DNA from: a virus
DNA: 57,373 bases
Reading direction: 5' to 3' (one strand)
Virus record (IMG/VR): IMGVR_UViG_3300031759_000022
Location: 1-57,373 of that record
Part shown: positions 1 to 57,373 of the stretch, piece by piece
How the letters are laid out: every line of letters begins with the position of its first letter
Numbering within the stretch: position 1 is the first letter of the stretch
Notes under the pieces: model-generated
What the model saw: only the letters and a program-made list of their open reading frames with translations
The model's database searches: none
Told to the model about the DNA's origin: nothing
Translations under genes and position numbers: made by a program

Positions 1-2
1 CG

Positions 3-266
3 CCCCTGGTTGCCAAAGGAAAAATCTACATACCCGAGGACGCCAAACTTAAAGGTGAATACGCAGAATGGTCAAAACGTTTCTTGCGCCAAGTCTGTTC
101 ATTTCCAGAAGCAGGGGGGCATGATGATTATGTTGATAGTTTATCCCAAGCATTAAGAATATTAAGGGATTCAGGCTGGATTCGGTTAGATCCCCTACCC
201 GCCCGAGATTATAACTATGCAGATGAGGACCCAAAACGACGAATTGCAAATCCTTATGCACAATAA
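3..266 (+). CDS. terL: Terminase large subunit, C-terminal fragment
   Basis: The reading frame is open from the left edge, so this is the 3' end of a longer gene. The visible 87 residues match the C-terminal part of a phage terminase nuclease domain: a beta strand (KGKIYIP), then a helix region ending in FPEAGGHDDYVDSLSQAL. The HDDYVDSLSQA segment is the conserved late nuclease motif in which an acidic residue helps bind the catalytic metal. The full protein would be the ATPase/nuclease motor that packages DNA into the prohead through the portal encoded next. The rest lies outside the window; in a circularly permuted genome it would join the right-hand side. The stop codon is one base before a late-promoter element. 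Confidence 0.85.
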   Translation, partial: PLVAKGKIYIPEDAKLKGEYAEWSKRFLRQVCSFPEAGGHDDYVDSLSQALRILRDSGWIRLDPLPARDYNYADEDPKRRIANPYAQ

Positions 267-267
267 A

Positions 268-297
268 GGGCGGATTCCCGTACTTTATTGCATTAGT
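268..297 (+). promoter_or_regulatory. Phage promoter element, site 1 (portal)
   Basis: GGGCG (268-272), a 15-nt gap, then TTGCATTAGT (288-297), followed by GTATATAGGG. It is one of seven copies with exactly this spacing. It starts just after the terL stop codon and lies 38 bp before the portal start. Promoter function is inferred from recurrence, fixed spacing and position. Confidence 0.75.
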
Positions 298-335
298 GTA
301 TATAGGGAAGTCTATCCAACAAATTTATAGAGCTT

Positions 336-3221
336 ATGGCACAACCACAACTACCGATCCAAAATGGCAATACTTTGCCTAACCTCGACAGCCTTGAAGA
401 TATCCATGAAAAGGAGTCTCAAGATGACGCGATGGAGGACTACGCGGAAGAATTTGATTTAGACGACGATGAAGTTGAACAGGAGGTTATAGAACTTTCG
501 GACGGTTCCGTGGTAATCAACTTTCAAGAAAAACAAGGCCCAAAAAAGAATCCAAGTTTCTATGAGAACTTAGCCGAAGTGTTTGATGAACAGACACTTC
601 AATCTTTGGCTATTGAGTATTTGGATCTGATAGATGTCGACAAAGAAGCGCGCGAACAAAGAGATAAGCAGTATGAAGAAGGGCTTCGTCGCACAGGCCT
701 TGGTAAGGACGCCCCTGGTGGTGCTACTTTCGACGGTGCTTCTAAAGTTGTTCATCCCGTCATGGCCGAAGCTTGCGTTGACTTCGCCGCTTCCTCATCC
801 AAAGAGTTGCTCCCACCAGATGGGTTGGTTAAGTCCAACATCAAAGGAAACTCCGATCGAAAGAAAGAAGATACCGCCGATCGTAAAGTAACCTTTATGA
901 ACTGGCAGCTCACTGAGCAAATTCCAGAATACCGAGACGAGATGGAACAGCTGCTGACCCAGCTCCCACTCGGCGGTTCCCAATTCCTTAAATGGCGCTT
1001 TGACGAAGAGCAAAAGCGTCCAACCTGCGAATGGGTACCAATCGACGCAATTTTGCTGCCATATGCAGCATCAAACTTTTACACAGCCCAACGTGTAACC
1101 GAAGTACAAGACATTACAGAAGATACTTTCCTATTACGAGTTGAATCCGGTATCTACCGCGATATTGATTCAGAGTATTCTTCCGATGCACCATTAAACG
1201 ATCAAACTCGCAGCCAAGAAGCTAACGATAAAATCGAAGGTAAACAAAACCCGTCTAAAAACATCGACGGTTTGCGTCGTGTTTACGAAATTACTTGCTT
1301 TATGCGGTTAGATGATGATCCTGAAACTGAAGGTCGTCGCGCCCCATATATTTTAACTATTGACGAAACTAGCTCTGAAGTTATTTCGTTATACCGTAAC
1401 TGGGAATCCGGCGATGAAAAACTTGAGAAGCTTGATTGGTTCGTGGAGTTTAAATTCATTCCTTGGCGTGGTGCTTACGCCATCGGATTGCCTCATCTTA
1501 TTGGTGGCCTCGCCGCTGCTCTTACTGGTTCTCTTCGTGCTTTGCTTGACGCTGCTCATATCAACAACAGCCAGACGATGCTTAAGCTCAAAGGCGGACG
1601 AATTGGAGGTCAATCTGATCGAATCGAACCGACTCAAGTAGTAGAAATTGAAGGAGCTCCCGGTGTTGATGACGTTCGTAAGATCGCAATGCCAATGCCA
1701 TTTAACCCACCTTCATCAGTACTGTTTAGTTTACTTGGTTGGTTAACAGATGCGGCTAAAGGTGTAGTCACCACTTCTGAAGAAAAGATTGGCGAAGCAA
1801 ACAACAACATGCCTGTTGGCACAACCCAAGCTCTTATTGAGCAAGGTGCTAAGGTATTCTCCTCAATTCACTCCCGTTTACACCGCTCACAAGCTAAATC
1901 TTTAGCAATCATCTCACGTATCAATCATTGGTACTTGGATGAAATGGATAATCAGTCCGGTGAAGAGATTGAAGTACGCGACTTTGCTTACAACAACGAT
2001 GTACGTCCAGTTTCAGATCCTAACATTTTCTCTGAAACTCAGCGTCTTGCCCAGAACCAAGCCCTTTTACAAATGGCTACCTCTGCACCTCCAGGTATGT
2101 TTAACCTTCGTGCAGTGTATCAACGGATTTTGGCTCAGTTAAAGATCCCTGCAATTGGCGAAGTGTTACCTAATCCCGTTGGAGTAGTAGAATCTAACCC
2201 CGCATTAGAAAACGTCTCTATGACAATGGGGCAACCAGCTGCTGCTTTCCCCGATCAGGACCATATTGCGCACATTCAGGTTCATTTAGAATATGCAAAC
2301 AATCCAGCATATGGCGGAAACCCTGTAATTGGGCCTGCTTTTGCACCACATGCCTTAGAACATATCAAACAGCATTTAACTTTACACTATTTGCAAGAAA
2401 TGCGTGGCTATGTTGCTAAAGCAAGTGGTGGAAAAGACAAATTTGACCTGCATAAAGAAAAAGCTCTTGATGGTGATGCACAAAAAGCATTAGCTGTTGC
2501 TTCACGTATGGTAGATAACGACGCTAAAACCAATTTAGCACCGTACATGCAGCAAGTTCAAGCACTAGCACAGAAAGTTGCACAAGCACAACAGTCCCAA
2601 CAACAAGCTTCCATGATGTCAGACCCAACAGCTGCGGTTATTATGCAAACCCAGATGGCTGAAACCAAACGCAAGTCAGAAGAAGCTCAAGCTAACATGC
2701 AACTTGATAGTAAAAAGATGGAACAAGACTACCAAGTTAAAGTTGCAGAGCTTCAACAAAAAGTTCAAGAGCTTCAAGCTAAGTATCAGACGCAAACAAG
2801 TATTGATAACCAACGTAATGCAACAGATATTGCCATGGCTAACATCAATAATGCTGCAAAAGAGCGTGTTGCTATGATTGGCGCACAAACACAGATGAGC
2901 CAACAACAAATTGCGCTTGATTCTGAGCAAAATCAATCTGCAATGGAGGCTATCAACGCATCTAATTCAGATATTAGGCAACATGGCTTAGCTGTACAGC
3001 AACAAACTTTCCAACAACAAGCTGAACAAGTTAAAAATCAAATCGCAATGCAAAATGCTCAGCAACAACACGCACAAGAGCTGCAACAAAACGATCAACA
3101 GCACCAACAAGGCTTACAACAAGCCGATCAACAGCACCAACAAGCAATGGTACAAGCAGCGCAGCAACAAGCTGCACAACCAGAGCAAGCACAACCAACA
3201 ACCCCTACTGAAGGACAATAA
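336..3221 (+). CDS. Portal protein with long Gln-rich C-terminal extension
   Basis: This 961-residue protein lies directly after terminase and before scaffold and capsid, the usual place for the portal, the dodecameric ring that is the DNA channel and packaging docking site. Residues 1-90 are acidic. The central part (about 90-640) has a portal-like mix of helices with motifs such as VVHPVMAEACVDFAASSSKEL and SLLGWLTDAAKGVVTTSEE. From about residue 690 to the end it becomes a long Gln/Ala-rich helical region, in the manner of the P22 portal barrel but longer. The family assignment rests on context and overall character, not on a catalytic motif. It is preceded by promoter site 1 and its stop overlaps the next start (TAATG). 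Confidence 0.8.
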   Translation: MAQPQLPIQNGNTLPNLDSLEDIHEKESQDDAMEDYAEEFDLDDDEVEQEVIELSDGSVVINFQEKQGPKKNPSFYENLAEVFDEQTLQSLAIEYLDLIDVDKEAREQRDKQYEEGLRRTGLGKDAPGGATFDGASKVVHPVMAEACVDFAASSSKELLPPDGLVKSNIKGNSDRKKEDTADRKVTFMNWQLTEQIPEYRDEMEQLLTQLPLGGSQFLKWRFDEEQKRPTCEWVPIDAILLPYAASNFYTAQRVTEVQDITEDTFLLRVESGIYRDIDSEYSSDAPLNDQTRSQEANDKIEGKQNPSKNIDGLRRVYEITCFMRLDDDPETEGRRAPYILTIDETSSEVISLYRNWESGDEKLEKLDWFVEFKFIPWRGAYAIGLPHLIGGLAAALTGSLRALLDAAHINNSQTMLKLKGGRIGGQSDRIEPTQVVEIEGAPGVDDVRKIAMPMPFNPPSSVLFSLLGWLTDAAKGVVTTSEEKIGEANNNMPVGTTQALIEQGAKVFSSIHSRLHRSQAKSLAIISRINHWYLDEMDNQSGEEIEVRDFAYNNDVRPVSDPNIFSETQRLAQNQALLQMATSAPPGMFNLRAVYQRILAQLKIPAIGEVLPNPVGVVESNPALENVSMTMGQPAAAFPDQDHIAHIQVHLEYANNPAYGGNPVIGPAFAPHALEHIKQHLTLHYLQEMRGYVAKASGGKDKFDLHKEKALDGDAQKALAVASRMVDNDAKTNLAPYMQQVQALAQKVAQAQQSQQQASMMSDPTAAVIMQTQMAETKRKSEEAQANMQLDSKKMEQDYQVKVAELQQKVQELQAKYQTQTSIDNQRNATDIAMANINNAAKERVAMIGAQTQMSQQQIALDSEQNQSAMEAINASNSDIRQHGLAVQQQTFQQQAEQVKNQIAMQNAQQQHAQELQQNDQQHQQGLQQADQQHQQAMVQAAQQQAAQPEQAQPTTPTEGQ

Positions 3222-3445
3222 TGGCAACTAAAAAACAAGACGGTGGTGAATTAGGCTTCCGTAAAACATACAAAATGACAGGAACACCTGGTAATGCAGG
3301 CGGCCCTGGTGAAAAAACTATTGATGCAGGTAGTTCTGGCTCCAAGCGCGCTAACAATGCTGTACTTAACGGAAATAAAGTTAAGTCAAGCAAAGTTGGA
3401 CCAGATAAAAACTTAAAAGAAGTTAAAACTGGTAATTTCTATTAA
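3221..3445 (+). CDS. Small basic hypothetical protein
   Basis: A 74-residue Lys/Gly-rich protein whose start codon overlaps the portal stop (TAATG), so translation is probably coupled. The sequence is low complexity (GTPGNAGGPGEKTIDAGSSG) and probably mostly unstructured. Its position between portal and co-chaperonin suggests a head-assembly role, but no family was recognised. Promoter site 2 follows immediately. Confidence 0.6.
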   Translation: MATKKQDGGELGFRKTYKMTGTPGNAGGPGEKTIDAGSSGSKRANNAVLNGNKVKSSKVGPDKNLKEVKTGNFY

Positions 3446-3448
3446 TTA

Positions 3449-3478
3449 GGGCGGAATCTTTCATATTGTTGCATTAGT
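3449..3478 (+). promoter_or_regulatory. Phage promoter element, site 2 (scaffold/capsid operon)
   Basis: GGGCG (3449-3453), 15 nt, TTGCATTAGT (3469-3478). It lies between the 74-residue ORF and the head-assembly genes. The next start codon (3485) is only six bases downstream, so if TTGCATTAGT occupies the -10 position, transcription would begin at or near that ATG and the first message would be leaderless. Confidence 0.75.
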
Positions 3479-3484
3479 AAGAGT

Positions 3485-3673
3485 ATGAAAGACTTTTTGT
3501 CCACAATTATCTCTCGTACGAGAGATGAAAAACGTAAAACTGCAGAAACTGTTGCTGCAGGATACAACGTACACGACTTTAGTGATTACCAGCGTTTAGT
3601 TGGCCGTCACGAAGCGTTCCAAGTAGTATTAGATATTATTGATGAACTTTTAACAGAAGACGACGAATCGTAA
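3485..3673 (+). CDS. Small hypothetical protein, possibly from a leaderless message
   Basis: A 62-residue acidic, mainly helical protein (DYQRLVGRHEAFQVVLDIIDELLTEDD). It is the first gene after promoter site 2, with its ATG six bases past the TTGCATTAGT box and no in-frame alternative start upstream. No family was recognised. It is followed by the co-chaperonin gene 20 bp downstream, so it probably belongs to the head-assembly operon. Confidence 0.55.
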   Translation: MKDFLSTIISRTRDEKRKTAETVAAGYNVHDFSDYQRLVGRHEAFQVVLDIIDELLTEDDES

Positions 3674-3693
3674 GATTCAGAAAGGATTGCCGG

Positions 3694-4134
3694 ATGGCAA
3701 TTGATTTTAATGTGAAGGACGAACCAGATACACGCTCAGAGATTGAGTGTTTTCCTGATGTAGATCCTGGTGTAGAAATTCTTGGAGACAGAGTATTGGT
3801 GCAGTTACGCCGAGAAAAGCTCACAAGTAAAGGTGGTATTTTCCTTGTGGAAGAAACCAGACAAACGTTGAAGTTTAACGAGACAGTAGCTAAAGTACGT
3901 GATGTAGGACCCTTGGCATACAAGAGTCCTGATGACCTAACACCCTGGCCTGAAGGCAATTGGTGTAACGTTGGCGATTTAGTTCGCACTATCAAGTACG
4001 GCGGAGACCGTTTTGTTGTGAATGCAAACGATGATGGCGCACCCGTGGTATTTATTACACTTCAAGCGCGCGAAGTGATCTGTAAGATCAAATCATTTGA
4101 AGCAGCACAAAAAATGAAAGCGTTTGTAGATTAA
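3694..4134 (+). CDS. GroES-like co-chaperonin
   Basis: A 146-residue protein with a Cpn10-type fold signature at about residues 28-110: VEILGDRVLVQLRRE at the start, a mobile-loop-like stretch (KLTSKGGIFLVEET), then KVRDVGPLAY and VGDLVRTIKYGGDRFVV. Host GroES is about 97 residues; here there is an acidic N-terminal extension and a helical tail. Phage co-chaperonins such as T4 gp31 replace GroES so that GroEL can fold the capsid protein. Its place just before scaffold and capsid fits that role. An AGAAAGGA-type ribosome-binding site precedes the ATG. Confidence 0.75.
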   Translation: MAIDFNVKDEPDTRSEIECFPDVDPGVEILGDRVLVQLRREKLTSKGGIFLVEETRQTLKFNETVAKVRDVGPLAYKSPDDLTPWPEGNWCNVGDLVRTIKYGGDRFVVNANDDGAPVVFITLQAREVICKIKSFEAAQKMKAFVD

Positions 4135-4157
4135 CAAACTTTTGTAGAAAAGAAGAT

Positions 4158-5147
4158 ATGGCAGAAAATGAAAAAGACGTTCCTATTAAGGAACGTGAAG
4201 ACGGCTCGGTATTAGCCAAAGTGGAGTTTCCTGAAGAAATTGAGGACCACGAAGAAAAAAAACCAAAGAAAAAAGACGAAGAAGAGCACGATGAAGATGC
4301 AGAAGAGCATGCCGAGGAAGACTTGGATGATGACGAAGCTGCAGAAACTACCGAAGAGCGTGAAGCAATTCGAGAAGCCCGTCGTGAAGAGCGTAGACTT
4401 AAAAAAGATTTAAAAAAGCAACGCGATCTTTCCGCAAAGAATAAAATTAACGCACTTGAGCGCCGTAACGCGGAACTTGCAGAGCGTTTAGCTAAAGTTG
4501 AGAACACAGCCTCATCTTACCAATTTGCACAGTTAGACAAGTCCATTGAAGACGAAGCTACCCGTGTTGAATACGCTAAAATGAAAATGGTACAAGCTGC
4601 TCAGTCCGGTGATGTTGTAGGTCAGATGGAATTTTTAGAGCAACTAACAGATGCTAAACAGCGTTTGAACCAAGCTCAGCATTACAAAAAACAACAAGTG
4701 GATCAAGCACAAGCACCAAAACAAAACGTGCCAAATCCAATTACTACTGAGGTTCAAGCCAACGCAACACAGTGGCTTAAAAAGAACTCTTGGTATGATC
4801 CACAAGCTAGAGATATAGATAGTAAAATTGCTAAAGTAATTGACCAAGAACTCGTTACTGATGGTTGGGATCCAAGTGATCCTGAGTATTGGGAAGAGTT
4901 AGATAATCGTTTGCAATCCCGTTTACCCCATAGATACACATCTAAGGGTGGAAAAGAAACTAAACGTTCAGCAGGCCCAACAGCCTCTAGCCGTTCAGCA
5001 AATTCCTCATCACAAAAACCTGGAACTATTACCTTGAGCAAAGCTCGAGTTGATGCAATCAGGGATGCAGGATCATGGGATGATGTAGAAAAACGAAACA
5101 AAATGATCCGAGCATATGCTCGTTATGATCGTGAAAATAAAGGTTAA
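4158..5147 (+). CDS. Capsid assembly scaffolding protein
   Basis: A 329-residue, highly charged protein. Residues 20-110 are dominated by Glu, Asp and Lys with heptad-like character, then a helical region rich in Gln/Ala (about 110-200) and a basic Ser-rich C-terminus. This composition, and the position just upstream of the capsid genes, is typical of internal scaffold proteins that guide prohead assembly and then leave. No protease domain is visible in it or nearby, so exit without proteolysis is possible. The next gene follows after five bases. Confidence 0.7.
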   Translation: MAENEKDVPIKEREDGSVLAKVEFPEEIEDHEEKKPKKKDEEEHDEDAEEHAEEDLDDDEAAETTEEREAIREARREERRLKKDLKKQRDLSAKNKINALERRNAELAERLAKVENTASSYQFAQLDKSIEDEATRVEYAKMKMVQAAQSGDVVGQMEFLEQLTDAKQRLNQAQHYKKQQVDQAQAPKQNVPNPITTEVQANATQWLKKNSWYDPQARDIDSKIAKVIDQELVTDGWDPSDPEYWEELDNRLQSRLPHRYTSKGGKETKRSAGPTASSRSANSSSQKPGTITLSKARVDAIRDAGSWDDVEKRNKMIRAYARYDRENKG

Positions 5148-5152
5148 TTAAA

Positions 5153-5710
5153 ATGGCAACGAACCCAAGAATCAAACGTGACTTAGAAGACCGTCTTTTA
5201 GATAGAGTCGAAGAAACGAAAGAACGGATCGCTAATGACGATCTATCCGCAGCATCCAAGAAGGAACGTGTAGCTGCGTTCCGTGATAAATGGCAGAACA
5301 GTGCATTACCGGATTTGCCAAACGGGATTATTCCCGGATTCCATTTGTGCTGGTTATCCACTACAAATAATTATGACAGTATCGACAAACGATTAGCATT
5401 AGGTTATGAACCAGTTAAAGCCTCAGATTTAGGAAAAGGCTTTGAAAACTTAGGTAAAATGAACGCGGGCAAGTTTGAAGGCTGTGTTAGCTGTAACGAA
5501 ATGGTTCTCTTTAAGTTACCAGAAGAAATCTACCAAGAAGTAATGCGTATGTTGCACCTTGAGGATCCCCTTGAGCACCAACGTAATATCACTGCTGCTG
5601 TTCGGGGCTCTGCCCAAGAAGGCAAAGGTGGTCGCTCAATTCTTGAAAGAGGAATTCTGGAAATGGAAAAGGAAACCGAAAAGGCGAATAGTAATGTTCG
5701 TTTTTCATAA
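5153..5710 (+). CDS. Hypothetical head-operon protein
   Basis: A 185-residue protein between scaffold and the virion proteins. The N-terminus is charged and helical (RIKRDLEDRLLDRVEETKERI); the centre contains LPNGIIPGFHLCWLSTTN and a later SCNEMVLFKLPEEIYQEVM segment. No catalytic motif was recognised. Its five-base spacing from scaffold suggests translational coupling and a role in head assembly or the mature head. Confidence 0.6.
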   Translation: MATNPRIKRDLEDRLLDRVEETKERIANDDLSAASKKERVAAFRDKWQNSALPDLPNGIIPGFHLCWLSTTNNYDSIDKRLALGYEPVKASDLGKGFENLGKMNAGKFEGCVSCNEMVLFKLPEEIYQEVMRMLHLEDPLEHQRNITAAVRGSAQEGKGGRSILERGILEMEKETEKANSNVRFS

Positions 5711-5737
5711 CATTCTTCAAAAACAAAGGAAATATTA

Positions 5738-6400
5738 ATGTCTACGACATACCAACCCTTTGGTCTGAAGCCCGCTTACCATCCAAGTGGTCTAGATCGC
5801 GCAACTGCATTCGTTGGCACAAACAGCTTCCAAGCTGCTACTGACAATTCATACAACGCGCCTTATGGTCTCACAACTGGTCAGGCTTTTTACCAATATC
5901 AACCAGTCGGAATTAATTCCTCTGGTCAATTAGTTCCTGCTGCTACTGCAGCTGGCACAAGCCGCTTCTACGGTGTATTCGACGGTGTTGAATTCACAGA
6001 CTCACAAGGTCGTCGTTCTGTAGCTAAATGGGCTTCTAAGCTCGCTTTAGATGCTTCTACACAAATCGTATTCTGGATTTTTAGTGATCCAGCATTGGTT
6101 TACGAAGCACAAGTAAACGGTTCTGTATTACCTACAGCAATCGCACAAGAGTACAATTTTGACGCAACAAACAACCCAACCGTTGGCTATGCTATCGGTA
6201 ACGGTGGTGCTGGCTTTAGCTTAACAGCTCTAGCTGCTACTTCAGTAGCTTTAGGCGCACAAGGTCAGGTTAAAGTTGTTGGATTAGGACGTGAAGCAGC
6301 ATTCCCAGCGGGTCAAACCAATGCTTGGGGTGATACATTCACAATCGTTCAAGTTCAAGTCGCTAACAGCCAATTGGTCGCTCCGTCGATCTCGGTTTAA
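5738..6400 (+). CDS. Putative head decoration protein
   Basis: A 220-residue protein directly before the major capsid gene. It starts MSTTYQPFGLKPAYHPSG and consists mainly of predicted beta strands rich in Ala, Gly, Thr and Val, with no charged coiled coil or enzyme motif. Small beta-rich proteins encoded next to the capsid gene are often capsid decoration or cement proteins; that role is inferred from position and composition. The ribosome-binding site is AAAGGAAA before the ATG. Confidence 0.55.
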   Translation: MSTTYQPFGLKPAYHPSGLDRATAFVGTNSFQAATDNSYNAPYGLTTGQAFYQYQPVGINSSGQLVPAATAAGTSRFYGVFDGVEFTDSQGRRSVAKWASKLALDASTQIVFWIFSDPALVYEAQVNGSVLPTAIAQEYNFDATNNPTVGYAIGNGGAGFSLTALAATSVALGAQGQVKVVGLGREAAFPAGQTNAWGDTFTIVQVQVANSQLVAPSISV

Positions 6401-6423
6401 TTAAAAACGAAAGGTAATAAGCA

Positions 6424-7341
6424 ATGGCAACTCCAATGCGTAGTACGGACTTTCGTGCGGTAGTCGAACCGATTATCAACGAAGTCTTTGACGGTGTTTA
6501 CGAACAACGTTCCGACGAGTGGAAAGGATTTGTTGAACAAGTCCAAGGTATTCCACGTAACTACCACGAAGAAGTAATGCTTTATGGTATGAACGCAGCT
6601 CCTGCAATGCCTGATGGCACTCCAGTTACCTACGATCAAGGTGGTACATTGTACATCACCCGCTTCATCTACCAAATCTATGGCTTGGCTTATGCTTTGA
6701 CCAAAGTTTTGATGGAAGACGGCGATCACATCCGTATCGGCTCAACCTTCGCTAAGCATTTGGCTCAATCCATGATTGAAACCAAAGAAACTTTGTGCGC
6801 TAACTTGTTGAACTTCGCGTTTACAGCTGGTTACACTGGTGGTGATGGCGTAACTTTGATTAACACAGCCCACCCAATCGCCAATGGTGGTTCATACTCT
6901 AACCAGTTATCCACAGCTGCTTCTTTGAGCCAAACTTCTGTTGAACAGATGTTGATTCAAATCCGCTCCGCTGTAGACAACAACGGTAAGCGTATTCGCC
7001 TCAAGGCAGAGCAATTAGTAGTTCCACCAGCACTCGAGTTCCAATCAGAAGTAATTCTGAAATCGGTTCTCCGTTCTGGTACTGCTGATAACGATTTGAA
7101 CCCTATCAAATCAACAGGCATGTTGCCTAAAGGTACACACGTGGTTACACGTTTGTCCTCTAGCAAAGCTTGGTGGGTTCAGACTGATGCAGAAAATGGT
7201 CTCATGCTCGTAATGCGTCGTCCAATGGAAAAATCCATGGAGGGTGACTTTGAGACTGACTCCATGCGTTACAAGGCTACTGAGCGTTACGCAACCGGTT
7301 GGCACGATGGCCGTAACATTTTCGGTACAGCTGGTCTGTAA
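6424..7341 (+). CDS. Major capsid protein
   Basis: A 305-residue protein that is the best capsid candidate: it follows scaffold, ends the head operon and has its own strong terminator. Its features recall the Mu gpT-like branch of the HK97 fold: an N-terminal helix (FRAVVEPIINEVFDGVYE), a long helix near residues 110-135 (AKHLAQSMIETKETLCANLL), the segment LINTAHPIANGG, and a C-terminal TERYATGWHDGRNIFG strand region. It assembles the icosahedral shell. The fold assignment comes from remembered family patterns and could be tested by structure prediction. Confidence 0.8.
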   Translation: MATPMRSTDFRAVVEPIINEVFDGVYEQRSDEWKGFVEQVQGIPRNYHEEVMLYGMNAAPAMPDGTPVTYDQGGTLYITRFIYQIYGLAYALTKVLMEDGDHIRIGSTFAKHLAQSMIETKETLCANLLNFAFTAGYTGGDGVTLINTAHPIANGGSYSNQLSTAASLSQTSVEQMLIQIRSAVDNNGKRIRLKAEQLVVPPALEFQSEVILKSVLRSGTADNDLNPIKSTGMLPKGTHVVTRLSSSKAWWVQTDAENGLMLVMRRPMEKSMEGDFETDSMRYKATERYATGWHDGRNIFGTAGL

Positions 7342-7371
7342 CGTTGTATTTTAGCAACAAGCTGTAATAGT

Positions 7372-7402
7372 AAAAAGGCCCACTCAAAAGGTGGGCCTTT
7401 TT
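7372..7402 (+). terminator. Rho-independent terminator after the capsid gene
   Basis: GGCCCAC and GTGGGCC pair around a 7-nt loop (TCAAAAG), with AAAAA before and TTTTT after. The symmetric A and T tracts could make it work in both directions. It ends the head operon started at promoter site 2. Confidence 0.9.
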
Positions 7403-7406
7403 CATG

Positions 7407-7412
7407 TATAAT
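7407..7412 (+). promoter_or_regulatory. Host-type -10 box before the HNH gene
   Basis: A perfect TATAAT lies right after the terminator. A start site seven bases downstream would fall on the A of the ATG at 7419, giving a leaderless HNH message. No clear -35 is present. Confidence 0.35.
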
Positions 7413-7418
7413 AACATT

Positions 7419-7871
7419 ATGGCAAGAGATTTAGAAAACGCAAAAAAACTTAAAAAAGAATGGTATGAGCGTAATAAAACGCTTACTATTGAACGCGCAA
7501 TTAAGTGGCAAAAAGACAATATTGAAAGAAAACGTGAAATAAACACAAAATGGCGAGAAGAAAATAGAGAACAGCACAACGCCACAAATCGTAAATGGGA
7601 TGAAAGTAACAAACCCATCAAAGCAGCATTACAAGCTAAACGCAAATCAGCAATCCTTCAACACACCCCAGCTTGGGATCCACATGCACCCCTCATTATA
7701 GCAAAATATCAACTAGCCAATATGCTCTCTATAGCATCTGGCGAGCCATACCACGTAGACCACATTATCCCACTTCAAGGCCGTAAAGTATCCGGCTTGC
7801 ATGTCTTTTCAAACCTCAGAGTAATCCCCGGAGCAGAAAACTGCCAAAAATCAAACAAATACCCTGTTTAG
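7419..7871 (+). CDS. HNH homing endonuclease
   Basis: A free-standing HNH nuclease of 150 residues. The N-terminal half is a charged helix suited to DNA contact; the C-terminal part has the HNH core: YHVDHIIPLQGRKVSGLH, then NLRVIPGAENCQKSNK. The VDHI and GLHVFSNLRV segments supply the metal and DNA ligands. An in-frame ATG also exists at 7404, but it falls in the terminator tail; 7419 is preferred because of the TATAAT box. The gene sits in the gap between the capsid terminator and promoter site 3, and its stop codon overlaps that promoter (TAGGGCG), a neat insertion that does not disturb neighbours. Confidence 0.8.
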   Translation: MARDLENAKKLKKEWYERNKTLTIERAIKWQKDNIERKREINTKWREENREQHNATNRKWDESNKPIKAALQAKRKSAILQHTPAWDPHAPLIIAKYQLANMLSIASGEPYHVDHIIPLQGRKVSGLHVFSNLRVIPGAENCQKSNKYPV

Positions 7872-7900
7872 GGCGGAATGTCCTTATTTTTTGCATTAGT
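7871..7900 (+). promoter_or_regulatory. Phage promoter element, site 3 (virion/fibre operon)
   Basis: GGGCG (7871-7875), 15 nt, TTGCATTAGT (7891-7900), then AGTTATAGGA. The first G is the last base of the HNH stop codon. The next gene starts at 7995, leaving a leader of about 85 nt. Confidence 0.8.
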
Positions 7901-7994
7901 AGTTATAGGAAGATATATCCCATTCTGAATACCGATACTTCCCGGTACGACGACTCAGAGACAGTTTGGGGTTCCACTGAGATAAGGAATTAAA

Positions 7995-8447
7995 ATGTCA
8001 ACAACATTCACAGGCCCATTACGCATCAATAAGCGTAACAACCCAACAAACAACGGCGTAATCGCCCCTTCAAACACCGGTGCAGCTGAATGTACCGTTC
8101 AAAACGCAATCGTTGGCGGAACAGCAACTACTGTTGTAATCCCTGCTGGCTCTATTATTGCAAACGTCCGTGATTATATTACTACCGCAGCTGGTACACC
8201 TGCAGCAACAAATATTACCGTAGCAGGAACAGTTGTAGGCACATTAACTGATGCTGCAGGTGTTAATGCTATTACTTTTGCTTCTGGTGCAACAGCTGTT
8301 GGCCTATTAGCAAACGTAGGTACTAGCGATGTAACTATCAGCTACACAGCCGGTGCTTCTGCAGTTGGTACGTTTAGCGTAACTTACACACCACGTAATA
8401 CTGACGGAACAATTACTCCTATTGGTTCTGGATTCACTAACTCGTAA
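7995..8447 (+). CDS. Putative virion decoration or fibre-base protein
   Basis: A 150-residue protein, almost all Ala, Gly, Thr, Val and Asn, predicted to be beta-rich, with repeated strands such as NITVAGTVVGTLTDAAGV. There are no catalytic residues or coiled coils. It is the first gene after promoter site 3 and precedes other virion proteins, so a structural surface role is likely but not shown. The ribosome-binding site is AAGGAAT. Confidence 0.55.
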   Translation: MSTTFTGPLRINKRNNPTNNGVIAPSNTGAAECTVQNAIVGGTATTVVIPAGSIIANVRDYITTAAGTPAATNITVAGTVVGTLTDAAGVNAITFASGATAVGLLANVGTSDVTISYTAGASAVGTFSVTYTPRNTDGTITPIGSGFTNS

Positions 8448-8457
8448 TTAATTGCCT

Positions 8458-8476
8458 CGGGGGCTTCGTGCCCCCG
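8458..8476 (+). terminator. GC-rich hairpin, possible attenuator
   Basis: CGGGGGC and GCCCCCG pair with a 5-nt TTCGT loop. No T tract follows directly, so it may only weaken read-through or protect the upstream message. Confidence 0.5.
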
Positions 8477-8500
8477 TGTTAACTTTTAAGGAAATTAATT

Positions 8501-9475
8501 ATGTCATTAGTAACAAGTTTACAACAAGTTCCAACTTACGCCCCCTCTATTACGCAACTTGGTCGCTATGAACCATTTCCCTTGCAAGTATCCCGGGGTC
8601 AAATTGTTGGGCACCAGCCTATTTACATCACTGGGTTTACCTCGCTATTAGGTTCTACAGCTTATGGGCCAGTATGGGAAGGTACAACACCATCCGGTGG
8701 CGCATACCCATATCCATCTACAGCACTACCAATGATTATTTCTAGCTCTGCAGTTGGAGATATTGGTTTTACAGTGCAAATTAACGGTTTAGATGTTAAC
8801 TACAATCCAATTTCAGAAACACTGGCTCTTACTAACTCTGCTGTTTTTGTGGGCAGTATTACAACAACGACTTTAACCGTATCTAGTGTTACAAGTGGCA
8901 CTATTACCATTGGTCAGTACATCACAGGTACAGGCGTTACCGCAGGTACTTATATTACTGCAGGTTCTGGCTTGTCTTGGACAGTATCAGTAAGCCAAAC
9001 AGTTGGACCAATTACTTTTATTCAAGTTGGTGGTTCTACAGTTAATAACTACTTCCGTATTAACTCAATGGTTTCTACTTCTGGAAATGCTGCGGGTAAT
9101 ATTACTCTTAAAGGCACAACCTCTGCTGCAATTTTCTATGCGCAGATCAATGCTGGTACAGGTAATACTCAAATGTCTTTATACTCTGTCCCTAATGGGT
9201 ATACTTTCTATCAACTGTTTTATCAGGCGGATGCAAACACTTCCTTAACTAGCGGTGGGTACAACAAAGTAAGAACGTATACCGCACCTGCTACGGGGCT
9301 AGGAACTACTTTATTTCAAGCGGTATACTCACAAGCACTTAGTATTCCAACTGACTATCCAGTAGCTTATGCTGGCGGAACTGATATTCAATGGCAAGTA
9401 GTAGCTAATACAGGTAGTCCGTATGTGGCTAATATCTATGTATCCGGAGTATTAATAAAAAATAACATTCTGTAG
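8501..9475 (+). CDS. Beta-rich virion protein
   Basis: A 324-residue protein rich in Thr, Ser, Gly and Tyr with alternating beta-strand pattern throughout, including a short TLTVSSVTSGTITIGQYITG module (about residues 125-145) of the kind found in tail fibres and surface proteins. It lies between two other structural genes. No enzyme motif was seen. The start has AAGGAAATTAATT upstream. Tail or head fibre component is the most likely role. Confidence 0.5.
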   Translation: MSLVTSLQQVPTYAPSITQLGRYEPFPLQVSRGQIVGHQPIYITGFTSLLGSTAYGPVWEGTTPSGGAYPYPSTALPMIISSSAVGDIGFTVQINGLDVNYNPISETLALTNSAVFVGSITTTTLTVSSVTSGTITIGQYITGTGVTAGTYITAGSGLSWTVSVSQTVGPITFIQVGGSTVNNYFRINSMVSTSGNAAGNITLKGTTSAAIFYAQINAGTGNTQMSLYSVPNGYTFYQLFYQADANTSLTSGGYNKVRTYTAPATGLGTTLFQAVYSQALSIPTDYPVAYAGGTDIQWQVVANTGSPYVANIYVSGVLIKNNIL

Positions 9476-9477
9476 TA

Positions 9478-10110
9478 ATGCCGGTATATATTGATACCCG
9501 AGGTAATTCTGTTCTGTCTGTGGCGGTCTGTGACCGCTGCAACAGAAAGTTTGCCTATGTGGATCTCATGCCAGACCCAAACTTTCCGGGAATGCGTGTC
9601 TGTAAAGATGACTTAGATAACTTTGACCCTTGGCGTTTGCCTGCTCGTCAAACAGAAAATATTTCATTACGATTTCCACGACCAGACCAATATGTTGGGA
9701 CTGGCCCAATTGGTGGCCAACAATTAATTACTGAACCATCTGATAATCCAAATCGTAATTCTGTATTTGTAACACAAACAAGACAAGTTGCAACTACCGC
9801 TGGAAAGCCAGGTGATTTAACAATCGCTGGCGGCCTTTCACCGTTTTCAAATTCAATTGTGCCTATCGTTGAATCTTCTTCACCAAATACTGGCAGCATA
9901 GCCGGTGGTACATTCATAACAGCATTAGGTAACAATTTCGTTGGTGTAACCAACGTCAAACTAGGTGGCATAAACACTGCCTTTACCGTTGTAAGCCCAA
10001 CGGAAATTACATTAACGTCACCAGCTTACGCCATTACCGGTATTGTAGATTTAAGCGTCTATTCAACATTCGGTATTGCTACATTGCATGGTGCATTTAC
10101 TTATACATAA
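9478..10110 (+). CDS. Virion protein with zinc-ribbon-like N-terminus and IPT/TIG domain
   Basis: The 210-residue product has CDRCNRKFAYVDL near residue 18 and a later Cys (VCKDDLDNFDPWR), resembling a zinc ribbon. The C-terminal 80 residues match an IPT/TIG immunoglobulin-like domain: a proline start (VESSSPNTGSIAGGTFITA), then NVKLGGINTAFTVVSPTEIT and a final GAFTYT strand. Ig-like domains on virions often help weak carbohydrate adhesion. The start codon lies three bases after the previous stop. Confidence 0.6.
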   Translation: MPVYIDTRGNSVLSVAVCDRCNRKFAYVDLMPDPNFPGMRVCKDDLDNFDPWRLPARQTENISLRFPRPDQYVGTGPIGGQQLITEPSDNPNRNSVFVTQTRQVATTAGKPGDLTIAGGLSPFSNSIVPIVESSSPNTGSIAGGTFITALGNNFVGVTNVKLGGINTAFTVVSPTEITLTSPAYAITGIVDLSVYSTFGIATLHGAFTYT

Positions 10111-10113
10111 AAT

Positions 10114-12021
10114 ATGGCCGATCAGTCGATATCCCAATTACCCGTCGCGCTAACCTTAACTGGTAATGAGCTGACTGTTGTCGTTCAAAATGGTATTACA
10201 AAGCAAGTCTCCATTGCGCAGATTGCTAATGCCGCTTCTCCAGGTAAATTAATAAGCAATATAATTTACGATCCATCAACTGGAGACTTAACAGTTTATT
10301 ACAGTGATGGCACACATGTTGTTTTAGGGCCCATTTCTGGATACAGCGGCATATCAGGATTCTCTGGTTTTAGCGGCTATTCAGGTTTTAGTGGCTTTTC
10401 AGGTTTTTCAGGCTGGTCTGGTATTTCAGGCTTCTCAGGCATATCTGGGTATTCCGGATCAGGAATAAGCGGCTACAGTGGCTATAGTGGTTTCTCAGGG
10501 CAAGTAGGAATCTCTGGATACAGTGGTATCTCAGGCTATAGTGGCCAATCTGGTTACAGTGGTATGTCTGGCTTGTCTGGATTTTCTGGCATTTCTGGAT
10601 TCTCTGGTTCTGGTGTTTCTGGTTATAGTGGATATAGTGGCTTTTCTGGTATCTCGGGCTACTCAGGCATCTCAGGATACAGTGGTATCTCAGGATACAG
10701 TGGTATCTCAGGATACAGTGGTATCTCAGGATATTCCGGTTCTGGTATATCGGGATACAGTGGATATTCAGGCTCTCCCGGAGCAGGTATTAATGTTAAA
10801 GGTACTGTAGCAACTCCAGCAGACTTACCCCCTATAGGTAATACAACAGGCGATGCGTATATTGTATCCTCTAATAATGATCTGTACGTTTGGAATGGTA
10901 CTGTATGGGTTAATATTGGTCCAGTTCAAGGACCACAGGGTGTAAGCGGGTATTCCGGATATAGCGGCTTATCAGGCATTTCCGGATACAGCGGCTTCTC
11001 AGGTATCTCGGGATTCTCTGGCATTTCTGGTTTTAGTGGATATTCAGGTATTTCAGGATATAGTGGCTTCTCAGGCTTCTCCGGTATACCTGGTGTATCT
11101 GGAGCAAGCGGCATCTCTGGTTATAGTGGCTTCTCAGGGTATAGCGGTCAAGTAGGTATTTCAGGCTACAGTGGATACTCGGGTATTTCAGGATATAGCG
11201 GTCTCTCAGGCGTTTCTGGGTATTCTGGTACCTCGGGGTACTCGGGTTCCGGTGCAAGCGGCTACAGCGGTTTTAGCGGCATCTCAGGCTATTCTGGATC
11301 CGGTATATCAGGCTATTCTGGATATAATGGTTCGGGAGTTAGCGGTTATTCAGGATACTCAGGAATCAATGGTACAAATGGCACTAGCGGTTATTCAGGT
11401 TACTCAGGCTATAGTGGCTCTGGAATTAGTGGATACAGCGGATATAGCGGTAGTGGAATAAGCGGTTATTCAGGCTATTCTGGTTCAGGTATTTCTGGCT
11501 ATAGCGGATTTTCTGGTATATCTGGATATAGCGGTTATTCGGGATTGTCTGTTACAACAAGCGCAAACAACACTTGGACAGGCACTCAAACCTTTAATGG
11601 CACTTCAAGCATATTGGCTGAAGTATTGCTTAATGCTGCTGAAACAACAACAATTTCTGCTACTGCCGCAACAGGCACTATTGCATTTTACCCATCAACA
11701 CAATCTGTTCTTTATTACACAAGTAACGCTTCTGCAAATTGGACTACCAACTTTACTTTCTCCGCTGGTACGACTTTAAATACGGCAATGACTACAGGGC
11801 AATCTTTAACTGTAGCTTTCTTGGTAACTCAAGGAGCAACGGCTTACTATAACAATGTGGTGCAAGTAGACGGCACAACTTCAGGTGTTACTACAAAGTG
11901 GCAAGGAAGTGCCGCACCTACTGCTGGTAATGCTTCTAGTGTTGATGTTTATACCTATTCGATTGTAAAAACAGGCTCTGCTACTTTTACAGTATTCGCA
12001 ACCCAAACTCAGTTTAAATAA
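10114..12021 (+). CDS. Tail fibre with Gly-X-Ser collagen-like repeats
   Basis: A 635-residue protein. Residues 1-70 form a virion-attachment-like head; residues about 75-225 and 270-480 are uninterrupted Gly-X-Ser triplets with X mostly Tyr, Phe or Ile (GYSGFSGISG), split by a module near 230-265 (GNTTGDAYIVSSNNDLYVWNG) typical of phage fibres. The last 150 residues are a beta-rich tip. The triplet looks collagen-like but lacks Pro, so a true collagen triple helix is uncertain. Near-identical DNA repeats allow length change by recombination. The dense Ser could accept sugars from the glycosyltransferases encoded 2-5 kb downstream. Confidence 0.75.
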   Translation: MADQSISQLPVALTLTGNELTVVVQNGITKQVSIAQIANAASPGKLISNIIYDPSTGDLTVYYSDGTHVVLGPISGYSGISGFSGFSGYSGFSGFSGFSGWSGISGFSGISGYSGSGISGYSGYSGFSGQVGISGYSGISGYSGQSGYSGMSGLSGFSGISGFSGSGVSGYSGYSGFSGISGYSGISGYSGISGYSGISGYSGISGYSGSGISGYSGYSGSPGAGINVKGTVATPADLPPIGNTTGDAYIVSSNNDLYVWNGTVWVNIGPVQGPQGVSGYSGYSGLSGISGYSGFSGISGFSGISGFSGYSGISGYSGFSGFSGIPGVSGASGISGYSGFSGYSGQVGISGYSGYSGISGYSGLSGVSGYSGTSGYSGSGASGYSGFSGISGYSGSGISGYSGYNGSGVSGYSGYSGINGTNGTSGYSGYSGYSGSGISGYSGYSGSGISGYSGYSGSGISGYSGFSGISGYSGYSGLSVTTSANNTWTGTQTFNGTSSILAEVLLNAAETTTISATAATGTIAFYPSTQSVLYYTSNASANWTTNFTFSAGTTLNTAMTTGQSLTVAFLVTQGATAYYNNVVQVDGTTSGVTTKWQGSAAPTAGNASSVDVYTYSIVKTGSATFTVFATQTQFK

Positions 12022-12022
12022 T

Positions 12023-12991
12023 ATGCCACTACTTAATACTAGAGGTGTAGCTTCTGCTAAAGGCTTTGGCTTTGGTGCTAAAGCGGGTATAGTTACTGGT
12101 TCACAATCTTATACAACTGCTGGTACTTACTCTTGGGTTGCCCCCGCTGGAGTCACTTCGGTTTCTGTAGTTGCTGTAGGTGGTGGAGGTGGCACAACAA
12201 CAGGAAGTTGTGCGTGTAGGACTACCTCAGGTGGTGGTGGTGGAGGATTGGGCTACAAAAATAACATTACAATAACACCTGGTTCTTCTTACACAGTAGT
12301 AGTTGGTCAAGCTAATAATTCATACTTTTGCTCTACTACTGTTGTAAAAGGTGGTGGAGGTCAAAATGGGTCTAATTGTGGTAGTGGTAGAGGTGGTGGA
12401 GCTGGAGGCACTTATGTAGGTACTGGTGGAGGTAATGGGGGTACTGGTAACATTTCTGGAGGCAGTACTACCCCAGGTGTCGGTGGTGGTGGTGCTGGTG
12501 GATACTCTGGTAATGGTGGTTGCGGTGGCTCTACTGGAACTAATTGTATTGGAGGTACTCCTGTGGCAGGTACACCAGCTATAGCTGGTTCTGGTGGTGG
12601 CGGTGGTGGTGGTGGTGGTGCGTTTATTAGTAAAATTACTTATTGTGGTTGTTGTGTCTGTGGTCAATTTTGGTTTGGTTCTGGAGGTGGCGGTGGTGGT
12701 GTAGGTATTTTTGGACAAGGTTCTAATGGAGCTGCAGGGACTGTTTCAAAATCTGGTACTAATGCTCTAGCAACTGGTGGTGGTGGTGGTTCTTCTGGCA
12801 CAAATGGAGGCACTGGCGTAGCTTCTTGTAATGCTGCTGGTGGTGCTGGTGGTGCTTATGGCGGTGGTAGAGGAGCTATTTCTAGAACTCTCGCTCAAAG
12901 CCAAATACAGTCTGGTTCTGTTGGCGCTGTCCGCATCGTCTACCCTGGATTAACCCGTCAATTCCCATCTACTTGCGTAGGCTCACCTTAA
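12023..12991 (+). CDS. Glycine-rich adhesin-like tail protein
   Basis: A 322-residue protein with a short N-terminal segment, a beta strand pair (SYTTAGTYSWVAPAGVTSV) and then many polyglycine runs (GGGGGG) separated by short loops. The pattern matches Gly-rich tail-tip domains and recalls the polyglycine-II sandwich of T-even gp38 adhesins, whose loops bind the receptor. Two loops hold clustered cysteines (SCACRTT and CGCCVCGQFWF), unusual for virion surfaces and possibly disulfide- or metal-stabilised. It directly follows the repeat fibre gene and is probably part of the receptor-binding tip. Confidence 0.65.
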   Translation: MPLLNTRGVASAKGFGFGAKAGIVTGSQSYTTAGTYSWVAPAGVTSVSVVAVGGGGGTTTGSCACRTTSGGGGGGLGYKNNITITPGSSYTVVVGQANNSYFCSTTVVKGGGGQNGSNCGSGRGGGAGGTYVGTGGGNGGTGNISGGSTTPGVGGGGAGGYSGNGGCGGSTGTNCIGGTPVAGTPAIAGSGGGGGGGGGAFISKITYCGCCVCGQFWFGSGGGGGGVGIFGQGSNGAAGTVSKSGTNALATGGGGGSSGTNGGTGVASCNAAGGAGGAYGGGRGAISRTLAQSQIQSGSVGAVRIVYPGLTRQFPSTCVGSP

Positions 12992-13005
12992 TTTAGAAAA
13001 ACAAA

Positions 13006-13353
13006 ATGAACTTATATATTCAAACTGAAAACGGAAATGCAATTAATCACCCAGCTTTTGAGGATAACCTTATAGCGGCATTTGGTTCTATTCCTGCACA
13101 TTGGGAAACCTTTATTAGAGTTGAAAGACCTATACCTACTATTTATCAAGTGTTAGATAGTCAAGAGCCAACATATCAAAAAGCGAATGGTGTTTGGACT
13201 GATGTCTGGGCATTGCGTGATATGACTGCCGATGAAAAAGCAGCTAAACAGCAAGCAGCTAAAGACCTGTGGGCGCAAAGACCAAACCTTGCTAACTTTA
13301 GTGCATGGACTTTTAATGAAGTAACTTGTCAGTATGAACCACCAATTCCATGA
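13006..13353 (+). CDS. Fibre-associated protein with in-frame TGA and conserved-looking extension
   Basis: The 115-residue product begins MNLYIQTENGNAINHPAFED and has a charged helix (MTADEKAAKQQAAKDLWAQRP) before FNEVTCQYEPPIP. The frame stays open after the TGA at 13351-13353 for 26 more codons to TAA at 13432-13434, reading PTDGNAYRWDGATNSWVEF. That extension has the character of the usual C-terminal end of this type of small fibre-associated protein. Either a sense codon became TGA (CGA or TGG would each need one change), or the stop is read through. Its place after fibre genes suggests a fibre assembly or accessory role. Confidence 0.6.
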   Translation: MNLYIQTENGNAINHPAFEDNLIAAFGSIPAHWETFIRVERPIPTIYQVLDSQEPTYQKANGVWTDVWALRDMTADEKAAKQQAAKDLWAQRPNLANFSAWTFNEVTCQYEPPIP

Positions 13354-13461
13354 CCAACTGATGGCAACGCCTATCGTTGGGATGGAGCAACTAATTCTTG
13401 GGTAGAGTTTACCCCGCCAACTCAAGTAGGATAATTTATGACTATTTCCCTTCAACCAATG

Positions 13462-13489
13462 TTGGAACACCATAAAAGTAATATATAAT
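13462..13489 (+). promoter_or_regulatory. Host sigma-70-type promoter before the oxygenase/glycosyltransferase cassette
   Basis: TTGGAA (13462-13467), 16 nt, TATAAT (13484-13489). It lies in the gap before the GTG start at 13521. This cassette may therefore be expressed independently of the phage-specific promoters. Confidence 0.5.
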
Positions 13490-13520
13490 AGAAGTTCTAT
13501 TTAATTTTTAAGGAATCCTT

Positions 13521-14180
13521 GTGAGTGATGCCACAACCCAAGAGCAGTTAAACGCTTTCTATTATTTTCCATCGGGTGTCTATGTTATAGAAAAGCCTGA
13601 GTTCTTAAAAGATGCTAGGGATGCTTGTAAAAAAGCAGTAGCCAAGCAAAAGAAAGAACGCAAGTTAGATGAAATTTACCCTGTTTACATGACAGAGAAT
13701 TTGTTTGACTACAAAGGCATGAGTGAATTATCTGACTATATCGGTCAAACTGCTTGGAATATTCTTAAAGAACAAGGCTACGCAATGGAAGGCTTTAGCA
13801 CAAAGTTTTCCGAGTTTTGGTGTCAAGAACACCATAAGCATTCCGCAATGGATCAACACGTTCATGGTTACGGTTCGCAAATTGTTGGCTTCTATTTTGT
13901 AGATACTCCTGAAAATTGTTCCAGAGCAGTATTTCATGATCCAAGATCAGCCAAAGTGCAAATCAATTTGCCTGAAACGGATATGACCCAAGCAACCCCA
14001 GCAAGCAATATGATTAACTTTGAACCAAAACCCGGTATGCTGATGTTTGCTAATGCTTGGTTGGCGCATTCGTTTACGCGCCATGCTTCTGAAAAGCCAA
14101 TTCGCTTTATTCACTTTAACCTGTACGCAGAGCAAGTTCAGCAAGCCCCAGCTTGCGCTGCCCCTGCGGAGGTTGTATGA
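13521..14180 (+). CDS. Putative 2-oxoglutarate/Fe(II)-dependent oxygenase
   Basis: A 219-residue protein resembling the small phage 2OG-Fe(II) oxygenase group. The C-terminal half shows a double-stranded beta-helix pattern: MDQHVHGYGSQIVGFYFV holds the first iron-ligand region, FHDPRSAKVQINLP follows, and GMLMFANAWLAHSFTRH then RFIHFNL carry the distal His and the Arg expected to bind 2-oxoglutarate. Such enzymes hydroxylate protein side chains, nucleobases or small molecules; the substrate is unknown. The GTG start follows AAGGAAT. It opens a cassette with glycosyltransferases bracketed by two fibre genes. Confidence 0.65.
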   Translation: MSDATTQEQLNAFYYFPSGVYVIEKPEFLKDARDACKKAVAKQKKERKLDEIYPVYMTENLFDYKGMSELSDYIGQTAWNILKEQGYAMEGFSTKFSEFWCQEHHKHSAMDQHVHGYGSQIVGFYFVDTPENCSRAVFHDPRSAKVQINLPETDMTQATPASNMINFEPKPGMLMFANAWLAHSFTRHASEKPIRFIHFNLYAEQVQQAPACAAPAEVV

Positions 14181-14410
14181 ATAAATACCGAATCCGGTTT
14201 AACAAATCAAGAGGTCTTGAAGGCAGAGGATCTAAAGATCACGTTTGGAGAGTATTTGAAGGCGATAAAGAATACCTCTTTAAACACTTTCAGCTTAATG
14301 TGCCATCTACCAGCGAAAAAGAAGCCAATTCGGAAGATTGGAATGTAGTTTGCTATGGTATTATGACTATCGACAAAGACACTTCTACAGCGACCATCAA
14401 TGAAATATAG
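14177..14410 (+). CDS. Small hypothetical protein in glycosylation cassette
   Basis: The ATG at 14177 overlaps the oxygenase stop (ATGA), which decides the start over the longer open frame. The 77-residue product is basic at the N-terminus (MNKYRIRFNKSRG) and has a two-strand C-terminal part (DWNVVCYGIMTIDKDTSTATI). No family was recognised. It also overlaps the next gene by 11 bases, so the whole cassette is translationally linked. Confidence 0.6.
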   Translation: MNKYRIRFNKSRGLEGRGSKDHVWRVFEGDKEYLFKHFQLNVPSTSEKEANSEDWNVVCYGIMTIDKDTSTATINEI

Positions 14411-15626
14411 CGTTGTAATACCGACTTATAGCAATTGCGATAAATACTTAAAACCCTGTATAGATTCAATTGTTAAATACACCGAAATGACCGACATAGA
14501 GTTGGTCATTTCTGCTAATGGTTGCACTGATAATACCTATCCGTACCTAGCGTATTTGCAATCATCGCTCCCTAACATTACTGTGGTTTGGAACGCCCAT
14601 CCTTTAGGGTTTGCCAAAGCGACTAACGCAGGGATTGAAGCTGCCCTATGCGATAAGATTGTGCTGTTAAACAATGACACGGTATTGTTAGAGCAACCTA
14701 AAAACCGTTGGTTAGAATGGCTTGACCAAGGCGATGTTAGCTATGTCTTAGGGCAGAATTCCCCAATTACTCAGCGGCGATTTGGCATCTTTTTTATTGC
14801 CATGATTCAAAAGAAAGTCTTTGACACCCTTGGCTTGCTAAATGAAGATTACACTACCGGTGGGTGCGAGGACATTGAGTTTTGCTTTGAGGCTGAGAAA
14901 GCTGGATTTAAGTTATCCGAATGCGATAACAAGGGGACTTACCCCATATATCACGCGGCTGAAGGCACAATGCACGACCCAGAGCTAGTTCAAGATTGGA
15001 AACAAAAGTTTTATGTTAACGAATTAAAACTAGCAAAAAAATATAATATTGAGTATTATAAATTTTTATTATCCAATAACTTTGAAAGAGCCGTATTTCT
15101 TAAAGGAGACTTAGTATTCCCAAGGGAAACCCAGCGCTATGAGTGGGCTGCTAAAAATATTTATGGTAATTCAGTATTAGAAATTGGGTGTTCTACAGGT
15201 TATGGCTGCCAGTTTTTTTCAGAAATTAATTACTTAGGAATAGACTATGACCAAGTTATCGTGGGAGTCGCTAAAGAACAAAATTGGAAATCTAGCGCTT
15301 ATTTTGACTGGGCTGATATTAACTCTTATGCTTTTAATCAATATGATACGATTATTGCTTTTGAGGTAATAGAGCATCTAGATAACGGATTAGAAATTGT
15401 TGAAAAGCTCAAGCAGCATTGCAAGCGATTATTAATTACTGTGCCACACAATGAGCCTAAAGGCTTTTGGGGCGAACATCATAAATTGCATGGTTTAAAT
15501 GAAAGCAACTTCCCTGGTTTTGAGTTTGAGTACATTAATCATGCTGGAGACGTATCCAGTCTATTACAGGTAGTAGATAGTAGTAATCTTAGTAATCTTA
15601 TGATTTGCCGGTGGGACAATGAGTAA
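14400..15626 (+). CDS. Glycosyltransferase (GT2-like) fused to a SAM methyltransferase
   Basis: A 408-residue two-domain enzyme. Residues 1-200 are a GT-A family 2 transferase: SVVIPTYSNCDKYLKPCIDS, then LLNNDTVLL as the DxD-like nucleotide-sugar site, and GGCEDIEFCFEAEKAG as the acceptor-side acidic motif. Residues about 250-390 are a class I methyltransferase with SVLEIGCSTGYGC (motif I), YLGIDYD and FEVIEHL. It would transfer a sugar and possibly methylate the product. The position between two fibre genes suggests modification of virion fibres, although host surface glycans are an alternative target. Confidence 0.75.
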   Translation: MKYSVVIPTYSNCDKYLKPCIDSIVKYTEMTDIELVISANGCTDNTYPYLAYLQSSLPNITVVWNAHPLGFAKATNAGIEAALCDKIVLLNNDTVLLEQPKNRWLEWLDQGDVSYVLGQNSPITQRRFGIFFIAMIQKKVFDTLGLLNEDYTTGGCEDIEFCFEAEKAGFKLSECDNKGTYPIYHAAEGTMHDPELVQDWKQKFYVNELKLAKKYNIEYYKFLLSNNFERAVFLKGDLVFPRETQRYEWAAKNIYGNSVLEIGCSTGYGCQFFSEINYLGIDYDQVIVGVAKEQNWKSSAYFDWADINSYAFNQYDTIIAFEVIEHLDNGLEIVEKLKQHCKRLLITVPHNEPKGFWGEHHKLHGLNESNFPGFEFEYINHAGDVSSLLQVVDSSNLSNLMICRWDNE

Positions 15627-16605
15627 AGTATTGTGCAGTGTAGCAACACGTGGTCGGTACCATACAACGCTTCCACTGGTGTTGAATGCCATCATAAACC
15701 AGTCTAAACCGGTTGATAAGCTGGTTGTCTTTGATGACAACGACGAACCGCAAGACATGCGGAAAGAAATGATTTACCAGTATTTTTTCCAGATGTTAGA
15801 TGCAAAAGGTATTGCTTGGGAGTGGCTATACGCGGATAAAAAAGGTCAGCATTACATTCATCAAAATGCAAATGAAATGGGATATGATTGGGTTTGGCGT
15901 TGTGATGATGATGCTATACCAGAGCCTAATGTGCTTGAAAGACTGGTGGGATACGCCATTGAACTAACTAATGTTCAGATAAAAGTAGGCGCAATTGGCG
16001 GTGCTATTCTTACTCCTCCAAACTTACCTGACACTTCTATATCAACAGGTGATATAGATAGAATTGATTTAGAGCCAAATATTCAATGGAATTACATTGA
16101 AAGAGCTAAAGAAGTAATGCACTTGCATTGCTCTTTTTTGTATAGGGCGGGCGTACACGATTACAACTTAGGGCTATCCAGAGTAGCTCACCGAGAAGAA
16201 ACTTTATTTACCTATGGTATGTATCAAAAAGGATACAAACTATTTGCTGTACCAAACGCAGTAACTTGGCACATGAAAAACCCAGAAGGCGGGATTCGTA
16301 GTGAGACAAAGAAAGAAATGTATGACCATGATGAATTTATATTTAGAAATGTTCTTGAATATCGTAATAAAACCATTGTGGTTCTTAATAGCGGTCTTGG
16401 TGACCATATTGTATTCAATAGGGTTCTTCCTTCAATACCTAATGCTGAAGTGTTTACTTGTTATCCTGAAATCATTCCCGGACGTTCGATAGAAGAGGCC
16501 CGGTATCTATTTGGAAGTTTAGAAGACCATAATATATATAAAAAAATGGACCAATGGAAATGGAAAGATAGTTTAGAAAATGCGTATAGAAAGCTGTATC
16601 TATGA
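15619..16605 (+). CDS. Glycosyltransferase (GT-A) with N-terminal half of a GT9-like domain
   Basis: Residues 1-240 form a GT-A glycosyltransferase: CSVATRGRYHTTLPLVLNAI, a DDNDEP loop, and WRCDDDAIPEP with the metal-binding Asp96-Asp98. From residue 250 a second fold begins with TIVVLNSGLGDHIVFNRVLP, the typical start of heptosyltransferase-like GT9 proteins. The GT9 fold is not completed here; its second half appears in the next gene, which starts in a four-base ATGA overlap. The two products may assemble into one split enzyme, or a fusion was broken recently. Confidence 0.7.
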   Translation: MSKVLCSVATRGRYHTTLPLVLNAIINQSKPVDKLVVFDDNDEPQDMRKEMIYQYFFQMLDAKGIAWEWLYADKKGQHYIHQNANEMGYDWVWRCDDDAIPEPNVLERLVGYAIELTNVQIKVGAIGGAILTPPNLPDTSISTGDIDRIDLEPNIQWNYIERAKEVMHLHCSFLYRAGVHDYNLGLSRVAHREETLFTYGMYQKGYKLFAVPNAVTWHMKNPEGGIRSETKKEMYDHDEFIFRNVLEYRNKTIVVLNSGLGDHIVFNRVLPSIPNAEVFTCYPEIIPGRSIEEARYLFGSLEDHNIYKKMDQWKWKDSLENAYRKLYL

Positions 16606-17036
16606 TAGTTATTTCCCCATATGCTCAAAAACTAAGAAACGGTAAGTTAAACCCAAAAAATTATCCGTATTGGAAAGAGCTAATTGAATTAATTGATGAG
16701 CCAATTATACAAGTTGGTATAGAGGGCGAAGAGGAATTGGTTCCGGACTTTAAAAAAAACTTACCAATTAAAGAATTGCGCGCTTTAATTAAAGACTGCA
16801 GAATTTGGATTTCTTGTGATAGCTTTTTACAACACTTAGGTTGGGATGAAGGCAAAAAAGGAATTGTGTTATGGGGGCCTTCCGATCCGTTAATTTTTGG
16901 GCACCCAGAAAATATTAACTTACTAAAAGATAGATCGTATTTAGTACAAAATCAATTTATATGGTGGGAAGCTACTGAACACCAAAATGAAAGATTCGTA
17001 AATCCACAAGAAATATTAGCACATTTAAAGGAATAA
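16602..17036 (+). CDS. C-terminal half of GT9 heptosyltransferase-like enzyme
   Basis: The 144 residues match the C-terminal Rossmann half of family 9 glycosyltransferases: VISPYAQKLRNGKLNPKNYP (the nucleotide-sugar half start), IIQVGIEGEEEL, then DCRIWISCDSFLQHLGWDEG and VLWGPSDPLIFGHPEN. In complete enzymes these follow the GLGDHI half, which here ends the previous gene. ADP-heptose or a related sugar nucleotide is the family donor. The start overlaps the upstream stop, favouring coordinated synthesis. Confidence 0.7.
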   Translation: MIVISPYAQKLRNGKLNPKNYPYWKELIELIDEPIIQVGIEGEEELVPDFKKNLPIKELRALIKDCRIWISCDSFLQHLGWDEGKKGIVLWGPSDPLIFGHPENINLLKDRSYLVQNQFIWWEATEHQNERFVNPQEILAHLKE

Positions 17037-17039
17037 AAA

Positions 17040-18401
17040 ATGGCACAATCTGGCTACACAGCCTTACAAACATATTACACTACTGTATCAGGAAACCAGC
17101 CGGCGGCAGGGAACTTGGCTGGTGGAGAGCTCGCTATAAATACAGCAGATGGCACACTGTTTTATAAAAACACATCCGGAGTAGTTAAGCTACTAGCTGG
17201 GGGATCGGGTTCTTCTGGCGGATCCGGTTTTTCTGGGTACAGTGGTTTTAGTGGTGCTACCGGAAGTGGTGGATCAGGATCATCTGGATTAAGCGGCTAT
17301 AGTGGCTATTCAGGATTAGGCATATCTGGATACTCAGGACTTAGTGGATATTCTGGTGCGGGTAGTGGTTCTATATTAACCACGGCTAACGCCTTTACAA
17401 ATACAAATACATTTGCCACAACAGTATCTGTTGGTTCAACCAGTACACCAGGTACCTTATATGTTAAAGGTGGTAATGGAAATACCTTACTAATTGACAA
17501 CGGAGGGCAGCAATTTACAACATTTGCGATTTATAATAACGGTATCGAAAAAGCTCAAGCATACTGGGATCAAACTAATTTGTTATTTGCTTTGGGAACA
17601 GATGTAAGCTACCCAATGGTTTTAAGAACAGCAGCAACAGAGCGCATGCGCATAGCTGCATCTGGGGGCGTATCTGTTGGAACACTATCAGATCCCGGGG
17701 CTAATAACTTATTAGTTAATGGAACAGTTCAAGGTAGCACTTTTTATGGCTCCGGTTCTGGATTAACTGGTACCGCTTCTAGCTTGTCTGTAGGATTTGC
17801 TTCAAGTTCTTCTTACGCAACATCTTCGGGCTCTACTTCTTATGCAACATCTGCTGGATCTGCTACCTCAGCTTCTACTGCTGGAGGATTAACCGGAACG
17901 CCTAATATTACTGTTGGTACGGTAACAACCGGCACAATAAATTCATCTGGCACTACACTTAACCTTCAAATTGGTGGCAGCCCATTTATTGCTATGAATA
18001 ATAGCTTTAATACTTTCTTTCCAAATAACGACAATACGGTTTCCTTGGGTGGTGCAAGTAACAGATGGACTACCGTATATGCCACAACAGGAACAATTAA
18101 TACTTCTGATGGAAATGAAAAGCAACAGATTCAGAATTTAACCGTTGCTGAAATTGCTGTGGGTAAGGCATTAAAACCCATACTAAAAAGTTTTAAATAC
18201 AATGATGCAGTTCAAAAAAAGGGCGCTGATGCCCGTATTCACTTTGGTATTATTGCTCAAGATGTCCAAGCAGCTTTTGTAGCTCAAGGACTAGATCCTA
18301 ATAGCTACGGCGTGTTTTGTTCTGATGTACTAACCGACGGAACTGTTCGTTTAGGTGTACGATACGACGAATTATTTGCACTTATTTTAGCAGCAATTTA
18401 A
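17040..18401 (+). CDS. Tail fibre with C-terminal S74 self-cleaving chaperone
   Basis: A 453-residue protein. Residues 55-115 hold a short Gly-X-Ser repeat stalk like the large fibre gene. The middle is Ser/Thr/Ala-rich beta structure. The end is a peptidase S74 intramolecular chaperone: the Ser356-Lys361 dyad in TSDGNEK, then LKPILKSFKYND, HFGIIAQDVQAAF and RYDELFALILAAI. In known fibres this domain trimerises the stalk and cuts itself off. It follows the glycosyltransferase cassette directly, so two repeat fibres bracket those enzymes. Confidence 0.8.
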   Translation: MAQSGYTALQTYYTTVSGNQPAAGNLAGGELAINTADGTLFYKNTSGVVKLLAGGSGSSGGSGFSGYSGFSGATGSGGSGSSGLSGYSGYSGLGISGYSGLSGYSGAGSGSILTTANAFTNTNTFATTVSVGSTSTPGTLYVKGGNGNTLLIDNGGQQFTTFAIYNNGIEKAQAYWDQTNLLFALGTDVSYPMVLRTAATERMRIAASGGVSVGTLSDPGANNLLVNGTVQGSTFYGSGSGLTGTASSLSVGFASSSSYATSSGSTSYATSAGSATSASTAGGLTGTPNITVGTVTTGTINSSGTTLNLQIGGSPFIAMNNSFNTFFPNNDNTVSLGGASNRWTTVYATTGTINTSDGNEKQQIQNLTVAEIAVGKALKPILKSFKYNDAVQKKGADARIHFGIIAQDVQAAFVAQGLDPNSYGVFCSDVLTDGTVRLGVRYDELFALILAAI

Positions 18402-18431
18402 TAAATTTTTTAACACAACTAAGGAATTACC

Positions 18432-18698
18432 ATGGCATTAATTGACGCAATAGTATCATCAATCCAAGCAGAATTAGAGGCCCTAAAAGAAGCAACTCCG
18501 GCTGCTTCTGTAGCTCCAGCGGTTGTTACCCCTGTAATATTAGAACCAACTCCAGCTGCTTCTATAGCGCCATCGGTTGTTATCCCCGTAATATTAGAAC
18601 CGCAAGTATATAAAGCCCCATCAACAGATATTAACGCGATTACACAACTTGCTTTAGATCAAGCTGCTGCTCGTTCAGTACTAGAGGCGGTAAAATAA
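18432..18698 (+). CDS. Small hypothetical protein with internal duplication
   Basis: An 88-residue Ala/Val/Pro-rich protein containing two near-identical 17-residue units (PAASVAPAVVTPVILEP and PAASIAPSVVIPVILEP), then a short helix (ALDQAAARSVLEAVK). The duplication is visible in the DNA too. There is no signal peptide or membrane segment. Its position between fibre and lysis genes gives little help on function. Confidence 0.55.
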   Translation: MALIDAIVSSIQAELEALKEATPAASVAPAVVTPVILEPTPAASIAPSVVIPVILEPQVYKAPSTDINAITQLALDQAAARSVLEAVK

Positions 18699-18699
18699 A

Positions 18700-18930
18700 A
18701 TGGACTTACAGACACTTATAAACACAGTTTTACCACTTATCTGTGTCGCCATCGGTTGGTTTTGTAAAGAGCTTTGGACTGCGGTCCAAGTTCTTAAAGA
18801 TGAGGTGCATGACCTTCGGGCACACTTAGCTGAAAACTATATGCACAAAGACGACTTTTCAGCTCGCTGGGACGAAGTTCTTAAAGCAGTTCACCGCATT
18901 GAAGACAAATTAGATTCGTTAAGAAAATGA
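18700..18930 (+). CDS. Small membrane protein with coiled-coil tail
   Basis: The 76-residue product has one N-terminal membrane segment (TLINTVLPLICVAIGWFC) followed by a charged helix (ELWTAVQVLKDEVHDLRAHL, then DEVLKAVHRIEDKLDSLRK). It lies one base after the previous stop and overlaps the holin-like gene (ATGA). The shape resembles haemolysin XhlA-like phage lysis accessories; a holin partner or antiholin is plausible. Confidence 0.55.
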   Translation: MDLQTLINTVLPLICVAIGWFCKELWTAVQVLKDEVHDLRAHLAENYMHKDDFSARWDEVLKAVHRIEDKLDSLRK

Positions 18931-19184
18931 TGAAAAAGATCCTTAATGATCTTTTAACCGGCGCAGATAACAAGACCCACGACATTGCTCGTTGGTCTTG
19001 GATGCTGTCGTTTGTAGCTGTTATTATTGGAGCAGGGTACGAAATGTTTCATAATGATATTCCGTCATTAAAAGACTTTGCCGAAGCCATTGGGATTATT
19101 GCTGGGGCTCACGGTGCAGCAGTTATGCTCAAAAAAGATACAGAGCCAAAGGAGATTAAAGATGTGGAAAACGATATTAAGTAG
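18927..19184 (+). CDS. Putative holin
   Basis: An 85-residue protein with two predicted membrane helices: WMLSFVAVIIGAGYEMF and FAEAIGIIAGAHGAAVML, flanked by charged ends. Size, topology and position just before spanins and endolysin fit a small holin that opens the inner membrane and sets lysis time. The start overlaps the upstream stop and the end overlaps the i-spanin start by 23 bases. Confidence 0.6.
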   Translation: MMKKILNDLLTGADNKTHDIARWSWMLSFVAVIIGAGYEMFHNDIPSLKDFAEAIGIIAGAHGAAVMLKKDTEPKEIKDVENDIK

Positions 19185-19650
19185 TGTTACAAGTTTTACT
19201 AGCGGAATCTATATTTATATTATTGTAGCTGCAGCTTCCGGAATTGCTTGTGGCTATGGAGCATACAGCTGGACTTCGGACTATTATGTTGCTAAAATAG
19301 AGAAAGCTAACATTCAAGCACTAAAGGAAAAAGATGACATTCAAGCAAAAGGCGACTTCTTGGTTGCAAATTACATACAGCAAATTGATAAACTATCAGC
19401 TAACGGAGCCACTTTACAAAGGCAAGTTAATATGGCTGTTGCTAATGGTCAGTGTAATATTAGTAGTGGTTTTGTCCGGTTGTACAACGCCAGTGCAAGT
19501 AATCAGGCCTCAAGCCCCAGCAGCACTGATGGCGCCCCCAGCAACCTTGACATTACTACCCTCCTCTCCATCAGCATCGAAAACAACGAAAAATACAACA
19601 GACTAGCAGACCAGTTAACACAACTTCAAGCGTTCGAAAATATTAAGTAA
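19162..19650 (+). CDS. Inner-membrane spanin (Rz-like)
   Basis: The ATG at 19162 is chosen because AAAGGAG lies eight bases upstream; the open frame starts earlier without such a site. The 162-residue protein has one N-terminal membrane segment (YIYIIVAAASGIACGYGAYSW) and then a periplasmic helical domain (AKIEKANIQALKEKDDIQAK), the layout of an i-spanin. It would bridge the periplasm with the embedded o-spanin and fuse inner and outer membranes in the last step of lysis. Confidence 0.75.
   Translation: MWKTILSSVTSFTSGIYIYIIVAAASGIACGYGAYSWTSDYYVAKIEKANIQALKEKDDIQAKGDFLVANYIQQIDKLSANGATLQRQVNMAVANGQCNISSGFVRLYNASASNQASSPSSTDGAPSNLDITTLLSISIENNEKYNRLADQLTQLQAFENIK
19334..19606 (+). CDS. Outer-membrane spanin (Rz1-like lipoprotein), embedded
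   Basis: The gene lies wholly inside the i-spanin gene in another frame. The product has a hydrophobic segment ending in a textbook lipobox (VVVLSGC, Cys50) and then a Pro-rich periplasmic part (VQVIRPQAPAALMAPPATL), both hallmarks of Rz1. The start at 19334 has AAAGGA five bases upstream but gives a long pre-signal of 30 residues; ATG at 19445 is a shorter alternative. After lipidation it would sit in the outer membrane and pair with the i-spanin. Confidence 0.8.
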   Translation: MTFKQKATSWLQITYSKLINYQLTEPLYKGKLIWLLLMVSVILVVVLSGCTTPVQVIRPQAPAALMAPPATLTLLPSSPSASKTTKNTTD

Positions 19651-19661
19651 TAGGAGTTAAC

Positions 19662-20183
19662 ATGGGCAAAAGGCTATTTTTAGTAGCATGGTTATGCACG
19701 TTAATTTTAGTAGTACAAAACATACCCCTAATTCAAACAGTAGAAAACAAAACCATGGCAATTACAAAATCAACATTTAATTTTATAACTGGATTTGAAG
19801 GAAAACGCCATACCGCATATAAAGATTCTAAAGGTCTTTGGACAACTGGAGTAGGCCACTTAATAAAAGCCGACGAACAATATCTTTTACACAAGGTTTT
19901 AACAGACCAACAAGTAGAAGACCTATTTAAAGACGATTTAAGGTGGTGTGACGATGCCGTAGCAAGTTCTGTTAGGGTATCCCTCAACCAGAACCAATCA
20001 GACGCCCTGTACTCGCTATGCTTTAATATTGGGGAAGAACATTTTAAAAACTCTGAAGTTGTGCGTCATCTTAATGATAATGACCTTATAAAAGCAGCAA
20101 ATGCCTTTATGAATTGGGTTACCCCTACTGTATTGACTCCAAGACGGGAAAAAGAAAAAAAGCTGTTTTTAACACCAGTTTAG
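19662..20183 (+). CDS. SAR-type endolysin, GH24 lysozyme
   Basis: A 173-residue lysozyme with catalytic spacing E46-8-D55-5-T61 (FEGKRHTAYKDSKGLWTTGVGH), the T4/P1 lysozyme triad. The N-terminus (MGKRLFLVAWLCTLILVVQN) is a weak hydrophobic signal-anchor-release segment carrying Cys12; further Cys are at 96 and 120. In P1 Lyz a SAR cysteine reactivates the enzyme by disulfide exchange after release, and a similar control is possible here, though the residue between Glu and Thr is Asp, not Cys. It cuts peptidoglycan. The stop codon overlaps promoter site 4. Confidence 0.85.
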   Translation: MGKRLFLVAWLCTLILVVQNIPLIQTVENKTMAITKSTFNFITGFEGKRHTAYKDSKGLWTTGVGHLIKADEQYLLHKVLTDQQVEDLFKDDLRWCDDAVASSVRVSLNQNQSDALYSLCFNIGEEHFKNSEVVRHLNDNDLIKAANAFMNWVTPTVLTPRREKEKKLFLTPV

Positions 20184-20212
20184 GGCGTAAATCGTCCGTT
20201 TTTTGCATTAGT
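20183..20212 (+). promoter_or_regulatory. Phage promoter element, site 4 (neck/hub operon)
   Basis: GGGCG (20183-20187), 15 nt, TTGCATTAGT (20203-20212), then AGATATAAGG. The first G ends the endolysin stop codon. It lies 47 bp before the next ATG, which has GAGGAAA. Confidence 0.8.
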
Positions 20213-20259
20213 AGATATAAGGGCCGATCACCCGTTTAACTAAACCTCGAGGAAATACC

Positions 20260-20784
20260 ATGGACGGATTTAAAAAGATTGTAAAGATGAAAATTGGCGG
20301 CGCTGTTAAGCCAGCTGCATATGTAACTCGCAAAGAGCTCAAACAAGAAGAATCTAAAGACATATCTGCTGATAAGCAGATGGTCAAAAAAGGTGTTAGC
20401 CAGCATGAGAGTTTTCTGCACAAAGGCGAACCAGCAACAGAACTTACCCTTAAAAAAGGCGGCCGAGCTAAAAAAGCTGTTGGTACAGTAAGTAAGTATA
20501 AATGTGGTGGCGGCATTAAAAAGATGGCTGTTGGCGGATCTGCGCTACAAGACCTAATGCAAGCTAAAGAAATCGCTCGTTTAGCTAATGCTAAAAAATA
20601 TTTAGGTAAAGGCCAACAAGGTCAATTTGCTGGTCAAGAAATGCAACAAACTCCAGCACAAACTGGTTTGCCTGTTGCCCCAGCAATGGCTCCTAATACT
20701 CCACCTGCACCAATGCCAGCTCCAGTACCAGGTAGCGCACCCCCAATGAAAAAAGGCGGTAAAGCTAAAAAAGACAAGTGCTAA
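20260..20784 (+). CDS. Lys/Gly-rich hypothetical protein
   Basis: A 174-residue basic protein with several KKGG/KMxxGG units ([34 protein letters not shown]) and an Ala/Pro-rich linker near residue 130-160. The repeated Lys-Gly motifs suggest a flexible, nucleic-acid-binding or virion-internal protein. No family was recognised. It heads the operon of site 4. Confidence 0.5.
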
Positions 20785-20785
20785 C

Positions 20786-20953
20786 ATGCCGATAAAATCG
20801 AAAGCCCAACAAGGCGCTATGTATGCAGCTGCAGAAGGCAAAAGTACTCTTGGAATACCGAAAAAAGTAGCTAAAGAATTTATAGCTTCTGGTAAAAAAC
20901 AATCCAAACTACCCAATAAAGTAACCAAGCGAGCCGCTGGCCGCGGAAGGTAA
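20786..20953 (+). CDS. Small basic protein
   Basis: A 55-residue gene immediately after the previous one. The product begins [20 protein letters not shown] and continues [15 protein letters not shown], a pattern I have seen in many phage genomes as a short basic protein of unknown role. It is two bases before the neck gene start. Small size and high Lys/Arg content suggest DNA association, which is only an inference. Confidence 0.6.
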
Positions 20954-20954
20954 T

Positions 20955-22028
20955 ATGGCCTATAGTAATACAACTGGACAGACAACAATCAATGTTGACC
21001 AGTTAATCTCATACGCGTTTCGTGATGCTGGTAAAACTGCAGAAGAAATAACACCTGAGCTTATTGGAGCAGCCAAACAGGCTTTGTTTTATAACTTACA
21101 GAACCTATCCAACCGTGGTGTTAATCTTTGGTTGTTAGAAAATAAACTATTTGGTGCACAAACAGACCAACAAATTTTAACTCTACCAAAGACAGTTATT
21201 GATGTACGTGAAGCAAACTGGGTATATGTTCAAAATTTTCAACCTACTGCTGCGCTGCCTTTAGACAATCCAAATGCTTCAGTATTATTTAGCCAACAAT
21301 TATCTCCAGGTGTTTTTGCAACTTCCACCCTAGTTGAAAACTGGTTTGGAGGCGCGTTTAATCCGGAACAACGTGTGTTCTATGTTGGCTTCAATGCTTA
21401 TTGCCCAAATACAACCGATACATATAATCTAGTATACGAAACCAGTTACGATGGTATCACTTGGGTAAATACCCAAACGCTACCTGAAACAACTTTGGGG
21501 GACCGTGAGTGGGCTTACTTTAACATAAACATTACCCAACCATATCCGTACTATCGCTTACGTAATACCGATACACTGAATACGTTTTCATTACGTCAAA
21601 TTGTATTTTCAACAAGCCAACAAGTTATTCCACTAGCACGTCTTAATCGTGATGATTACTGGAATTTACCAAACAAACAGTTCCCTTCAGTTCGTTCATT
21701 GCAGTATTGGTTTGACCGTACTATTGAGCCTTCAATGTACCTGTGGCCTGTTCCCAACAATGATTTTCAAATGTTTCAATTGCTTGTTGAAGTTCAAATG
21801 CAAGATGTTGGATCGTTAACAAATCAAATTTATGTTCCCGATCGTTGGTTAAACTGTGTTCAAAAACAATTATCACATTCTTTATCAATGCAGATTCCAG
21901 GTGTTGATATGACTAGAGTACAATATCTTGAAGTACAAGCTGAAAAAGCATTCCTTCAAGCTAGTGAAGAAGACCGTGATAAATCTCCAATCTATCTGCA
22001 ACCCAATATTTCTTACTATACGAGATGA
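20955..22028 (+). CDS. P22 gp4-like head-tail adaptor, with extra domain
   Basis: The N-terminus (VDQLISYAFRDAGKTAEEI, then ALFYNLQNLSNRGVNLWLLE) is the helical signature of P22 gp4-type tail accessory factors, which bind under the portal ring and start the tail. At 357 residues it is about twice the usual length. The insert near residues 100-215 is beta-rich (VFYVGFNAYCPNTTDTYN) and may face outward. The C-terminal helix (YLEVQAEKAFLQASEEDRD) is family-like. The end overlaps the GIY-YIG gene. Confidence 0.65.
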   Translation: MAYSNTTGQTTINVDQLISYAFRDAGKTAEEITPELIGAAKQALFYNLQNLSNRGVNLWLLENKLFGAQTDQQILTLPKTVIDVREANWVYVQNFQPTAALPLDNPNASVLFSQQLSPGVFATSTLVENWFGGAFNPEQRVFYVGFNAYCPNTTDTYNLVYETSYDGITWVNTQTLPETTLGDREWAYFNINITQPYPYYRLRNTDTLNTFSLRQIVFSTSQQVIPLARLNRDDYWNLPNKQFPSVRSLQYWFDRTIEPSMYLWPVPNNDFQMFQLLVEVQMQDVGSLTNQIYVPDRWLNCVQKQLSHSLSMQIPGVDMTRVQYLEVQAEKAFLQASEEDRDKSPIYLQPNISYYTR

Positions 22029-22564
22029 GTACTTCTTTGTATTGGATTCGTCATAAAGACCATACTGACATGTTTAGTCAGGGGTATGTTGGTGTCTCTA
22101 AAAATACACAAGTTCGCTGGTTTAGGCATAGCAGATATTCAGATAATCAACACCTTAAAGCAGCTATTAAAAAATATGGCTGGGACAATTTAATTAAAGA
22201 AGTTGTTTTAATTGGTCAAGAAACATACTGTTACAATTTAGAAGCAAAGATTAGGCCAACTAAGCAAATTGGCTGGAATATTGCTGAAGGCGGCGCAAAA
22301 CCTCCGGCATCCCAGTATCGTGGAGACAATTACGTAAGCCCTTTAAAAGGCATGTCCCGACCAACTCCTTGGGCTGTAGGAAGAATTAAAACAGCCGAAG
22401 AACGTAAAAAATTATCCGATGTTAAAAAAGTTAAAGTCAAATATGAAAGTATTATTTACAACAGCTTTGAAGATTTAGCCAGCCACCTTGGAATTAAATA
22501 TTCTACATTAACTAATAGGGTTTACAGAAATGCAGCTAAGTATGGATATAAGGTTTTAAAATGA
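22025..22564 (+). CDS. GIY-YIG homing endonuclease
   Basis: A 179-residue free-standing nuclease. The N-terminal catalytic module has LYWIRHKD and GYVGVSKNTQVRWFRH (the GIY and YIG strands), AAIKKYGWDNLIKEVVL and NLEAKIRPTKQIGWN with the catalytic Glu. The C-terminus (SFEDLASHLGIKYSTLTNRV) is a NUMOD/HTH-like DNA-binding unit. It sits between two neck genes with ATGA overlaps on both sides, so insertion left both neighbours intact. Such genes spread by cutting related phages that lack them. Confidence 0.8.
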   Translation: MSTSLYWIRHKDHTDMFSQGYVGVSKNTQVRWFRHSRYSDNQHLKAAIKKYGWDNLIKEVVLIGQETYCYNLEAKIRPTKQIGWNIAEGGAKPPASQYRGDNYVSPLKGMSRPTPWAVGRIKTAEERKKLSDVKKVKVKYESIIYNSFEDLASHLGIKYSTLTNRVYRNAAKYGYKVLK

Positions 22565-23175
22565 GCGTAATAATGACCTACGATTCGCTGGTGTTAAACA
22601 TCCAGCAATACATGGAACGTAATGATGCAGATTTTATTGCTCAAATTCCTAACTTAATAGCTTTAGCAGAATCATCTATTGCAGCTGAATTAAAAACGTT
22701 CATGCAACTTATTGTTGTAGAAACCTCATTAGCTGATGAGCAAACAGTTCTCAATAAGCCTGCTAGATGGCGCAAAACAGTTTCTATGAAGGTTAATGGA
22801 CAGCCTATTTTGTTACGTAGTCAAGACTATGTAGCTCAGTATATTTCAGAATCTGATGAAGGCGTTCCTAAATACTACGCGGACTATGACTACAATAACT
22901 GGAACTTTGCTCCTATTCCAGATCAAAGTTATCCTGTAGAAATTATTTATTACGCTGAAATTCAGCCTTTAGATACTGCAAATCAACAAAACTTATGGAC
23001 AACTATCGCCCCACAAGCTATGTTGTACGGAGCATTACTACAAGCACAAGGGTATTTAAAAGCTTTAGACAAACTACCAGTTTGGAAAGGCTATTATACA
23101 GATGCACTTGCAGCAATTAAAAAAGAAGACAATTCACGTCGAGTGGATCGAAATACAACGGTTCAGGAACCTTAA
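22561..23175 (+). CDS. SU10-like adaptor / neck protein
   Basis: A 204-residue protein that starts with the helix SVIMTYDSLVLNIQQYMERND and contains IPNLIALAESSIAAEL, TVLNKPARWRKTVSMKVNG and PVEIIYYAEIQPLD, the pattern of phage adaptor proteins like those of phage SU10 and relatives. It would form a ring between portal/gp4 and the nozzle. Separated from its partner gene only by the inserted endonuclease. Confidence 0.65.
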   Translation: MSVIMTYDSLVLNIQQYMERNDADFIAQIPNLIALAESSIAAELKTFMQLIVVETSLADEQTVLNKPARWRKTVSMKVNGQPILLRSQDYVAQYISESDEGVPKYYADYDYNNWNFAPIPDQSYPVEIIYYAEIQPLDTANQQNLWTTIAPQAMLYGALLQAQGYLKALDKLPVWKGYYTDALAAIKKEDNSRRVDRNTTVQEP

Positions 23176-23178
23176 TAG

Positions 23179-24447
23179 ATGACTACTCCAGTTTACACAT
23201 CCCCTTTTACAGGCACTGTTGTTACCCCAACAGATGTATCTTATCTTGCACTTCCTTTCAGCGCTAATGTATCACTTTTTTGGCCCAGTACAGTTAATGG
23301 TAGCCAAACACCCGCTGCTCGCATTATTGATTGTACTCCTTCCACATCTGGCCTTACTATTAGTTTGCCTGAAGGAGATCAAGGAACACTAGGCGCTGAT
23401 ATTCTTTTTAGGAATTTAGGAACTAACTCTTTTGTTATTACAGACTTTCTTAACGGAAATAGTGTAACAATTAACCCAGGGGTTTCTAAATACTTTTATT
23501 TAACCAATAACACAACTACAGCCGGTATTTGGAGTAATGTAACATTTGGAACGGGAACTTCCTCCGCAGATGCAGCTTCATTAGCTGGTGCAGGACTAAC
23601 AACAGTAAGCGGGCAATTAGCAGTAACTCAAAACATTGTAAACATTTCCGCTGCCCCAACTATCAATAACGTAAGTAGGGCTTCAACTTATAATTGGTTG
23701 GGGGGAGTGGGTAACATTGTATTGCCTTCCGTTGCGTCTTTAACTACAGGTTGGTTTATAGCATTTAGAAATAATGGCTCTGGTACCTTGACGTTTACAC
23801 CAACATCACCACAGCTAATTAACGGCAGCACATCAATTGCTACTAATCCTGGTGATTCAGGATACATTTTTTATAATACAAGTTCCGGTGGATATATTAC
23901 TGTTGGGTGGACAACCCCAAACAATTTAGTATTCACAGCTGCAACATATGATGTAGACGCAATTTCGGCCAATACATTAAACCTGGTTTCAAATGCTCCA
24001 ATTATTCAAACATATATTGCGCAATCTGGTACTCGTACTCAGACTTTAGCAGTAACGTTTCCGGCAATTACTCAGTTGTATATTTTGGTTAATAATACTA
24101 ACCAATCTGGGTACAATATTACATTTCAAAACCAAGGTAGCAGCCAAGCGCCAATATCGCTAACAACTGGCAACATTTATACATTATTAAGTGATGGTGA
24201 GTTTTTATATATTTTAAACTCTTCATCCTCATCTTTGTTTAAGGCAGTTAACGGAAATGCTGGGGCGCCCTCTTACTCGTTTTTAAATGATAATACTACA
24301 GGTGTATACCTACAAGGTACTGGCGTTTTGGGGTTATCGGCAAACGCTGTAGAAATAATTAACGTAGATAATACAAACTTATCTGCCCCTTTAGTCACTA
24401 TAAATGCAAGGCTTACTGCAAGCTCAATTAGCGGTGGACAGTTTTAA
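23179..24447 (+). CDS. Beta-rich tail protein
   Basis: A 422-residue protein rich in Thr, Asn, Ser and Gly with repeated beta strands (GDILFRNL-like units near residue 75 and GWFIAFRNNGSGTLTFTP near 190). The C-terminal 70 residues (GNAGAPSYSFLNDNTTGVYL) look like the fibre tip precursor motif seen ahead of S74 domains, but no S74 dyad is present. It sits between the adaptor and the hub gene, so a tail spike or short fibre is likely. Confidence 0.5.
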   Translation: MTTPVYTSPFTGTVVTPTDVSYLALPFSANVSLFWPSTVNGSQTPAARIIDCTPSTSGLTISLPEGDQGTLGADILFRNLGTNSFVITDFLNGNSVTINPGVSKYFYLTNNTTTAGIWSNVTFGTGTSSADAASLAGAGLTTVSGQLAVTQNIVNISAAPTINNVSRASTYNWLGGVGNIVLPSVASLTTGWFIAFRNNGSGTLTFTPTSPQLINGSTSIATNPGDSGYIFYNTSSGGYITVGWTTPNNLVFTAATYDVDAISANTLNLVSNAPIIQTYIAQSGTRTQTLAVTFPAITQLYILVNNTNQSGYNITFQNQGSSQAPISLTTGNIYTLLSDGEFLYILNSSSSSLFKAVNGNAGAPSYSFLNDNTTGVYLQGTGVLGLSANAVEIINVDNTNLSAPLVTINARLTASSISGGQF

Positions 24448-26622
24448 ATGGCAGCTGATAATCAGCAACAACAGAATAGCCCACAACAAGGCCCTTCTCA
24501 GTACACATCAATTTACAGCTTAGCTATTCCAGCTGGGATTAAGCGCGATGGTACTCAGTTTCAAAATGACCAGTATACAGATGGCGTGTGGTGTAGGTTC
24601 CAGCGTGGCGATCCTAAAAAAATGGGTGGCTATCGCACACTTTTTACTAGTAACGTTGGTATATATCGTGGCATGGTTGTGCAACCATACAATGGAGTCA
24701 ACTACATTTTTGCTGGTAACTATCAAGAGCTTGATGTGTTTACTTGTGGGATTAACTTTGGTACCGGTAGCGGGCCTTTTACTGCAAATACGCTTCCAGG
24801 AACTGTTCCGTTTACATTAGTATCTCACACCACATCTAGTTTTGTAATTGCTGGTAATGTTACTTCACAGTTTCCAACCGGAACTAATGTAATCTTTAAC
24901 CAGATTACCCCGGTAAACTATGTTACAACAACATCTTCTTATACAGCCCCCAATACAACTGTAAACTTTACAGGAACGTTGTCAGGAAGCCCAACAACAG
25001 TTTGGCTTAATAATGTTCTTACCTTTATTGAAGACCCTCAAGATGGTCCGTACCGTGTTACTTGGCAATTTGATGCTCAATTTAGCCCACAGGGTGGTCA
25101 GCTATCTATTTTTGCGCATCCAGGATATAACTTAATTGATATTGATAACGGGGTTCCATCACAAGTTTTAGTTGGAAATATCGCTCCTACTTCAGCAAAC
25201 ACTTGGAACTTTACTGGCCTTTCCGATAGCGGCGGGCAAAATCCAACATACCAACCAATTAGTGTTGATGGTGGGGTTACAGTACTATATCCGTTTATTT
25301 TTGTTTATGGCTCACATGGCTATATTGCTAATAATAACGTTAGTAGCACTTACGCAAGTCAAAACTTCTATGATTGGAATGGGCCTTTAGCAAACCAAAC
25401 TAACGTGTCGTCTTCTAAGATAGTTAAAGGTATGCCAATGCGAGGGGGTACTAACTCTCCCGCAGGTTTATTTTGGGCTACCGATTCCCTTATTCGCGTT
25501 TCTTTTAACTCTTCAGCTTCTAGTACAACACCTACTAGCCAATACTGGACCTATGATATTATTTCCAGTCAAATTTCAATCATGTCTTCCAATGCAATTG
25601 TGGAGATGGATGGCGTCTATTGGTGGATGGGTGTTGACCGATTCTATGCTTATAACGGTAGTGTAGTAGTAGTTCCTAATGATAAAAACGTAAATTATCT
25701 TTTTGATAACATTAACTATACACAACGTCAAAAAGTGTGGGCTACTAAAGTTCCACGATACAACGAGATCTGGTTCTTTTATCCTAGAGGTACAGCAACA
25801 GAGTGTACAGATGCTATTATTTATAATACTAAAGATAAGATTTGGTATGATGCTGGACAAGCAACTGGAGCTCAGCGCTCTTGTGGATATACAACAGAGA
25901 TTTTTCCAACACCTATTTGGGCAAGTTGGAATTATAATCCCTCCTTTAGTGCCCCGCTTACAGTAATACAGCACCCAGCTAGTCTAGCAGCACCTGGCTT
26001 AGATCAAATGTATATATCTGGTGATGTTACACCTCAGCTGGCTCCAGGAACAATCTTCACGTTTACCACAACTGGAGATTTTAATACAACCTATCAAGTA
26101 TCTGCTGCAACACTTATTTACAACACTACAATAGGCACTCCAGGTGTTACTTTAATTACCTTCACTGAAGAATCTCCTTTTACTCCAGCGGTTGGTTCTT
26201 CTGTATTTATTCAAAGTGGCGGGTTTACTATTTGGCAGCATGAGTTTGGTCAAAACCAAGTTAATTTAAACACTGAAAGCGCAGTCTATTCAAGCATTAC
26301 TACTAGCGATATCAGTTGGCTAACAGGCAATCCAAGTCAAGATAGTTTAGTTGGTGTCAATCGACGGATGCACTTACGCCGTATTGAGCCTAACTTTTTG
26401 CAAACAGGCACCATGTCTATGTCGATTTTAGGGCGTAAGTTTGCAAATAGTACTATTGAAGAGGATTCTGGACCTTTCTATTTCGAACCAGGTACAGACA
26501 AAATTGACCTTCGTGTAGAACATCGTTTAGTTCGCATTAAGTTTGAATCTAATACCATTGATGGTAATTTTGAAATGGGACGTTTAATGATTACTGCTGA
26601 ATTTGGGGACGAAAGACCTTGA
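24448..26622 (+). CDS. P22 gp10-like DNA stabilisation / tail hub protein
   Basis: A 724-residue protein that starts one base after the previous stop. The N-terminal SIYSLAIPAGIKRDGTQFQ followed by WCRFQRGDPKKMGGYRTLF is the recognisable opening of P22 gp10-type packaged-DNA stabilisation proteins, and the family-like C-terminus (SMSILGRKFANSTIEEDSG, then VRIKFES) is present. Beta-propeller-like repeats fill the middle. In P22 gp10 forms the hub ring below gp4 and receives the needle. It is longer than P22 gp10 (472 residues), with an insert near residues 100-180. Confidence 0.7.
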   Translation: MAADNQQQQNSPQQGPSQYTSIYSLAIPAGIKRDGTQFQNDQYTDGVWCRFQRGDPKKMGGYRTLFTSNVGIYRGMVVQPYNGVNYIFAGNYQELDVFTCGINFGTGSGPFTANTLPGTVPFTLVSHTTSSFVIAGNVTSQFPTGTNVIFNQITPVNYVTTTSSYTAPNTTVNFTGTLSGSPTTVWLNNVLTFIEDPQDGPYRVTWQFDAQFSPQGGQLSIFAHPGYNLIDIDNGVPSQVLVGNIAPTSANTWNFTGLSDSGGQNPTYQPISVDGGVTVLYPFIFVYGSHGYIANNNVSSTYASQNFYDWNGPLANQTNVSSSKIVKGMPMRGGTNSPAGLFWATDSLIRVSFNSSASSTTPTSQYWTYDIISSQISIMSSNAIVEMDGVYWWMGVDRFYAYNGSVVVVPNDKNVNYLFDNINYTQRQKVWATKVPRYNEIWFFYPRGTATECTDAIIYNTKDKIWYDAGQATGAQRSCGYTTEIFPTPIWASWNYNPSFSAPLTVIQHPASLAAPGLDQMYISGDVTPQLAPGTIFTFTTTGDFNTTYQVSAATLIYNTTIGTPGVTLITFTEESPFTPAVGSSVFIQSGGFTIWQHEFGQNQVNLNTESAVYSSITTSDISWLTGNPSQDSLVGVNRRMHLRRIEPNFLQTGTMSMSILGRKFANSTIEEDSGPFYFEPGTDKIDLRVEHRLVRIKFESNTIDGNFEMGRLMITAEFGDERP

Positions 26623-26888
26623 CAACTTATGTCAATAAACACAATCAGCAGTTTTTTCCTTTTGTTCCAGAGCTATCAAGCTGGGAAGACTGGAACGGTA
26701 ATTTCATTATTTATTATGGTCAACTAAACATCCCACATACTTCTGAAGAAAATTGGAAAGATGCAGCATCTTTAATTGCCAGTACTTTTACGTTTTCTGC
26801 TTTTCCAATTCCTGACCCGGATACTTTTGAAAACTGGCAAGATTGGGCCAATGAAGTGTCGTTAAGTATTAACGGTAAATCCCACTAA
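26619..26888 (+). CDS. Small hypothetical tail-operon protein
   Basis: An 89-residue acidic, aromatic-rich protein (FVPELSSWEDWNGNFIIYYG, and FENWQDWANEVSLS). The TTG start overlaps the gp10-like stop (TTGA), so translation is likely coupled. No family was recognised. It closes the operon, just before promoter site 5. Confidence 0.55.
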   Translation: MTTYVNKHNQQFFPFVPELSSWEDWNGNFIIYYGQLNIPHTSEENWKDAASLIASTFTFSAFPIPDPDTFENWQDWANEVSLSINGKSH

Positions 26889-26892
26889 ACTA

Positions 26893-26922
26893 GGGCGTTT
26901 TTGCCTTATTTTTTGCATTAGT
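26893..26922 (+). promoter_or_regulatory. Phage promoter element, site 5 (ejection-protein operon)
   Basis: GGGCG (26893-26897), 15 nt, TTGCATTAGT (26913-26922), then GTATATAGAA. It lies five bases after a stop codon and 28 bp before the ejection-protein start. Confidence 0.8.
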
Positions 26923-26950
26923 GTATATAGAATAAACTAAACGGTAAAAC

Positions 26951-29947
26951 ATGGCCTCATCGGATCCAGCACAATACGCTTCGCAGATCTCTCAGCTTTA
27001 TCAGCAGAATTTAAATCGTGCTCCTGATGCTGGTGGATTAGCCTATTGGGAGCAGCAAATGGCTGCTGGTGCTCCGTTAAGTTCAATTAATGCGGCCATT
27101 CAAAGTACACCAGAATACCAAGCAGCTCAAACTCCTACCAACGTAGGTAGCTATAGTGAAGCCAACCCTCCTCCAGGATGGACACAAGTTAGTAGTGCCA
27201 ATCCTAACCCAAATGAATCTGGGCCCATATTAACTTGGACTCCAACAAACGCCCCTACAGATCCATCGGCAATGAATTACAAGTTTGTTCCCGGACAGGG
27301 GTCAGATAGTGGAGCAACGTCAGCTAGTCAATTTATACCAACCGCCACTAACGCGGCTATTAATAATCCAGATATAGCAGGATTAGGTTTGACTCCTGAA
27401 GCAGCTCAGACCTTGTATAATTATAAGTCCACTAACCCGGGACTATACTATAATAATTTGCTACAAAACTATGCCGGTAGTATGGCAATGGATAAGACTT
27501 ATAGCGGTGGAAAAAATATTCCGGCGTTGCAGCAAAAAATTCAAGACATATCAGGTGCAGCACAACAAGCAGGAATAGCTCCTGCACAAATTAATAGCAT
27601 AGTAAATCAGCAATACCAAAGCTCGTATAACACAATAGCAGCCAACAACGCTGCTGGTGCTGGTAATGTTAATTTTGGAACTGTGTTACCTGTCATGGCA
27701 ATGATGGCAGCAGCCCCATTTACCGCAGGGGCTTCTTTAGCTATTGGTGAGGCTGTATTAGGTGCTGGAGCTGCAGGAGCTGCAACTTTAGGTGCTGCAG
27801 TATTAGGTGCGGGTACTTCTGCATTAGTTGCTGCAACCACTGGTGGGGATGTTAAAACTGCAGCATTAAAGGGTGCAATAGGCGGAGGCGTGTCTGCGGG
27901 ACTACCTAGCGCAGTAACATCCTTATTTGGTGATGCTAATATTCAAGATGTAGCAAGCGCACTTAATCTAACAAAAAGCCAAGTAGTTGGATTATTAACT
28001 AGCGCAACTGCTACTGCTTTAGGTTCAGTAGCTACAGGCGGGGATCCAGCAAAATTACTTAGTGCTATTACAAACAATTTAGCTGCCACAGCAATTGGGG
28101 ATTACGCTGGGAACTTAACAGCTGGTATTGCTCCGGAAACGTTAAGCGGTGTCACAAACGCAATTGGGGCCGTAGCCAAAGTTGGCGCTAGTGCAATACT
28201 CAATAATCAAAACCTTGCTACAGCATTAACCAATAACCTTGGTCAGATTATCGGGGCTTCTACACAGTCTTCAAAATATGCGGATACATTTGGGTCTGGA
28301 TTACCATCAACAACTACCATAGATATAAATGCTAAAAGCCCTATTGATGCTACGGGAACAACTTCTGGCCCCCCAGTTAATACTTCAGCTGGATCCCCCG
28401 TTGATTTAGCAAATACCGTTCAAGTTAAAAATCCAGATGGATCAACTGGATATTTTAATCCTGCTACAAACACAGTATACAATTCAGACGGATCTATAAA
28501 CACTGCGGCAACAGGGACAACGGGGGCCACCTTTACAGGCCAATCAGGCCAGGTAGCTGGTCCGGGTGTTGGTGTGATGGGCTTACCAAATACTAGCACT
28601 AATATAACCGCTGGCGGGACCCCAATTCCAGATGTGTTCCCTGTACAGCCAACGGGGGATCCTGTTAGTGGCGGTCCTACTCAAGGAACTCCAAACGCTT
28701 CTGCATTGACTTCGGATCAAATAGCTGCAATGGATTCGTTAGATACCCAATTGCAAAACGGTACTATTACACAAGCTCAACATGATACACAAATAGCTGC
28801 AATTGAAAATCCAACGGACCAAACAGCTTCAGGAATATTGGATGATATTACTGGAGCCCAAACTGGTTCTGGTGGTACCAGAACAAGTGGTGCGGGCACT
28901 GGTGCAGGAACAGCAGGTACTGGAACCGGAACAACAGGTACTACAACAACGCCAATAGCCACAACCCCTGTTAGCGGAACAGGTACTACACCAACAACAG
29001 GAACTGCTGCAACAGGAACCACTGTAGCTGGAGCAACTGCAGGAACCGGCACAGGGATAGTAACAAACACTGGAGCTACTGCAGGTACCGGTACGGGTAC
29101 AGGGACAACAGCAACAGGTACCGGTACAGGTACGGCAATTGGTGCCGGCGCTGCTGCAGCTTTAGCAGCTATTGCTGCCGGTACAGGTACAGGAACAGGA
29201 ACAGCAGGTACAGGTACAGGTACAGGTACAGGTACAGGTACAGGTACAGGTACAGGTACAGGTACAGGTACAGGTACAGGTACAGGTACAGGTACAGGTA
29301 CATCAACGACAATGGGAACAAATGCTATGCCAGCTGCACCAAAAGCAACGCTGTTAAAAGGAACTCAAATTTCCTCATTATTTGGTAATACTCCTGATCC
29401 TACTGTTAGCTATGCCCCAGCAGCAATTAACCCCCTATCTTTGCAAGAGATTCAACAAGCCAAAAATGGTGGTATAATTCATAAAGCAGATGGTGGAAGT
29501 TTACCAATGTCCCCACAGTTAATACGCGGACATCAAACTACTCATGCGGATTTATTTGGGGAAAAAGGTTCTCCTTTAACTAACATGCCACACATGCAAG
29601 CTGGTGGGCCAACCAATATGGAAGAAAGAACACTTCCTCAAAGTCATAACCCACAATTCTTTAGTGAAGGTGGCTTGCATTCGTTACAGCACTCTTTTGT
29701 TAGAGGTGCTGGTGATGGAACATCTGATTCTGTACCAGCTATGTTAGCCAATGGCGAGTTTGTAATCCCCGCTGATGTGGTGGCAGCATTGGGTAACGGT
29801 AGTAACGATAGCGGTGCGCATGTATTAGATGCGTTTTTAAAAACAGTTAGAGAACATAAACAAAAGCACGACGCTAAGCACCTTCCTCCAGATAGTAAGG
29901 GTGCGTTGGGTTATTTATTACAAGCACAACAAAAAGTGAGCAAATAA
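26951..29947 (+). CDS. Large virion protein with DUF4214 domain and Gly-Thr tract
   Basis: A 998-residue protein, probably internal to the virion and injected. Residues 5-60 match DUF4214 ([22 protein letters not shown]). Residues 230-330 are long Ala/Gly hydrophobic helices ([20 protein letters not shown]) able to span a membrane. Residues about 640-785 are Gly/Thr repeats, including 32 residues from a 16-fold hexamer. The C-terminus ([20 protein letters not shown]) is a motif I recall from phage virion proteins with a short C-terminal unit. It starts a three-to-four gene operon typical of ejection proteins. Confidence 0.6.
29207..29302 (+). repeat. Perfect hexanucleotide repeat, 16 copies of GGTACA
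   Basis: Ninety-six bases made of 16 identical GGTACA units inside the 998-residue gene, encoding alternating Gly-Thr. Imperfect copies flank it on both sides. Each unit contains the palindrome GTAC. The array can change length in six-base steps without breaking the frame. Confidence 0.95.
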
Positions 29948-30876
29948 TGGCTGGTACTACTACCTCCTCTGGGTTAAACAATCTTTTAACTGATACAAAT
30001 CAGGTACAAACAACGCTGCCAACCTGGATGGATACGGCGCAGCAAAATGTTATTAACCAAGCCGGTACCGCTTCTAGTGCTGCCCCATCGTTTGGTCAAA
30101 CAACTGCTCAAGGCGCGGTTAATACTTTACAACCTGGTGCTGATAACCCTTTCACACAAGCGAATACAAGTTTAAATACTATTGCTTCTGGTGCTGCTAA
30201 CCCTTGGATTACTGATCCAACAACTGGGGCAGTGACCCCCAACACACAAACTGCTATGGGCGGTTTGTTTGCTGCACAAAACCAACAGTTAAACCAACTT
30301 ATGCCAACCATGACGGCTGGTACAGAGGCTGGAGCAATTGGTTCAGGAAACTTTGGTAGTTTACGTGGCCAAACAGCAGTAGATACTGCTAAAACTAATG
30401 CGTTTGATACACTGGCTGCACAGCAAATGCAATCTGCATTGCAGAACCAAGCTACAGGAGCTACCGCCGCTGGTACACAAGGCAGTGTTGCTAATCAAGG
30501 AATTACAGCAGGCCTAACAACTGGCGCTGCTCAAATGAATGCTCCGTACCAAGGTGCATTAAACTACGCAAATTTAGTAAATTCAGTAAACGCCCCAACA
30601 ACTGTATCCCAACAAAATCAAATGTCTCCGTTGTCTATGTTAGGTTCTCTATCTAGTGTACCCTCGGCAGCAAGTGGACTATTAGGAAGTTTAGGAATTA
30701 CAGGAAGTAGTTTTGGAGGCTTAGGTAACAGTATTTTAAGTAGTCTTGGGTTAGGTTCTTCTACACCAGTTGACACAACTAGCATACAATCTGGCGCTAC
30801 AACTGGAGGAACTTTTACTCCTACTGATGGTAGTAGTTTTGTCACTCCTCCAGTTGACACAACAACTCCAGTATAA
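29947..30876 (+). CDS. Putative ejection protein
   Basis: A 309-residue Ala/Gly/Thr/Gln-rich protein with helices such as AAQNQQLNQLMPTMTAG and FDTLAAQQMQSALQNQA and an amphipathic Gly/Leu-rich stretch (SGLLGSLGITGSSFGGLGNS) that could insert into membranes. The start overlaps the previous stop (TAATG). Composition and operon position match P22-type ejection proteins that pass through the tail and form a channel across the envelope. No sequence motif proves it. Confidence 0.5.
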   Translation: MAGTTTSSGLNNLLTDTNQVQTTLPTWMDTAQQNVINQAGTASSAAPSFGQTTAQGAVNTLQPGADNPFTQANTSLNTIASGAANPWITDPTTGAVTPNTQTAMGGLFAAQNQQLNQLMPTMTAGTEAGAIGSGNFGSLRGQTAVDTAKTNAFDTLAAQQMQSALQNQATGATAAGTQGSVANQGITAGLTTGAAQMNAPYQGALNYANLVNSVNAPTTVSQQNQMSPLSMLGSLSSVPSAASGLLGSLGITGSSFGGLGNSILSSLGLGSSTPVDTTSIQSGATTGGTFTPTDGSSFVTPPVDTTTPV

Positions 30877-30888
30877 CAAGGAACAATT

Positions 30889-32721
30889 ATGGCAGATACC
30901 CCAACAGCACCTTTATCAGCAGATGTAGATACTTCTGGAACGCCTACAGCGGGTTTAAGTACGCTCGGAACACCAGTAAAAGTAACCGGCGGCGGAAAAG
31001 GCGCAATGTCTACTATTTCCCCAACAGCTGGGGTATCTATGGACGAACAGTCTAGTAAAGCTATTCTTGGTAACATGCAAAAAATGTTAGATGAATACAA
31101 TGACCCATATAAAAAGTTTCAAGATAGTTTGCAAAAAGCTAGTGCTTGGACTAAGTATGATAAAACCCCTGGGTTTGAACAAATCCAACGTCAAGAAGAG
31201 CAAGATCGCTCTAACAAATATAATATTGCGCAAAATATGGCTTCTTTGCAAGCCGCACAAAATCAAACTAAAACCTTAAACCAGTTTATGAACCAATCCG
31301 GGGGCGCTGGTGGTGCAAGCGGTACTGGGGGCTCCGGGGGAGCGGATATTCCTGGAATTCCAGCAAACCAGCAACAATGGGCTAAGTATTTAAGTGCTAC
31401 AAATCAACCTGAATTTCAAAAGCTATTAACTAGCTATAATGTTAAACAGCCAGATGCACTTAAAATTATGGATGCTGTTAAGGGTATGCAAGATACCCCA
31501 CAAAACCGCGAACTATTGCGCCAAACATTTCCTAAATCATTTGAGCCAGCAACTACTTATGATGCACAAGGTCGTGAAACTAAAACTATGCCAGATATTG
31601 GGGCTTTGTTTAAACAAGCTAATGTGCCAACACAGGCTGCGCCCTCTACAGGTGCTGGTGTGTTTAGTGACCCAAGTATTCGTATTACTAGTGCACAACG
31701 TACCCCTCAACAAGGTCAAGCTCTGTATCAAACTAGCGTTGCTGCTGGAACTCCAGGCATTCAACCCAATGGCATACCTGTTGCTAAACCTGGTACAAGC
31801 CCGCATGAAACTTTGCCCGCTGGAGATGTTTTAGATATTGAAACAGATAAACTTACAACTGCTGGGCGTACTGAGTTGGCTCAAAAAGGCTACTACCAAC
31901 CATACGGAAAAGACAGCGTTCATTGGCAAAAAATTCCAGTAGCAGGTGCACCAGCAACTACTTTACCTGCAATGAAAGCCGCTCTACAACCTGGGGCACA
32001 ACCAACAACCGGAGATATACCATCTCCCTTGGCTGGTGATACCTCTGTACCGGGTGTAGCTACTAAATATGCTAACTTAGCAGCAGGTAATAAAGCGTTT
32101 ATTGAAGGACCACAAAAAGACTTAACGTCTAGAGTAGACGTTCAAAGAAACGATGTTACCAATGCTGATAAAGCGCTTGATGCAATAACTAAAGCTGATT
32201 TTGGCCCAGGTGGAGCACCAAAAATGGAAGTTATTAAATTAAAAATGCTGGCCGAAATGGCAGGCGGACCTAAATTAGTTACTCCTCAAGAAGAAGCATT
32301 TTATTTAGCTGGTCAAAATTTAGAAAATGTAAAACAAAGTCAAGTTGCTTTAGGCGCTAAAGCAGCAATGGGTGCGCAATACACGGGTAAAGAGTCCGAT
32401 AACTTTGCTAAAACTTTAGCTGGTATTAGCGATAAAAACGTGTATATTAAGTCTATATATCAAATGCAAAAAGCAAAAGCTATGATTGACAATGCGCATT
32501 TAGAATACTTAAATAGACACCAAGATGATCCACAAACAGCTAATGCAAATTGGAATCGTGAAGGTGGTATTGGTCAGCAAACATCCACAAATATTCTTAC
32601 AAATACTGTTGAGGCTTTTAAAAATATGCACACAGATGACGGTGCACGTAAATGGCTTGCTGAAAATCCAAACCATCCAAAAGCTGCTGAAGTTAGAAAA
32701 CATTTAGGAGAGGTTAAATAA
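30889..32721 (+). CDS. Virion protein with M15-type peptidoglycan peptidase domain
   Basis: A 610-residue protein. Residues about 255-350 resemble D-Ala-D-Ala carboxypeptidases of family M15 (VanY-like): IRITSAQRTPQQGQALYQ, then GTSPHETLPAGDVLD with His306 and Asp313 in the S-x-H-x6-D arrangement, and DSVHWQKIP with His345, the three expected zinc ligands. The N-terminal 250 and C-terminal 250 residues are helical. It is probably injected or tail-bound and opens the cell wall during DNA entry. The middle motif replaces the usual G-x-A-x-D by PAGDVLD, so activity should be tested. Confidence 0.65.
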   Translation: MADTPTAPLSADVDTSGTPTAGLSTLGTPVKVTGGGKGAMSTISPTAGVSMDEQSSKAILGNMQKMLDEYNDPYKKFQDSLQKASAWTKYDKTPGFEQIQRQEEQDRSNKYNIAQNMASLQAAQNQTKTLNQFMNQSGGAGGASGTGGSGGADIPGIPANQQQWAKYLSATNQPEFQKLLTSYNVKQPDALKIMDAVKGMQDTPQNRELLRQTFPKSFEPATTYDAQGRETKTMPDIGALFKQANVPTQAAPSTGAGVFSDPSIRITSAQRTPQQGQALYQTSVAAGTPGIQPNGIPVAKPGTSPHETLPAGDVLDIETDKLTTAGRTELAQKGYYQPYGKDSVHWQKIPVAGAPATTLPAMKAALQPGAQPTTGDIPSPLAGDTSVPGVATKYANLAAGNKAFIEGPQKDLTSRVDVQRNDVTNADKALDAITKADFGPGGAPKMEVIKLKMLAEMAGGPKLVTPQEEAFYLAGQNLENVKQSQVALGAKAAMGAQYTGKESDNFAKTLAGISDKNVYIKSIYQMQKAKAMIDNAHLEYLNRHQDDPQTANANWNREGGIGQQTSTNILTNTVEAFKNMHTDDGARKWLAENPNHPKAAEVRKHLGEVK

Positions 32722-34973
32722 TGGCTTTTGATCCAGATGCCTATGTAGCCCAAAAAAGCGCGCCATTAGAACAGCCCGGACCAAATGTAACTGTATCCGG
32801 ATTTAACCCTGATGAGTATGTTGCTCAAAAAGCTAAAACCGCTCCTGTTGAAGAAAGTAGTGGTTTTAAATTAGGTAATTTAAGTGACGCAGGGGTTTCC
32901 GCTGAGCGTATGCTAAATGCTATAGCTAAACCACCAGCAGCATTAGCAGAATATGCTGGTTGGGGTGCGCCAGCGAAAGCACTAATGGCCCGGGACGAGT
33001 ATCTTAAACAACATAGTGGTTTAGGTGCATCCCTATCTAGTCTTGGTGGCGATGTTGCAGGACTTATGATCCCTGGTGGCGCTGCAGGTAAAGTTGCAGA
33101 AGCAACTTCTATGCTTCCAAAAGCTACTGAGTTAATGGAACGTATTCCGGGTGCAGCTAAATTATTAGAAACTGGCCCAGCTTGGTTAGAAAAAACACTA
33201 GGCAGTAAATACGCACAAGCTGCAGGTTTAGGTGGAACTTCTTCTTTTTTAGCCCCTACAGGAAAAGATATAACAGAGCCAGGATTTGCGGAGCAACATA
33301 CTGCAGAGGCTGGCACAGGTGCTGCTTTAGGCCCAGTATTTACTAAGGGTGCTTCTATGGTTGGCACTGCTCTTGATCCAGCTATGAAGCGTTTTAAAGA
33401 CTTGTTAGCTCAAGGTTTCACCAAAGAGCAAATTATGAAAGGTAGCTTTGGGCAGGTTGTTGGTGGTTTAGCACAAAAAGCCGAAGACATTGGTGCATAT
33501 ATACCTTTTGGTGGAATAAGCTCTTTGGTATCAAAAGGCCAAAAAAGCTTTACAGATGCAGCCAAAAACATTGAAGGCTCCATAACAAAAACTGCAAAAG
33601 AAAAAGCAGCACAGCTTGATACTCAATTGGCAAATGCCAATGTAGGCTTAACAAATACCCAAAAAGGTGTAGTTGTTCCTGCAGCTAAAGCAAAATTAGA
33701 TTCTGATAAATTAGATTTACAAAACCGTTATGATGATTTTGTAAAAACTACAACAGATAACATGAACGAACGTCATGCTAATGAATTTAGTCGGCCTATT
33801 ATACAAAAAGCATTAGACCCTGTTGGGGTAACGCTTCCGGATGAGCACCAAGGTACCGAAGCTATTAAGTTTGCGCAAGGTGTTGAAAAGCAACTATACG
33901 ATAGTGGTATTGAAAAAGTTGGAGATATCAGAATTGGAGACAATGAGCTAAATTCACTTAAATCCGTATTAGATGCAAGTAAACACCGTCTTGGTGGAGA
34001 AGGTTCTGATTTATATAATAAATTAGCTAGTAGAGTAGATGAAATAAAAGATACTGCTGGGGATTCTAAGTTAATATCTGCTGGACAATGGCATAATATA
34101 TTTAAAGATTTAGGTGCAGAGGCTCAAAACTACAAAGGCCCCCTTTCTTCTGGTACAGACCGCGAATACGGTAGTGCGGTAACTAACCTTAAAAATAAAT
34201 GGATGGATATTATTGAGGGCACTGAAGGCTCGGATATAATTAAAAAAGCTAATGCGGTTCACTCAGCTTTACAAGTACCACAAACAGCAGCTGGGTATTT
34301 AAATACATATATGGAAAAGGGCGGTAAGTTTGACCCTAAAGATTTCTTACGAGCATTAAAATCTGAATCATCAAATAAACGTTTTGCTGCTGGTGATTCA
34401 AGACTTCAAGAAGAAGCACTTGCTGCGTATCAAAAAATGGCAGATGAAAAGTTAGCTTTAAAAGCTAGTCACGATACTTTCAAAACTCAGTTAACTGCTA
34501 AGAAAAAAGAAAAAGCCGCTGAAATGGGTGCGAATTTAACTTTGCAAAACAAAAATATTGCTAATCAAAAAGCATATTTAAAAACACAAAAAGAAGCTGA
34601 AAAAGAAGTATTAAAAACTCAAGTTGATACCAAAAAAGAAGCTTTAGACAAAACTTTAGAGGACGTCTCTAACACAGCAAACGACGCTTATGCAAAACAT
34701 AGGATTATGTATGGTATGTTGGGACTAGGGGGAACGGGAGCTATAGGTCAGGCACTACCATTGGACGCTACAACAAAATTAGGGATTGCGGGAGCTGCAT
34801 TAACTGGTTCCCACATTTATGCCGCTCCTCCAGTTCAAGCAGCGCTAAAAGCTGCAGCGCTTTCTAGGCCGGACATTGCTAGAGTTGCAGGGCAAAAGTT
34901 AAAAGAAAAAGCTCCTTTAATTGGTGGATTGGCGGCTTATTCAGCCAACCAATCCAATACACCACCTAAGTAA
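32721..34973 (+). CDS. Large ejection-type virion protein
   Basis: A 750-residue protein. The N-terminus has two copies of a F-[DN]-P-[DE]-x-Y-V-A-Q-K motif (FDPDAYVAQK and FNPDEYVAQK). Ala-rich helices follow (residues 85-230), then long charged coiled coils (about 280-660) and a C-terminal hydrophobic stretch (YGMLGLGGTGAIGQALP). This is the usual make-up of the largest internal virion protein. The start overlaps the previous stop. The stop codon abuts the stop of the convergent polymerase gene without a gap. Confidence 0.55.
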   Translation: MAFDPDAYVAQKSAPLEQPGPNVTVSGFNPDEYVAQKAKTAPVEESSGFKLGNLSDAGVSAERMLNAIAKPPAALAEYAGWGAPAKALMARDEYLKQHSGLGASLSSLGGDVAGLMIPGGAAGKVAEATSMLPKATELMERIPGAAKLLETGPAWLEKTLGSKYAQAAGLGGTSSFLAPTGKDITEPGFAEQHTAEAGTGAALGPVFTKGASMVGTALDPAMKRFKDLLAQGFTKEQIMKGSFGQVVGGLAQKAEDIGAYIPFGGISSLVSKGQKSFTDAAKNIEGSITKTAKEKAAQLDTQLANANVGLTNTQKGVVVPAAKAKLDSDKLDLQNRYDDFVKTTTDNMNERHANEFSRPIIQKALDPVGVTLPDEHQGTEAIKFAQGVEKQLYDSGIEKVGDIRIGDNELNSLKSVLDASKHRLGGEGSDLYNKLASRVDEIKDTAGDSKLISAGQWHNIFKDLGAEAQNYKGPLSSGTDREYGSAVTNLKNKWMDIIEGTEGSDIIKKANAVHSALQVPQTAAGYLNTYMEKGGKFDPKDFLRALKSESSNKRFAAGDSRLQEEALAAYQKMADEKLALKASHDTFKTQLTAKKKEKAAEMGANLTLQNKNIANQKAYLKTQKEAEKEVLKTQVDTKKEALDKTLEDVSNTANDAYAKHRIMYGMLGLGGTGAIGQALPLDATTKLGIAGAALTGSHIYAAPPVQAALKAAALSRPDIARVAGQKLKEKAPLIGGLAAYSANQSNTPPK

Positions 34974-36866
34974 TTACTTCCTGTAACGCTTATTGACCCA
35001 GCCCTCTGCTGCTAGAGGAAATGTTGGGGCCCATGTTGGTGGGGTTGTCATAATTTGCATAACCTCACCATCCAATACTAACTTTGCATTTTCTTCATCA
35101 ACTAGGATTAATACCTCATCATGGATAGAATTGATTATCTCATAGCCCTTCTTCTCCAAATTGAGCATCGCATTTGCCAAAAAATCTCTGGCGGTTCCCT
35201 GAACTGCGGATTGAAAGATAGAGCTACCAATGAGTTGGTTCCTAGTCCAAGCCCGGGTGTAGGTATTCAAACTGTGAACAGTGACCCCATACTTAGTAGT
35301 CCCCCAAGGAGTTGTGACCAAATCGAGTTGTGGCCTCTGCCAGCAAATCAACCTACCGCTTGGCAATTTCATCCATAGTGTTTCTTTCACAACTTTCAGC
35401 ACAATATGCTGTCCCGCCCGAAATGGATTGCCGGGATTGCTTACTGCTTCAATCGCAGCATTTTCGCACAATGACCACAGCTCCTTCACTTTCGAATACG
35501 AACTGCGGTAACCATCTACTGCGCTCTTGGCTTGAACCTCACTCAGCTTAACCCCCATCCCTTCAGCATACTTAACAAGTCCCTTAGCTCCTTGGCCAAA
35601 CATCGCGCCCAATACCGCGGACTTACTAACCTGGCGTTGTTCCTTTGTGACCTCATCGTATGGTATATGGTACAAGCGTTCCGAAGCGAAGACCTTGTAC
35701 TCATCTAATCCCTTTCTAAAGAGCTCGACCTTGTCTTTTTGCCCAGCCAGGTAGACGCCAACTCGGTTTTCAATTGAGCTAAAATCCACGTCAACGAAGG
35801 TTTTGCCCGAAGGTGCTTTGATCGCAGATCTAACGAGGCTTGAAAGTTCTGCCATTGTGCCACTTGCCCCTCCAAATACCTGTGGTATCGCGCGTTCAAT
35901 CTCAGCATCTTCGAGTGTGGGACGAGCAATATTCTGTAAATTGAGGCCACCACGGCTCGCCCAGCGGCCAGTACTAGCGCCATGATATACCAATGTATTC
36001 CTAATCCGTCCTTCACGTTGTATCTCCTGCATCTTAGCGTACTTAGCCACGCTAGTTTGGCTCCCTTCTTGGCGTAATTCTAATGCCCTACGTACGTCTT
36101 TATGTAAGTTAGTGTCTACTAACTTAGCTGAAACGGTCTTAGCGGTCATATCAGCCATATCTCCACCCTTTTCATTCAACCAACCGAGCAATTTAGCCCT
36201 TTCTGAGGGCTTAAAACCTGTCATAGCGATGAGTTCTTGGTCCAACTGTGCCTGTGCCCCCAATACAGCTTTACAGGCATTCTGGAGCTCTATAGGATCA
36301 ACTGGTACGCCTCGATCATTAATTTGCTGTGTCAGAGTATATACTTCTTGTTCGGCGGCTGTAAGGGGCCTTAAAACGCTTCCTATGGCCATCTCTGTGC
36401 GTACGTCACCCATACAATAATCATACATCTGTTTTAGCAAAACCGGGTCTTTGTCGAATGTACCGTCTTTCTTTGGTTTACATAGCTTTTGAATGAGTCG
36501 CTTACCAATGGGGTCTTTTTGCTCCACAGTACCTAAAAATATAGCAGCATCTTCCAAACTCTGTGGCACGTTATTGGCTGCTGCTATAGCCATAGTATCA
36601 ATGCATCTTTCAAGCAGAATGTCCAATTTAAGCACGTATTTCATAATGTGCCATTCAAACATAACATTCCACCCTTGAAACCAATTGTTTCTTTCGTACA
36701 TAAACATTGGCAAAGGCATATCTGGGGTCCAAAGTTTTACAGGACCCCCATCAATAGAATACGCCATACAAATCACTTCGGTGCTTGGGTCGCTTGCGTA
36801 TATGTCTAATCCATGAGTTGGCAAATCAATGTTACTTCGCACTTCAAAGTCTAAATTAATCAACAT
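34974..36866 (-). CDS. Family A DNA polymerase with 3'-5' exonuclease
   Basis: A 630-residue replicative polymerase. The exonuclease domain has D6-F-E8, and Y150-x3-D154 as the DEDDy third motif. The polymerase domain shows motif A (DFSSIENRV, Asp361), motif B (R411-QVS-K415-SAV-L419-GAM-F423-G) and motif C (HDEV, Asp583). L419 aligns with E. coli Phe762 and F423 with Tyr766. Viral family A polymerases with Leu at 762 have been associated with slower or temperate replication. No 5'-nuclease domain is present. Its start overlaps the HNH gene end by 11 bases, with AAAGG as ribosome-binding site. Confidence 0.9.
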   Translation of the reverse strand: MLINLDFEVRSNIDLPTHGLDIYASDPSTEVICMAYSIDGGPVKLWTPDMPLPMFMYERNNWFQGWNVMFEWHIMKYVLKLDILLERCIDTMAIAAANNVPQSLEDAAIFLGTVEQKDPIGKRLIQKLCKPKKDGTFDKDPVLLKQMYDYCMGDVRTEMAIGSVLRPLTAAEQEVYTLTQQINDRGVPVDPIELQNACKAVLGAQAQLDQELIAMTGFKPSERAKLLGWLNEKGGDMADMTAKTVSAKLVDTNLHKDVRRALELRQEGSQTSVAKYAKMQEIQREGRIRNTLVYHGASTGRWASRGGLNLQNIARPTLEDAEIERAIPQVFGGASGTMAELSSLVRSAIKAPSGKTFVDVDFSSIENRVGVYLAGQKDKVELFRKGLDEYKVFASERLYHIPYDEVTKEQRQVSKSAVLGAMFGQGAKGLVKYAEGMGVKLSEVQAKSAVDGYRSSYSKVKELWSLCENAAIEAVSNPGNPFRAGQHIVLKVVKETLWMKLPSGRLICWQRPQLDLVTTPWGTTKYGVTVHSLNTYTRAWTRNQLIGSSIFQSAVQGTARDFLANAMLNLEKKGYEIINSIHDEVLILVDEENAKLVLDGEVMQIMTTPPTWAPTFPLAAEGWVNKRYRK

Positions 36867-37245
36867 TTTTTACCTTTCGTTTTGTCCAACCATGTTTGTT
36901 TTCTACCGAATGAATAGCATGGCAGTTAGCACACAATACTTCGCATTTGGCGATTTCTGCAAAAATGGTTTCCCATTTTCTTTTGGGGTCTTGCGATATA
37001 TTGAATAGTTTTTCCCCTTTAATATGATTAAATTGTAGTGCTGCAGGGTGTTTATTATATCCGCATTGCGCACAGCCTCGGCTTAATTTAATGCTATTAA
37101 TCGCCTCTCTACGACCCTGTTGAAACTTTTTTGTTGTTCTGGATTTATTCGGGTTGTGATTTCGGCATTTTGCTGAACAATATTTTTGCCAAACCACTTT
37201 TGATATGTAGTTTGCACTACACGATTGACATGTTTTCACACTCAC
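36856..37245 (-). CDS. HNH endonuclease with zinc finger
   Basis: A 129-residue nuclease. It opens with a CQSCSANYISKVVWQKYCSAKC zinc finger and has the HNH core GCAQCGYNKHPAALQFNHIKG, then EIAKCEVLCANCHAIHS. The GTG at 37245 is the longest start; GTG at 37239 has a better spaced AGGAG. It lies between the reductase and the polymerase gene and overlaps the polymerase start, as expected for an inserted homing endonuclease. Confidence 0.75.
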   Translation of the reverse strand: MSVKTCQSCSANYISKVVWQKYCSAKCRNHNPNKSRTTKKFQQGRREAINSIKLSRGCAQCGYNKHPAALQFNHIKGEKLFNISQDPKRKWETIFAEIAKCEVLCANCHAIHSVENKHGWTKRKVKNVD

Positions 37246-37269
37246 TCCTAGGGTAACCGACGTATCGGG

Positions 37270-37296
37270 AAAAAAGGGGGCCAGGACTGCGCCCCC
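37270..37296 (-). terminator. Rho-independent terminator after the reductase gene
   Basis: On the minus strand GGGGGC pairs with GCCCCC around a 9-nt loop, followed by TTTTTT. It separates the ribonucleotide reductase from the HNH/polymerase genes. Confidence 0.85.
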
Positions 37297-37321
37297 AAAC
37301 CAACCACCATGTAAAACTTAA

Positions 37322-39196
37322 TTATATCTCACAAACGCCAGCGCTGCAAGCAAGCATTTGGACGCCTTCTACATTGTCGGTTTCCTCTTTAAGTTGGCTC
37401 CAATCAATAACAGGTATAGCTGCTTTTAGTTCTTCGTATTCCTGCTCAGTACATTCAGTATACGGTGCTTGACGGTAAGTTCCTCCGTCGTAGGGGAGGT
37501 AGCTAACTCCGCTGATTTCGTCAAAGTTGTTCCATGTCCAGGCTCCAACACTAGGCCAGTCTCCTTCCGCAACCGAGATCGTAACAGAGGGTTTGTGCTC
37601 GCACCAATATCGCTGATAGGTAAGCCAGAGCTCAAGGTGGGCGATTGGGGTAACGTCGTCTCTGGTAAGTCCATCGGGGGCTTTCTGTGGAAAACTGAAG
37701 ACGGTAGTTTGGGTGGGTTTGTAAACACAGTCTTCTGCTGGAATTCCTTGTCCAATAAGGAATTGGGAGAGAGGATCTTTTTTATCTCCTCGCACTCTTC
37801 GGATATAGAATTTAGCATGGCGAGGGTGGATGCCGCTCGCCGAATTAGTAAGCTGGGATACTGTTCCACTTGGCTTGACGCATGTGATAGCAGCGCTGAC
37901 AGGGATTCCGAGAGCAGCTGCCCATTCTTCATTTGTACTTCTAGCGCACTCTCTAAGTTCTGTAAGTAAGGCATTTAATTTAGGTCCTTGGGTTGTGAGA
38001 AGGGGATTATCGTAGATTCCAGTGAGGGAGACACCAAGTAGGCGCTCTTCTTCAGTATTACGTTGCCACACTTTGCGCAAGTAGGGGAACTTTGTGAAGG
38101 TGGACTGGATTGTACCAAGGATGGTGGCAAGCCGCACTTTACGCAACAAGGTCTCTTTAGTATCGTCATGTCGTACTACGCACTCAGAGAGGTTGCAGAA
38201 TTGGTAAGGACGTAAAATAATTTCCGAACACGGATTCGTTCCAAATTCGTAGTTAGGGTCCCTGTTACCATATTTCTCAACAGTTTTCTTTGCAGCTTCG
38301 CGGTTAAATATACCGCGTTCCCCTGAGTGGGAGTTGTATAGCGAAAGCCACTCTTCCATGAATTTGCCAACGGTTGGAGTTTCATTGTAAACCGCAGAGT
38401 TGTTTGCAAGAGCGCGGTGCGGGGCAGTATCCCACCATGGGCCAGCTTTAGCATATCGAATCCTTTCATCGTCTAAGTCGGAAAGTGAAATCATAGCTGA
38501 TCGGCGCACACCACCAACCACTACCACCTCACCAATTTTACACATCAGGTCATGGCACTCTAATGAATTTAAGCGACGGCCTTTAGCGTTTTTAAATGTT
38601 GCTACAGTAAACTCAAACAAATCAATCAGTGGTTGCGGCCCGGAAGCTCGTCCGCCAAATGTTTTGAGTCGTGCTCCGGAAGGTCTAACGGCTGACACGT
38701 CCCATTTAGGGATTTCACCAGCCCATAAAGTGGCAAGCAAAAGTCGCAGTGACTTAGACCAACCTTCTTTTGAATCATGTACGGTGATTCGATGTTCTGA
38801 ATCAAATAAGCGCTCTGGCACTTCGGGCAGCTTATTAATATTTTTGGACTCCACTGAGAATCCGACGCCAGTGCCACACAAGAGAATGAACATTGCCTCG
38901 TCAAAGCTCTTAGGATCATCCACAGGCATATAAGCACAATTATAAACGCAAGTATTATCACGATCGGCACTCTTTCCAGCCGTCATCATGGCTCGCATGG
39001 AAGGCATTAATTCTAGGTTAACAATAGAGTTGTATAACTCAGCTTTTAATTCTGTATTTTCGGTAATTGCAGGTGTTCTGGTAAAAATATAATCTGTAAA
39101 TCTTGTCACTGTTTCAGGCCAGGTCTCACGACGACCTTTATCGTCTTGGTAACGGGCGTATCTGCTTGCCGCGATATATTCCATGTACTGATCCAA
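37322..39196 (-). CDS. nrdJ: Adenosylcobalamin-dependent ribonucleotide reductase (class II)
   Basis: A 624-residue single-chain reductase. Residues 63-122 (LMPSMRAMMTAGKSADRDN, then LLCGTGVGFSVE) and NPCSE at 321-325 are the catalytic core: Asn321, Cys323 and Glu325 surround the thiyl radical. VKPSGTVSQL follows, and the end carries a C-x4-C pair (Cys617, Cys622) that passes electrons in. This is the monomeric B12-type enzyme, which makes deoxynucleotides with or without oxygen but needs cobalamin from the host. It supplies precursors for the polymerase encoded downstream. The ribosome-binding site is AAGGAAAA. Confidence 0.9.
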   Translation of the reverse strand: MDQYMEYIAASRYARYQDDKGRRETWPETVTRFTDYIFTRTPAITENTELKAELYNSIVNLELMPSMRAMMTAGKSADRDNTCVYNCAYMPVDDPKSFDEAMFILLCGTGVGFSVESKNINKLPEVPERLFDSEHRITVHDSKEGWSKSLRLLLATLWAGEIPKWDVSAVRPSGARLKTFGGRASGPQPLIDLFEFTVATFKNAKGRRLNSLECHDLMCKIGEVVVVGGVRRSAMISLSDLDDERIRYAKAGPWWDTAPHRALANNSAVYNETPTVGKFMEEWLSLYNSHSGERGIFNREAAKKTVEKYGNRDPNYEFGTNPCSEIILRPYQFCNLSECVVRHDDTKETLLRKVRLATILGTIQSTFTKFPYLRKVWQRNTEEERLLGVSLTGIYDNPLLTTQGPKLNALLTELRECARSTNEEWAAALGIPVSAAITCVKPSGTVSQLTNSASGIHPRHAKFYIRRVRGDKKDPLSQFLIGQGIPAEDCVYKPTQTTVFSFPQKAPDGLTRDDVTPIAHLELWLTYQRYWCEHKPSVTISVAEGDWPSVGAWTWNNFDEISGVSYLPYDGGTYRQAPYTECTEQEYEELKAAIPVIDWSQLKEETDNVEGVQMLACSAGVCEI

Positions 39197-39221
39197 AATT
39201 GTTTTCCTTATTGTTCTCTAT

Positions 39222-39227
39222 ATTATA
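39222..39227 (-). promoter_or_regulatory. Possible host-type -10 before the reductase gene
   Basis: TATAAT on the minus strand, just after the upstream terminator and 26 bp before the nrdJ start. No good -35 is visible because the T tract of the terminator fills that place. Confidence 0.35.
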
Positions 39228-39234
39228 TGGTGGG

Positions 39235-39269
39235 AAAAAAGGGAGGCCATAGTTTCTATGGACACTCCC
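39235..39269 (-). terminator. Rho-independent terminator after the ssDNA-binding gene
   Basis: On the minus strand GGGAG and CTCCC, plus an inner CCATAG/CTATGG stem, form an imperfect hairpin followed by TTTTTT. It ends the transcript of the 39310-39825 gene. Confidence 0.75.
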
Positions 39270-39309
39270 TGCACTACTTACTACAAAGGCCTCTAGGGCA
39301 ATTTACTAC

Positions 39310-39825
39310 TTATACTGCGAAATCATCAGCTGCTGAAGAACCACCACCTAATTTATCAGCATCAGCTAACTTTTGTAGGTTGTTTAAACCACACGCAATA
39401 CCTTTAGAACCGGCGGCATTGTATGGGTAAAATGTTACAGATGCACGACCATAACAACCACTATAGAACTCGTTTTGGTCAAACAACTCTTCACGATTTG
39501 CATCTACAACTTGAGGCTTTTGTGCGCTGTTGGCGTTGATAAAATAATGACCTGCATAAGCTGCATCATCACGCTCTTCATCACCATCACGCAAACCGCC
39601 TTTTAAACCTTTTGGTACTGAGCCGCCAAAGAACGCTGCGTTAGTTGTCTTAGCATCTTCAAAGGCTTTTTTAATCTTTGCAACACCTTCAACATCGGAC
39701 TTAGGGATAAGAATAGAAACTGAATACTTTGGTTCGCCACCATTCATACCAGCTTTTGGCTGAAATACATTAGCGTATGAAAAACGAACTTTACCTGTTA
39801 CGATTTTAACTTTGTTGGATTGCAT
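39310..39825 (-). CDS. ssDNA-binding protein (DUF2815 / Enc34-like)
   Basis: A 171-residue protein matching the phage DUF2815 group: VKIVTGKVRFSYANVFQPKA, YSVSILIPKSDVEGVAKIKKA, GYACGRASV-like strand (FYSGCYGRASVTFYPY) and a final acidic tail (SSAADDFAV). Members form an OB-fold that coats single-stranded DNA, and the acidic tail recruits partners, as in bacterial SSB. It has its own host-type promoter and terminator, suggesting high independent expression. Confidence 0.75.
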   Translation of the reverse strand: MQSNKVKIVTGKVRFSYANVFQPKAGMNGGEPKYSVSILIPKSDVEGVAKIKKAFEDAKTTNAAFFGGSVPKGLKGGLRDGDEERDDAAYAGHYFINANSAQKPQVVDANREELFDQNEFYSGCYGRASVTFYPYNAAGSKGIACGLNNLQKLADADKLGGGSSAADDFAV

Positions 39826-39888
39826 TTTATTTCCTATTTACATTAGAACTGGACTTCAATAGGGGCCAGTTCGTCTACCCTTAACGCT

Positions 39889-39916
39889 ATTATACACACT
39901 TTTACGAATCGTGCAA
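39889..39916 (-). promoter_or_regulatory. Host sigma-70-type promoter for the ssDNA-binding gene
   Basis: On the minus strand TTGCAC (39916-39911), 16 nt, TATAAT (39894-39889). The -35 lies within the end of the upstream gene. It gives a leader of about 55 nt. Confidence 0.65.
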
Positions 39917-40159
39917 TATTCCGTGAAACTCTAATGCTTTTTGTACTGCCATTGCGTTAATAAAATCTGCTTTGTACTCATACTCGTCTAATGCTTCTGG
40001 ATCTTCTGCTATGTAATCGAGTACTTCATACATATCATATCTTAATTGTAACACAGCTTCTCTATTTCCGCTACCGGGTAAACCATCAAAATCTTTTGTA
40101 TACTTTTCTATTAAATAATCGGGAACTTCTATTTTATATCCAGAGTATTCAATATTCAT
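39902..40159 (-). CDS. Small acidic hypothetical protein
   Basis: An 85-residue acidic, mainly helical protein (VLQLRYDMYEVLDYIAEDPE). Its start overlaps the stop of the small membrane protein (ATGA). No family was recognised. Its last codons contain the -35 of the ssDNA-binding gene promoter. Confidence 0.6.
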   Translation of the reverse strand: MNIEYSGYKIEVPDYLIEKYTKDFDGLPGSGNREAVLQLRYDMYEVLDYIAEDPEALDEYEYKADFINAMAVQKALEFHGILHDS

Positions 40160-40305
40160 AGTTGTAATGTTACCATAACTAGGCCCACATTACCTAAAGC
40201 ATATCCTAAAAACGAAATACCCATACCGACTTGACCTTTCATAATAAATTGAATTGCCACAATAGTATACACCACACCAATCAAACCAATTAACCAGGCG
40301 TTCAT
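40156..40305 (-). CDS. Two-helix membrane micro-protein
   Basis: A 49-residue gene linked by ATGA to the next gene. The product has two membrane segments: WLIGLIGVVYTIVAIQFIM and ISFLGYALGNVGLVMVTL. Its start region is made of 8-bp tandem repeats, each carrying an ATGAACGC. Function is unknown; an envelope-targeted early product is possible. Confidence 0.6.
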   Translation of the reverse strand: MNAWLIGLIGVVYTIVAIQFIMKGQVGMGISFLGYALGNVGLVMVTLQL

Positions 40306-40337
40306 GCGTTCATGCGTTCATGCGTTAATGCGTTCAT
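40298..40337 (-). repeat. Five tandem copies of an 8-bp unit across a start codon
   Basis: The plus-strand unit GCGTTCAT occurs five times in a row, the fourth with one mismatch (GCGTTAAT). On the coding (minus) strand each exact copy reads ATGAACGC. It joins the stop codon of the Cas4-like gene to the start codon of the membrane micro-protein. Confidence 0.95.
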
Positions 40338-41482
40338 GCAAAGTCCTCCTTAGCAGCTTGTTTAACACGTACCAGTTTTGGTGCTCCGTCTGGACGTAAA
40401 ACTAAATCACCCAACCATGCCGCTGCTTGCTTGTTAATCTTTTCCAATGATGCGATAGATTTAAGTGTTGGCTGATTCCAAATCTGTTCCGCTGGCATAC
40501 CCTTTTCAATAAGCACTGTTGCCGCTAATTGGTTATCTGATATCTTGCGGTGAGTCTTTGTAACTGACAGCTTAAAGCCTGTAGGAATAACATTACAGGT
40601 TATGGCCTGTTCTAGTGCGTACTCTTCTACATCATTTGCCCATGTTCTTAAATCTTGGGCTTTGGCAAGGACTTCAATAATTTCGTCTTGGCTGAGGAGG
40701 GCTGGCTCTTGGAAGTCTTGCTTGGCAAGCTCTGTGTTGAAGTCGCTGCGGGAGCGGCACGTCGCTTTGGCACGGCAGAACTGGCACCACTCTCCGGGGA
40801 GGAAGTCACCCGAGCCGGACCACGCTTTCTTGGCTTTGGGTTTGACAAAATAGTTCGCCCAGTCGACAAGTTTATGTATGCTTGTTCCGTCGGTACTGAT
40901 TGAGTCGAGTCTAGGTTGGTGAATGGTATAGCTAACTTCTTTAATGTTTGGGAACTCTTCTTTGAACTTGGCGTATGCCCCGAGTGCGTAAAGTCTGAGT
41001 TGAGGATTGTCTTCTGCGTAAACTGGAATTCCTTTTCCAAATTTAAGGTCGATAACGCGAATGGAGTGTTCAGAAAGAATAACCACATCGGCCGTACCAA
41101 AGCCATCAGGAACCCATTCAGAGAAGTCCACACGCTGTTCAAAAAGCGGTGTGTCTCCTTCACCAATTTGAGAGCGGACGTAAAGAACGTAGTTGTCAAC
41201 GTGGGCTTCAAAGTCCTCTCTTTCAGCTTCTTCATAGTTTTGATAGATCGGGTGCGTTTTAATGATTTCATATTCTCGGTCATATTCATCGTGTCCTATT
41301 TGATTAAACTGCAAACGCAAGCGTACTTCACCTAGCGAATGGGCAAGAGTGCCTTCCGCAGAGAAATCAATCCCTTTGGTATTTCTTTTTTGTTCTGGAA
41401 GGGTGGATTCTAAACGAGCACTTGGTGTGCAAGATAGCCATCTTTTGGCTCCCGATGCACTTAACATGGCGTGGGCTGTCAA
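40334..41482 (-). CDS. Cas4-like PD-(D/E)XK nuclease (DUF2800)
   Basis: A 382-residue protein of the DUF2800 type. LSASGAKRWLSCTPSARLE opens it; EGTLAHSLGE, then FGTADVVILSEHSIRVIDLKFGKG give the nuclease core (Asp in GTAD, Asp-x-Lys in DLK), and CQFCRAKATCRS carries cysteines for an iron-sulfur cluster together with upstream Cys18. It probably resects DNA ends in recombination or processing. The start is TTG at 41482; an in-frame ATG at 41467 is an alternative. It follows promoter variant site 8. Confidence 0.75.
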   Translation of the reverse strand: MTAHAMLSASGAKRWLSCTPSARLESTLPEQKRNTKGIDFSAEGTLAHSLGEVRLRLQFNQIGHDEYDREYEIIKTHPIYQNYEEAEREDFEAHVDNYVLYVRSQIGEGDTPLFEQRVDFSEWVPDGFGTADVVILSEHSIRVIDLKFGKGIPVYAEDNPQLRLYALGAYAKFKEEFPNIKEVSYTIHQPRLDSISTDGTSIHKLVDWANYFVKPKAKKAWSGSGDFLPGEWCQFCRAKATCRSRSDFNTELAKQDFQEPALLSQDEIIEVLAKAQDLRTWANDVEEYALEQAITCNVIPTGFKLSVTKTHRKISDNQLAATVLIEKGMPAEQIWNQPTLKSIASLEKINKQAAAWLGDLVLRPDGAPKLVRVKQAAKEDFA

Positions 41483-41516
41483 TTTATTCTTTCAATTCGT
41501 TTTAAGAAGTATACAT

Positions 41517-41548
41517 ACTAATGCAAAAAAAGGGGCTAGTCAAGCCCC
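41517..41548 (-). promoter_or_regulatory. Variant phage promoter element, site 8 (Cas4-like gene)
   Basis: On the minus strand TTGCATTAGT (41526-41517), followed by ATGTATAC. The GGGCG box is replaced by GGGGC two bases further away (17-nt gap), and that GGGGC is part of the terminator stem. The terminator T tract runs straight into the box. Confidence 0.55.
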
Positions 41549-41551
41549 TTT
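41529..41551 (-). terminator. Bidirectional terminator between terminase small subunit and nuclease genes
   Basis: AGGGGCT and AGCCCCT pair around AGTCA, with A tract on one side and T tract on the other, so it can stop transcription in both directions. On the minus strand it ends the terminase small subunit transcript while leaving the TTGCATTAGT box just downstream. Confidence 0.8.
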
Positions 41552-41572
41552 TTAACGAATTTAAAAAAATAT

Positions 41573-41962
41573 TTATTTTAGGGCGGCAAGCAAATCTGCA
41601 ATCTCTTTATTGAAATCTACTTTTATTTCTACTTTAGCATCAATTTTAGTATCGCGGGTTTCGCGGTAATCTTGTTGAAATTGACCTCTGAGTGCTATTT
41701 CAGCGAGGCGGCTGTTGTAGCCTTTGTTTTCGATGTTTGCTAGAAGCTCACGCTCCCAGTGTGCCTGTGAGTGAACCAATGCCATATCCAGTGAATCGGC
41801 AAACTCTGGATGGTTCTTTTTGAATGTATCTGCTGCGGATTTTGAAATACCTAGATCGGACCAAATCATTTTTTGAGACGCACCTTGACGCCCTAGTTCA
41901 ATCATACGATCGCACATTTCCGGCTTAAATACGTATTTTTGAGTTGATTTTTTGGTTGCCAT
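41573..41962 (-). CDS. terS: Putative terminase small subunit
   Basis: A 129-residue helical protein. Residues 10-55 form a helix-turn-helix (CDRMIELGRQGASQKMIWSD, GISKSAADTFKKNHP), then a central helix (DSLDMALVHSQAHWERELLAN) for oligomer contacts and a beta/charged C-terminus (KIDAKVEIKVDF). This is the layout of terminase small subunits, which recognise phage DNA for packaging. It lies on the opposite strand and more than 15 kb from terL on either path, but under a late-type promoter (site 7), which fits a packaging role. Confidence 0.6.
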   Translation of the reverse strand: MATKKSTQKYVFKPEMCDRMIELGRQGASQKMIWSDLGISKSAADTFKKNHPEFADSLDMALVHSQAHWERELLANIENKGYNSRLAEIALRGQFQQDYRETRDTKIDAKVEIKVDFNKEIADLLAALK

Positions 41963-42081
41963 ATAATTCCTTTATTGATGGGGGCCGTCTTTCCGGCTGC
42001 CAGGAGTCCAGTCACCTCTCGCTTACTGGTAATGGCGTTTTAAGCCATTATACGGAGCCTTTCACAAGGAGTCCTATATCT
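41963..42081 (-). promoter_or_regulatory. Structured leader of the terminase small subunit message
   Basis: About 110 nt between promoter site 7 and the ATG, with no gene. It contains a perfect 7-bp hairpin (TAATGGC, 7-nt loop, GCCATTA; 42030-42050) and two related GGACTCCT boxes. The ribosome-binding site AAAGGAA is near the ATG. A regulatory role is possible but not shown. Confidence 0.4.
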
Positions 42082-42111
42082 ACTAATGCAAAAAACCAAC
42101 CAAAACCGCCC
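42082..42111 (-). promoter_or_regulatory. Phage promoter element, site 7 (terminase small subunit)
   Basis: On the minus strand GGGCG (42111-42107), 15 nt, TTGCATTAGT (42091-42082), then AGATATAGGA. It follows the stop codon of the upstream gene without a gap (TAAGGGCG). Confidence 0.8.
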
Positions 42112-42351
42112 TTAATCCGGAATGATAATATTGCGTACAGGCTTTTCTTTAGCTTTTTGTTCGTCCTCAATCATTTTTCTAAAAGTTGGCATCATTTCAT
42201 TAACAATGCCTTTAGTCATAGCTTCTGCTAAAAGGCGGTGCTCCATTTCCTGTTCTGCTGTTGTCTTTTTAGTTTTTTCATCGACGTTGTCCGCAATTTT
42301 GGTACCAAATTTACGATGTTTTAAAAACTGACGGATAAAGTTATCATCCAT
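42112..42351 (-). CDS. Small charged hypothetical protein
   Basis: A 79-residue, highly charged helical protein (KIADNVDEKTKKTTAEQEME, then MMPTFRKMIEDEQKAKEK). It overlaps the upstream gene by 8 bases. No family was recognised. Confidence 0.55.
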   Translation of the reverse strand: MDDNFIRQFLKHRKFGTKIADNVDEKTKKTTAEQEMEHRLLAEAMTKGIVNEMMPTFRKMIEDEQKAKEKPVRNIIIPD

Positions 42352-42535
42352 TCTTAGCTGTTTCCTTTTCTAGCATAGCTTTAAATTGTGGCTCTCCTTG
42401 TTGGCGAATTAATGCAATTAAACCAGCTGAACTTTTATAAGGACGCTCGCCTAATTCTTGTAAAATTGCGTTAATAAATTCAACGGTAAAAGAGAAGTTT
42501 AAAATCTCTTTTTTTAGTTTATCTTCCGGACTCAT
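42344..42535 (-). CDS. Small hypothetical protein
   Basis: A 63-residue protein predicted to be helical (FSFTVEFINAILQELGERP, LIALIRQQGEPQFKAMLEKE). It is linked by overlap to both neighbours (ATGA at the upstream side). No family was recognised. Confidence 0.55.
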   Translation of the reverse strand: MSPEDKLKKEILNFSFTVEFINAILQELGERPYKSSAGLIALIRQQGEPQFKAMLEKETAKNG

Positions 42536-42819
42536 TTTTTCTTACCTTTCTTTTTAACTGGGAAATTAAATTGATCTCTTGCTGCTAATTCTTCTGGATC
42601 AACACAATACTGGTTTAGCTCCATTTTTTGGCAATATACATCCATTAAATTCTCACATCGCATATCATGAAGTGTTTTAATACCCAGTAACACATTCATA
42701 ACTTCATCCTCGGTCATAGGTCTTGGTGCGTCACTGTAATGTCGAAATAGCAAATCAATATCTTCAACTATCTGCCACACCACCATGATGGCGCTTTCTA
42801 AGTCAATCTTTGGATTCAT
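42532..42819 (-). CDS. Small hypothetical protein
   Basis: A 95-residue helical protein with acidic N-terminus (AIMVVWQIVEDIDLLFRHY) and a basic end (FPVKKKGKKK). It overlaps the upstream gene by 17 bases and the downstream gene by four. No family was recognised. Confidence 0.55.
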   Translation of the reverse strand: MNPKIDLESAIMVVWQIVEDIDLLFRHYSDAPRPMTEDEVMNVLLGIKTLHDMRCENLMDVYCQKMELNQYCVDPEELAARDQFNFPVKKKGKKK

Positions 42820-43018
42820 TTTTTACTTTCCCTTCAAAATCAAAACAATACCATTTACCTACAATAGCTAATGCAGGAAGTAATTCTTTCCATGCTTCAA
42901 TGTCATCTTCATGCCATTTATCTATTTCCTTAACACTTTTAGAAACATTTACGTAACTGTCAATAATACTTTTACCAACCAACTCGTCCATAATGTCATC
43001 ATCAATTTCAATATTCAT
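42803..43018 (-). CDS. Small acidic hypothetical protein
   Basis: The ATG at 43018 overlaps the upstream stop (ATGA) and has GAGGAG in front, so it is preferred to the GTG at 43027. The 71-residue product begins MNIEIDDDIMDELVGKSIID and has WHEDDIEAWKELLPALAIVG. No family was recognised. Confidence 0.6.
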   Translation of the reverse strand: MNIEIDDDIMDELVGKSIIDSYVNVSKSVKEIDKWHEDDIEAWKELLPALAIVGKWYCFDFEGKVKNESKD

Positions 43019-43341
43019 TTTCCGCACTCCTCGGTGTGGTTAATTGTAGCATCGTTCCAATTATAATTTGTGCCAGCGCCGCCATTACACGGCAAATTAA
43101 CTGTGTCTGTAGAGTTAACAAAACTGCTAACAGTTTCATTTTTTTCTCTTAAAGCAATTTCGTCTTGTAAATAAAATGCTGCTTTTTTAAGGTCTTCAAT
43201 ATTTTTACCTTTTAAATCTGCTCGCCAAATGTATTTCATAACATTACCAAGGTTAAATCCCATGTGCCTAGTAATCTCTAAGCACTCAACACCACTTGGA
43301 TGGCTGGTGTAGTGTATAGGGTTATTTACTTGATCGTGCAT
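43015..43341 (-). CDS. DUF3310 family protein
   Basis: The N-terminal 60 residues match the small DUF3310 family of phages and bacteria: VNNPIHYTSHPSGVECLEIT, MGFNLGNVMKYIWRADLKG, and DLKKAAFYLQDEI. It is sometimes annotated as a nucleotide kinase, without good evidence. The last 40 residues are Asn/Thr-rich and not part of the family core. Confidence 0.75.
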   Translation of the reverse strand: MHDQVNNPIHYTSHPSGVECLEITRHMGFNLGNVMKYIWRADLKGKNIEDLKKAAFYLQDEIALREKNETVSSFVNSTDTVNLPCNGGAGTNYNWNDATINHTEECGK

Positions 43342-43507
43342 GTTTGCCTCTTAGTTCAGTTTCAACTGCTAAAATTTCTTCCGGTGTATCGCACACCCAC
43401 AATGTTTGAACGTCTTTAAACATGGAAAGATCAATATCTTCCACACCTTGTATAGTATCAAATAGCGGGTAACCTTTTACTAAATGCTCAACAATAAATG
43501 TAGTCAT
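43322..43507 (-). CDS. Small hypothetical protein
   Basis: A 61-residue acidic protein with alternating strands and helices (TFIVEHLVKGYPLFDTI, VQTLWVCDTPEEILAVETEL). Overlaps both neighbours (20 bases with DUF3310, ATGA upstream). No family was recognised. Confidence 0.55.
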   Translation of the reverse strand: MTTFIVEHLVKGYPLFDTIQGVEDIDLSMFKDVQTLWVCDTPEEILAVETELRGKHARSSK

Positions 43508-43809
43508 AGCTTGAGTTCCTTTTTAATAAACGCAACACCGGCAGCAAAATGATACCGCCAATGCTTTTCTGTTAAACCGATATCATTATAACTTAAACCT
43601 TGTAAAAAAGCATCTAAAACTTTTTTTGATTTTTCTGGCATTTTTGTGCAAATTAAACGGCGTATATCCGCCACGTCTTCTACATCCCACGGTAGCCAAC
43701 CACCTCCCTCTAACATGCTTGATGAAATACCTTCTGATTCATCTTGCTCGATTACGTCCATTTCCTCGTCTGATAGGCGGGGAGCTACTGCTTGAATTTT
43801 TGATGTCAT
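43504..43809 (-). CDS. Protein with sigma region 4-like helix-turn-helix
   Basis: A 101-residue protein. Residues 1-45 are acidic. Residues 57-101 follow the pattern of sigma-70 region 4: MPEKSKKVLDAFLQGLSYND (the LPxxxxxVL and GLSYxE elements), then LTEKHWRYHFAAGVAFIKKE (recognition helix and tail). The turn between the two helices is about three residues shorter than usual. Since the phage sigma protein lacks region 4, this could be its separate partner, or simply a small HTH regulator. It is linked by ATGA to the SNF2 helicase gene. Confidence 0.5.
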   Translation of the reverse strand: MTSKIQAVAPRLSDEEMDVIEQDESEGISSSMLEGGGWLPWDVEDVADIRRLICTKMPEKSKKVLDAFLQGLSYNDIGLTEKHWRYHFAAGVAFIKKELKL

Positions 43810-45140
43810 AGTTCTAATGATTCTAGGATTGCATCCTGTAAAGTTATTTTTCCTTCTAATACTGCTACTACTCTTTCATCTACACTATTGGATACAACTA
43901 GGTGGTGTATAATGACCGGCTTTTCTTGCCCTTGGCGATAAATGCGGGCGTTGGCTTGGATGTAGTTCTCTGAGCTCCACGGTAAGTCAAACCACACGGT
44001 TTGTGCTGTGTCTCCAACGTTGCACTGGAGATTAAGCCCGATGCCCCCTGATTGCGGGTGTGCGAGTAGCATACGAATCTCACCACGACGCCACGCCTCA
44101 ATGTTGTCATCGTCCAAGACCACGGCGTACGGGAAAGTGAGGCGAAGCCTTTGCAAGCTGTGCTTGAAGTGGTAGAAGACAAGCGTTGGGGAGGAGGACT
44201 CTTCCATGATCGACTCAAGATATTCCAGCTTAGAACGGTGTACCTCGTGTGTTTCGCCTTGTTCGTCATACACCGCGCCTGATGTGAACTGGAGGAGTTT
44301 GTTAGCCAACGCCGCTGCTGTTGGAGCTGTGATCCTTTCTTTCTTGATACTAACGACCATATCTTTTTTGAGTTGCTCATACTGGGTCCTTACGTTTTTA
44401 TCTATTTCGATTTTGTGATAAAGCAAAGTAAGCGGGGGAAGTTGTAGGTAATCCTCAGCTTTAAGAGAATAACAAATATCTGAAATTTTATCTTGAATAA
44501 CTTTAGATGCACCACTTTTTGGTTTCCATGTATAAACTTGTCTTGTTTGTCTATTAAATTGATCGGGTTGTAAATATTTGTCCCTGAACTTTGTTAGGCT
44601 TGTTTCTAAACGTGTTCCCAAATCTAATATACCGACCTGAGACCATAGATCAGATACTCCTTGAGGGGTAGGTGTGCCTGTTAAAATAATACGCCGCGAG
44701 AAGCCCTTTAAATGCTTTTTAAGTGCCTTAAATCGTTTGGTTGATGGATCCTTAAAACGGGATGACTCATCAATCACTAGGTTGCTGAACTGGCTCATCT
44801 GAGGCTGTTCCGTTAACCACACCACGTTTTCTAAGTTCACTAAGTAAATGTCCGCGGATTGGTTCAGGGCTTGCAGCCGCTGAGATGGCGATCCCAAAAT
44901 TTTCGAGATTTTTAAGGAGTTCAGATGTTCCCACTTCTTGGTCTCCTGCTCCCACACTGTCTCCGCTACCCTCTTGGGCGCGATGATTAGTGTCTTCCCT
45001 TGCATCTGCTCCGCAATGATGGTGAGTGTCGTTATCGTCTTCCCAAGTCCAGGGGGTAGAAACAGACCCAAGTTCAGCACCGACTGCGCCTTTAATATTA
45101 GTTCGTTTTGGTATTGGTGAAGCTGTGTTCGGTTTAGCAT
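43806..45140 (-). CDS. SNF2-type superfamily 2 helicase
   Basis: A 444-residue protein with all main SF2 motifs: LHQYQNELI (Q-like), Walker A PPGLGKT at 29-35, LIIAPKRV (Ia), IDESSRFK at 123-130 (motif II), ILTGTPTPQG (III), then GGIGLNLQ and YIQANARIYRQGQ (V and VI). Phage SNF2-like proteins of this size act as translocases or branch-migrating helicases in replication and recombination. The first 370 bases overlap, in another frame, the open end of the HNH gene upstream. Confidence 0.85.
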   Translation of the reverse strand: MLNRTQLHQYQNELILKAQSVLNLGLFLPPGLGKTITTLTIIAEQMQGKTLIIAPKRVAETVWEQETKKWEHLNSLKISKILGSPSQRLQALNQSADIYLVNLENVVWLTEQPQMSQFSNLVIDESSRFKDPSTKRFKALKKHLKGFSRRIILTGTPTPQGVSDLWSQVGILDLGTRLETSLTKFRDKYLQPDQFNRQTRQVYTWKPKSGASKVIQDKISDICYSLKAEDYLQLPPLTLLYHKIEIDKNVRTQYEQLKKDMVVSIKKERITAPTAAALANKLLQFTSGAVYDEQGETHEVHRSKLEYLESIMEESSSPTLVFYHFKHSLQRLRLTFPYAVVLDDDNIEAWRRGEIRMLLAHPQSGGIGLNLQCNVGDTAQTVWFDLPWSSENYIQANARIYRQGQEKPVIIHHLVVSNSVDERVVAVLEGKITLQDAILESLEL

Positions 45141-45609
45141 TTAATACTTCTTTCCGTTTATCATGTAGCCAATCTGCTACTAAGTATAACTCTTTTTCCG
45201 TAGCATTATTTTTAATTGTATTTGCCCAATGGGAAATAAACACCACATTTTCTTTAATATAGCCTAATTCAGGAATAACTCTGTCTAATGATGCTGTATT
45301 TTTTTCGGCATTTCCAGAACCCTTTGTAGTACCTACGTATAATAAAGGGACTTTAAATACAGGGCAATTTTCCGTTGCTATTGATACAAGATAATCATAG
45401 TCTAAATCAAACTCCAACTTTTTATTTCGTGATCTTATTTTTGCGGACTGTAATGCTTGAGTTAAAAACCCGTGTTTGGTTGCTCGATATTGAATTTTAT
45501 GAGCCGCCATGCAAAACTTACAGTGAGATGTTAGCTTATCTTTACGTTTGGCATCTTTGTAAAATTCAGAATTTTTTTTATTAATATTACATTTTTTGCA
45601 TAGTTGCAT
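44770..45609 (-). CDS. HNH-like endonuclease with long tail overlapping the helicase gene
   Basis: The first 155 of 279 residues look like a phage HNH-type nuclease: a CKKCNINKKNSEFY finger with a second pair (CKFCMAAH), DYLVSIATENCPVFKVPLLY and ASLDRVIPELGYIKENVVFI. The rest is read from the helicase 5' region in another frame and looks like non-functional sequence (Ser/Thr/Glu/His-rich). It seems the nuclease gene was inserted before the helicase and has no stop of its own. The start overlaps the VRR-NUC gene end. Confidence 0.6.
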   Translation of the reverse strand: MQLCKKCNINKKNSEFYKDAKRKDKLTSHCKFCMAAHKIQYRATKHGFLTQALQSAKIRSRNKKLEFDLDYDYLVSIATENCPVFKVPLLYVGTTKGSGNAEKNTASLDRVIPELGYIKENVVFISHWANTIKNNATEKELYLVADWLHDKRKEVLNAKPNTASPIPKRTNIKGAVGAELGSVSTPWTWEDDNDTHHHCGADAREDTNHRAQEGSGDSVGAGDQEVGTSELLKNLENFGIAISAAASPEPIRGHLLSELRKRGVVNGTASDEPVQQPSD

Positions 45610-45919
45610 TTATAAATTCCTCCACGTCTTCTTTAGACCTCAATACATGAACAGGAAATCCTTGTTCACCCAAATCGTCGAATACGAGCACTTGTCTTGG
45701 GCTCAATACTCCGGTTGCTGTTTTTAGTTCTACGAGGTACACTTTTTGGTTCAGGAACACTATCCGATCCGGCACTCCCGTTATTGAGCTCTGCCATTTG
45801 AAGGATAACCCCAAGGATTGCTTTATTAACTTGTTCAGGTGTTTTTCTATCTCTTTTTCTAGTACGCTCACGGGTTTCGTCCTCTGTTGCATAAGCTGCA
45901 AATACTTGTTTAAACACAT
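45587..45919 (-). CDS. VRR-NUC domain nuclease
   Basis: A 110-residue stand-alone VRR-NUC: SVLEKEIEKHLNKLIKQSLG, WQSSITGVPDRIVFL (catalytic Asp), VYLVELKTATGVLSPRQ (Glu-x-Lys) and VFDDLGEQGFPVHVLRSKED. Phage VRR-NUC proteins cut branched or joint DNA, such as Holliday junctions. It overlaps the upstream gene by 254 bases in another frame; ATG at 45892 is an alternative start that still overlaps. Confidence 0.8.
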   Translation of the reverse strand: MCLNKYLQLMQQRTKPVSVLEKEIEKHLNKLIKQSLGLSFKWQSSITGVPDRIVFLNQKVYLVELKTATGVLSPRQVLVFDDLGEQGFPVHVLRSKEDVEEFINATMQKM

Positions 45920-46295
45920 GCTCCCCTAAATAGGAACGAGACTCATCGCCAATATTTGTTTCACCAATATATTCAAAAATGTGAGTAGTTGTATGCGAGA
46001 CTTCATGGTATATAACACCCATTCGTTCCAACGCGTCTAACTTAGCCATTTCTTCGTAATTAAAAACAATAGCAAGCATAGCATGATGCGTACCTTCTTG
46101 CTGAATAATATGAGACTCCGCTAAACCAAGATCTAACGCGTTATGTTTAGTTGTGATACCAGAGTCTTTTACTGCATGTTGAAATGCTGAATCAGAAAAA
46201 CATATTTTAACTTTAATCCCAAAGTGCCCTGTATCAGCGACATAATATGGTTTACTGGTTAAAGGGGATGGTGGCAAGGATTTCTGCGTGGTCAT
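45666..46295 (-). CDS. Putative zinc metallopeptidase-like protein
   Basis: A 209-residue protein with a HExxH motif (GVIYHEVSHTTTHIFEYIG; His97, Glu98, His101) and downstream acidic residues in IGDESRSYLGEHVFKQVF that could be the third ligand. Many phages carry a small protein of this kind with unknown substrate. The last 60 residues are basic, low complexity and encoded by DNA that also encodes the VRR-NUC N-terminus. The start overlaps the upstream 58-residue gene. Confidence 0.55.
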   Translation of the reverse strand: MTTQKSLPPSPLTSKPYYVADTGHFGIKVKICFSDSAFQHAVKDSGITTKHNALDLGLAESHIIQQEGTHHAMLAIVFNYEEMAKLDALERMGVIYHEVSHTTTHIFEYIGETNIGDESRSYLGEHVFKQVFAAYATEDETRERTRKRDRKTPEQVNKAILGVILQMAELNNGSAGSDSVPEPKSVPRRTKNSNRSIEPKTSARIRRFG

Positions 46296-46428
46296 TATCA
46301 GCCTCTATTTCAAAAGTTATACCGCTTTCTGGTTTTTTATTAAAGATAGTGTCCCAGTTTTTATCAAACTGTTCTTTATCTAAGGGCTGTATTAATGTGT
46401 CTCCCTTACCGCCGTCATGTACTGTCAT
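46252..46428 (-). CDS. Conserved-looking small phage protein
   Basis: A 58-residue gene joined by ATGA to the gene before and overlapping the one after. The product, MTVHDGGKGDTLIQPL then KEQFDKNWDTIFNKKPESG, has the GGKGD...R/QPL...FDxNxDxIF pattern I recall from many short phage proteins of unknown function. Acidic, probably with little fold. Confidence 0.65.
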   Translation of the reverse strand: MTVHDGGKGDTLIQPLDKEQFDKNWDTIFNKKPESGITFEIEADNDHAEILATIPFNQ

Positions 46429-46688
46429 TTCTTTAACCCTTTACGCAATTCGTGACTATGTAATTTATTGCCGGGGTTTTTAACTTCACCGGCTGCTTTT
46501 GCTATTTTAGCAGCTTTTTTACGATTTGCAATTTCTCCGTCGGAAAGTACAAATTCATGCTTTGCTCCCTTAGCTTCTTTACCCGCCTTTTTGATAATAT
46601 CATCATGGCTTTGTTTAATGGATGTAGCTTTAACTACCTTACCTGATTTTTCTACAATAACAGGTTTAACTACTCTTAATTTGTTCAT
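46425..46688 (-). CDS. Lys-rich hypothetical protein
   Basis: An 87-residue basic protein (KAAKIAKAAGEVKNPGNKLH, HSHELRKGLKK at the end). The start has AAGGAAT. Such short Lys/Ala-rich proteins may bind nucleic acids. Joined by ATGA to the next gene. Confidence 0.55.
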   Translation of the reverse strand: MNKLRVVKPVIVEKSGKVVKATSIKQSHDDIIKKAGKEAKGAKHEFVLSDGEIANRKKAAKIAKAAGEVKNPGNKLHSHELRKGLKK

Positions 46689-46696
46689 GTTATTCC

Positions 46697-46771
46697 TTAT
46701 AGCATTGAGTGTAATATGATTAAAATAAAACCGATTTCAATGGCGAATCCGAATATCGCTGTGATATCCAT
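46697..46771 (-). CDS. Membrane micro-peptide
   Basis: A 24-residue open frame with AGGA seven bases before the ATG and TAATG overlap with the gene upstream. The product is one membrane segment (FGFAIEIGFILIILHSML). Short, so the call rests on coupling and composition. Confidence 0.4.
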   Translation of the reverse strand: MDITAIFGFAIEIGFILIILHSML

Positions 46772-46890
46772 TAGTTGTTCCTGTGGTATGCGTTGTTAGG
46801 GTTGGCCAGCATACTGGCAATTAGCTCGTCTGCATTCCAAAACCATTGCTGCGCCCGTAAGCCGTCTGCTTGGTAGATGGAGAAGCTCAT
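46771..46890 (-). CDS. Small hypothetical protein
   Basis: A 39-residue product (MSFSIYQADGLRAQQWFW then NADELIASMLANPNN). Its start forms an ATGA overlap with the corrected end of the frameshifted gene upstream, and its stop overlaps the micro-peptide start (TAATG). Confidence 0.5.
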   Translation of the reverse strand: MSFSIYQADGLRAQQWFWNADELIASMLANPNNAYHRNN

Positions 46891-46983
46891 AGCATCATCA
46901 CTGCTGATCTTCTGTTTAATAATTCAGCTTGCAATTCTTGTACCCATGCTTTAAAGTAAGTCAGCTAGTTCATTTGTGTTCAT
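46887..46983 (-). pseudogene. Frameshifted small gene
   Basis: The ATG at 46983 opens MNTNELADLL then stops. Deleting one T in GACTTACTTT restores MNTNELADYFKAWVQELQAE and a frame that ends exactly in an ATGA overlap with the next gene. The start resembles the 87-residue gene at 47397-47660 (MNANELADYLHDF). The 97-base length is one more than a multiple of three, as expected for a single-base insertion. Confidence 0.6.
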
Positions 46984-47105
46984 TTCTCGCCTTTGTATTC
47001 ATATAAAGTCACGCACTCAGTTTGGTCGCAAATTACTCTGCGGGTGTATGGGCTTGTAGTGCAAGCAACCAGAAAAATAAATAGTGGTAGTAGATACTTA
47101 ATCAT
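46980..47105 (-). CDS. Small lipoprotein
   Basis: A 41-residue gene with ATGA overlaps at both ends. The product MIKYLLPLFIFLVAC has a short signal sequence and a lipobox (LVAC, Cys15). The mature part is only 27 residues with two more Cys (VICDQTECVTLYEY). It resembles the secreted protein at 48881-49018. Early phage lipoproteins of this size can block receptors and exclude other phages; that is only an idea here. Confidence 0.65.
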   Translation of the reverse strand: MIKYLLPLFIFLVACTTSPYTRRVICDQTECVTLYEYKGEK

Positions 47106-47302
47106 TTCTCTTGTGCCTTTCTTAGTATTGCTCTAGCAAAATCAACTTCATCTTTGCTTTCTTCCCATTCAGCCATTATTTCTTCATCTGTTAGGTCTGC
47201 TGGATGGTCGTAGAGTGGAATAGCGTTTAGTTCTTCCCCATCTATTTCGTTTAGCAAGTAAACCTCACCATCTACCATCCACGCTACTGGTTCATTGTTC
47301 AT
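47102..47302 (-). CDS. Small protein, paralogue of the AILRKAQEK family
   Basis: A 66-residue acidic protein that begins MNNEPVAWMVDGEVY and ends with the shared unit DLTDEEI...DFARAILRKAQEK. Two more genes nearby share that end and one shares the start. Function unknown. Confidence 0.6.
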   Translation of the reverse strand: MNNEPVAWMVDGEVYLLNEIDGEELNAIPLYDHPADLTDEEIMAEWEESKDEVDFARAILRKAQEK

Positions 47303-47400
47303 CTAATTAACCCTGTTATTAGTCCAACAGATATGACCAAAAAGCTAACGCCCAAACAAATTACACCTATTCCAAAACAGTAATCTACAAAATCATTCAT
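47299..47400 (-). CDS. Membrane micro-protein
   Basis: A 33-residue gene with ATGA overlaps on both sides. The product is one long hydrophobic segment (CFGIGVICLGVSFLVISVG). No family was recognised. Confidence 0.5.
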   Translation of the reverse strand: MNDFVDYCFGIGVICLGVSFLVISVGLITGLIR

Positions 47401-47660
47401 TTTATATTCTCCGCAAATTCTAAAAATTCTTCTTTAGTCAATAGCCAAGTATGTCCGTTAACCAACTTATCTGACCACAAACGCATTACCCAGTAATTGT
47501 CAATAACAATTTCATAAAACGCTGGGTTGCTTTTCAACGCTTCTATTTCAGCTTGTTGCTGGCGTAGCATGAGTTGAGATTGATTATGTTTATCTTCATC
47601 GTAATCAACTTCGTTGTACATAAAGTCATGTAAGTAATCAGCTAGTTCATTTGCGTTCAT
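47397..47660 (-). CDS. Small hypothetical protein
   Basis: An 87-residue helical, acidic protein (MNANELADYLHDFMYNEVDY, QLMLRQQQAEIEALKSN). The first eight residues match the frameshifted gene at 46887-46983. It overlaps both neighbours by ATGA. No family was recognised. Confidence 0.55.
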   Translation of the reverse strand: MNANELADYLHDFMYNEVDYDEDKHNQSQLMLRQQQAEIEALKSNPAFYEIVIDNYWVMRLWSDKLVNGHTWLLTKEEFLEFAENIK

Positions 47661-47896
47661 TTCTTTTGTGCCTTTCTTAGTATTGCTCTAGCAAAATCTA
47701 AATGCCTAAAGCATCCTCCAAACTGTTCCATCCCAGCGCCAAACTCATCTGCAAGACTGTCTATTTCTTCATCGGTTAAGTCTATATAAACTTTGTATGT
47801 ACGACTTAATTCATCTGCTTCTAATCCGCATTTTTGACATTGCACAGTCATCCTATCTGACCTTTTTTTCCATGATTCGTGTTTGCATGTGTTCAT
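47657..47896 (-). CDS. Zinc-ribbon-like small protein of the AILRKAQEK family
   Basis: A 79-residue protein. The N-terminus has a possible zinc ribbon (TCKHESWKKRSDRMTVQCQK, CGLEADE). The C-terminus is the shared unit DLTDEEIDSLADEFG...LDFARAILRKAQKK. ATGA overlaps link it to both neighbours. Confidence 0.6.
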   Translation of the reverse strand: MNTCKHESWKKRSDRMTVQCQKCGLEADELSRTYKVYIDLTDEEIDSLADEFGAGMEQFGGCFRHLDFARAILRKAQKK

Positions 47897-48117
47897 TTCT
47901 CCTGTGCCTTTCTTAGTATTGCTCTAATTACATTATCCAAACCAACAACTTTTTCACTTTGAGAAAAGTTAAACACATTTTTTATAGCCCATTCAAAGTC
48001 TGCTATTTCCTCATCTGTTAGTGTCTTTAATTGTGGCGAACAAGTGTGAATGGAATCGCCTGTAACTCTTTTGCCACAATCTAAACACGCAGTCCACGCT
48101 ACTGGTTCATTGTTCAT
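47893..48117 (-). CDS. Small protein of the AILRKAQEK family
   Basis: A 74-residue protein that starts MNNEPVAWTACLDCGKRVTG, with CxxC and a later Cys, and ends LTDEEIADFEWAI...NVIRAILRKAQEK. It shares its start with 47102-47302 and its end with both other paralogues, so the group probably arose by duplication and domain shuffling. Confidence 0.6.
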   Translation of the reverse strand: MNNEPVAWTACLDCGKRVTGDSIHTCSPQLKTLTDEEIADFEWAIKNVFNFSQSEKVVGLDNVIRAILRKAQEK

Positions 48118-48247
48118 TTTGTTTAACTCCTAACAATTCAAAAGGATTGAATTTAATTCTGTTATCTTTATATACCCTTGAAACTTCTACGCCATTTTCA
48201 ATAACAACAGTCATATCATCATAAATACAAGTAATTTTATAATTCAT
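48107..48247 (-). CDS. Small hypothetical protein
   Basis: A 46-residue beta-rich product (MNYKITCIYDDMTVVIENG, EVSRVYKDNRIKFNPFELLG) with TAATG overlap at its start and an 11-base overlap with the next gene. Confidence 0.5.
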   Translation of the reverse strand: MNYKITCIYDDMTVVIENGVEVSRVYKDNRIKFNPFELLGVKQNEQ

Positions 48248-48474
48248 TAGTTTTTGTCCTTTACTTGGTGCCATTTAACAAAATCTACTGCATCCCAAAA
48301 GCCGTTCTCGTACTCCTCAGAGTTGATGCCTGTCATGGTGATGTCTTGGTACCAAACAATCATCTTCTCTAGGTGGGTAAGTCGGTCCTGCATCTTCTTT
48401 AGCTCATCACACGGCACACCTACCACGTTGTTAGGTCTTTTAGCTGCGTCTATGCCAAATTGTTCTTTGCTCAT
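48247..48474 (-). CDS. Small hypothetical protein
   Basis: A 75-residue charged protein with a central helix (DELKKMQDRLTHLEKMIVWY) and a C-terminal ENGFWDAVDFVKWHQV unit. Linked by ATGA to the upstream gene. No family was recognised. Confidence 0.55.
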   Translation of the reverse strand: MSKEQFGIDAAKRPNNVVGVPCDELKKMQDRLTHLEKMIVWYQDITMTGINSEEYENGFWDAVDFVKWHQVKDKN

Positions 48475-48884
48475 TCTGCGTCCTCTATCACAATGCCGTT
48501 ATCACGGCGGTAAATTTCCTCATCAGCAAACACCTTGGCTATGTGCTCGGGTACGTGGGTCTGCGTCATGCGGATGTTGTGGATGTGCATGTTAGACAGC
48601 GAGCACACTGGGCGGTATTCCAGTGGTGATCTGCCGTCCTTGCCACGACAGCCCCACCAAAATGCTTTTCTAATTACCTCATGCGGGTCTATGTCATACA
48701 CACTGGCCTGTGTGTACGGCGCGTCATCGTGTATGTTGCAACGTTGGTAATCAAGGCCACCATCAATCATGTACTCCTTACCATTAGCGTCAACGTACGT
48801 CTTATAATCGTGCCGGTGAAAAGACTGCATCAATGTACCGTCTGGTGTGATGATGCGGTTGGCTAATAGTTTTGGTTCGGTCAT
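48471..48884 (-). CDS. Conserved-looking phage hypothetical protein
   Basis: A 137-residue protein (LLANRIITPDGTLMQSFHRH, DVDGGLDYQR-like segment MIDGGLDYQRCNIHDD, RKAFWWGCRGKDGRSPLEY). The pattern is familiar from many phages and has no assigned function. The start overlaps the upstream gene (ATGA). Confidence 0.6.
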   Translation of the reverse strand: MTEPKLLANRIITPDGTLMQSFHRHDYKTYVDANGKEYMIDGGLDYQRCNIHDDAPYTQASVYDIDPHEVIRKAFWWGCRGKDGRSPLEYRPVCSLSNMHIHNIRMTQTHVPEHIAKVFADEEIYRRDNGIVIEDAE

Positions 48885-49018
48885 TTTGTTTTCTCACAGT
48901 TGTATATGACGGTGCAAATATTGTTTTGACAAATAATTTCCTTGGTGCAAGTTTGAGTTTGCGCAAAGGCGGTGATTGGGCTAAATGCCAGTAAAAATAA
49001 CCAAATAATACACTCCAT
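48881..49018 (-). CDS. Small secreted Cys-containing protein
   Basis: A 45-residue product with a signal peptide (CIIWLFLLAFSPITAFAQ, cleavage after AFA) and a 26-residue mature part with four Cys (TCTKEIICQNNICTVIYNCE). The mature part aligns with the lipoprotein at 46980-47105 (VICDQTECVTLYEY). The start has GGAGATAAGT. Exported, so probably acts in the periplasm. Confidence 0.6.
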   Translation of the reverse strand: MECIIWLFLLAFSPITAFAQTQTCTKEIICQNNICTVIYNCEKTK

Positions 49019-49020
49019 AC

Positions 49021-49233
49021 TTATCTCCTAAATGGTGTGGCTGGTGCGCGTCTGCCGTACAACCGACGAACCTTTATGGCTGTAATTCTGCCAAAGGTAA
49101 TATTTCGCCAGCCTTGGTGCGCGCGTCTTGTTCGTTGTAGCTTAAAGCGTTTTTTCTTAAACTTAGGTATGTAACTACGCACACCTCTGCGCCGACCAAC
49201 ACCACCAAAAATGGTGGTGAAGTCGTTACGCAT
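49021..49233 (-). CDS. Highly basic small protein
   Basis: A 70-residue Arg/Lys-rich protein (GVGRRRGVRSYIPKFKKKRF, KLQRTRRAHQGWRNITFGRI). ATG at 49266 is an alternative start, inside the helicase gene end. The charge suggests nucleic-acid or ribosome binding. No family was recognised. Confidence 0.5.
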   Translation of the reverse strand: MRNDFTTIFGGVGRRRGVRSYIPKFKKKRFKLQRTRRAHQGWRNITFGRITAIKVRRLYGRRAPATPFRR

Positions 49234-49249
49234 TATTGTCTTTCTAAAG

Positions 49250-51580
49250 TTAAAACACTTCTTCATTAAATGATTCCACGCTCTCAACATACTTTTGAGC
49301 TTTGTCAGTTAATTTTACACCATGGTAAACCTGTATTCTACCACCGTTTGCCCTATCTTCGCCAGTTAAAATTCTATGCTCCTGTGTAGCGGCTAAGAAA
49401 CGGCGTTTAAACGCTAGTTCTGTACCTGGGGGTAAAGACTTATGTATAGCCCATTTTTTGTAGCAAGTGAACACATCGTCTTTAGATACCTTACCTGTAG
49501 GGTCAAACACAAGAGCGTCTTCAACAAATGAACCTATTGGATTGCCCAGTTCGGACATTAACTCTAATAACTGCTTACCCGATTCTGGTTGGATAAAGTG
49601 CCCACCACGGGCTAGTCGGCGTTTAAGTCCATCCATAGCCCAGTTAAAAATACCAGCTAACTCCTTATCTAATTTAACGGACAAGTCTGTATCTTCATTG
49701 TTATAAAATGAACGGGTCATTTTAAACACTACCATACGGCCCGTCAATGCGTTAGAGTTCTCAGTTAATTGAAGTACCTCGTTACTATAAACCACAATAC
49801 GGGTAGGAAGATAGCCGCTCCAAGCCTCTTTGTTCTTTCGATTGACTGTGACGGTATCGCCACCCACAATCCGCAAAAGCTGAGATACGACAGCACTCCT
49901 ATTACGTTCGGGAGCTCTTGCATCTGTGAAAGAAGCCAATAATTTACCCAGCCAAGGCTGTAAGCCAAAAGTATCACAAAGTTCCTCTAGTTGTGGTGCA
50001 ACGGTATTATGTTGTCCTAGTAACGATACCAGCACCTTGTTAATAGTCCCCTTACCTGATCGGCGAGGTCCGATAATATTAAAGAATTTTTGTTGCTTTG
50101 TTTCACCCGACAACACATATCCAAACATTTCTTGCAATGCTTGGACTGATTCAGGGTCATCCCCCCATACTGATTCTAAAAACCCCATCCATGATGGGCA
50201 TTGTGCAGTTGGGTTATATGTAAACGGCAATGAGTTTGGAGTAAAGAATCCCAATGAGTGCGGGATCATTACATAATCTTTTAGATGGAAGATTCCGTTT
50301 TTAAGGGAGATAAGGTCAGAAGCGTCGGGCTGGTTTGAAGCATATTGTTCCAACCAGATTGGCGGTTTCGTATTAGGATGGTTTGGCAAATGGCAGATGG
50401 ACTTAACTGCATCGAGTGCCGCAGATACGGATGCTGGAGAAGGGTTAAACATTTCAAGTGCCCCCTTTCTTCCCGTCTTCTTGCATTTATCCAAAAAAGC
50501 GTAAAGTTTAGCTCTGATTGTTGCTTCTTCGATAATTTCATAATGAGTACCTACATAAATAAAGAAGTCCTGCGCGTAGTGAACTAATGTATGTCCTTCT
50601 TCGCTTGAGAACAGATTGTCTAAAAACGTACGGGCATGATTCATTGTTCCTGCATCAAGAATAATATCGCCCCGCTTTAACGCCGCTTGTCTGGTTTGGA
50701 TGTTTACTTTGAAGATAAGCGAGCGCAACGTGGATGTAGAACCACTCTCCCGTTTAAACGTCTTCCACTTTGCATGGCATGAGTTATCGCCCGTGGCTTG
50801 GTAGGCTGGTGTTGCTCCATCATTGTAAGACCATGTATTCCAGAGTTCACAGGCTTCCGGGTCACCTCTAAACTGGTGATGGAGAGCATACCCTACACTC
50901 ATCCAGTCTGCGTAGCCACAATCAGGGTTTAAATGCGCTAGGATGTCTGTTTCAACACGGGCTAGGTCGTACTCAGGGACAGGGGGTTTGTAGTCTGCAA
51001 AGTCATCCCCAGTAACATGAACCACCCTATCAGGAATAACGGAGGATAAGTCTTGTTCCTGTGCGGGGACAGAACCGCTTATAAGGTGTCCTGTTACCGT
51101 GAAGTATCTTCCATGGGGGTATGCCTCAAATCCAATCGAATGGTCTACATGGGCTGTTTTAAGGCTTCCACGGGTAAATATCTTTACACCTGTTCCCGAT
51201 GGGCTGATTTCCATGTAGCCGTTGACGGATTCTGCAATATGCTGCATTGCAGCATTTGTGAAACTCGACAATTCGGCATCATAGCAGTCATCCAAATCAA
51301 TGCCCACTAGGTTATCATCTTCGGAGAAGACAAATCCAACACCACTAAATCGGTCAGGGTTGTTTTGATAGGCGGCTTGGACTGTTAGGAAGTCTGCCCA
51401 TGTTGTTGGGTTAGTGGATGATGCAGATTGCCCTGATGCTTGAATTGGTAGTTTTGACCAGCGTCTATTACCTTCTTCGCCCACTTCTGTATGACGCCAT
51501 AGAACCCATCTAGGGATTCTTTTAATCTCCATGGGTATGTTCTCAAAGATTACGGGCAGTGCTTCTGGTTTATTGCTCAT
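49250..51580 (-). CDS. PrimPol / SF3 helicase replication protein
   Basis: A 776-residue replication initiator-type protein. Residues 15-200 are a primase-polymerase (IPRWVLWRHTEVGEEGNRRW, then VGIDLDD with Asp95 and Asp97 as metal ligands, then GTGVKIFTRG), like the NrS-1 phage PrimPol. Residues about 215-295 are a PriCT-2 module (CGYADWMSVGYALHHQF). Residues 480-660 are a superfamily 3 helicase with Walker A GPRRSGKGT (504-512), ASFTDAR and RIVVYSNEV. It can prime and unwind at the adjacent origin. Its promoter carries an operator-like palindrome. Confidence 0.85.
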   Translation of the reverse strand: MSNKPEALPVIFENIPMEIKRIPRWVLWRHTEVGEEGNRRWSKLPIQASGQSASSTNPTTWADFLTVQAAYQNNPDRFSGVGFVFSEDDNLVGIDLDDCYDAELSSFTNAAMQHIAESVNGYMEISPSGTGVKIFTRGSLKTAHVDHSIGFEAYPHGRYFTVTGHLISGSVPAQEQDLSSVIPDRVVHVTGDDFADYKPPVPEYDLARVETDILAHLNPDCGYADWMSVGYALHHQFRGDPEACELWNTWSYNDGATPAYQATGDNSCHAKWKTFKRESGSTSTLRSLIFKVNIQTRQAALKRGDIILDAGTMNHARTFLDNLFSSEEGHTLVHYAQDFFIYVGTHYEIIEEATIRAKLYAFLDKCKKTGRKGALEMFNPSPASVSAALDAVKSICHLPNHPNTKPPIWLEQYASNQPDASDLISLKNGIFHLKDYVMIPHSLGFFTPNSLPFTYNPTAQCPSWMGFLESVWGDDPESVQALQEMFGYVLSGETKQQKFFNIIGPRRSGKGTINKVLVSLLGQHNTVAPQLEELCDTFGLQPWLGKLLASFTDARAPERNRSAVVSQLLRIVGGDTVTVNRKNKEAWSGYLPTRIVVYSNEVLQLTENSNALTGRMVVFKMTRSFYNNEDTDLSVKLDKELAGIFNWAMDGLKRRLARGGHFIQPESGKQLLELMSELGNPIGSFVEDALVFDPTGKVSKDDVFTCYKKWAIHKSLPPGTELAFKRRFLAATQEHRILTGEDRANGGRIQVYHGVKLTDKAQKYVESVESFNEEVF

Positions 51581-51600
51581 TAAGATTCCTTTCTTATTTC

Positions 51601-51615
51601 CGCTATTGTATAGCG
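51601..51615 (-). promoter_or_regulatory. Host-type promoter and palindrome before the PrimPol gene
   Basis: CGCTAT-TGT-ATAGCG is a perfect palindrome. On the minus strand it contains TATACAAT (51612-51605) as a likely -10, 25 bp before the start. Outer arms ATTTCCG/CGGAAAT flank it. It could be an operator for control of replication protein synthesis. The -35 is weak. Confidence 0.5.
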
Positions 51616-51685
51616 AAACAGCCGGAAATACTAAATAACTTTTAGTTATATTGAAATTCCTTATGATACCAAAAAGTTATGGATT

Positions 51686-51842
51686 GACAGGGTAGCGGGG
51701 GTCTATCTCACTTTATTCTTTTTTAAAAAAAAAAAAAAAAAAAAAATATAATAAGAAAAGGTAAATATACCCTGTATTTCACGACTACCCTGTCTATTTT
51801 TGTGGATAACCTGTGGATAACCTGTGGATAACCTGTGGATAA
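51686..51842. other. Probable replication origin
   Basis: No gene lies here. In order: GACAGGGTAG (51686-51695), a very AT-rich tract with 22 consecutive A (51725-51746), TACCCTGT (51768-51775), CTACCCTGTC (51785-51794, the exact inverse of the first 10-mer) and four perfect DnaA boxes 11 bp apart (51801-51842). An AT-rich unwinding tract beside in-phase DnaA boxes is the layout of bacterial-type origins. The PrimPol-helicase gene starts about 100 bp away. Confidence 0.75.
51801..51842 (+). repeat. Four tandem DnaA boxes
   Basis: TGTGGATAA (inverse of TTATCCACA) occurs at 51801, 51812, 51823 and 51834, an 11-bp period that puts all boxes on one face of the helix. All four are exact matches to the consensus. 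Confidence 0.9.
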
Positions 51843-51861
51843 CTTTTATTGCACCATTCTT

Positions 51862-51891
51862 GGGCGTTTTGCGATAAAATTTTGCATTAGT
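51862..51891 (+). promoter_or_regulatory. Phage promoter element, site 6 (faces the early genes)
   Basis: GGGCG (51862-51866), 15 nt, TTGCATTAGT (51882-51891), then AGTTACCTAG. It is on the plus strand beside the origin, and its box covers the stop codon of the minus-strand gene 51887-52108. No plus-strand gene follows in the window, so any transcript would be antisense to the sigma-containing operon or serve the origin. Confidence 0.65.
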
Positions 51892-52108
51892 AGTTACCTA
51901 GAATAATATCTGCTACTTCCTTGGTTAAAGGGGTGCAACTATTAGATTCCACGGTAAACACCTCGTATTTATTAAAAGACTCAATGTTTTTTGTTTTTAC
52001 TGGGTCTTTAAGGGTGGTTGTTCTTATTACAAGGTTTAGCCCATCGTTATAGACTGTTACTACCTCCCCTAACATTTCACCCCACATAACCCAATCCCCG
52101 GACTTCAT
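51887..52108 (-). CDS. Small paralogue, TKEVADI family (member 1)
   Basis: A 73-residue protein that starts MKSGDWVMWGEMLGEVVTVY, an SH3-like beta opening, and ends PLTKEVADIILGNY. Three further genes at 53.6-54.2 kb share the GDWV-like start and TKEVADIM end. It is separated from them by the sigma gene. Linked by ATGA to the upstream gene. Confidence 0.6.
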   Translation of the reverse strand: MKSGDWVMWGEMLGEVVTVYNDGLNLVIRTTTLKDPVKTKNIESFNKYEVFTVESNSCTPLTKEVADIILGNY

Positions 52109-52302
52109 AGGTCTATTTCAAAACCTAGTCTTTTAACCATCTTATAAGACCATTTTCGGAAAGATTCTCTGTTTTCGCTGGTTTGTTCATCATTTGAATC
52201 CCATTCAGATTGGATTTCAAATTCACCTTCAAGATTGTGAAATTCTAACCTTAATAGGTTTCCGTCTTTATCGTAAACATCCGTTGGAATAACCTTGGTC
52301 AT
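52105..52302 (-). CDS. Small hypothetical protein
   Basis: A 65-residue acidic protein with an N-terminal beta hairpin (VIPTDVYDKDGNLLRLEF) and a C-terminal helix (RESFRKWSYKMVKRLGFE). AAGGAAAT precedes the ATG. No family was recognised. Confidence 0.55.
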   Translation of the reverse strand: MTKVIPTDVYDKDGNLLRLEFHNLEGEFEIQSEWDSNDEQTSENRESFRKWSYKMVKRLGFEIDL

Positions 52303-52616
52303 TATATTTCCTTAACTTTGCTTGGTTTTTCTTCCCAGTTATCTGGTGTGCCGTAATCCCCCCGTGATGACCTCATGCGTTCCTCCTCACGATACCTAGG
52401 TTCTACACCTAACCACATAGCAAAAGCCTCTGCATACTCCACATACTCGTCGTTAATTACATATAGCGGGTGGTTTAGCCCCGCAACATCAACTGTATGG
52501 GAAATGGTGCAAGACCTTACCCAAGTCTTATTGCGTTTAAACAGCCTGTCCCTAGCTATAATAAAACGGTTATAGGCTCTGGTCTGTTCGGGGTTTAGTT
52601 CAATCATCTTGCTCAT
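52302..52616 (-). CDS. Small hypothetical protein behind sigma gene
   Basis: A 104-residue charged protein (LNPEQTRAYNRFIIARDRLF, YVEYAEAFAMWLGVEPRYRE). Its start lies inside the sigma gene end (17-base overlap), so the two are made together. It could be a sigma partner, but no family was recognised. ATG at 52607 is an alternative start. Confidence 0.55.
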   Translation of the reverse strand: MSKMIELNPEQTRAYNRFIIARDRLFKRNKTWVRSCTISHTVDVAGLNHPLYVINDEYVEYAEAFAMWLGVEPRYREEERMRSSRGDYGTPDNWEEKPSKVKEI

Positions 52617-53175
52617 CAGTTAATCTTTCTGTATTTAAGTGGTCTATGGAGATAGGCTCTCTAACCATAAAGGACTGCAACTGCGCCAATTTGCGTGTTG
52701 TAATCCCCATTATTTTTGCCAGTTCTTCGGGTTTAGGACTTCTGCCTAGGATTTGAGATAAGGCTCTTTCGTTGTAGTTCATCTTCTTTAATGCCTCTAC
52801 TACATTCATAGGCAATCGAATGATGCTGGAAAGGTTGTCAAGTTCTCGCCTTACACCCTTCTCAATAAAGGACTTTGCGTAGGTCGCAAACTTAGCATTG
52901 TTTTTTGGTTTCCATTTGCGCCCTGCTATTAGTAATTGCTCATTACCAATGCCAATGATATCTTCAACAGGCATTTTGCCATGCTTCCAATAACTCATTT
53001 TACGCACTACATAAACGACAAAACGCAGATTGTGGGTAATAAGGCGGTCTAATGCCTCGTTATCCCCCTGTGCTATTTTGTAAGCTAGTTCATGCTCTTG
53101 CTCGGTTGTTAGTGGCTCAATACCGTACAATGATTGTAGGTAGTCACTTAGTATGTCGTTGTCAATCATAGGCAC
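52600..53175 (-). CDS. Phage sigma-70-like factor lacking region 4
   Basis: A 191-residue protein colinear with bacterial primary sigma: region 1.2 (YLQSLYGIEPLTTEQEHELA), region 2 (NLRFVVYVVRKM, EDIIGIGNEQLLIAGRKW, KFATYAKSFIEKGVRRELDN, IIRLPMNV), region 3 (SQILGRSPKPEELAKIMGIT) and the first residues after it (REPISIDHL), then it stops. Region 4, which reads -35, is absent. In region 2.3-2.4 the E. coli residues W433, W434, R436, Q437 and T440 become S102, F103, E105, K106 and R109, so an unusual -10 is expected. GTG start at 53175; ATG at 53169 is possible. Confidence 0.8.
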   Translation of the reverse strand: MPMIDNDILSDYLQSLYGIEPLTTEQEHELAYKIAQGDNEALDRLITHNLRFVVYVVRKMSYWKHGKMPVEDIIGIGNEQLLIAGRKWKPKNNAKFATYAKSFIEKGVRRELDNLSSIIRLPMNVVEALKKMNYNERALSQILGRSPKPEELAKIMGITTRKLAQLQSFMVREPISIDHLNTERLTDEQDD

Positions 53176-53205
53176 TCACATTTTGTATGAGTGCCTATTA
53201 TATCA
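53168..53205 (-). promoter_or_regulatory. Sigma-gene promoter overlapped by a perfect operator-like inverted repeat
   Basis: ATAGGCACTCA (53168-53178) and TGAGTGCCTAT (53188-53198) are perfect 11-bp arms with a 9-bp gap. On the minus strand TGATATAAT (53205-53197) is an extended -10 that enters the right arm. The left arm covers the start codon at 53175. A protein bound here would block transcription; in RNA the arms could hide the start. Confidence 0.65.
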
Positions 53206-53364
53206 CATACCCTTTCTTTTTGCACCATAATGGTGCTTGTAACACATAACTAAATAGGTAGCCAGTAAAGCCCACCATGAATTAACTACTACCCACCACA
53301 AACCCTTGATTAAACCTAATACTGATATTGTTACTAGATAAAATAATGCCACTATGTATTCCAT
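53203..53364 (-). CDS. Small membrane protein
   Basis: A 53-residue gene with TAATG overlap at its start. Two hydrophobic segments (IVALFYLVTISVLGLI and LWWVVVNSWWALLATYLVM) and a basic tail (HHYGAKRKGM). The sigma promoter overlaps its end. The DNA contains the palindrome GCACCAT-A-ATGGTGC. Confidence 0.55.
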   Translation of the reverse strand: MEYIVALFYLVTISVLGLIKGLWWVVVNSWWALLATYLVMCYKHHYGAKRKGM

Positions 53365-53489
53365 TAAAACAATGCCTTTCCTAGTTGTTTAAACACTTCC
53401 GAAAAGGTGAGGCTTCGTACCCTCTTTGGTTTTGGTGCTGGCTTCCATACCACCTCACCAAAATCATCATACTTAATCTTCGGGTTCAT
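53364..53489 (-). CDS. Small basic protein
   Basis: A 41-residue product (MNPKIKYDDFGEVVWKPAPK, then RVRSLTFSEVFKQLGKALF) overlapping both neighbours. It contains one GTTTAAAC copy near its end, read as FKQ. Confidence 0.5.
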   Translation of the reverse strand: MNPKIKYDDFGEVVWKPAPKPKRVRSLTFSEVFKQLGKALF

Positions 53490-53622
53490 AAAAGTATTCT
53501 AAACTTCCATCTTCGCCCAACTCCTCCAATGTCTTTAACTTCTGCATAAAGCATTTCTGTGTTTCGTAGTCCTCATCAAAGTTATCGTGGTTATCATCAG
53601 TAAAATAATCTCTGTTAATCAT
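53473..53622 (-). CDS. Small acidic hypothetical protein
   Basis: ATG at 53622 is chosen because it overlaps the upstream stop (ATGA) and follows AGGAGAAGC; the open frame begins 48 bases earlier. The 49-residue product is very acidic (DYFTDDNHDNFDEDYETQKC, LEELGEDGSLEYFYEPED). Confidence 0.6.
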   Translation of the reverse strand: MINRDYFTDDNHDNFDEDYETQKCFMQKLKTLEELGEDGSLEYFYEPED

Positions 53623-53828
53623 CTGCTTCTCCTCATAATATCGGCTACTTCTTTGGTTATAAAATGACAATCTTCATACAGGGCAATTCTTTCACTTCTA
53701 GTTTGAAAATCAAGGTGCGGGTTGTCCTTATAGTATTCAGTCGGCACATATAGATATATCAAGTTCGCTATTTGCCTAGAAACCATACAAGGGTATCCCT
53801 TATACTCCACAAAATCACCGTACTTCAT
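53619..53828 (-). CDS. TKEVADI family, member 2
   Basis: A 69-residue protein: MKYGDFVEYKGYPCMVSRQI at the start, FITKEVADIMRRSR at the end. Compared with members 3 and 4, the last codons read RRSR instead of RSV, so the stop is not supplied by GTTTAAAC here. The start follows GTTTAAAC directly. Confidence 0.6.
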   Translation of the reverse strand: MKYGDFVEYKGYPCMVSRQIANLIYLYVPTEYYKDNPHLDFQTRSERIALYEDCHFITKEVADIMRRSR

Positions 53829-53830
53829 GT

Positions 53831-54037
53831 TTAAACACTCCTCATAATGTCTGCTACTTCTTTGGTTATGGGGGTTACTTGATCTTGGTTATATACACTC
53901 TCTCCATAATTAACGGGGCTGTAATCTTCTTTACAATGCTTCACCCATATTGCCCCACCTCCTGTATCCCAAGTAACCTTGCCTATATGGGTCTTACCAT
54001 CAAACCCTTCCGCAAATACAAATTGCCCACGAATCAT
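53831..54037 (-). CDS. TKEVADI family, member 3
   Basis: A 68-residue protein: MIRGQFVFAEGFDGKTHIGK, VTWDTGGGAIWVKH and PITKEVADIMRSV. Its stop codon TAA is inside GTTTAAAC, and AGGAGTGTTTAAACATG then starts the next gene, so the octamer sits between ribosome-binding site and ATG. Confidence 0.6.
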   Translation of the reverse strand: MIRGQFVFAEGFDGKTHIGKVTWDTGGGAIWVKHCKEDYSPVNYGESVYNQDQVTPITKEVADIMRSV

Positions 54038-54039
54038 GT

Positions 54040-54219
54040 TTAAACACTCCTCATAATGTCTGCTACTTCTTTGGTTATGGGGAATATCTCATTGGTAGGT
54101 TCAATTATTGCGTATTCTTTATCCTCGGCATTTAACACCCATATCTGACAATACATTCCCCCGTACTGTCTAATTTGACCAACACCTGTGCTATACATAA
54201 CCCAATCTCTAGGGTTCAT
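54040..54219 (-). CDS. TKEVADI family, member 4
   Basis: ATG at 54219 overlaps the upstream stop (ATGA) and is preferred to the TTG at 54231. The 59-residue product starts MNPRDWVMYSTGVGQIRQYG and ends PITKEVADIMRSV. The end and following 24 bases are nearly identical to member 3, a clear tandem duplication. Confidence 0.6.
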   Translation of the reverse strand: MNPRDWVMYSTGVGQIRQYGGMYCQIWVLNAEDKEYAIIEPTNEIFPITKEVADIMRSV

Positions 54220-55031
54220 GCTATCACCCAATATGAAACTGAATCTTGCCTCAAGCCAATGTCCTCTACAAATTCCTTTTCGTTTGAGATATCTAATACA
54301 AACATTTTACCTCTAATATCTTCAGGAAGCTCGTTTAAACTTGCTAATATTTGCGGCTCTTTGCTACCTTTTTTGATATACTCTACTGAATTCGGTTTGA
54401 CCCATACAAAAGAATAATCAGGGTCATAGCGGGAATACTTGTCAATCTCGGCTTTATTTTCGGCTAAGTAGTTCATGGCACTAGCAAATTTTTGGGTCTT
54501 AGGTGCATAACCAATGCTATGCAAGTGAATCATATCCTCATAGGCTAAATCAAAAGCTGAATCTGTTTGCCTATTTACTTGCCAACTCCATTTATTTCTT
54601 ATATTGGCAACTGCGCCTTCAAAATTACTTTTCACTTCATCAATGACTTGAAATATGGTTAATGGGTGTATGGTTTTCTTTGCCGTTGCTAGAATGTTTT
54701 TGGCATGAATGGAGGATTTAAGCTGACCCTCTCCTCGCCCATAATATCTTCGGCTTGATTCCACATTCCTATTAACAATCCAAAATTTGCCATCAAATTT
54801 TTGTCTGCCAATTACTGAAACACGCTTATTAAGGCTATCATCAAAGTAAACATCCAATGAAGTAGTAACCCCTACCCATTCACATTCAATTGGAATATTG
54901 TATCGTTCTACTTCACCCTGGTTAAACACTACATTCGGAATGGCTTTTTGTATATTGTTTGCCAGTTCTACAAGTAAAGAATCCACATGGGGGATATCTT
55001 GAAACGGTATATAAATTGCTTCTTCTTTCAT
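54216..55031 (-). CDS. Hypothetical protein
   Basis: A 271-residue protein, mixed alpha/beta (IPIECEWVGVTTSLDVYFDD, KTIHPLTIFQVIDEVKSNFE, YAPKTQKFASAMNYLAENKA). No catalytic motif was recognised. It belongs to the same operon as the VWA/metallopeptidase-like gene and may act with it. Confidence 0.55.
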   Translation of the reverse strand: MKEEAIYIPFQDIPHVDSLLVELANNIQKAIPNVVFNQGEVERYNIPIECEWVGVTTSLDVYFDDSLNKRVSVIGRQKFDGKFWIVNRNVESSRRYYGRGEGQLKSSIHAKNILATAKKTIHPLTIFQVIDEVKSNFEGAVANIRNKWSWQVNRQTDSAFDLAYEDMIHLHSIGYAPKTQKFASAMNYLAENKAEIDKYSRYDPDYSFVWVKPNSVEYIKKGSKEPQILASLNELPEDIRGKMFVLDISNEKEFVEDIGLRQDSVSYWVIA

Positions 55032-55046
55032 TTTAATACTCCTTAA

Positions 55047-56030
55047 TTAAGCAAACCAAGATTTATAACGGTCTTTGCACAACTGACCTAGAGGCACTTC
55101 AACTGCCTTTAATGGCTTAACGATCTTATATAAATCTCCATGCACATATCTACTAAGCCTCTCTTTATGGAATACATGGGTGTATTTTGTATCGTAACCC
55201 CCACCTGTTTCTTTCATAAAATGGTCGTATGTTGATACTTTTATTTTAAATTTATAGTTTTCGGCAAGAGTAAACCAATGCTCAGGAGTATTGTCATCGA
55301 CTTGTTTAAACACATCGGCTACTTTAATACCTTTATCTTTTGATACTAATTTAAGGGGGCTTTCCCATGCACCACAATATTTTGGCTCTACCATATCCAC
55401 CATAACTTTAAGGTAATCTAAAAAGGGTTTAGTCTTAGCCCTCCATTCTTTAGTTAATTCTCTATCTAAGGTGTGGATTACTTCTCTACGCACTACCAAT
55501 GGCATCCAATCCTTCGTGCCCTGTTTGCGTGTGAAAGAGATATCCCCTTTTTCTATGGTGTAATACTGACCGTTTAAACTCACATACTTACAAGTGCTAT
55601 GGTTTACCATTTCAAAACCGTACGGCAAATTGAAGTCATAAAAGTAAAAAACAGAATTACAACTGAAACCCCTCGGATATAGACCGTGTGGATCAGATTG
55701 TGACCATATAGTTCTAGGTGTGTGGACTGTCAATGTTTCCATGCCATCGTTTAAACAGTATGTTATGGCTCTGCTATGAAGCCTTGACTTATTTATCTCC
55801 GACCAACGGTACGCGTCATAAGTAACATAATATTCATTGTCACTCACCTTTACAATTCGTTCTTGTGACCTATTCCTCTCACCCAAGGGGCGAATATCAA
55901 GATGACCCCTTTTCTTTCCAGTAATCGGTTTTACTTCCTCGTATCGGTTTGCTACTCTTAGAAAATCAAATCTACCACCGTTATCTCTTTGCACATCATA
56001 AGGTGTGCGAGTATTCCGTCCAAAACCCAT
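55047..56030 (-). CDS. Hypothetical protein
   Basis: ATG at 56030 is two bases past the upstream stop and follows GAGGAGAATTAAA, so it is preferred to the longer open frame. The 327-residue product is rich in Tyr, Arg and Lys (MGFGRNTRTPYDVQRDNGGR, VSDNEYYVTYDAYRWSEINK, REVIHTLDRELTKEWRAKTK). No family was recognised. Likely functional partner of the neighbouring genes. Confidence 0.55.
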   Translation of the reverse strand: MGFGRNTRTPYDVQRDNGGRFDFLRVANRYEEVKPITGKKRGHLDIRPLGERNRSQERIVKVSDNEYYVTYDAYRWSEINKSRLHSRAITYCLNDGMETLTVHTPRTIWSQSDPHGLYPRGFSCNSVFYFYDFNLPYGFEMVNHSTCKYVSLNGQYYTIEKGDISFTRKQGTKDWMPLVVRREVIHTLDRELTKEWRAKTKPFLDYLKVMVDMVEPKYCGAWESPLKLVSKDKGIKVADVFKQVDDNTPEHWFTLAENYKFKIKVSTYDHFMKETGGGYDTKYTHVFHKERLSRYVHGDLYKIVKPLKAVEVPLGQLCKDRYKSWFA

Positions 56031-56031
56031 T

Positions 56032-57201
56032 TTAATTCTCCTCAATATGAATTGTTGCACCAATAGGTGCGGTTGTTTGCTTGTTGTCTTGTATTACCCA
56101 CAATACGGGGCAATTCCAACTCCCTCCCCAATCATTGCCTACATACCCATCGGTTAAAACAATGGCACATACTGGCTCTATCTTGTGCTTGTCCATGTAT
56201 TTTGTAATACAGGATGGGCTTGTACCTCCGCCACCCTTCGGCTTGGTAGATGATCGCATTTTATCGGCTTCGTTTAAACCATATACTTCATGCCCCGCTA
56301 CTGCGCTATCCCAATACAATAAATCTACCTGTTCGGGATTTACATTTTCCATAATGCTACTAACTTCTGACAAAAATCGGTTTAATATTGCGCCTTGAAT
56401 ACTGCCTGATGCATCAATAGCCAAAACAACACGACCCATCGTTTCACTAAATTGTGATGGCATATAAATGTCATGTTGTAACCACCTTCTGTTGGGTCTA
56501 GCCCATGTTGAATCATCTTTGCCTTTACATACTGCTGAAACAAATTCTCGTAGTGCCTCTTTCCAATTTACTTTGGCACTCATCAACTCATCAAATGATC
56601 TGTTTAAACTGCCCCCTACCTTACCCGCTAAGATTGCGCCTTGACGAATGGCCTGGTCTATTTCCTTACCAAGTTCTTCCTTCTCCTCGTCACTCATCTC
56701 CTCTGCGCCTTCCCAATCATGCTCATCAAACCCATCCCCTCCCCCTCCCCCGCCACCTTCCCCGCCTTCATCGGGTAATAGGTTGAATACATCGGCAGAG
56801 TTTAACCCCTTGTATTTAATATCATACAAACCCCCCTTTGGTAGTGTGATAAAGCCGTTTGAAAATTCGCCTTCATCCACTACTTCTATGTTAATAACAT
56901 AGTCACAAGCCTTATTAGCCTTGTCGTGGTTGATTTTGGATAGATGCTTCCATGTTAATAAATGGCGGTACATTTTATGCTTTGCTTCGTGAATAATTAC
57001 ACCACGCAAATCGGTATCGTTTAAACTCTCCACAAATTTGCGCCCGTAATATACATCCCGACCATTAGTACAAGCCGTTGGCAAATCCTCTTTGACTTTA
57101 CATTCTCCGACCATCAATACCCCCGAATATGCAACAAACTGCGGGGACTTCATAAGATCAATATGCGCTCTTTCAATTCGTTGCTCTGCGGTTAGTGCCA
57201 T
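56032..57201 (-). CDS. VWA-like protein with metallopeptidase domain (DUF2201)
   Basis: A 389-residue protein. Residues 60-115 are a peptidase-like domain with HEAKHKMYRH (His71, Glu72, His75; possible third ligand in the following helix). Residues 150-165 are a Gly-rich acidic linker. The C-terminal 140 residues are a von Willebrand A domain with the MIDAS motif DASGS (VVLAIDASGSI) and VLTDGYVG. Bacterial relatives work with MoxR-type AAA ATPases; none is visible in the window, but the operon extends past the edge. Confidence 0.75.
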   Translation of the reverse strand: MALTAEQRIERAHIDLMKSPQFVAYSGVLMVGECKVKEDLPTACTNGRDVYYGRKFVESLNDTDLRGVIIHEAKHKMYRHLLTWKHLSKINHDKANKACDYVINIEVVDEGEFSNGFITLPKGGLYDIKYKGLNSADVFNLLPDEGGEGGGGGGGDGFDEHDWEGAEEMSDEEKEELGKEIDQAIRQGAILAGKVGGSLNRSFDELMSAKVNWKEALREFVSAVCKGKDDSTWARPNRRWLQHDIYMPSQFSETMGRVVLAIDASGSIQGAILNRFLSEVSSIMENVNPEQVDLLYWDSAVAGHEVYGLNEADKMRSSTKPKGGGGTSPSCITKYMDKHKIEPVCAIVLTDGYVGNDWGGSWNCPVLWVIQDNKQTTAPIGATIHIEEN

Positions 57202-57373
57202 TACAATGCCCTCACTTGTATTTTGTCGTTTTCCTTGACCACTTCCGCCTTACCTTCGGCTAGTAGTTCAAGGGCTAGGTGAAACATAAATAACTTTTGC
57301 ATGGATGTTGATAGCAAGTGTTTAAACACTACTGCCAATACCGTTGCAACTATCGCCCATACTAATAAAAAAA
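57201..57373 (-). CDS. Membrane protein fragment at the window edge
   Basis: The frame is open to the right edge and ends with TAATG overlap at 57201. The visible 56 residues hold a membrane segment (VWAIVATVLAVVFKHLL) and a charged tail (LALELLAEGKAEVVKENDKI). ATG at 57302 would give a 33-residue protein. A GTTTAAAC copy lies inside. Confidence 0.4.
   Translation of the reverse strand, partial: FLLVWAIVATVLAVVFKHLLSTSMQKLFMFHLALELLAEGKAEVVKENDKIQVRAL

What the first reader, a model, noticed from the sequence alone, without database searches (positions are those of the whole stretch)
268..51891. A new-looking phage promoter: GGGCG-N15-TTGCATTAGT, seven identical-spacing copies
Sites at 268, 3449, 7871, 20183, 26893 and 51862 (plus strand) and 42111 (minus strand) share both boxes and exactly 15 bases between them; the intervening sequence differs. 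A weak RKWTATAGGA tail follows most copies. Six of seven lie directly upstream of operons for head, tail, ejection or packaging proteins, and the first box usually touches or overlaps the stop codon of the gene before. TTGCATTAGT does not match the host TATAAT. This looks like a dedicated late-promoter class.
Basis: partly seen in the sequence, partly recalled or inferred. Interest (0 to 1): 0.92.

Follow-up and report, generated by a model that had tools for sequence, protein, structure and literature searches.

The report
Phage late promoters with two-part sigma
A group of uncultivated viruses of bacteria appears to switch on its structural genes with a shared two-box DNA signal, probably read by two small virus proteins that act together as one split transcription factor, a variant of a trick known from phage T4.

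Summary
The seven sites exist as described and exceed chance. They recur at the same gene boundaries in many related phage contigs. They read as a sigma70-type promoter: -35 GGGCG, 17-bp spacer, extended -10 TTGCATTAGT. (1) The window encodes a truncated sigma factor: regions 1.2-2-3, no region 4 (52600-53175, minus). (2) A separate 101-aa protein has relatives that weakly match sigma region 4 (43504-43809, minus). (3) The -10 box is not late-specific: without GGGCG it precedes replication genes. GGGC accompanies 209 of 212 box-bearing regions before six operon-first late genes and 0 of 183 before five middle genes; a lysozyme-like gene is an exception (box only, 7 of 7). The box differs between clades; the sigma columns that best track its variable base lie at the -7 pocket, but independent switches are too few to test. 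Two relatives sharing portal and head-gene order lack sigma, small protein and motif. Best reading: truncated sigma alone fires middle promoters; adding the region-4-like subunit fires late ones. Binding and transcript starts are untested.

The parts
268..297 (+). late promoter before portal (-35 GGGCG 268-272, -10 box 288-297)
   Evidence: exact match; orthologous sites before portal in 60 of 112 distinct upstream regions
3449..3478 (+). late promoter before 62-aa ORF (3485-3673) and GroES/capsid genes; ATG follows the box by 6 nt (leaderless candidate)
   Evidence: GGGC-bearing box before this ORF in 80 of 85 upstream regions, median distance 6 nt
7871..7900 (+). late promoter before the operon at 7995
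   Evidence: 28 of 28 upstream regions
20183..20212 (+). late promoter before the operon at 20260
   Evidence: 28 of 28 upstream regions
26893..26922 (+). late promoter before the 998-aa protein at 26951
   Evidence: 2 of 2 upstream regions
42082..42111 (-). late promoter before structured leader RNA and terS
   Evidence: 11 of 79 terS upstream regions within 170 nt (longer leaders are missed)
51862..51891 (+). late-type site on the strand opposite to the sigma operon; no sense gene downstream; not seen in other relatives
41517..41526 (-). middle-type promoter: -10 box without GGGCG, before exonuclease 40334-41482
   Evidence: box in 58 of 72 exonuclease upstream regions, none with GGGC
52600..53175 (-). 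truncated sigma70-family factor, 191 aa, regions 1.2 (weak), 2 and 3, no region 4
43504..43809 (-). 101-aa sigma-region-4-like protein, candidate -35 subunit
41963..42078 (-). structured leader of the terS transcript (GNRA hairpin at 5' end; pseudoknot form in relatives)
3485..3673 (+). 62-aa ORF (MKDF...), ATG 6 nt after the -10 box

Best explanation
The motif is the late promoter of a phage group that uses host core RNA polymerase with a phage-encoded two-piece sigma. GGGCG is the -35 element, CATTAG(T) with its TTG extension is the -10 element, and the spacer is 17 bp. The 191-aa sigma (regions 1.2-2-3) reads the -10 box and opens DNA. By itself it serves middle promoters, which have only the -10 box and precede exonuclease, primase, SSB and, in a good part of the relatives, the region-4-like gene. 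The 101-aa region-4-like protein then supplies the missing -35-reading domain, so that GGGCG-bearing late promoters fire. Shown: motif, conservation, two classes, both genes, absence of motif in two relatives without both genes. Inferred: that the sigma reads the box (likely), that the small protein reads GGGCG (less certain), and the temporal order.
For: Geometry: GGGCGK-17 bp-CATTAG is canonical sigma70 spacing; a search for TTGCATTAGT alone found GGGCG recurring at the one spacing in relatives; T and A at the expected start are 98-99% constant. A truncated sigma is encoded: PF04542 and PF04539 above cut-off, phrog_351 E 1e-25, SigA E 3e-23; it ends before region 4. A sigma relative is in 26 of 43 contig records, the small protein in 18 of 43, both in 17 (records are fragments). 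Small protein: Pfam Sigma70_r4_2 in 7 of 16 members, best E 2.1e-4; AF2 model residues 42-101 align to sigma region-4 chains (SigR r4 Z 7.2, rmsd 1.9; SigE r4 on -35 DNA Z 6.9). Two classes: GGGC in 209 of 212 box-bearing regions before six operon-first late genes and 0 of 183 before five middle genes; internal late genes 4158, MCP and 20955 have 0 boxes in 70, 39 and 27 regions. The box is concerted within loci (late-late 55 of 57 pairs equal, late-middle 26 of 30) and differs between contigs. The five sigma columns most informative on the -7 base (98, 92, 91, 94, 54 of 191) align near E. coli K426/S428/T429 and N383/L386, named as -7 pocket or fulcrum in PMC7566282 and PMC4496690 (passages). 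Natural swap: before SSB, relatives carry either the phage box or a TATAAT at about the same distance from a fixed RNA anchor. Negative controls: the whole records of MW202545 and Caulobacter phage RW have no late motif, no NTG[CT]ATTA[GAT]T box, no sigma and no small protein.
Against: No expression or binding data. The small protein's likeness to region 4 is weak: the window's own copy has no Pfam match, a genome search gave one sub-cut-off match in 10 records, PDB sequence searches found nothing, Foldseek's best E is 0.7 and Z is under 8, which may be only a common arrangement; some non-sigma helix-turn-helix chains score 6.4-6.5. GGGCG hardly varies, so it cannot be tested by covariation with the small protein. 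The gene-function rule has an exception: the lysozyme-like 19662-type gene has box-only sites (7 of 7). Sigma/box covariation rests on few independent changes (about 5; 2 independent pairs, not testable); the next columns (182, 189) lie outside the pocket; and there are exceptions (L181 has T98 with mixed boxes; L211 and L213 mix CATTATT and CATTAAT). 14 of 82 sigma loci show no late-type site in the DNA held. In the window only the exonuclease has a middle box; SSB, primase and the small-protein gene do not. 52 of 112 portal regions lack a late site within 170 nt. A looser pattern finds one TGGTATTAGT in MW202545.
Confidence: 0.7

Rival explanations
1. The truncated sigma reads the -10 box, but GGGCG is read by some other factor (an unrelated phage activator, or host alpha-CTD or region 4), and the 101-aa protein does something else.
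For: Weak sequence and fold match of the small protein to region 4; another small protein next to sigma (52302-52616) is also conserved (18 locus matches).
Against: No better -35-reading candidate was seen, though not every ORF was scanned; GGGCG lies where region 4 binds in sigma70 promoters; the small protein is widespread in the group (486 stretches) and absent at E<=1 from 50,697 named phage records.
Confidence: 0.22
2. A single-subunit (T7-type) phage RNA polymerase reads TTGCATTAGT-N3-TATAGG, with GGGCG unrelated.
For: The TATAGGA start looks like T7-type starts (recalled).
Against: No match to PF00940 in 10 records, though the control did not ring so absence is not shown; no RNA polymerase among the 30 window ORFs scanned against PHROGs; bipartite form with free spacer; natural swap with TATAAT at SSB.
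Confidence: 0.03
3. The sites are conserved operon-boundary elements of another kind (processing, termination, packaging or recombination sites), not promoters.
For: Some GGGCG boxes touch stop codons; one box follows a terminator hairpin.
Against: Strand-specific (antisense control 0-7 per gene), fixed distance to ATG at the MKDF gene, constant TA at the expected start, sigma gene in the same group, no motif in two relatives without sigma.
Confidence: 0.05

Closest known systems
T4 late transcription: gp55 + gp33 split sigma (PMC2988020, PMC7892883; passages seen)
   Same: Host core with a phage sigma lacking region 4, plus a separate small protein in the region-4 role; late genes.
   Different: gp33 has no discernible sequence similarity to sigma and reads no DNA sequence; T4 late promoters lack a -35 element and use the sliding clamp. 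Here the late class has GGGCG and the small protein has weak region-4 similarity. T4 middle promoters use MotA and AsiA (PMC6024815, abstract start in the listing), not the late sigma.
phiEco32 gp36/gp79 and phage 7-11 gp47 (PMC8948821, PMC4331800; passages seen)
   Same: Phage sigma for middle and/or late genes. phiEco32: sigma without region 4, single-element promoters, extra activator gp79. 7-11: sigma with region 4, bipartite GTAAtg-(16)-aCTA.
   Different: Here both promoter forms coexist in one genome, and the region-4 part seems to be a separate gene; boxes differ.
Bacillus subtilis SigO-RsoA two-subunit sigma (PMC10141391; table row seen)
   Same: Sigma domains divided between two proteins, both needed for a -35/-10 promoter (latter point recalled).
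   Different: Bacterial stress factor; no promoter class served by one subunit alone is known to me; homology not tested.
SPO1 gp28 and gp34 sigma cascade (PMC9429907, passages seen; gp33 partner and boxes recalled)
   Same: Phage sigma cascade with middle and late genes.
   Different: SPO1 swaps specificity factors with different boxes (recalled); here the -10 box is shared and a -35 is added.

Membership tests
sigma70-family factor (ORF 52600-53175) | region 2 (core binding, -10 reading) | tested here: met
   PF04542 25.7 bits over cut-off 24; aligned to SigA
sigma70-family factor (ORF 52600-53175) | region 3 | tested here: met
   PF04539 30.5 bits over cut-off 25.3
sigma70-family factor (ORF 52600-53175) | region 1.2 | tested here: inconclusive
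   PF00140 20.7 bits under cut-off 22
sigma70-family factor (ORF 52600-53175) | region 4 in the same protein | tested here: not met
   all 22 sequences aligned end in an acidic tail after region 3; no region-4 Pfam hit in the window protein
sigma region 4 (ORF 43504-43809) | sequence match to region-4 models | tested here: inconclusive
   7 of 16 members match PF08281 at E<=1, best 2.1e-4; window member none; no match over cut-off in 10 records
sigma region 4 (ORF 43504-43809) | region-4 helix-turn-helix fold | tested here: inconclusive
   model residues 42-101 align best to region-4 chains, Z up to 7.2, but under 8; Foldseek E 0.7 at best
sigma region 4 (ORF 43504-43809) | binds -35 DNA and beta flap | not testable with these tools
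   needs protein
sigma70-type promoter | two boxes with about 17-bp spacer | tested here: met
   7 exact sites; GGGCG at the same spacing in relatives found by the -10 box alone
sigma70-type promoter | constant A at -11 | not tested
   A is fixed by the search patterns, so its constancy there says nothing
sigma70-type promoter | T at -7 | tested here: not met
   G in 84% of 191 late sites, A or T in the rest (C excluded by the pattern)
T4-type split sigma | separate genes for -10 factor and region-4-site protein | tested here: inconclusive
   two separate ORFs about 9 kb apart; relatives of both in 17 of 43 records; role of the second is inferred
T4-type split sigma | late promoters without -35 element | tested here: not met
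   GGGC in 209 of 212 box-bearing regions before six operon-first late genes
T4-type split sigma | sliding-clamp dependence | not tested
   no clamp search made
T7-type RNA polymerase promoter | single-subunit RNA polymerase gene | tested here: inconclusive
   0 of 10 records, control also silent

The most novel reading that the evidence does not exclude
A modular sigma in which one subunit (regions 1.2-3) fires -10-only middle promoters, and later addition of a second, sequence-reading region-4 subunit converts the same holoenzyme to a -35/-10 late class, so that temporal switching is done by adding a domain in trans rather than by swapping sigmas. The box and the sigma's -7 pocket have diverged together across a large uncultivated phage group, giving a natural record of sigma-promoter coevolution.
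Probability: 0.55. Interest if true: 0.86.

Novelty: new variant of a known kind. Interest (0 to 1): 0.78.

Why it matters
T4 taught that sigma can be split, but its gp33 piece reads no DNA. A split sigma whose second piece reads a -35 box, with and without which two promoter classes of one genome work, would show how a multi-domain sigma can be assembled stepwise as a timer. The clades with G, A or T at -7 and altered extended -10 make a ready natural series for testing how region 2.3/2.4/3.0 residues set -10 specificity. It also gives a promoter-finding key for a widespread phage group of unknown hosts and, as a pair of small proteins with a long and specific promoter, a possible orthogonal expression tool.

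Tried and rejected
T7-type polymerase: not favoured, see rivals. The site-centred table holds 915 distinct sites, 476 of them not assigned to a reference gene (171 with GGGC, 301 without, 4 shifted); its 19 portal, 17 helicase and most GroES, 5153, 24448 and 26951 'none' sites look like internal coding matches, but the 7 before the lysozyme-like gene look real. The gene-anchored count tests a region of 170 nt before and 30 nt inside the gene; GGGC counts if any box of the region has it; the box tallies use the last box. It keeps a few off-pattern boxes (such as AAGCATTATT) in the middle counts. Its 212 leave out GroES (10 of 78 regions with off-pattern boxes, no GGGC; 209 of 222 with it); its 183 leave out helicase (8 of 78, no GGGC) and reductase (0 of 44). 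A first idea of a split TerL was dropped: neither ORF of the G014 pair has a Pfam match. PDB sequence searches with the small protein and its profile gave nothing useful. A paper search for TTGCATTAGT found 14 papers; the 10 listed are on other subjects by title, 4 were not seen. Searches for phage sigma with metagenome and promoter terms (12 of 17 listed) and for split sigma with phage terms (10 of 14 listed) showed no such system in the listings.
Full report
OBSERVATION. The seven sites are exact and far above chance (backward control 0). Besides them the window holds one more TTGCATTAGT, 41526-41517 minus, without GGGCG. The window is a 57,373-base linear IMG/VR virus record with portal, capsid, DNA polymerase, ribonucleotide reductase, exonuclease, gp2.5-like SSB and primase genes.

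CONSERVATION. Relatives were fetched by sigma (15 loci; 80 of 199 kept), portal (80 of 188 kept) and small protein (80 of 486 kept). Searching the loci for TTGCATTAGT alone shows GGGCG at the same spacing at the same boundaries in many of them, while spacer letters vary; a set of portal loci has none, and there a changed box stands at the place in many, though some have nothing recognisable before portal. Gene-anchored on distinct upstream regions, boxes with GGGC occur before the 20260-type gene in 28 of 28, 7995-type 28 of 28, MKDF 80 of 85, portal 60 of 112, terS 11 of 79 and 26951-type 2 of 2. Internal late genes have none (4158 0 of 70, MCP 0 of 39, 20955 0 of 27). GroES has 10 of 78 off-pattern boxes, none with GGGC. 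Antisense controls give 0 to 7 per gene.

TWO CLASSES. The same box without GGGCG precedes exonuclease (58 of 72), primase (51 of 73), SSB (23 of 52), the small protein (41 of 96) and DNA polymerase (10 of 30); none of these 183 has GGGC at the late spacing (a site-centred count gives 0 of 51, 56, 19, 34 and 9). A few of these boxes are off-pattern (for example AAGCATTATT) and may be chance. Ribonucleotide reductase has 0 of 44; helicase has 8 of 78 that look like coding matches. The sigma gene has 7 of 75, off-pattern, and two other early genes 2 of 15 and 0 of 15. An exception to the rule by function: the lysozyme-like 19662-type gene (named by eye from its sequence) has seven box-only sites and none with GGGC. 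So GGGCG marks head, tail and packaging operons, the box is common to middle and late, and the sigma gene itself is outside both.

ANATOMY. With C of the box as -12, the late sites read GGGCG at -35 to -31, CATTAG at -12 to -7 with 17 bp between GGGCGK and it, an extended TTG, and T at -6. In the logo of 191 sites GGGC, ATTA and the last T are fixed by the search pattern; what is found, not imposed, is G after GGGC (99%), the two T of TTG (83%, 92%; the G is fixed), and T and A seven and eight bases after the hexamer's last base (98%, 99%). At the MKDF gene the ATG lies 6 nt after the box (median), which suggests a leaderless message (inference). Before SSB, whose leader in the window holds the Rfam DUF2815 RNA, 20 of 48 distinct regions were scored as phage box and 11 as TATAAT-like upstream of a fixed GTAGAC anchor; 16 had no anchor and 1 was neither. 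Several of the 11 and at least one of the 20 (L285) are loose matches. By my reading of the printed rows the clear TATAAT cases end 8-9 bases and the phage hexamers 9 or 13 bases before GGGTAGAC. This natural exchange supports that the box is a -10 element.

READERS OF THE MOTIF. ORF 52600-53175 (minus) is a sigma70-family factor with regions 2 and 3 and a weak region 1.2; it stops after region 3. The AF2 model has mean pLDDT 77. ORF 43504-43809 (minus) has an acidic conserved N-terminal part and a C-terminal half in which E81, K82, W84, R85, Y86, H87 and F88 are invariant in 16 of 16 aligned sequences. Seven of 16 members match Sigma70_r4_2 at E<=1, best 2.1e-4. Residues 42-101 of its model (pLDDT about 85) align best with sigma region-4 structures, at Z below the level that would prove it. 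Foldseek alone gives no significant E-value.

SWITCHES OF THE BOX. Counting 10-mers behind GGGC, contigs use TTGCATTAGT, TTGCATTAAT (G024, G025, G032), TTGCATTATT (G041, G043), TTGTATTATT (G034), ACGTATTAGT (G030) or GCGTATTAGT (G036); several short contigs have no recurring one. Within loci, late-late pairs agree in 55 of 57 and late-middle pairs in 26 of 30. Over 59 distinct sigmas with an assigned box (12 of 71 unassigned and left out), the columns most informative on the -7 base are 98, 92, 91, 94 and 54: T98 in 45 of 45 G-type sigmas, G or A in 10 of 10 T-type, mixed in 4 A-type; the next columns, 182 and 189, lie elsewhere. By the alignment to SigA the five lie beside the residues named for the -7 pocket in E. 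coli (K426, S428, N383, L386: PMC7566282, passage; T429 as fulcrum: PMC4496690, passages). If the pocket is taken as 17 of 191 columns, five of five top columns falling there has chance about 3e-6, but the 17 were chosen after the fact. The clade with [AG]CGTATTAGT has E at 109 and K-x-R at region 3.0. On a tree built without these columns the -7 base needs 5 changes and gives only 2 independent pairs, so this is consistent in place but not proof by number.

CONTROLS. MW202545 (Manatee Spring, 57 kb) and Caulobacter phage RW (62 kb) have portal at 54% and 52% identity and GroES and capsid-region genes in like order; over their whole records there is no late motif, no NTG[CT]ATTA[GAT]T box and no match to the sigma or small-protein profiles, while the window scores 8e-105 and 3e-50. 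A looser pattern found one TGGTATTAGT in MW202545. The small protein has no match at E<=1 among 50,697 named phage records. The one genome hit is a contig in an uncultured betaproteobacterial MAG, a hint at hosts, no more.

LITERATURE. T4 gp55/gp33 is called a split sigma, gp33 reading no sequence (PMC2988020, passages; PMC7892883, passages). phiEco32 gp36 lacks region 4 and uses single-element promoters with activator gp79, while 7-11 gp47 has region 4 and a bipartite consensus (PMC8948821, passages). The present system looks like both forms in one genome, with the region-4 part in trans. SigO-RsoA is a bacterial two-protein sigma (PMC10141391, table row).

VERDICT. The likely reader is a two-piece phage sigma; the -10 half of that claim is strong, the -35 half is a good but weaker inference.

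Noticed in passing
window 52535-57327, and 24-44 copies per contig in G001, G012, G014, G019, G037: Palindrome GTTTAAAC: 17 copies in the window against a shuffled mean of 2.25 (0 of 100 reach 17), 12 of them from 52535 on, a few hundred bases apart; some relatives have few or none, and G043 has another repeat, TGTCACCCT. Looks like an operator or stoperator array over the early region.
   Followed up: partly
window 41963-42078 (minus); L111, L120, L200, L270, L278, L285, L289, L297, L298, L300, L320: The leader behind the terS late promoter is a structured RNA starting at the predicted transcript start: a GUGA-loop hairpin with changing stems and, in 11 of 11 relatives of one type, an H-type pseudoknot with compensatory changes. 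The window's leader alone folds with z -1.18 only. No Rfam family at gathering level in the window there, none convincing in L300.
   Followed up: partly
window 51862-51891 (plus): Late-type site facing the sigma operon, antisense; among the loci only L008 shares it (for context). Could silence sigma late.
   Followed up: partly
window 52302-52616 (minus): 104-aa protein next to the sigma gene, 18 matches in held loci, no Pfam or PHROG match; possible partner.
   Followed up: no
G004 66707-68027, G014 52378-53629, G032 5740-7126, G043 41404-42745: Behind a box upstream of portal, a short ORF (about 101 aa from the ATG after the box) and a 314-330-aa ORF overlap by 38 nt in all four contigs; no Pfam match in the G014 pair. 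Purpose unknown.
   Followed up: partly
L315, L319, L322, L357, L377, L110, L404 (before the 19662-type gene): Box-only sites 15-27 nt before a lysozyme-like gene in seven relatives, unlike the other late genes.
   Followed up: no
window 39823-39881 (minus): Rfam RF03084 DUF2815 RNA before the SSB gene, 70.8 bits.
   Followed up: no

Follow-up and report, generated by a model that had tools for sequence, protein, structure and literature searches.

What do the glycosyltransferases encoded between two fibre genes of a lake phage modify? The window analysed here, an IMG/VR virus record of 57,373 bases, encodes a portal, capsid, endolysin, DNA polymerase, ribonucleotide reductase and primase, and no similarity of its DNA to named phages was found. 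An endonuclease VII-like gene lies at 7404–7871, within the structural gene region. A preliminary description of the region from 10114 to 18401 saw a single cassette of oxygenase and glycosyltransferase (GT) genes between two fibres with Gly-X-Ser repeats, and proposed that the phage hydroxylates and glycosylates these repeats. We report here that the GT genes are tied to the repeats and that the oxygenase belongs to something else.

Organization of the fibre locus

The genes between the two fibres are present as first described (Table 1), and the region also contains three genes that had gone unmentioned (12023–12991, 13006–13353 and 14153–14410). A separate host-type promoter had been suggested as well, and the candidate is one 10-of-12 match at 13462–13489. 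However, the region has 17 promoter-like matches compared to 23 expected from shuffled sequences, so a separate promoter is not supported beyond chance.

Table 1. Genes of the fibre locus, in window coordinates.
Feature	Coordinates	Strand	Remarks
Fibre 1, 635 aa	10114..12021	+	Conserved N-terminal domain, Gly-X-Ser shaft and C-terminal tip; proposed acceptor
Gly-rich protein	12023..12991	+	phrog_4474; Gly_rich_2 match below cut-off; member of oxygenase module
115-aa protein	13006..13353	+	No family match
2OG-Fe(II) oxygenase	13521..14180	+	2OG-FeII_Oxy_5 (5.8e-11), phrog_81, TIGR02466-like
85-aa protein	14153..14410	+	Follows the oxygenase
GT2-methyltransferase fusion	14400..15626	+	GT2 at residues ~1–190; SAM methyltransferase at ~245–408
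GT-A + GT9 N-half fusion	15619..16605	+	GT9-type part at residues ~250–328; constant core of the cassette
GT9 C-half, donor-binding type	16602..17036	+	Glyco_transf_9 above cut-off; ATGA overlap with preceding stop
Fibre 2, 453 aa	17040..18401	+	S74 chaperone domain and Gly-x-y triplets; second proposed acceptor

Repeat chemistry of the fibre shafts

Fibre 1 matches the Pfam Collagen family (3.4e-41) and has a long and perfect Gly-x-y periodicity of 109 triplets, 94 of which have serine at the third position, with X being mostly Tyr, Ile or Phe. Fibre 2 contributes 17 Gly-x-y triplets, 12 of them with serine in third place. The regular spacing of potential acceptor serines noted in the preliminary description is thus evident, but the two proteins together contain about 106 third-position serines and not the hundreds that it envisaged. 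Proline is nearly absent from the Gly-X-Ser shaft, unlike the proline-rich x and y positions of collagen-like repeat proteins, and there is almost no lysine. A protein-level search with the repeat stretch, with the low-complexity filter on, gave zero matches, and no published mention of the repeat strings was found in the literature searched.

In cassette-bearing phages serine accounts for 87% of third positions in the shaft. The corresponding fibre gene of cassette-less phages encodes Gly-Pro/Ala-Thr/Gln shafts, in which the third position is 50% Thr and 17% Gln, and serine is near zero. Between Gly-X-Ser fibres and those of the other kind, N-termini match in 42 of 56 comparisons and tips in 14 of 39. 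Because the N-termini and some of the tips are common to both kinds of fibre, the cassette follows the shaft and not the tip.

A split GT9 enzyme joined to a GT-A domain

The genes at 14400–17036 form a phage gene family composed of a GT2-methyltransferase, a GT-A domain fused to the N-terminal half of a GT9 enzyme, and the GT9 C-terminal half. In the family alignment, D96-D97-D98 of the GT-A part and G261-D262-H263 of the GT9 N-half are invariant, and the C-half scores 23.8 bits against Glyco_transf_9 (cut-off 22) and aligns with the donor-binding half of the heptosyltransferase WaaC (3.6e-4). The two Rossmann halves of GT9 are not in one chain but in two, split at the domain boundary. This is not a sequencing error or frameshift, because a four-base stop-start overlap, either ATGA or GTGA, recurs in 155 of 157 loci; L302 and L351, both distant relatives, have an unsplit chain.

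For fold comparison we modelled L351, one of the unsplit relatives (mean pLDDT 83). The best matches to its GT-A domain are polypeptide GalNAc-transferases, with Z scores of 18–20 (top 19.9), and other GT-A enzymes score 17–19. The modelled fold fits a protein acceptor without proving one, since polysaccharide synthases are also among the nearest folds, 1–3 Z units below the top match. The D-x-H metal motif of the polypeptide GalNAc-transferases (GT27) is absent, with D96-D97-D98 in its place, and aligning the GT-A part with solved structures by sequence gave no match. TibC is not among the sequence or fold matches, an absence that excludes nothing, and the GT9 N-half is preceded by the GT-A domain, not by the N-terminal beta-barrel of the bacterial autotransporter heptosyltransferases TibC/AAH.

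The GT2-methyltransferase is the variable part of the cassette. Other loci have an FkbM methyltransferase, a second GT2 with a methyltransferase, a methyltransferase joined to the GT-A protein, or only a methyltransferase, variability that is expected of a tailoring step.

The cassette and the Gly-X-Ser shaft switch together

We found 362 relatives of the GT-A/GT9 protein and kept 80 for comparison of gene content. Gly-X-Ser repeats are present in all 35 GT-anchored loci (24 of 24 clusters) that have at least 4.5 kb of upstream sequence. A neutral control consisted of 80 loci fetched by their capsid protein (at least 96% identical), of which we counted a locus when its downstream sequence reached at least 9 kb or the cassette was already visible. 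Both repeats and cassette are present in 29 of these loci (22 clusters) and neither in 13 (10 clusters). Repeats only are seen in a single locus, L222, a contig that shares its 140-triplet fibre gene with L227 but ends earlier; in L227 and L189, both counted among the both-present loci, the cassette was found further along by searching the whole record. The association is strong (Fisher p 1.2e-7), with the caveat that loci are not independent samples. A tree was built from the capsid gene together with as much as 3.5 kb of the sequence upstream of it. Its supported branches carry at least seven switches of the repeat state, and in six of six independent pairs the cassette switches as well (p 0.031, from six pairs only). 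Apart from these six pairs, our counts are of clusters and not of independent events.

A wider set of repeat records was collected by DNA pattern, blind to the GTs. The GT-A/GT9 protein is encoded in 24 of the 47 such records of at least 10 kb, compared to none of 50 Gly-Pro-Thr records (Fisher p 5e-10); two of the 47 are Gly-x-Thr repeats with an aromatic x, giving 24 of 45 for Gly-x-Ser. Any GT9 domain is found in 26 of the 47 (the 24 with the cassette, plus G034 and G038) and in 1 of the 50. The preliminary description had asked whether cassette and repeats co-occur in other phages or whether cassettes are as frequent beside fibres without Gly-X-Ser: they do co-occur, the cassettes are not equally frequent beside other fibres, and in capsid-matched phages the two traits switch together. 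The co-switching, the 35 of 35 loci and the 24 of 47 versus 0 of 50 records all support glycosylation of the Gly-X-Ser fibres.

Roughly half of the records in the wider Gly-X-Ser set lack a GT-A/GT9 family match, and these are mostly contigs of unknown completeness; in most of the cassette-less records GT9 is absent altogether. They may be fragments, or the phages may use other means. Among 83 proteins neighbouring the cassette-less Gly-X-Ser genes the only GTs are one GT2 and one GT8-GT9, both in L295 (3351–11776 of G034), where a Gly-X-Ser fibre adjoins a GT8-GT9 fusion, an RCC1-repeat protein and a GT2-GT2-methyltransferase. This arrangement of GT-A and GT9 seems to have reached a similar solution independently, an apparent convergence. 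At 4295–9403 in L488 (G038, 116 kb), Gly-Phe/Tyr-Thr repeats lie next to a GT9-domain protein of 694 aa, which makes this locus a threonine counterpart.

Adjacency and the host-surface alternative

Repeats and cassette are 17–19 kb apart in phages of 103, 120 and 494 kb, are separated by 7 kb in L227, and lie on opposite strands in G033. The pairing spans podo-, sipho- and jumbo-type phages. Hitch-hiking by adjacency is weakened as an explanation by these distances, and because the large phages hold both traits so far apart the pairing is not caused by neighbourhood. Cassette and Gly-X-Ser shaft are strictly paired, independently of fibre tip and gene neighbourhood. Several Gly-X-Ser genes together with one distant cassette are found in the very large phages G032 (494 kb; sites at 193, 420 and 423 kb), G007 and G018.

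We consider it unlikely that the GTs alter LPS or O-antigen on the host surface so as to keep out competitor phages, and travel with fibres only through block recombination of tail regions. GT9 is indeed the LPS heptosyltransferase family, the GT2 part weakly matches GtrB-like O-antigen conversion, and the cassette usually adjoins a fibre. However, cassette presence tracks the chemistry of the shaft and not the tip, the part that would contact the host, the pairing persists without adjacency in the large phages and across virion types, and the cassette has no Gtr-type membrane protein partner.

A cultured phage and host genomes

The sole named phage found with the cassette is Methylophilaceae phage P19250A (KX815270.1, L236), a cultured siphovirus of Methylopumilus planktonicus (PMC7678222), with LD28 as host strain. 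Gene P19250A_0023 (product APC43908.1) encodes 281 Gly-x-Ser triplets and directly precedes the methyltransferase, GT-A/GT9-N and GT9-C genes. In the annotation, all four products (genes 0023–0026) are listed either as tape measure or as hypothetical proteins; P19250A_0023 carries the annotation of tail length tape-measure protein, yet it is a Gly-X-Ser repeat protein.

Among approximately 85,000 species genomes the GT-A/GT9 protein is present in four, and since all four matches are on MAG contigs no bacterial home for it was found in that set. One contig in a Candidatus Nitrosotalea bin (L484, JAHEYD010000010.1) encodes the GT-A/GT9 protein together with a 213-triplet Gly-X-Ser protein, and is probably phage DNA binned with an archaeal genome.

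The oxygenase belongs to a separate module

Relatives of the oxygenase were compared for gene content at 75 loci. The 85-aa gene follows the oxygenase in 72 of the 75, and the 115-aa gene is directly upstream in 47 of 73. Where the upstream DNA is long enough, Gly-X-Ser repeats are missing from all 40 oxygenase loci (34 clusters) that lack GT genes and present in all eight (4 clusters) that have them, and the oxygenase is found in just 3 of the 24 GT clusters. These counts rule out the oxygenase as part of the glycosylation system; the link is therefore between the GTs and the repeat, with the oxygenase an addition in the window phage and a few relatives. What had been described as one cassette is two unrelated modules, the GT genes and an oxygenase module. 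The latter, consisting of the Gly-rich, 115-aa, oxygenase and 85-aa genes (12023–14410), recurs widely among freshwater phages without Gly-X-Ser.

Of the two modifications first proposed for the repeats, glycosylation is supported by the pairing but hydroxylation is not. A two-step pathway, hydroxylation of the repeats by the oxygenase and then glycosylation of the hydroxyls by the transferases, would resemble the action of Mimivirus L230 on lysine (PMC9614988). In its favour are this precedent and the gene string that oxygenase and transferases share in the window phage and a few relatives. We regard it as very improbable, given the cluster counts above and repeats that offer almost no Lys or Pro, while serine needs no prior hydroxylation. 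Obligate hydroxylase-GT coupling of the L230 type is not seen in the GT clusters.

Phages are also known in which pairs of oxygenases and GTs modify DNA (TET/JBP with TET-associated GTs), and one homologue in our set has a second GT2 domain with a weak TAGT match, so the enzymes could conceivably glycosylate phage DNA at a hydroxylated base made by the oxygenase. The chance of this is slighter still: most GT loci have no oxygenase, the oxygenase is of the 2OG-FeII_Oxy_5 type and not TET/JBP, and DNA modification does not explain why the cassette tracks the fibre repeat.

Proposed role of the cassette

We conclude that 14400–17036 is quite likely a phage-borne protein O-glycosylation set, the predicted acceptors being the third-position serines of Gly-X-Ser shafts, here those of fibre 1 and probably also of fibre 2. 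The two-chain GT-A/GT9 enzyme would attach a short glycan to the serines of the shaft and extend it, presumably drawing on host nucleotide sugars, and the GT2-methyltransferase would extend the glycan further and cap it with a methyl group. The glycan may stand in for the stabilising (hydroxy)proline of which the shaft is almost devoid, or alternatively could shield the shaft against proteases or host surface defences. It is thus probable that cassette-bearing phages have a sugar coat on their fibre shafts.

We would give even odds to a broader view, in which the chemistry of a fibre's shaft and its dedicated glycosylation cassette constitute one exchangeable trait that is widespread in freshwater phages. 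Its core would be a split GT9 fused to GT-A and translated via the stop-start overlap, it would provide dense O-glycosylation of proline-poor Gly-aromatic-Ser triple helices, and the glycan tips would be diversified by methyltransferase and GT2 swaps.

Virion glycosylation has been demonstrated in few phages so far, and we know of no tie between that of mycobacteriophages and a repeat type. GT genes of environmental phages are usually read as modifying DNA or the host surface. The statistical link described here names a probable acceptor, the serines of the fibre shaft; the control set matches repeat type to enzyme by co-switching, beyond neighbourhood alone, and the cultured phage P19250A makes the reading testable. 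If it is correct, sugar-coated shafts are common among lake phages, those as large as 494 kb included, and the enzymes would be a tool for glycosylating simple repeat proteins.

Comparison with known systems

In Clostridioides difficile spores, SgtA O-glycosylates threonine, and also serine, in the Gly-x-y repeats of BclA3 (PMC7157674), and the window resembles this system in that a GT gene stands beside, and is paired with, the gene of a collagen-like Gly-x-Ser/Thr repeat protein. BclA3/SgtA, however, has Gly-Pro-Thr repeats on spores and a single GT without a GT9 half, whereas the window has Gly-aromatic/Ile-Ser repeats on phage fibres and a split GT9 with a methyltransferase. TibC is a WaaC-like GT-B protein glycosyltransferase that hyper-glycosylates serine, but not threonine, of repetitive adhesins (PMC4358343). 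As in TibC/AAH, a WaaC-like GT9 half is paired here with serine repeats, although TibC has an N-terminal beta-barrel and acts alone as a dodecamer, and the GT9 of the window is in two chains, is fused to GT-A and is accompanied by tailoring enzymes.

Mimivirus L230 hydroxylates and glucosylates collagen-like viral proteins (PMC9614988), but as one bifunctional protein acting on lysine, whereas the proposed acceptors in the window are serines and there is no obligate hydroxylase. Mycobacteriophage-encoded GTs glycosylate virion proteins, namely capsid and tail tube (Freeman et al. 2023, as cited in PMC12619734); the glycans of that account are at the C-termini of these proteins, whereas in the window phage they are proposed to be on fibre shafts. 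The 0023–0026 genes of P19250A show the same pairing of repeat and cassette as the window, but without the GT2 domain.
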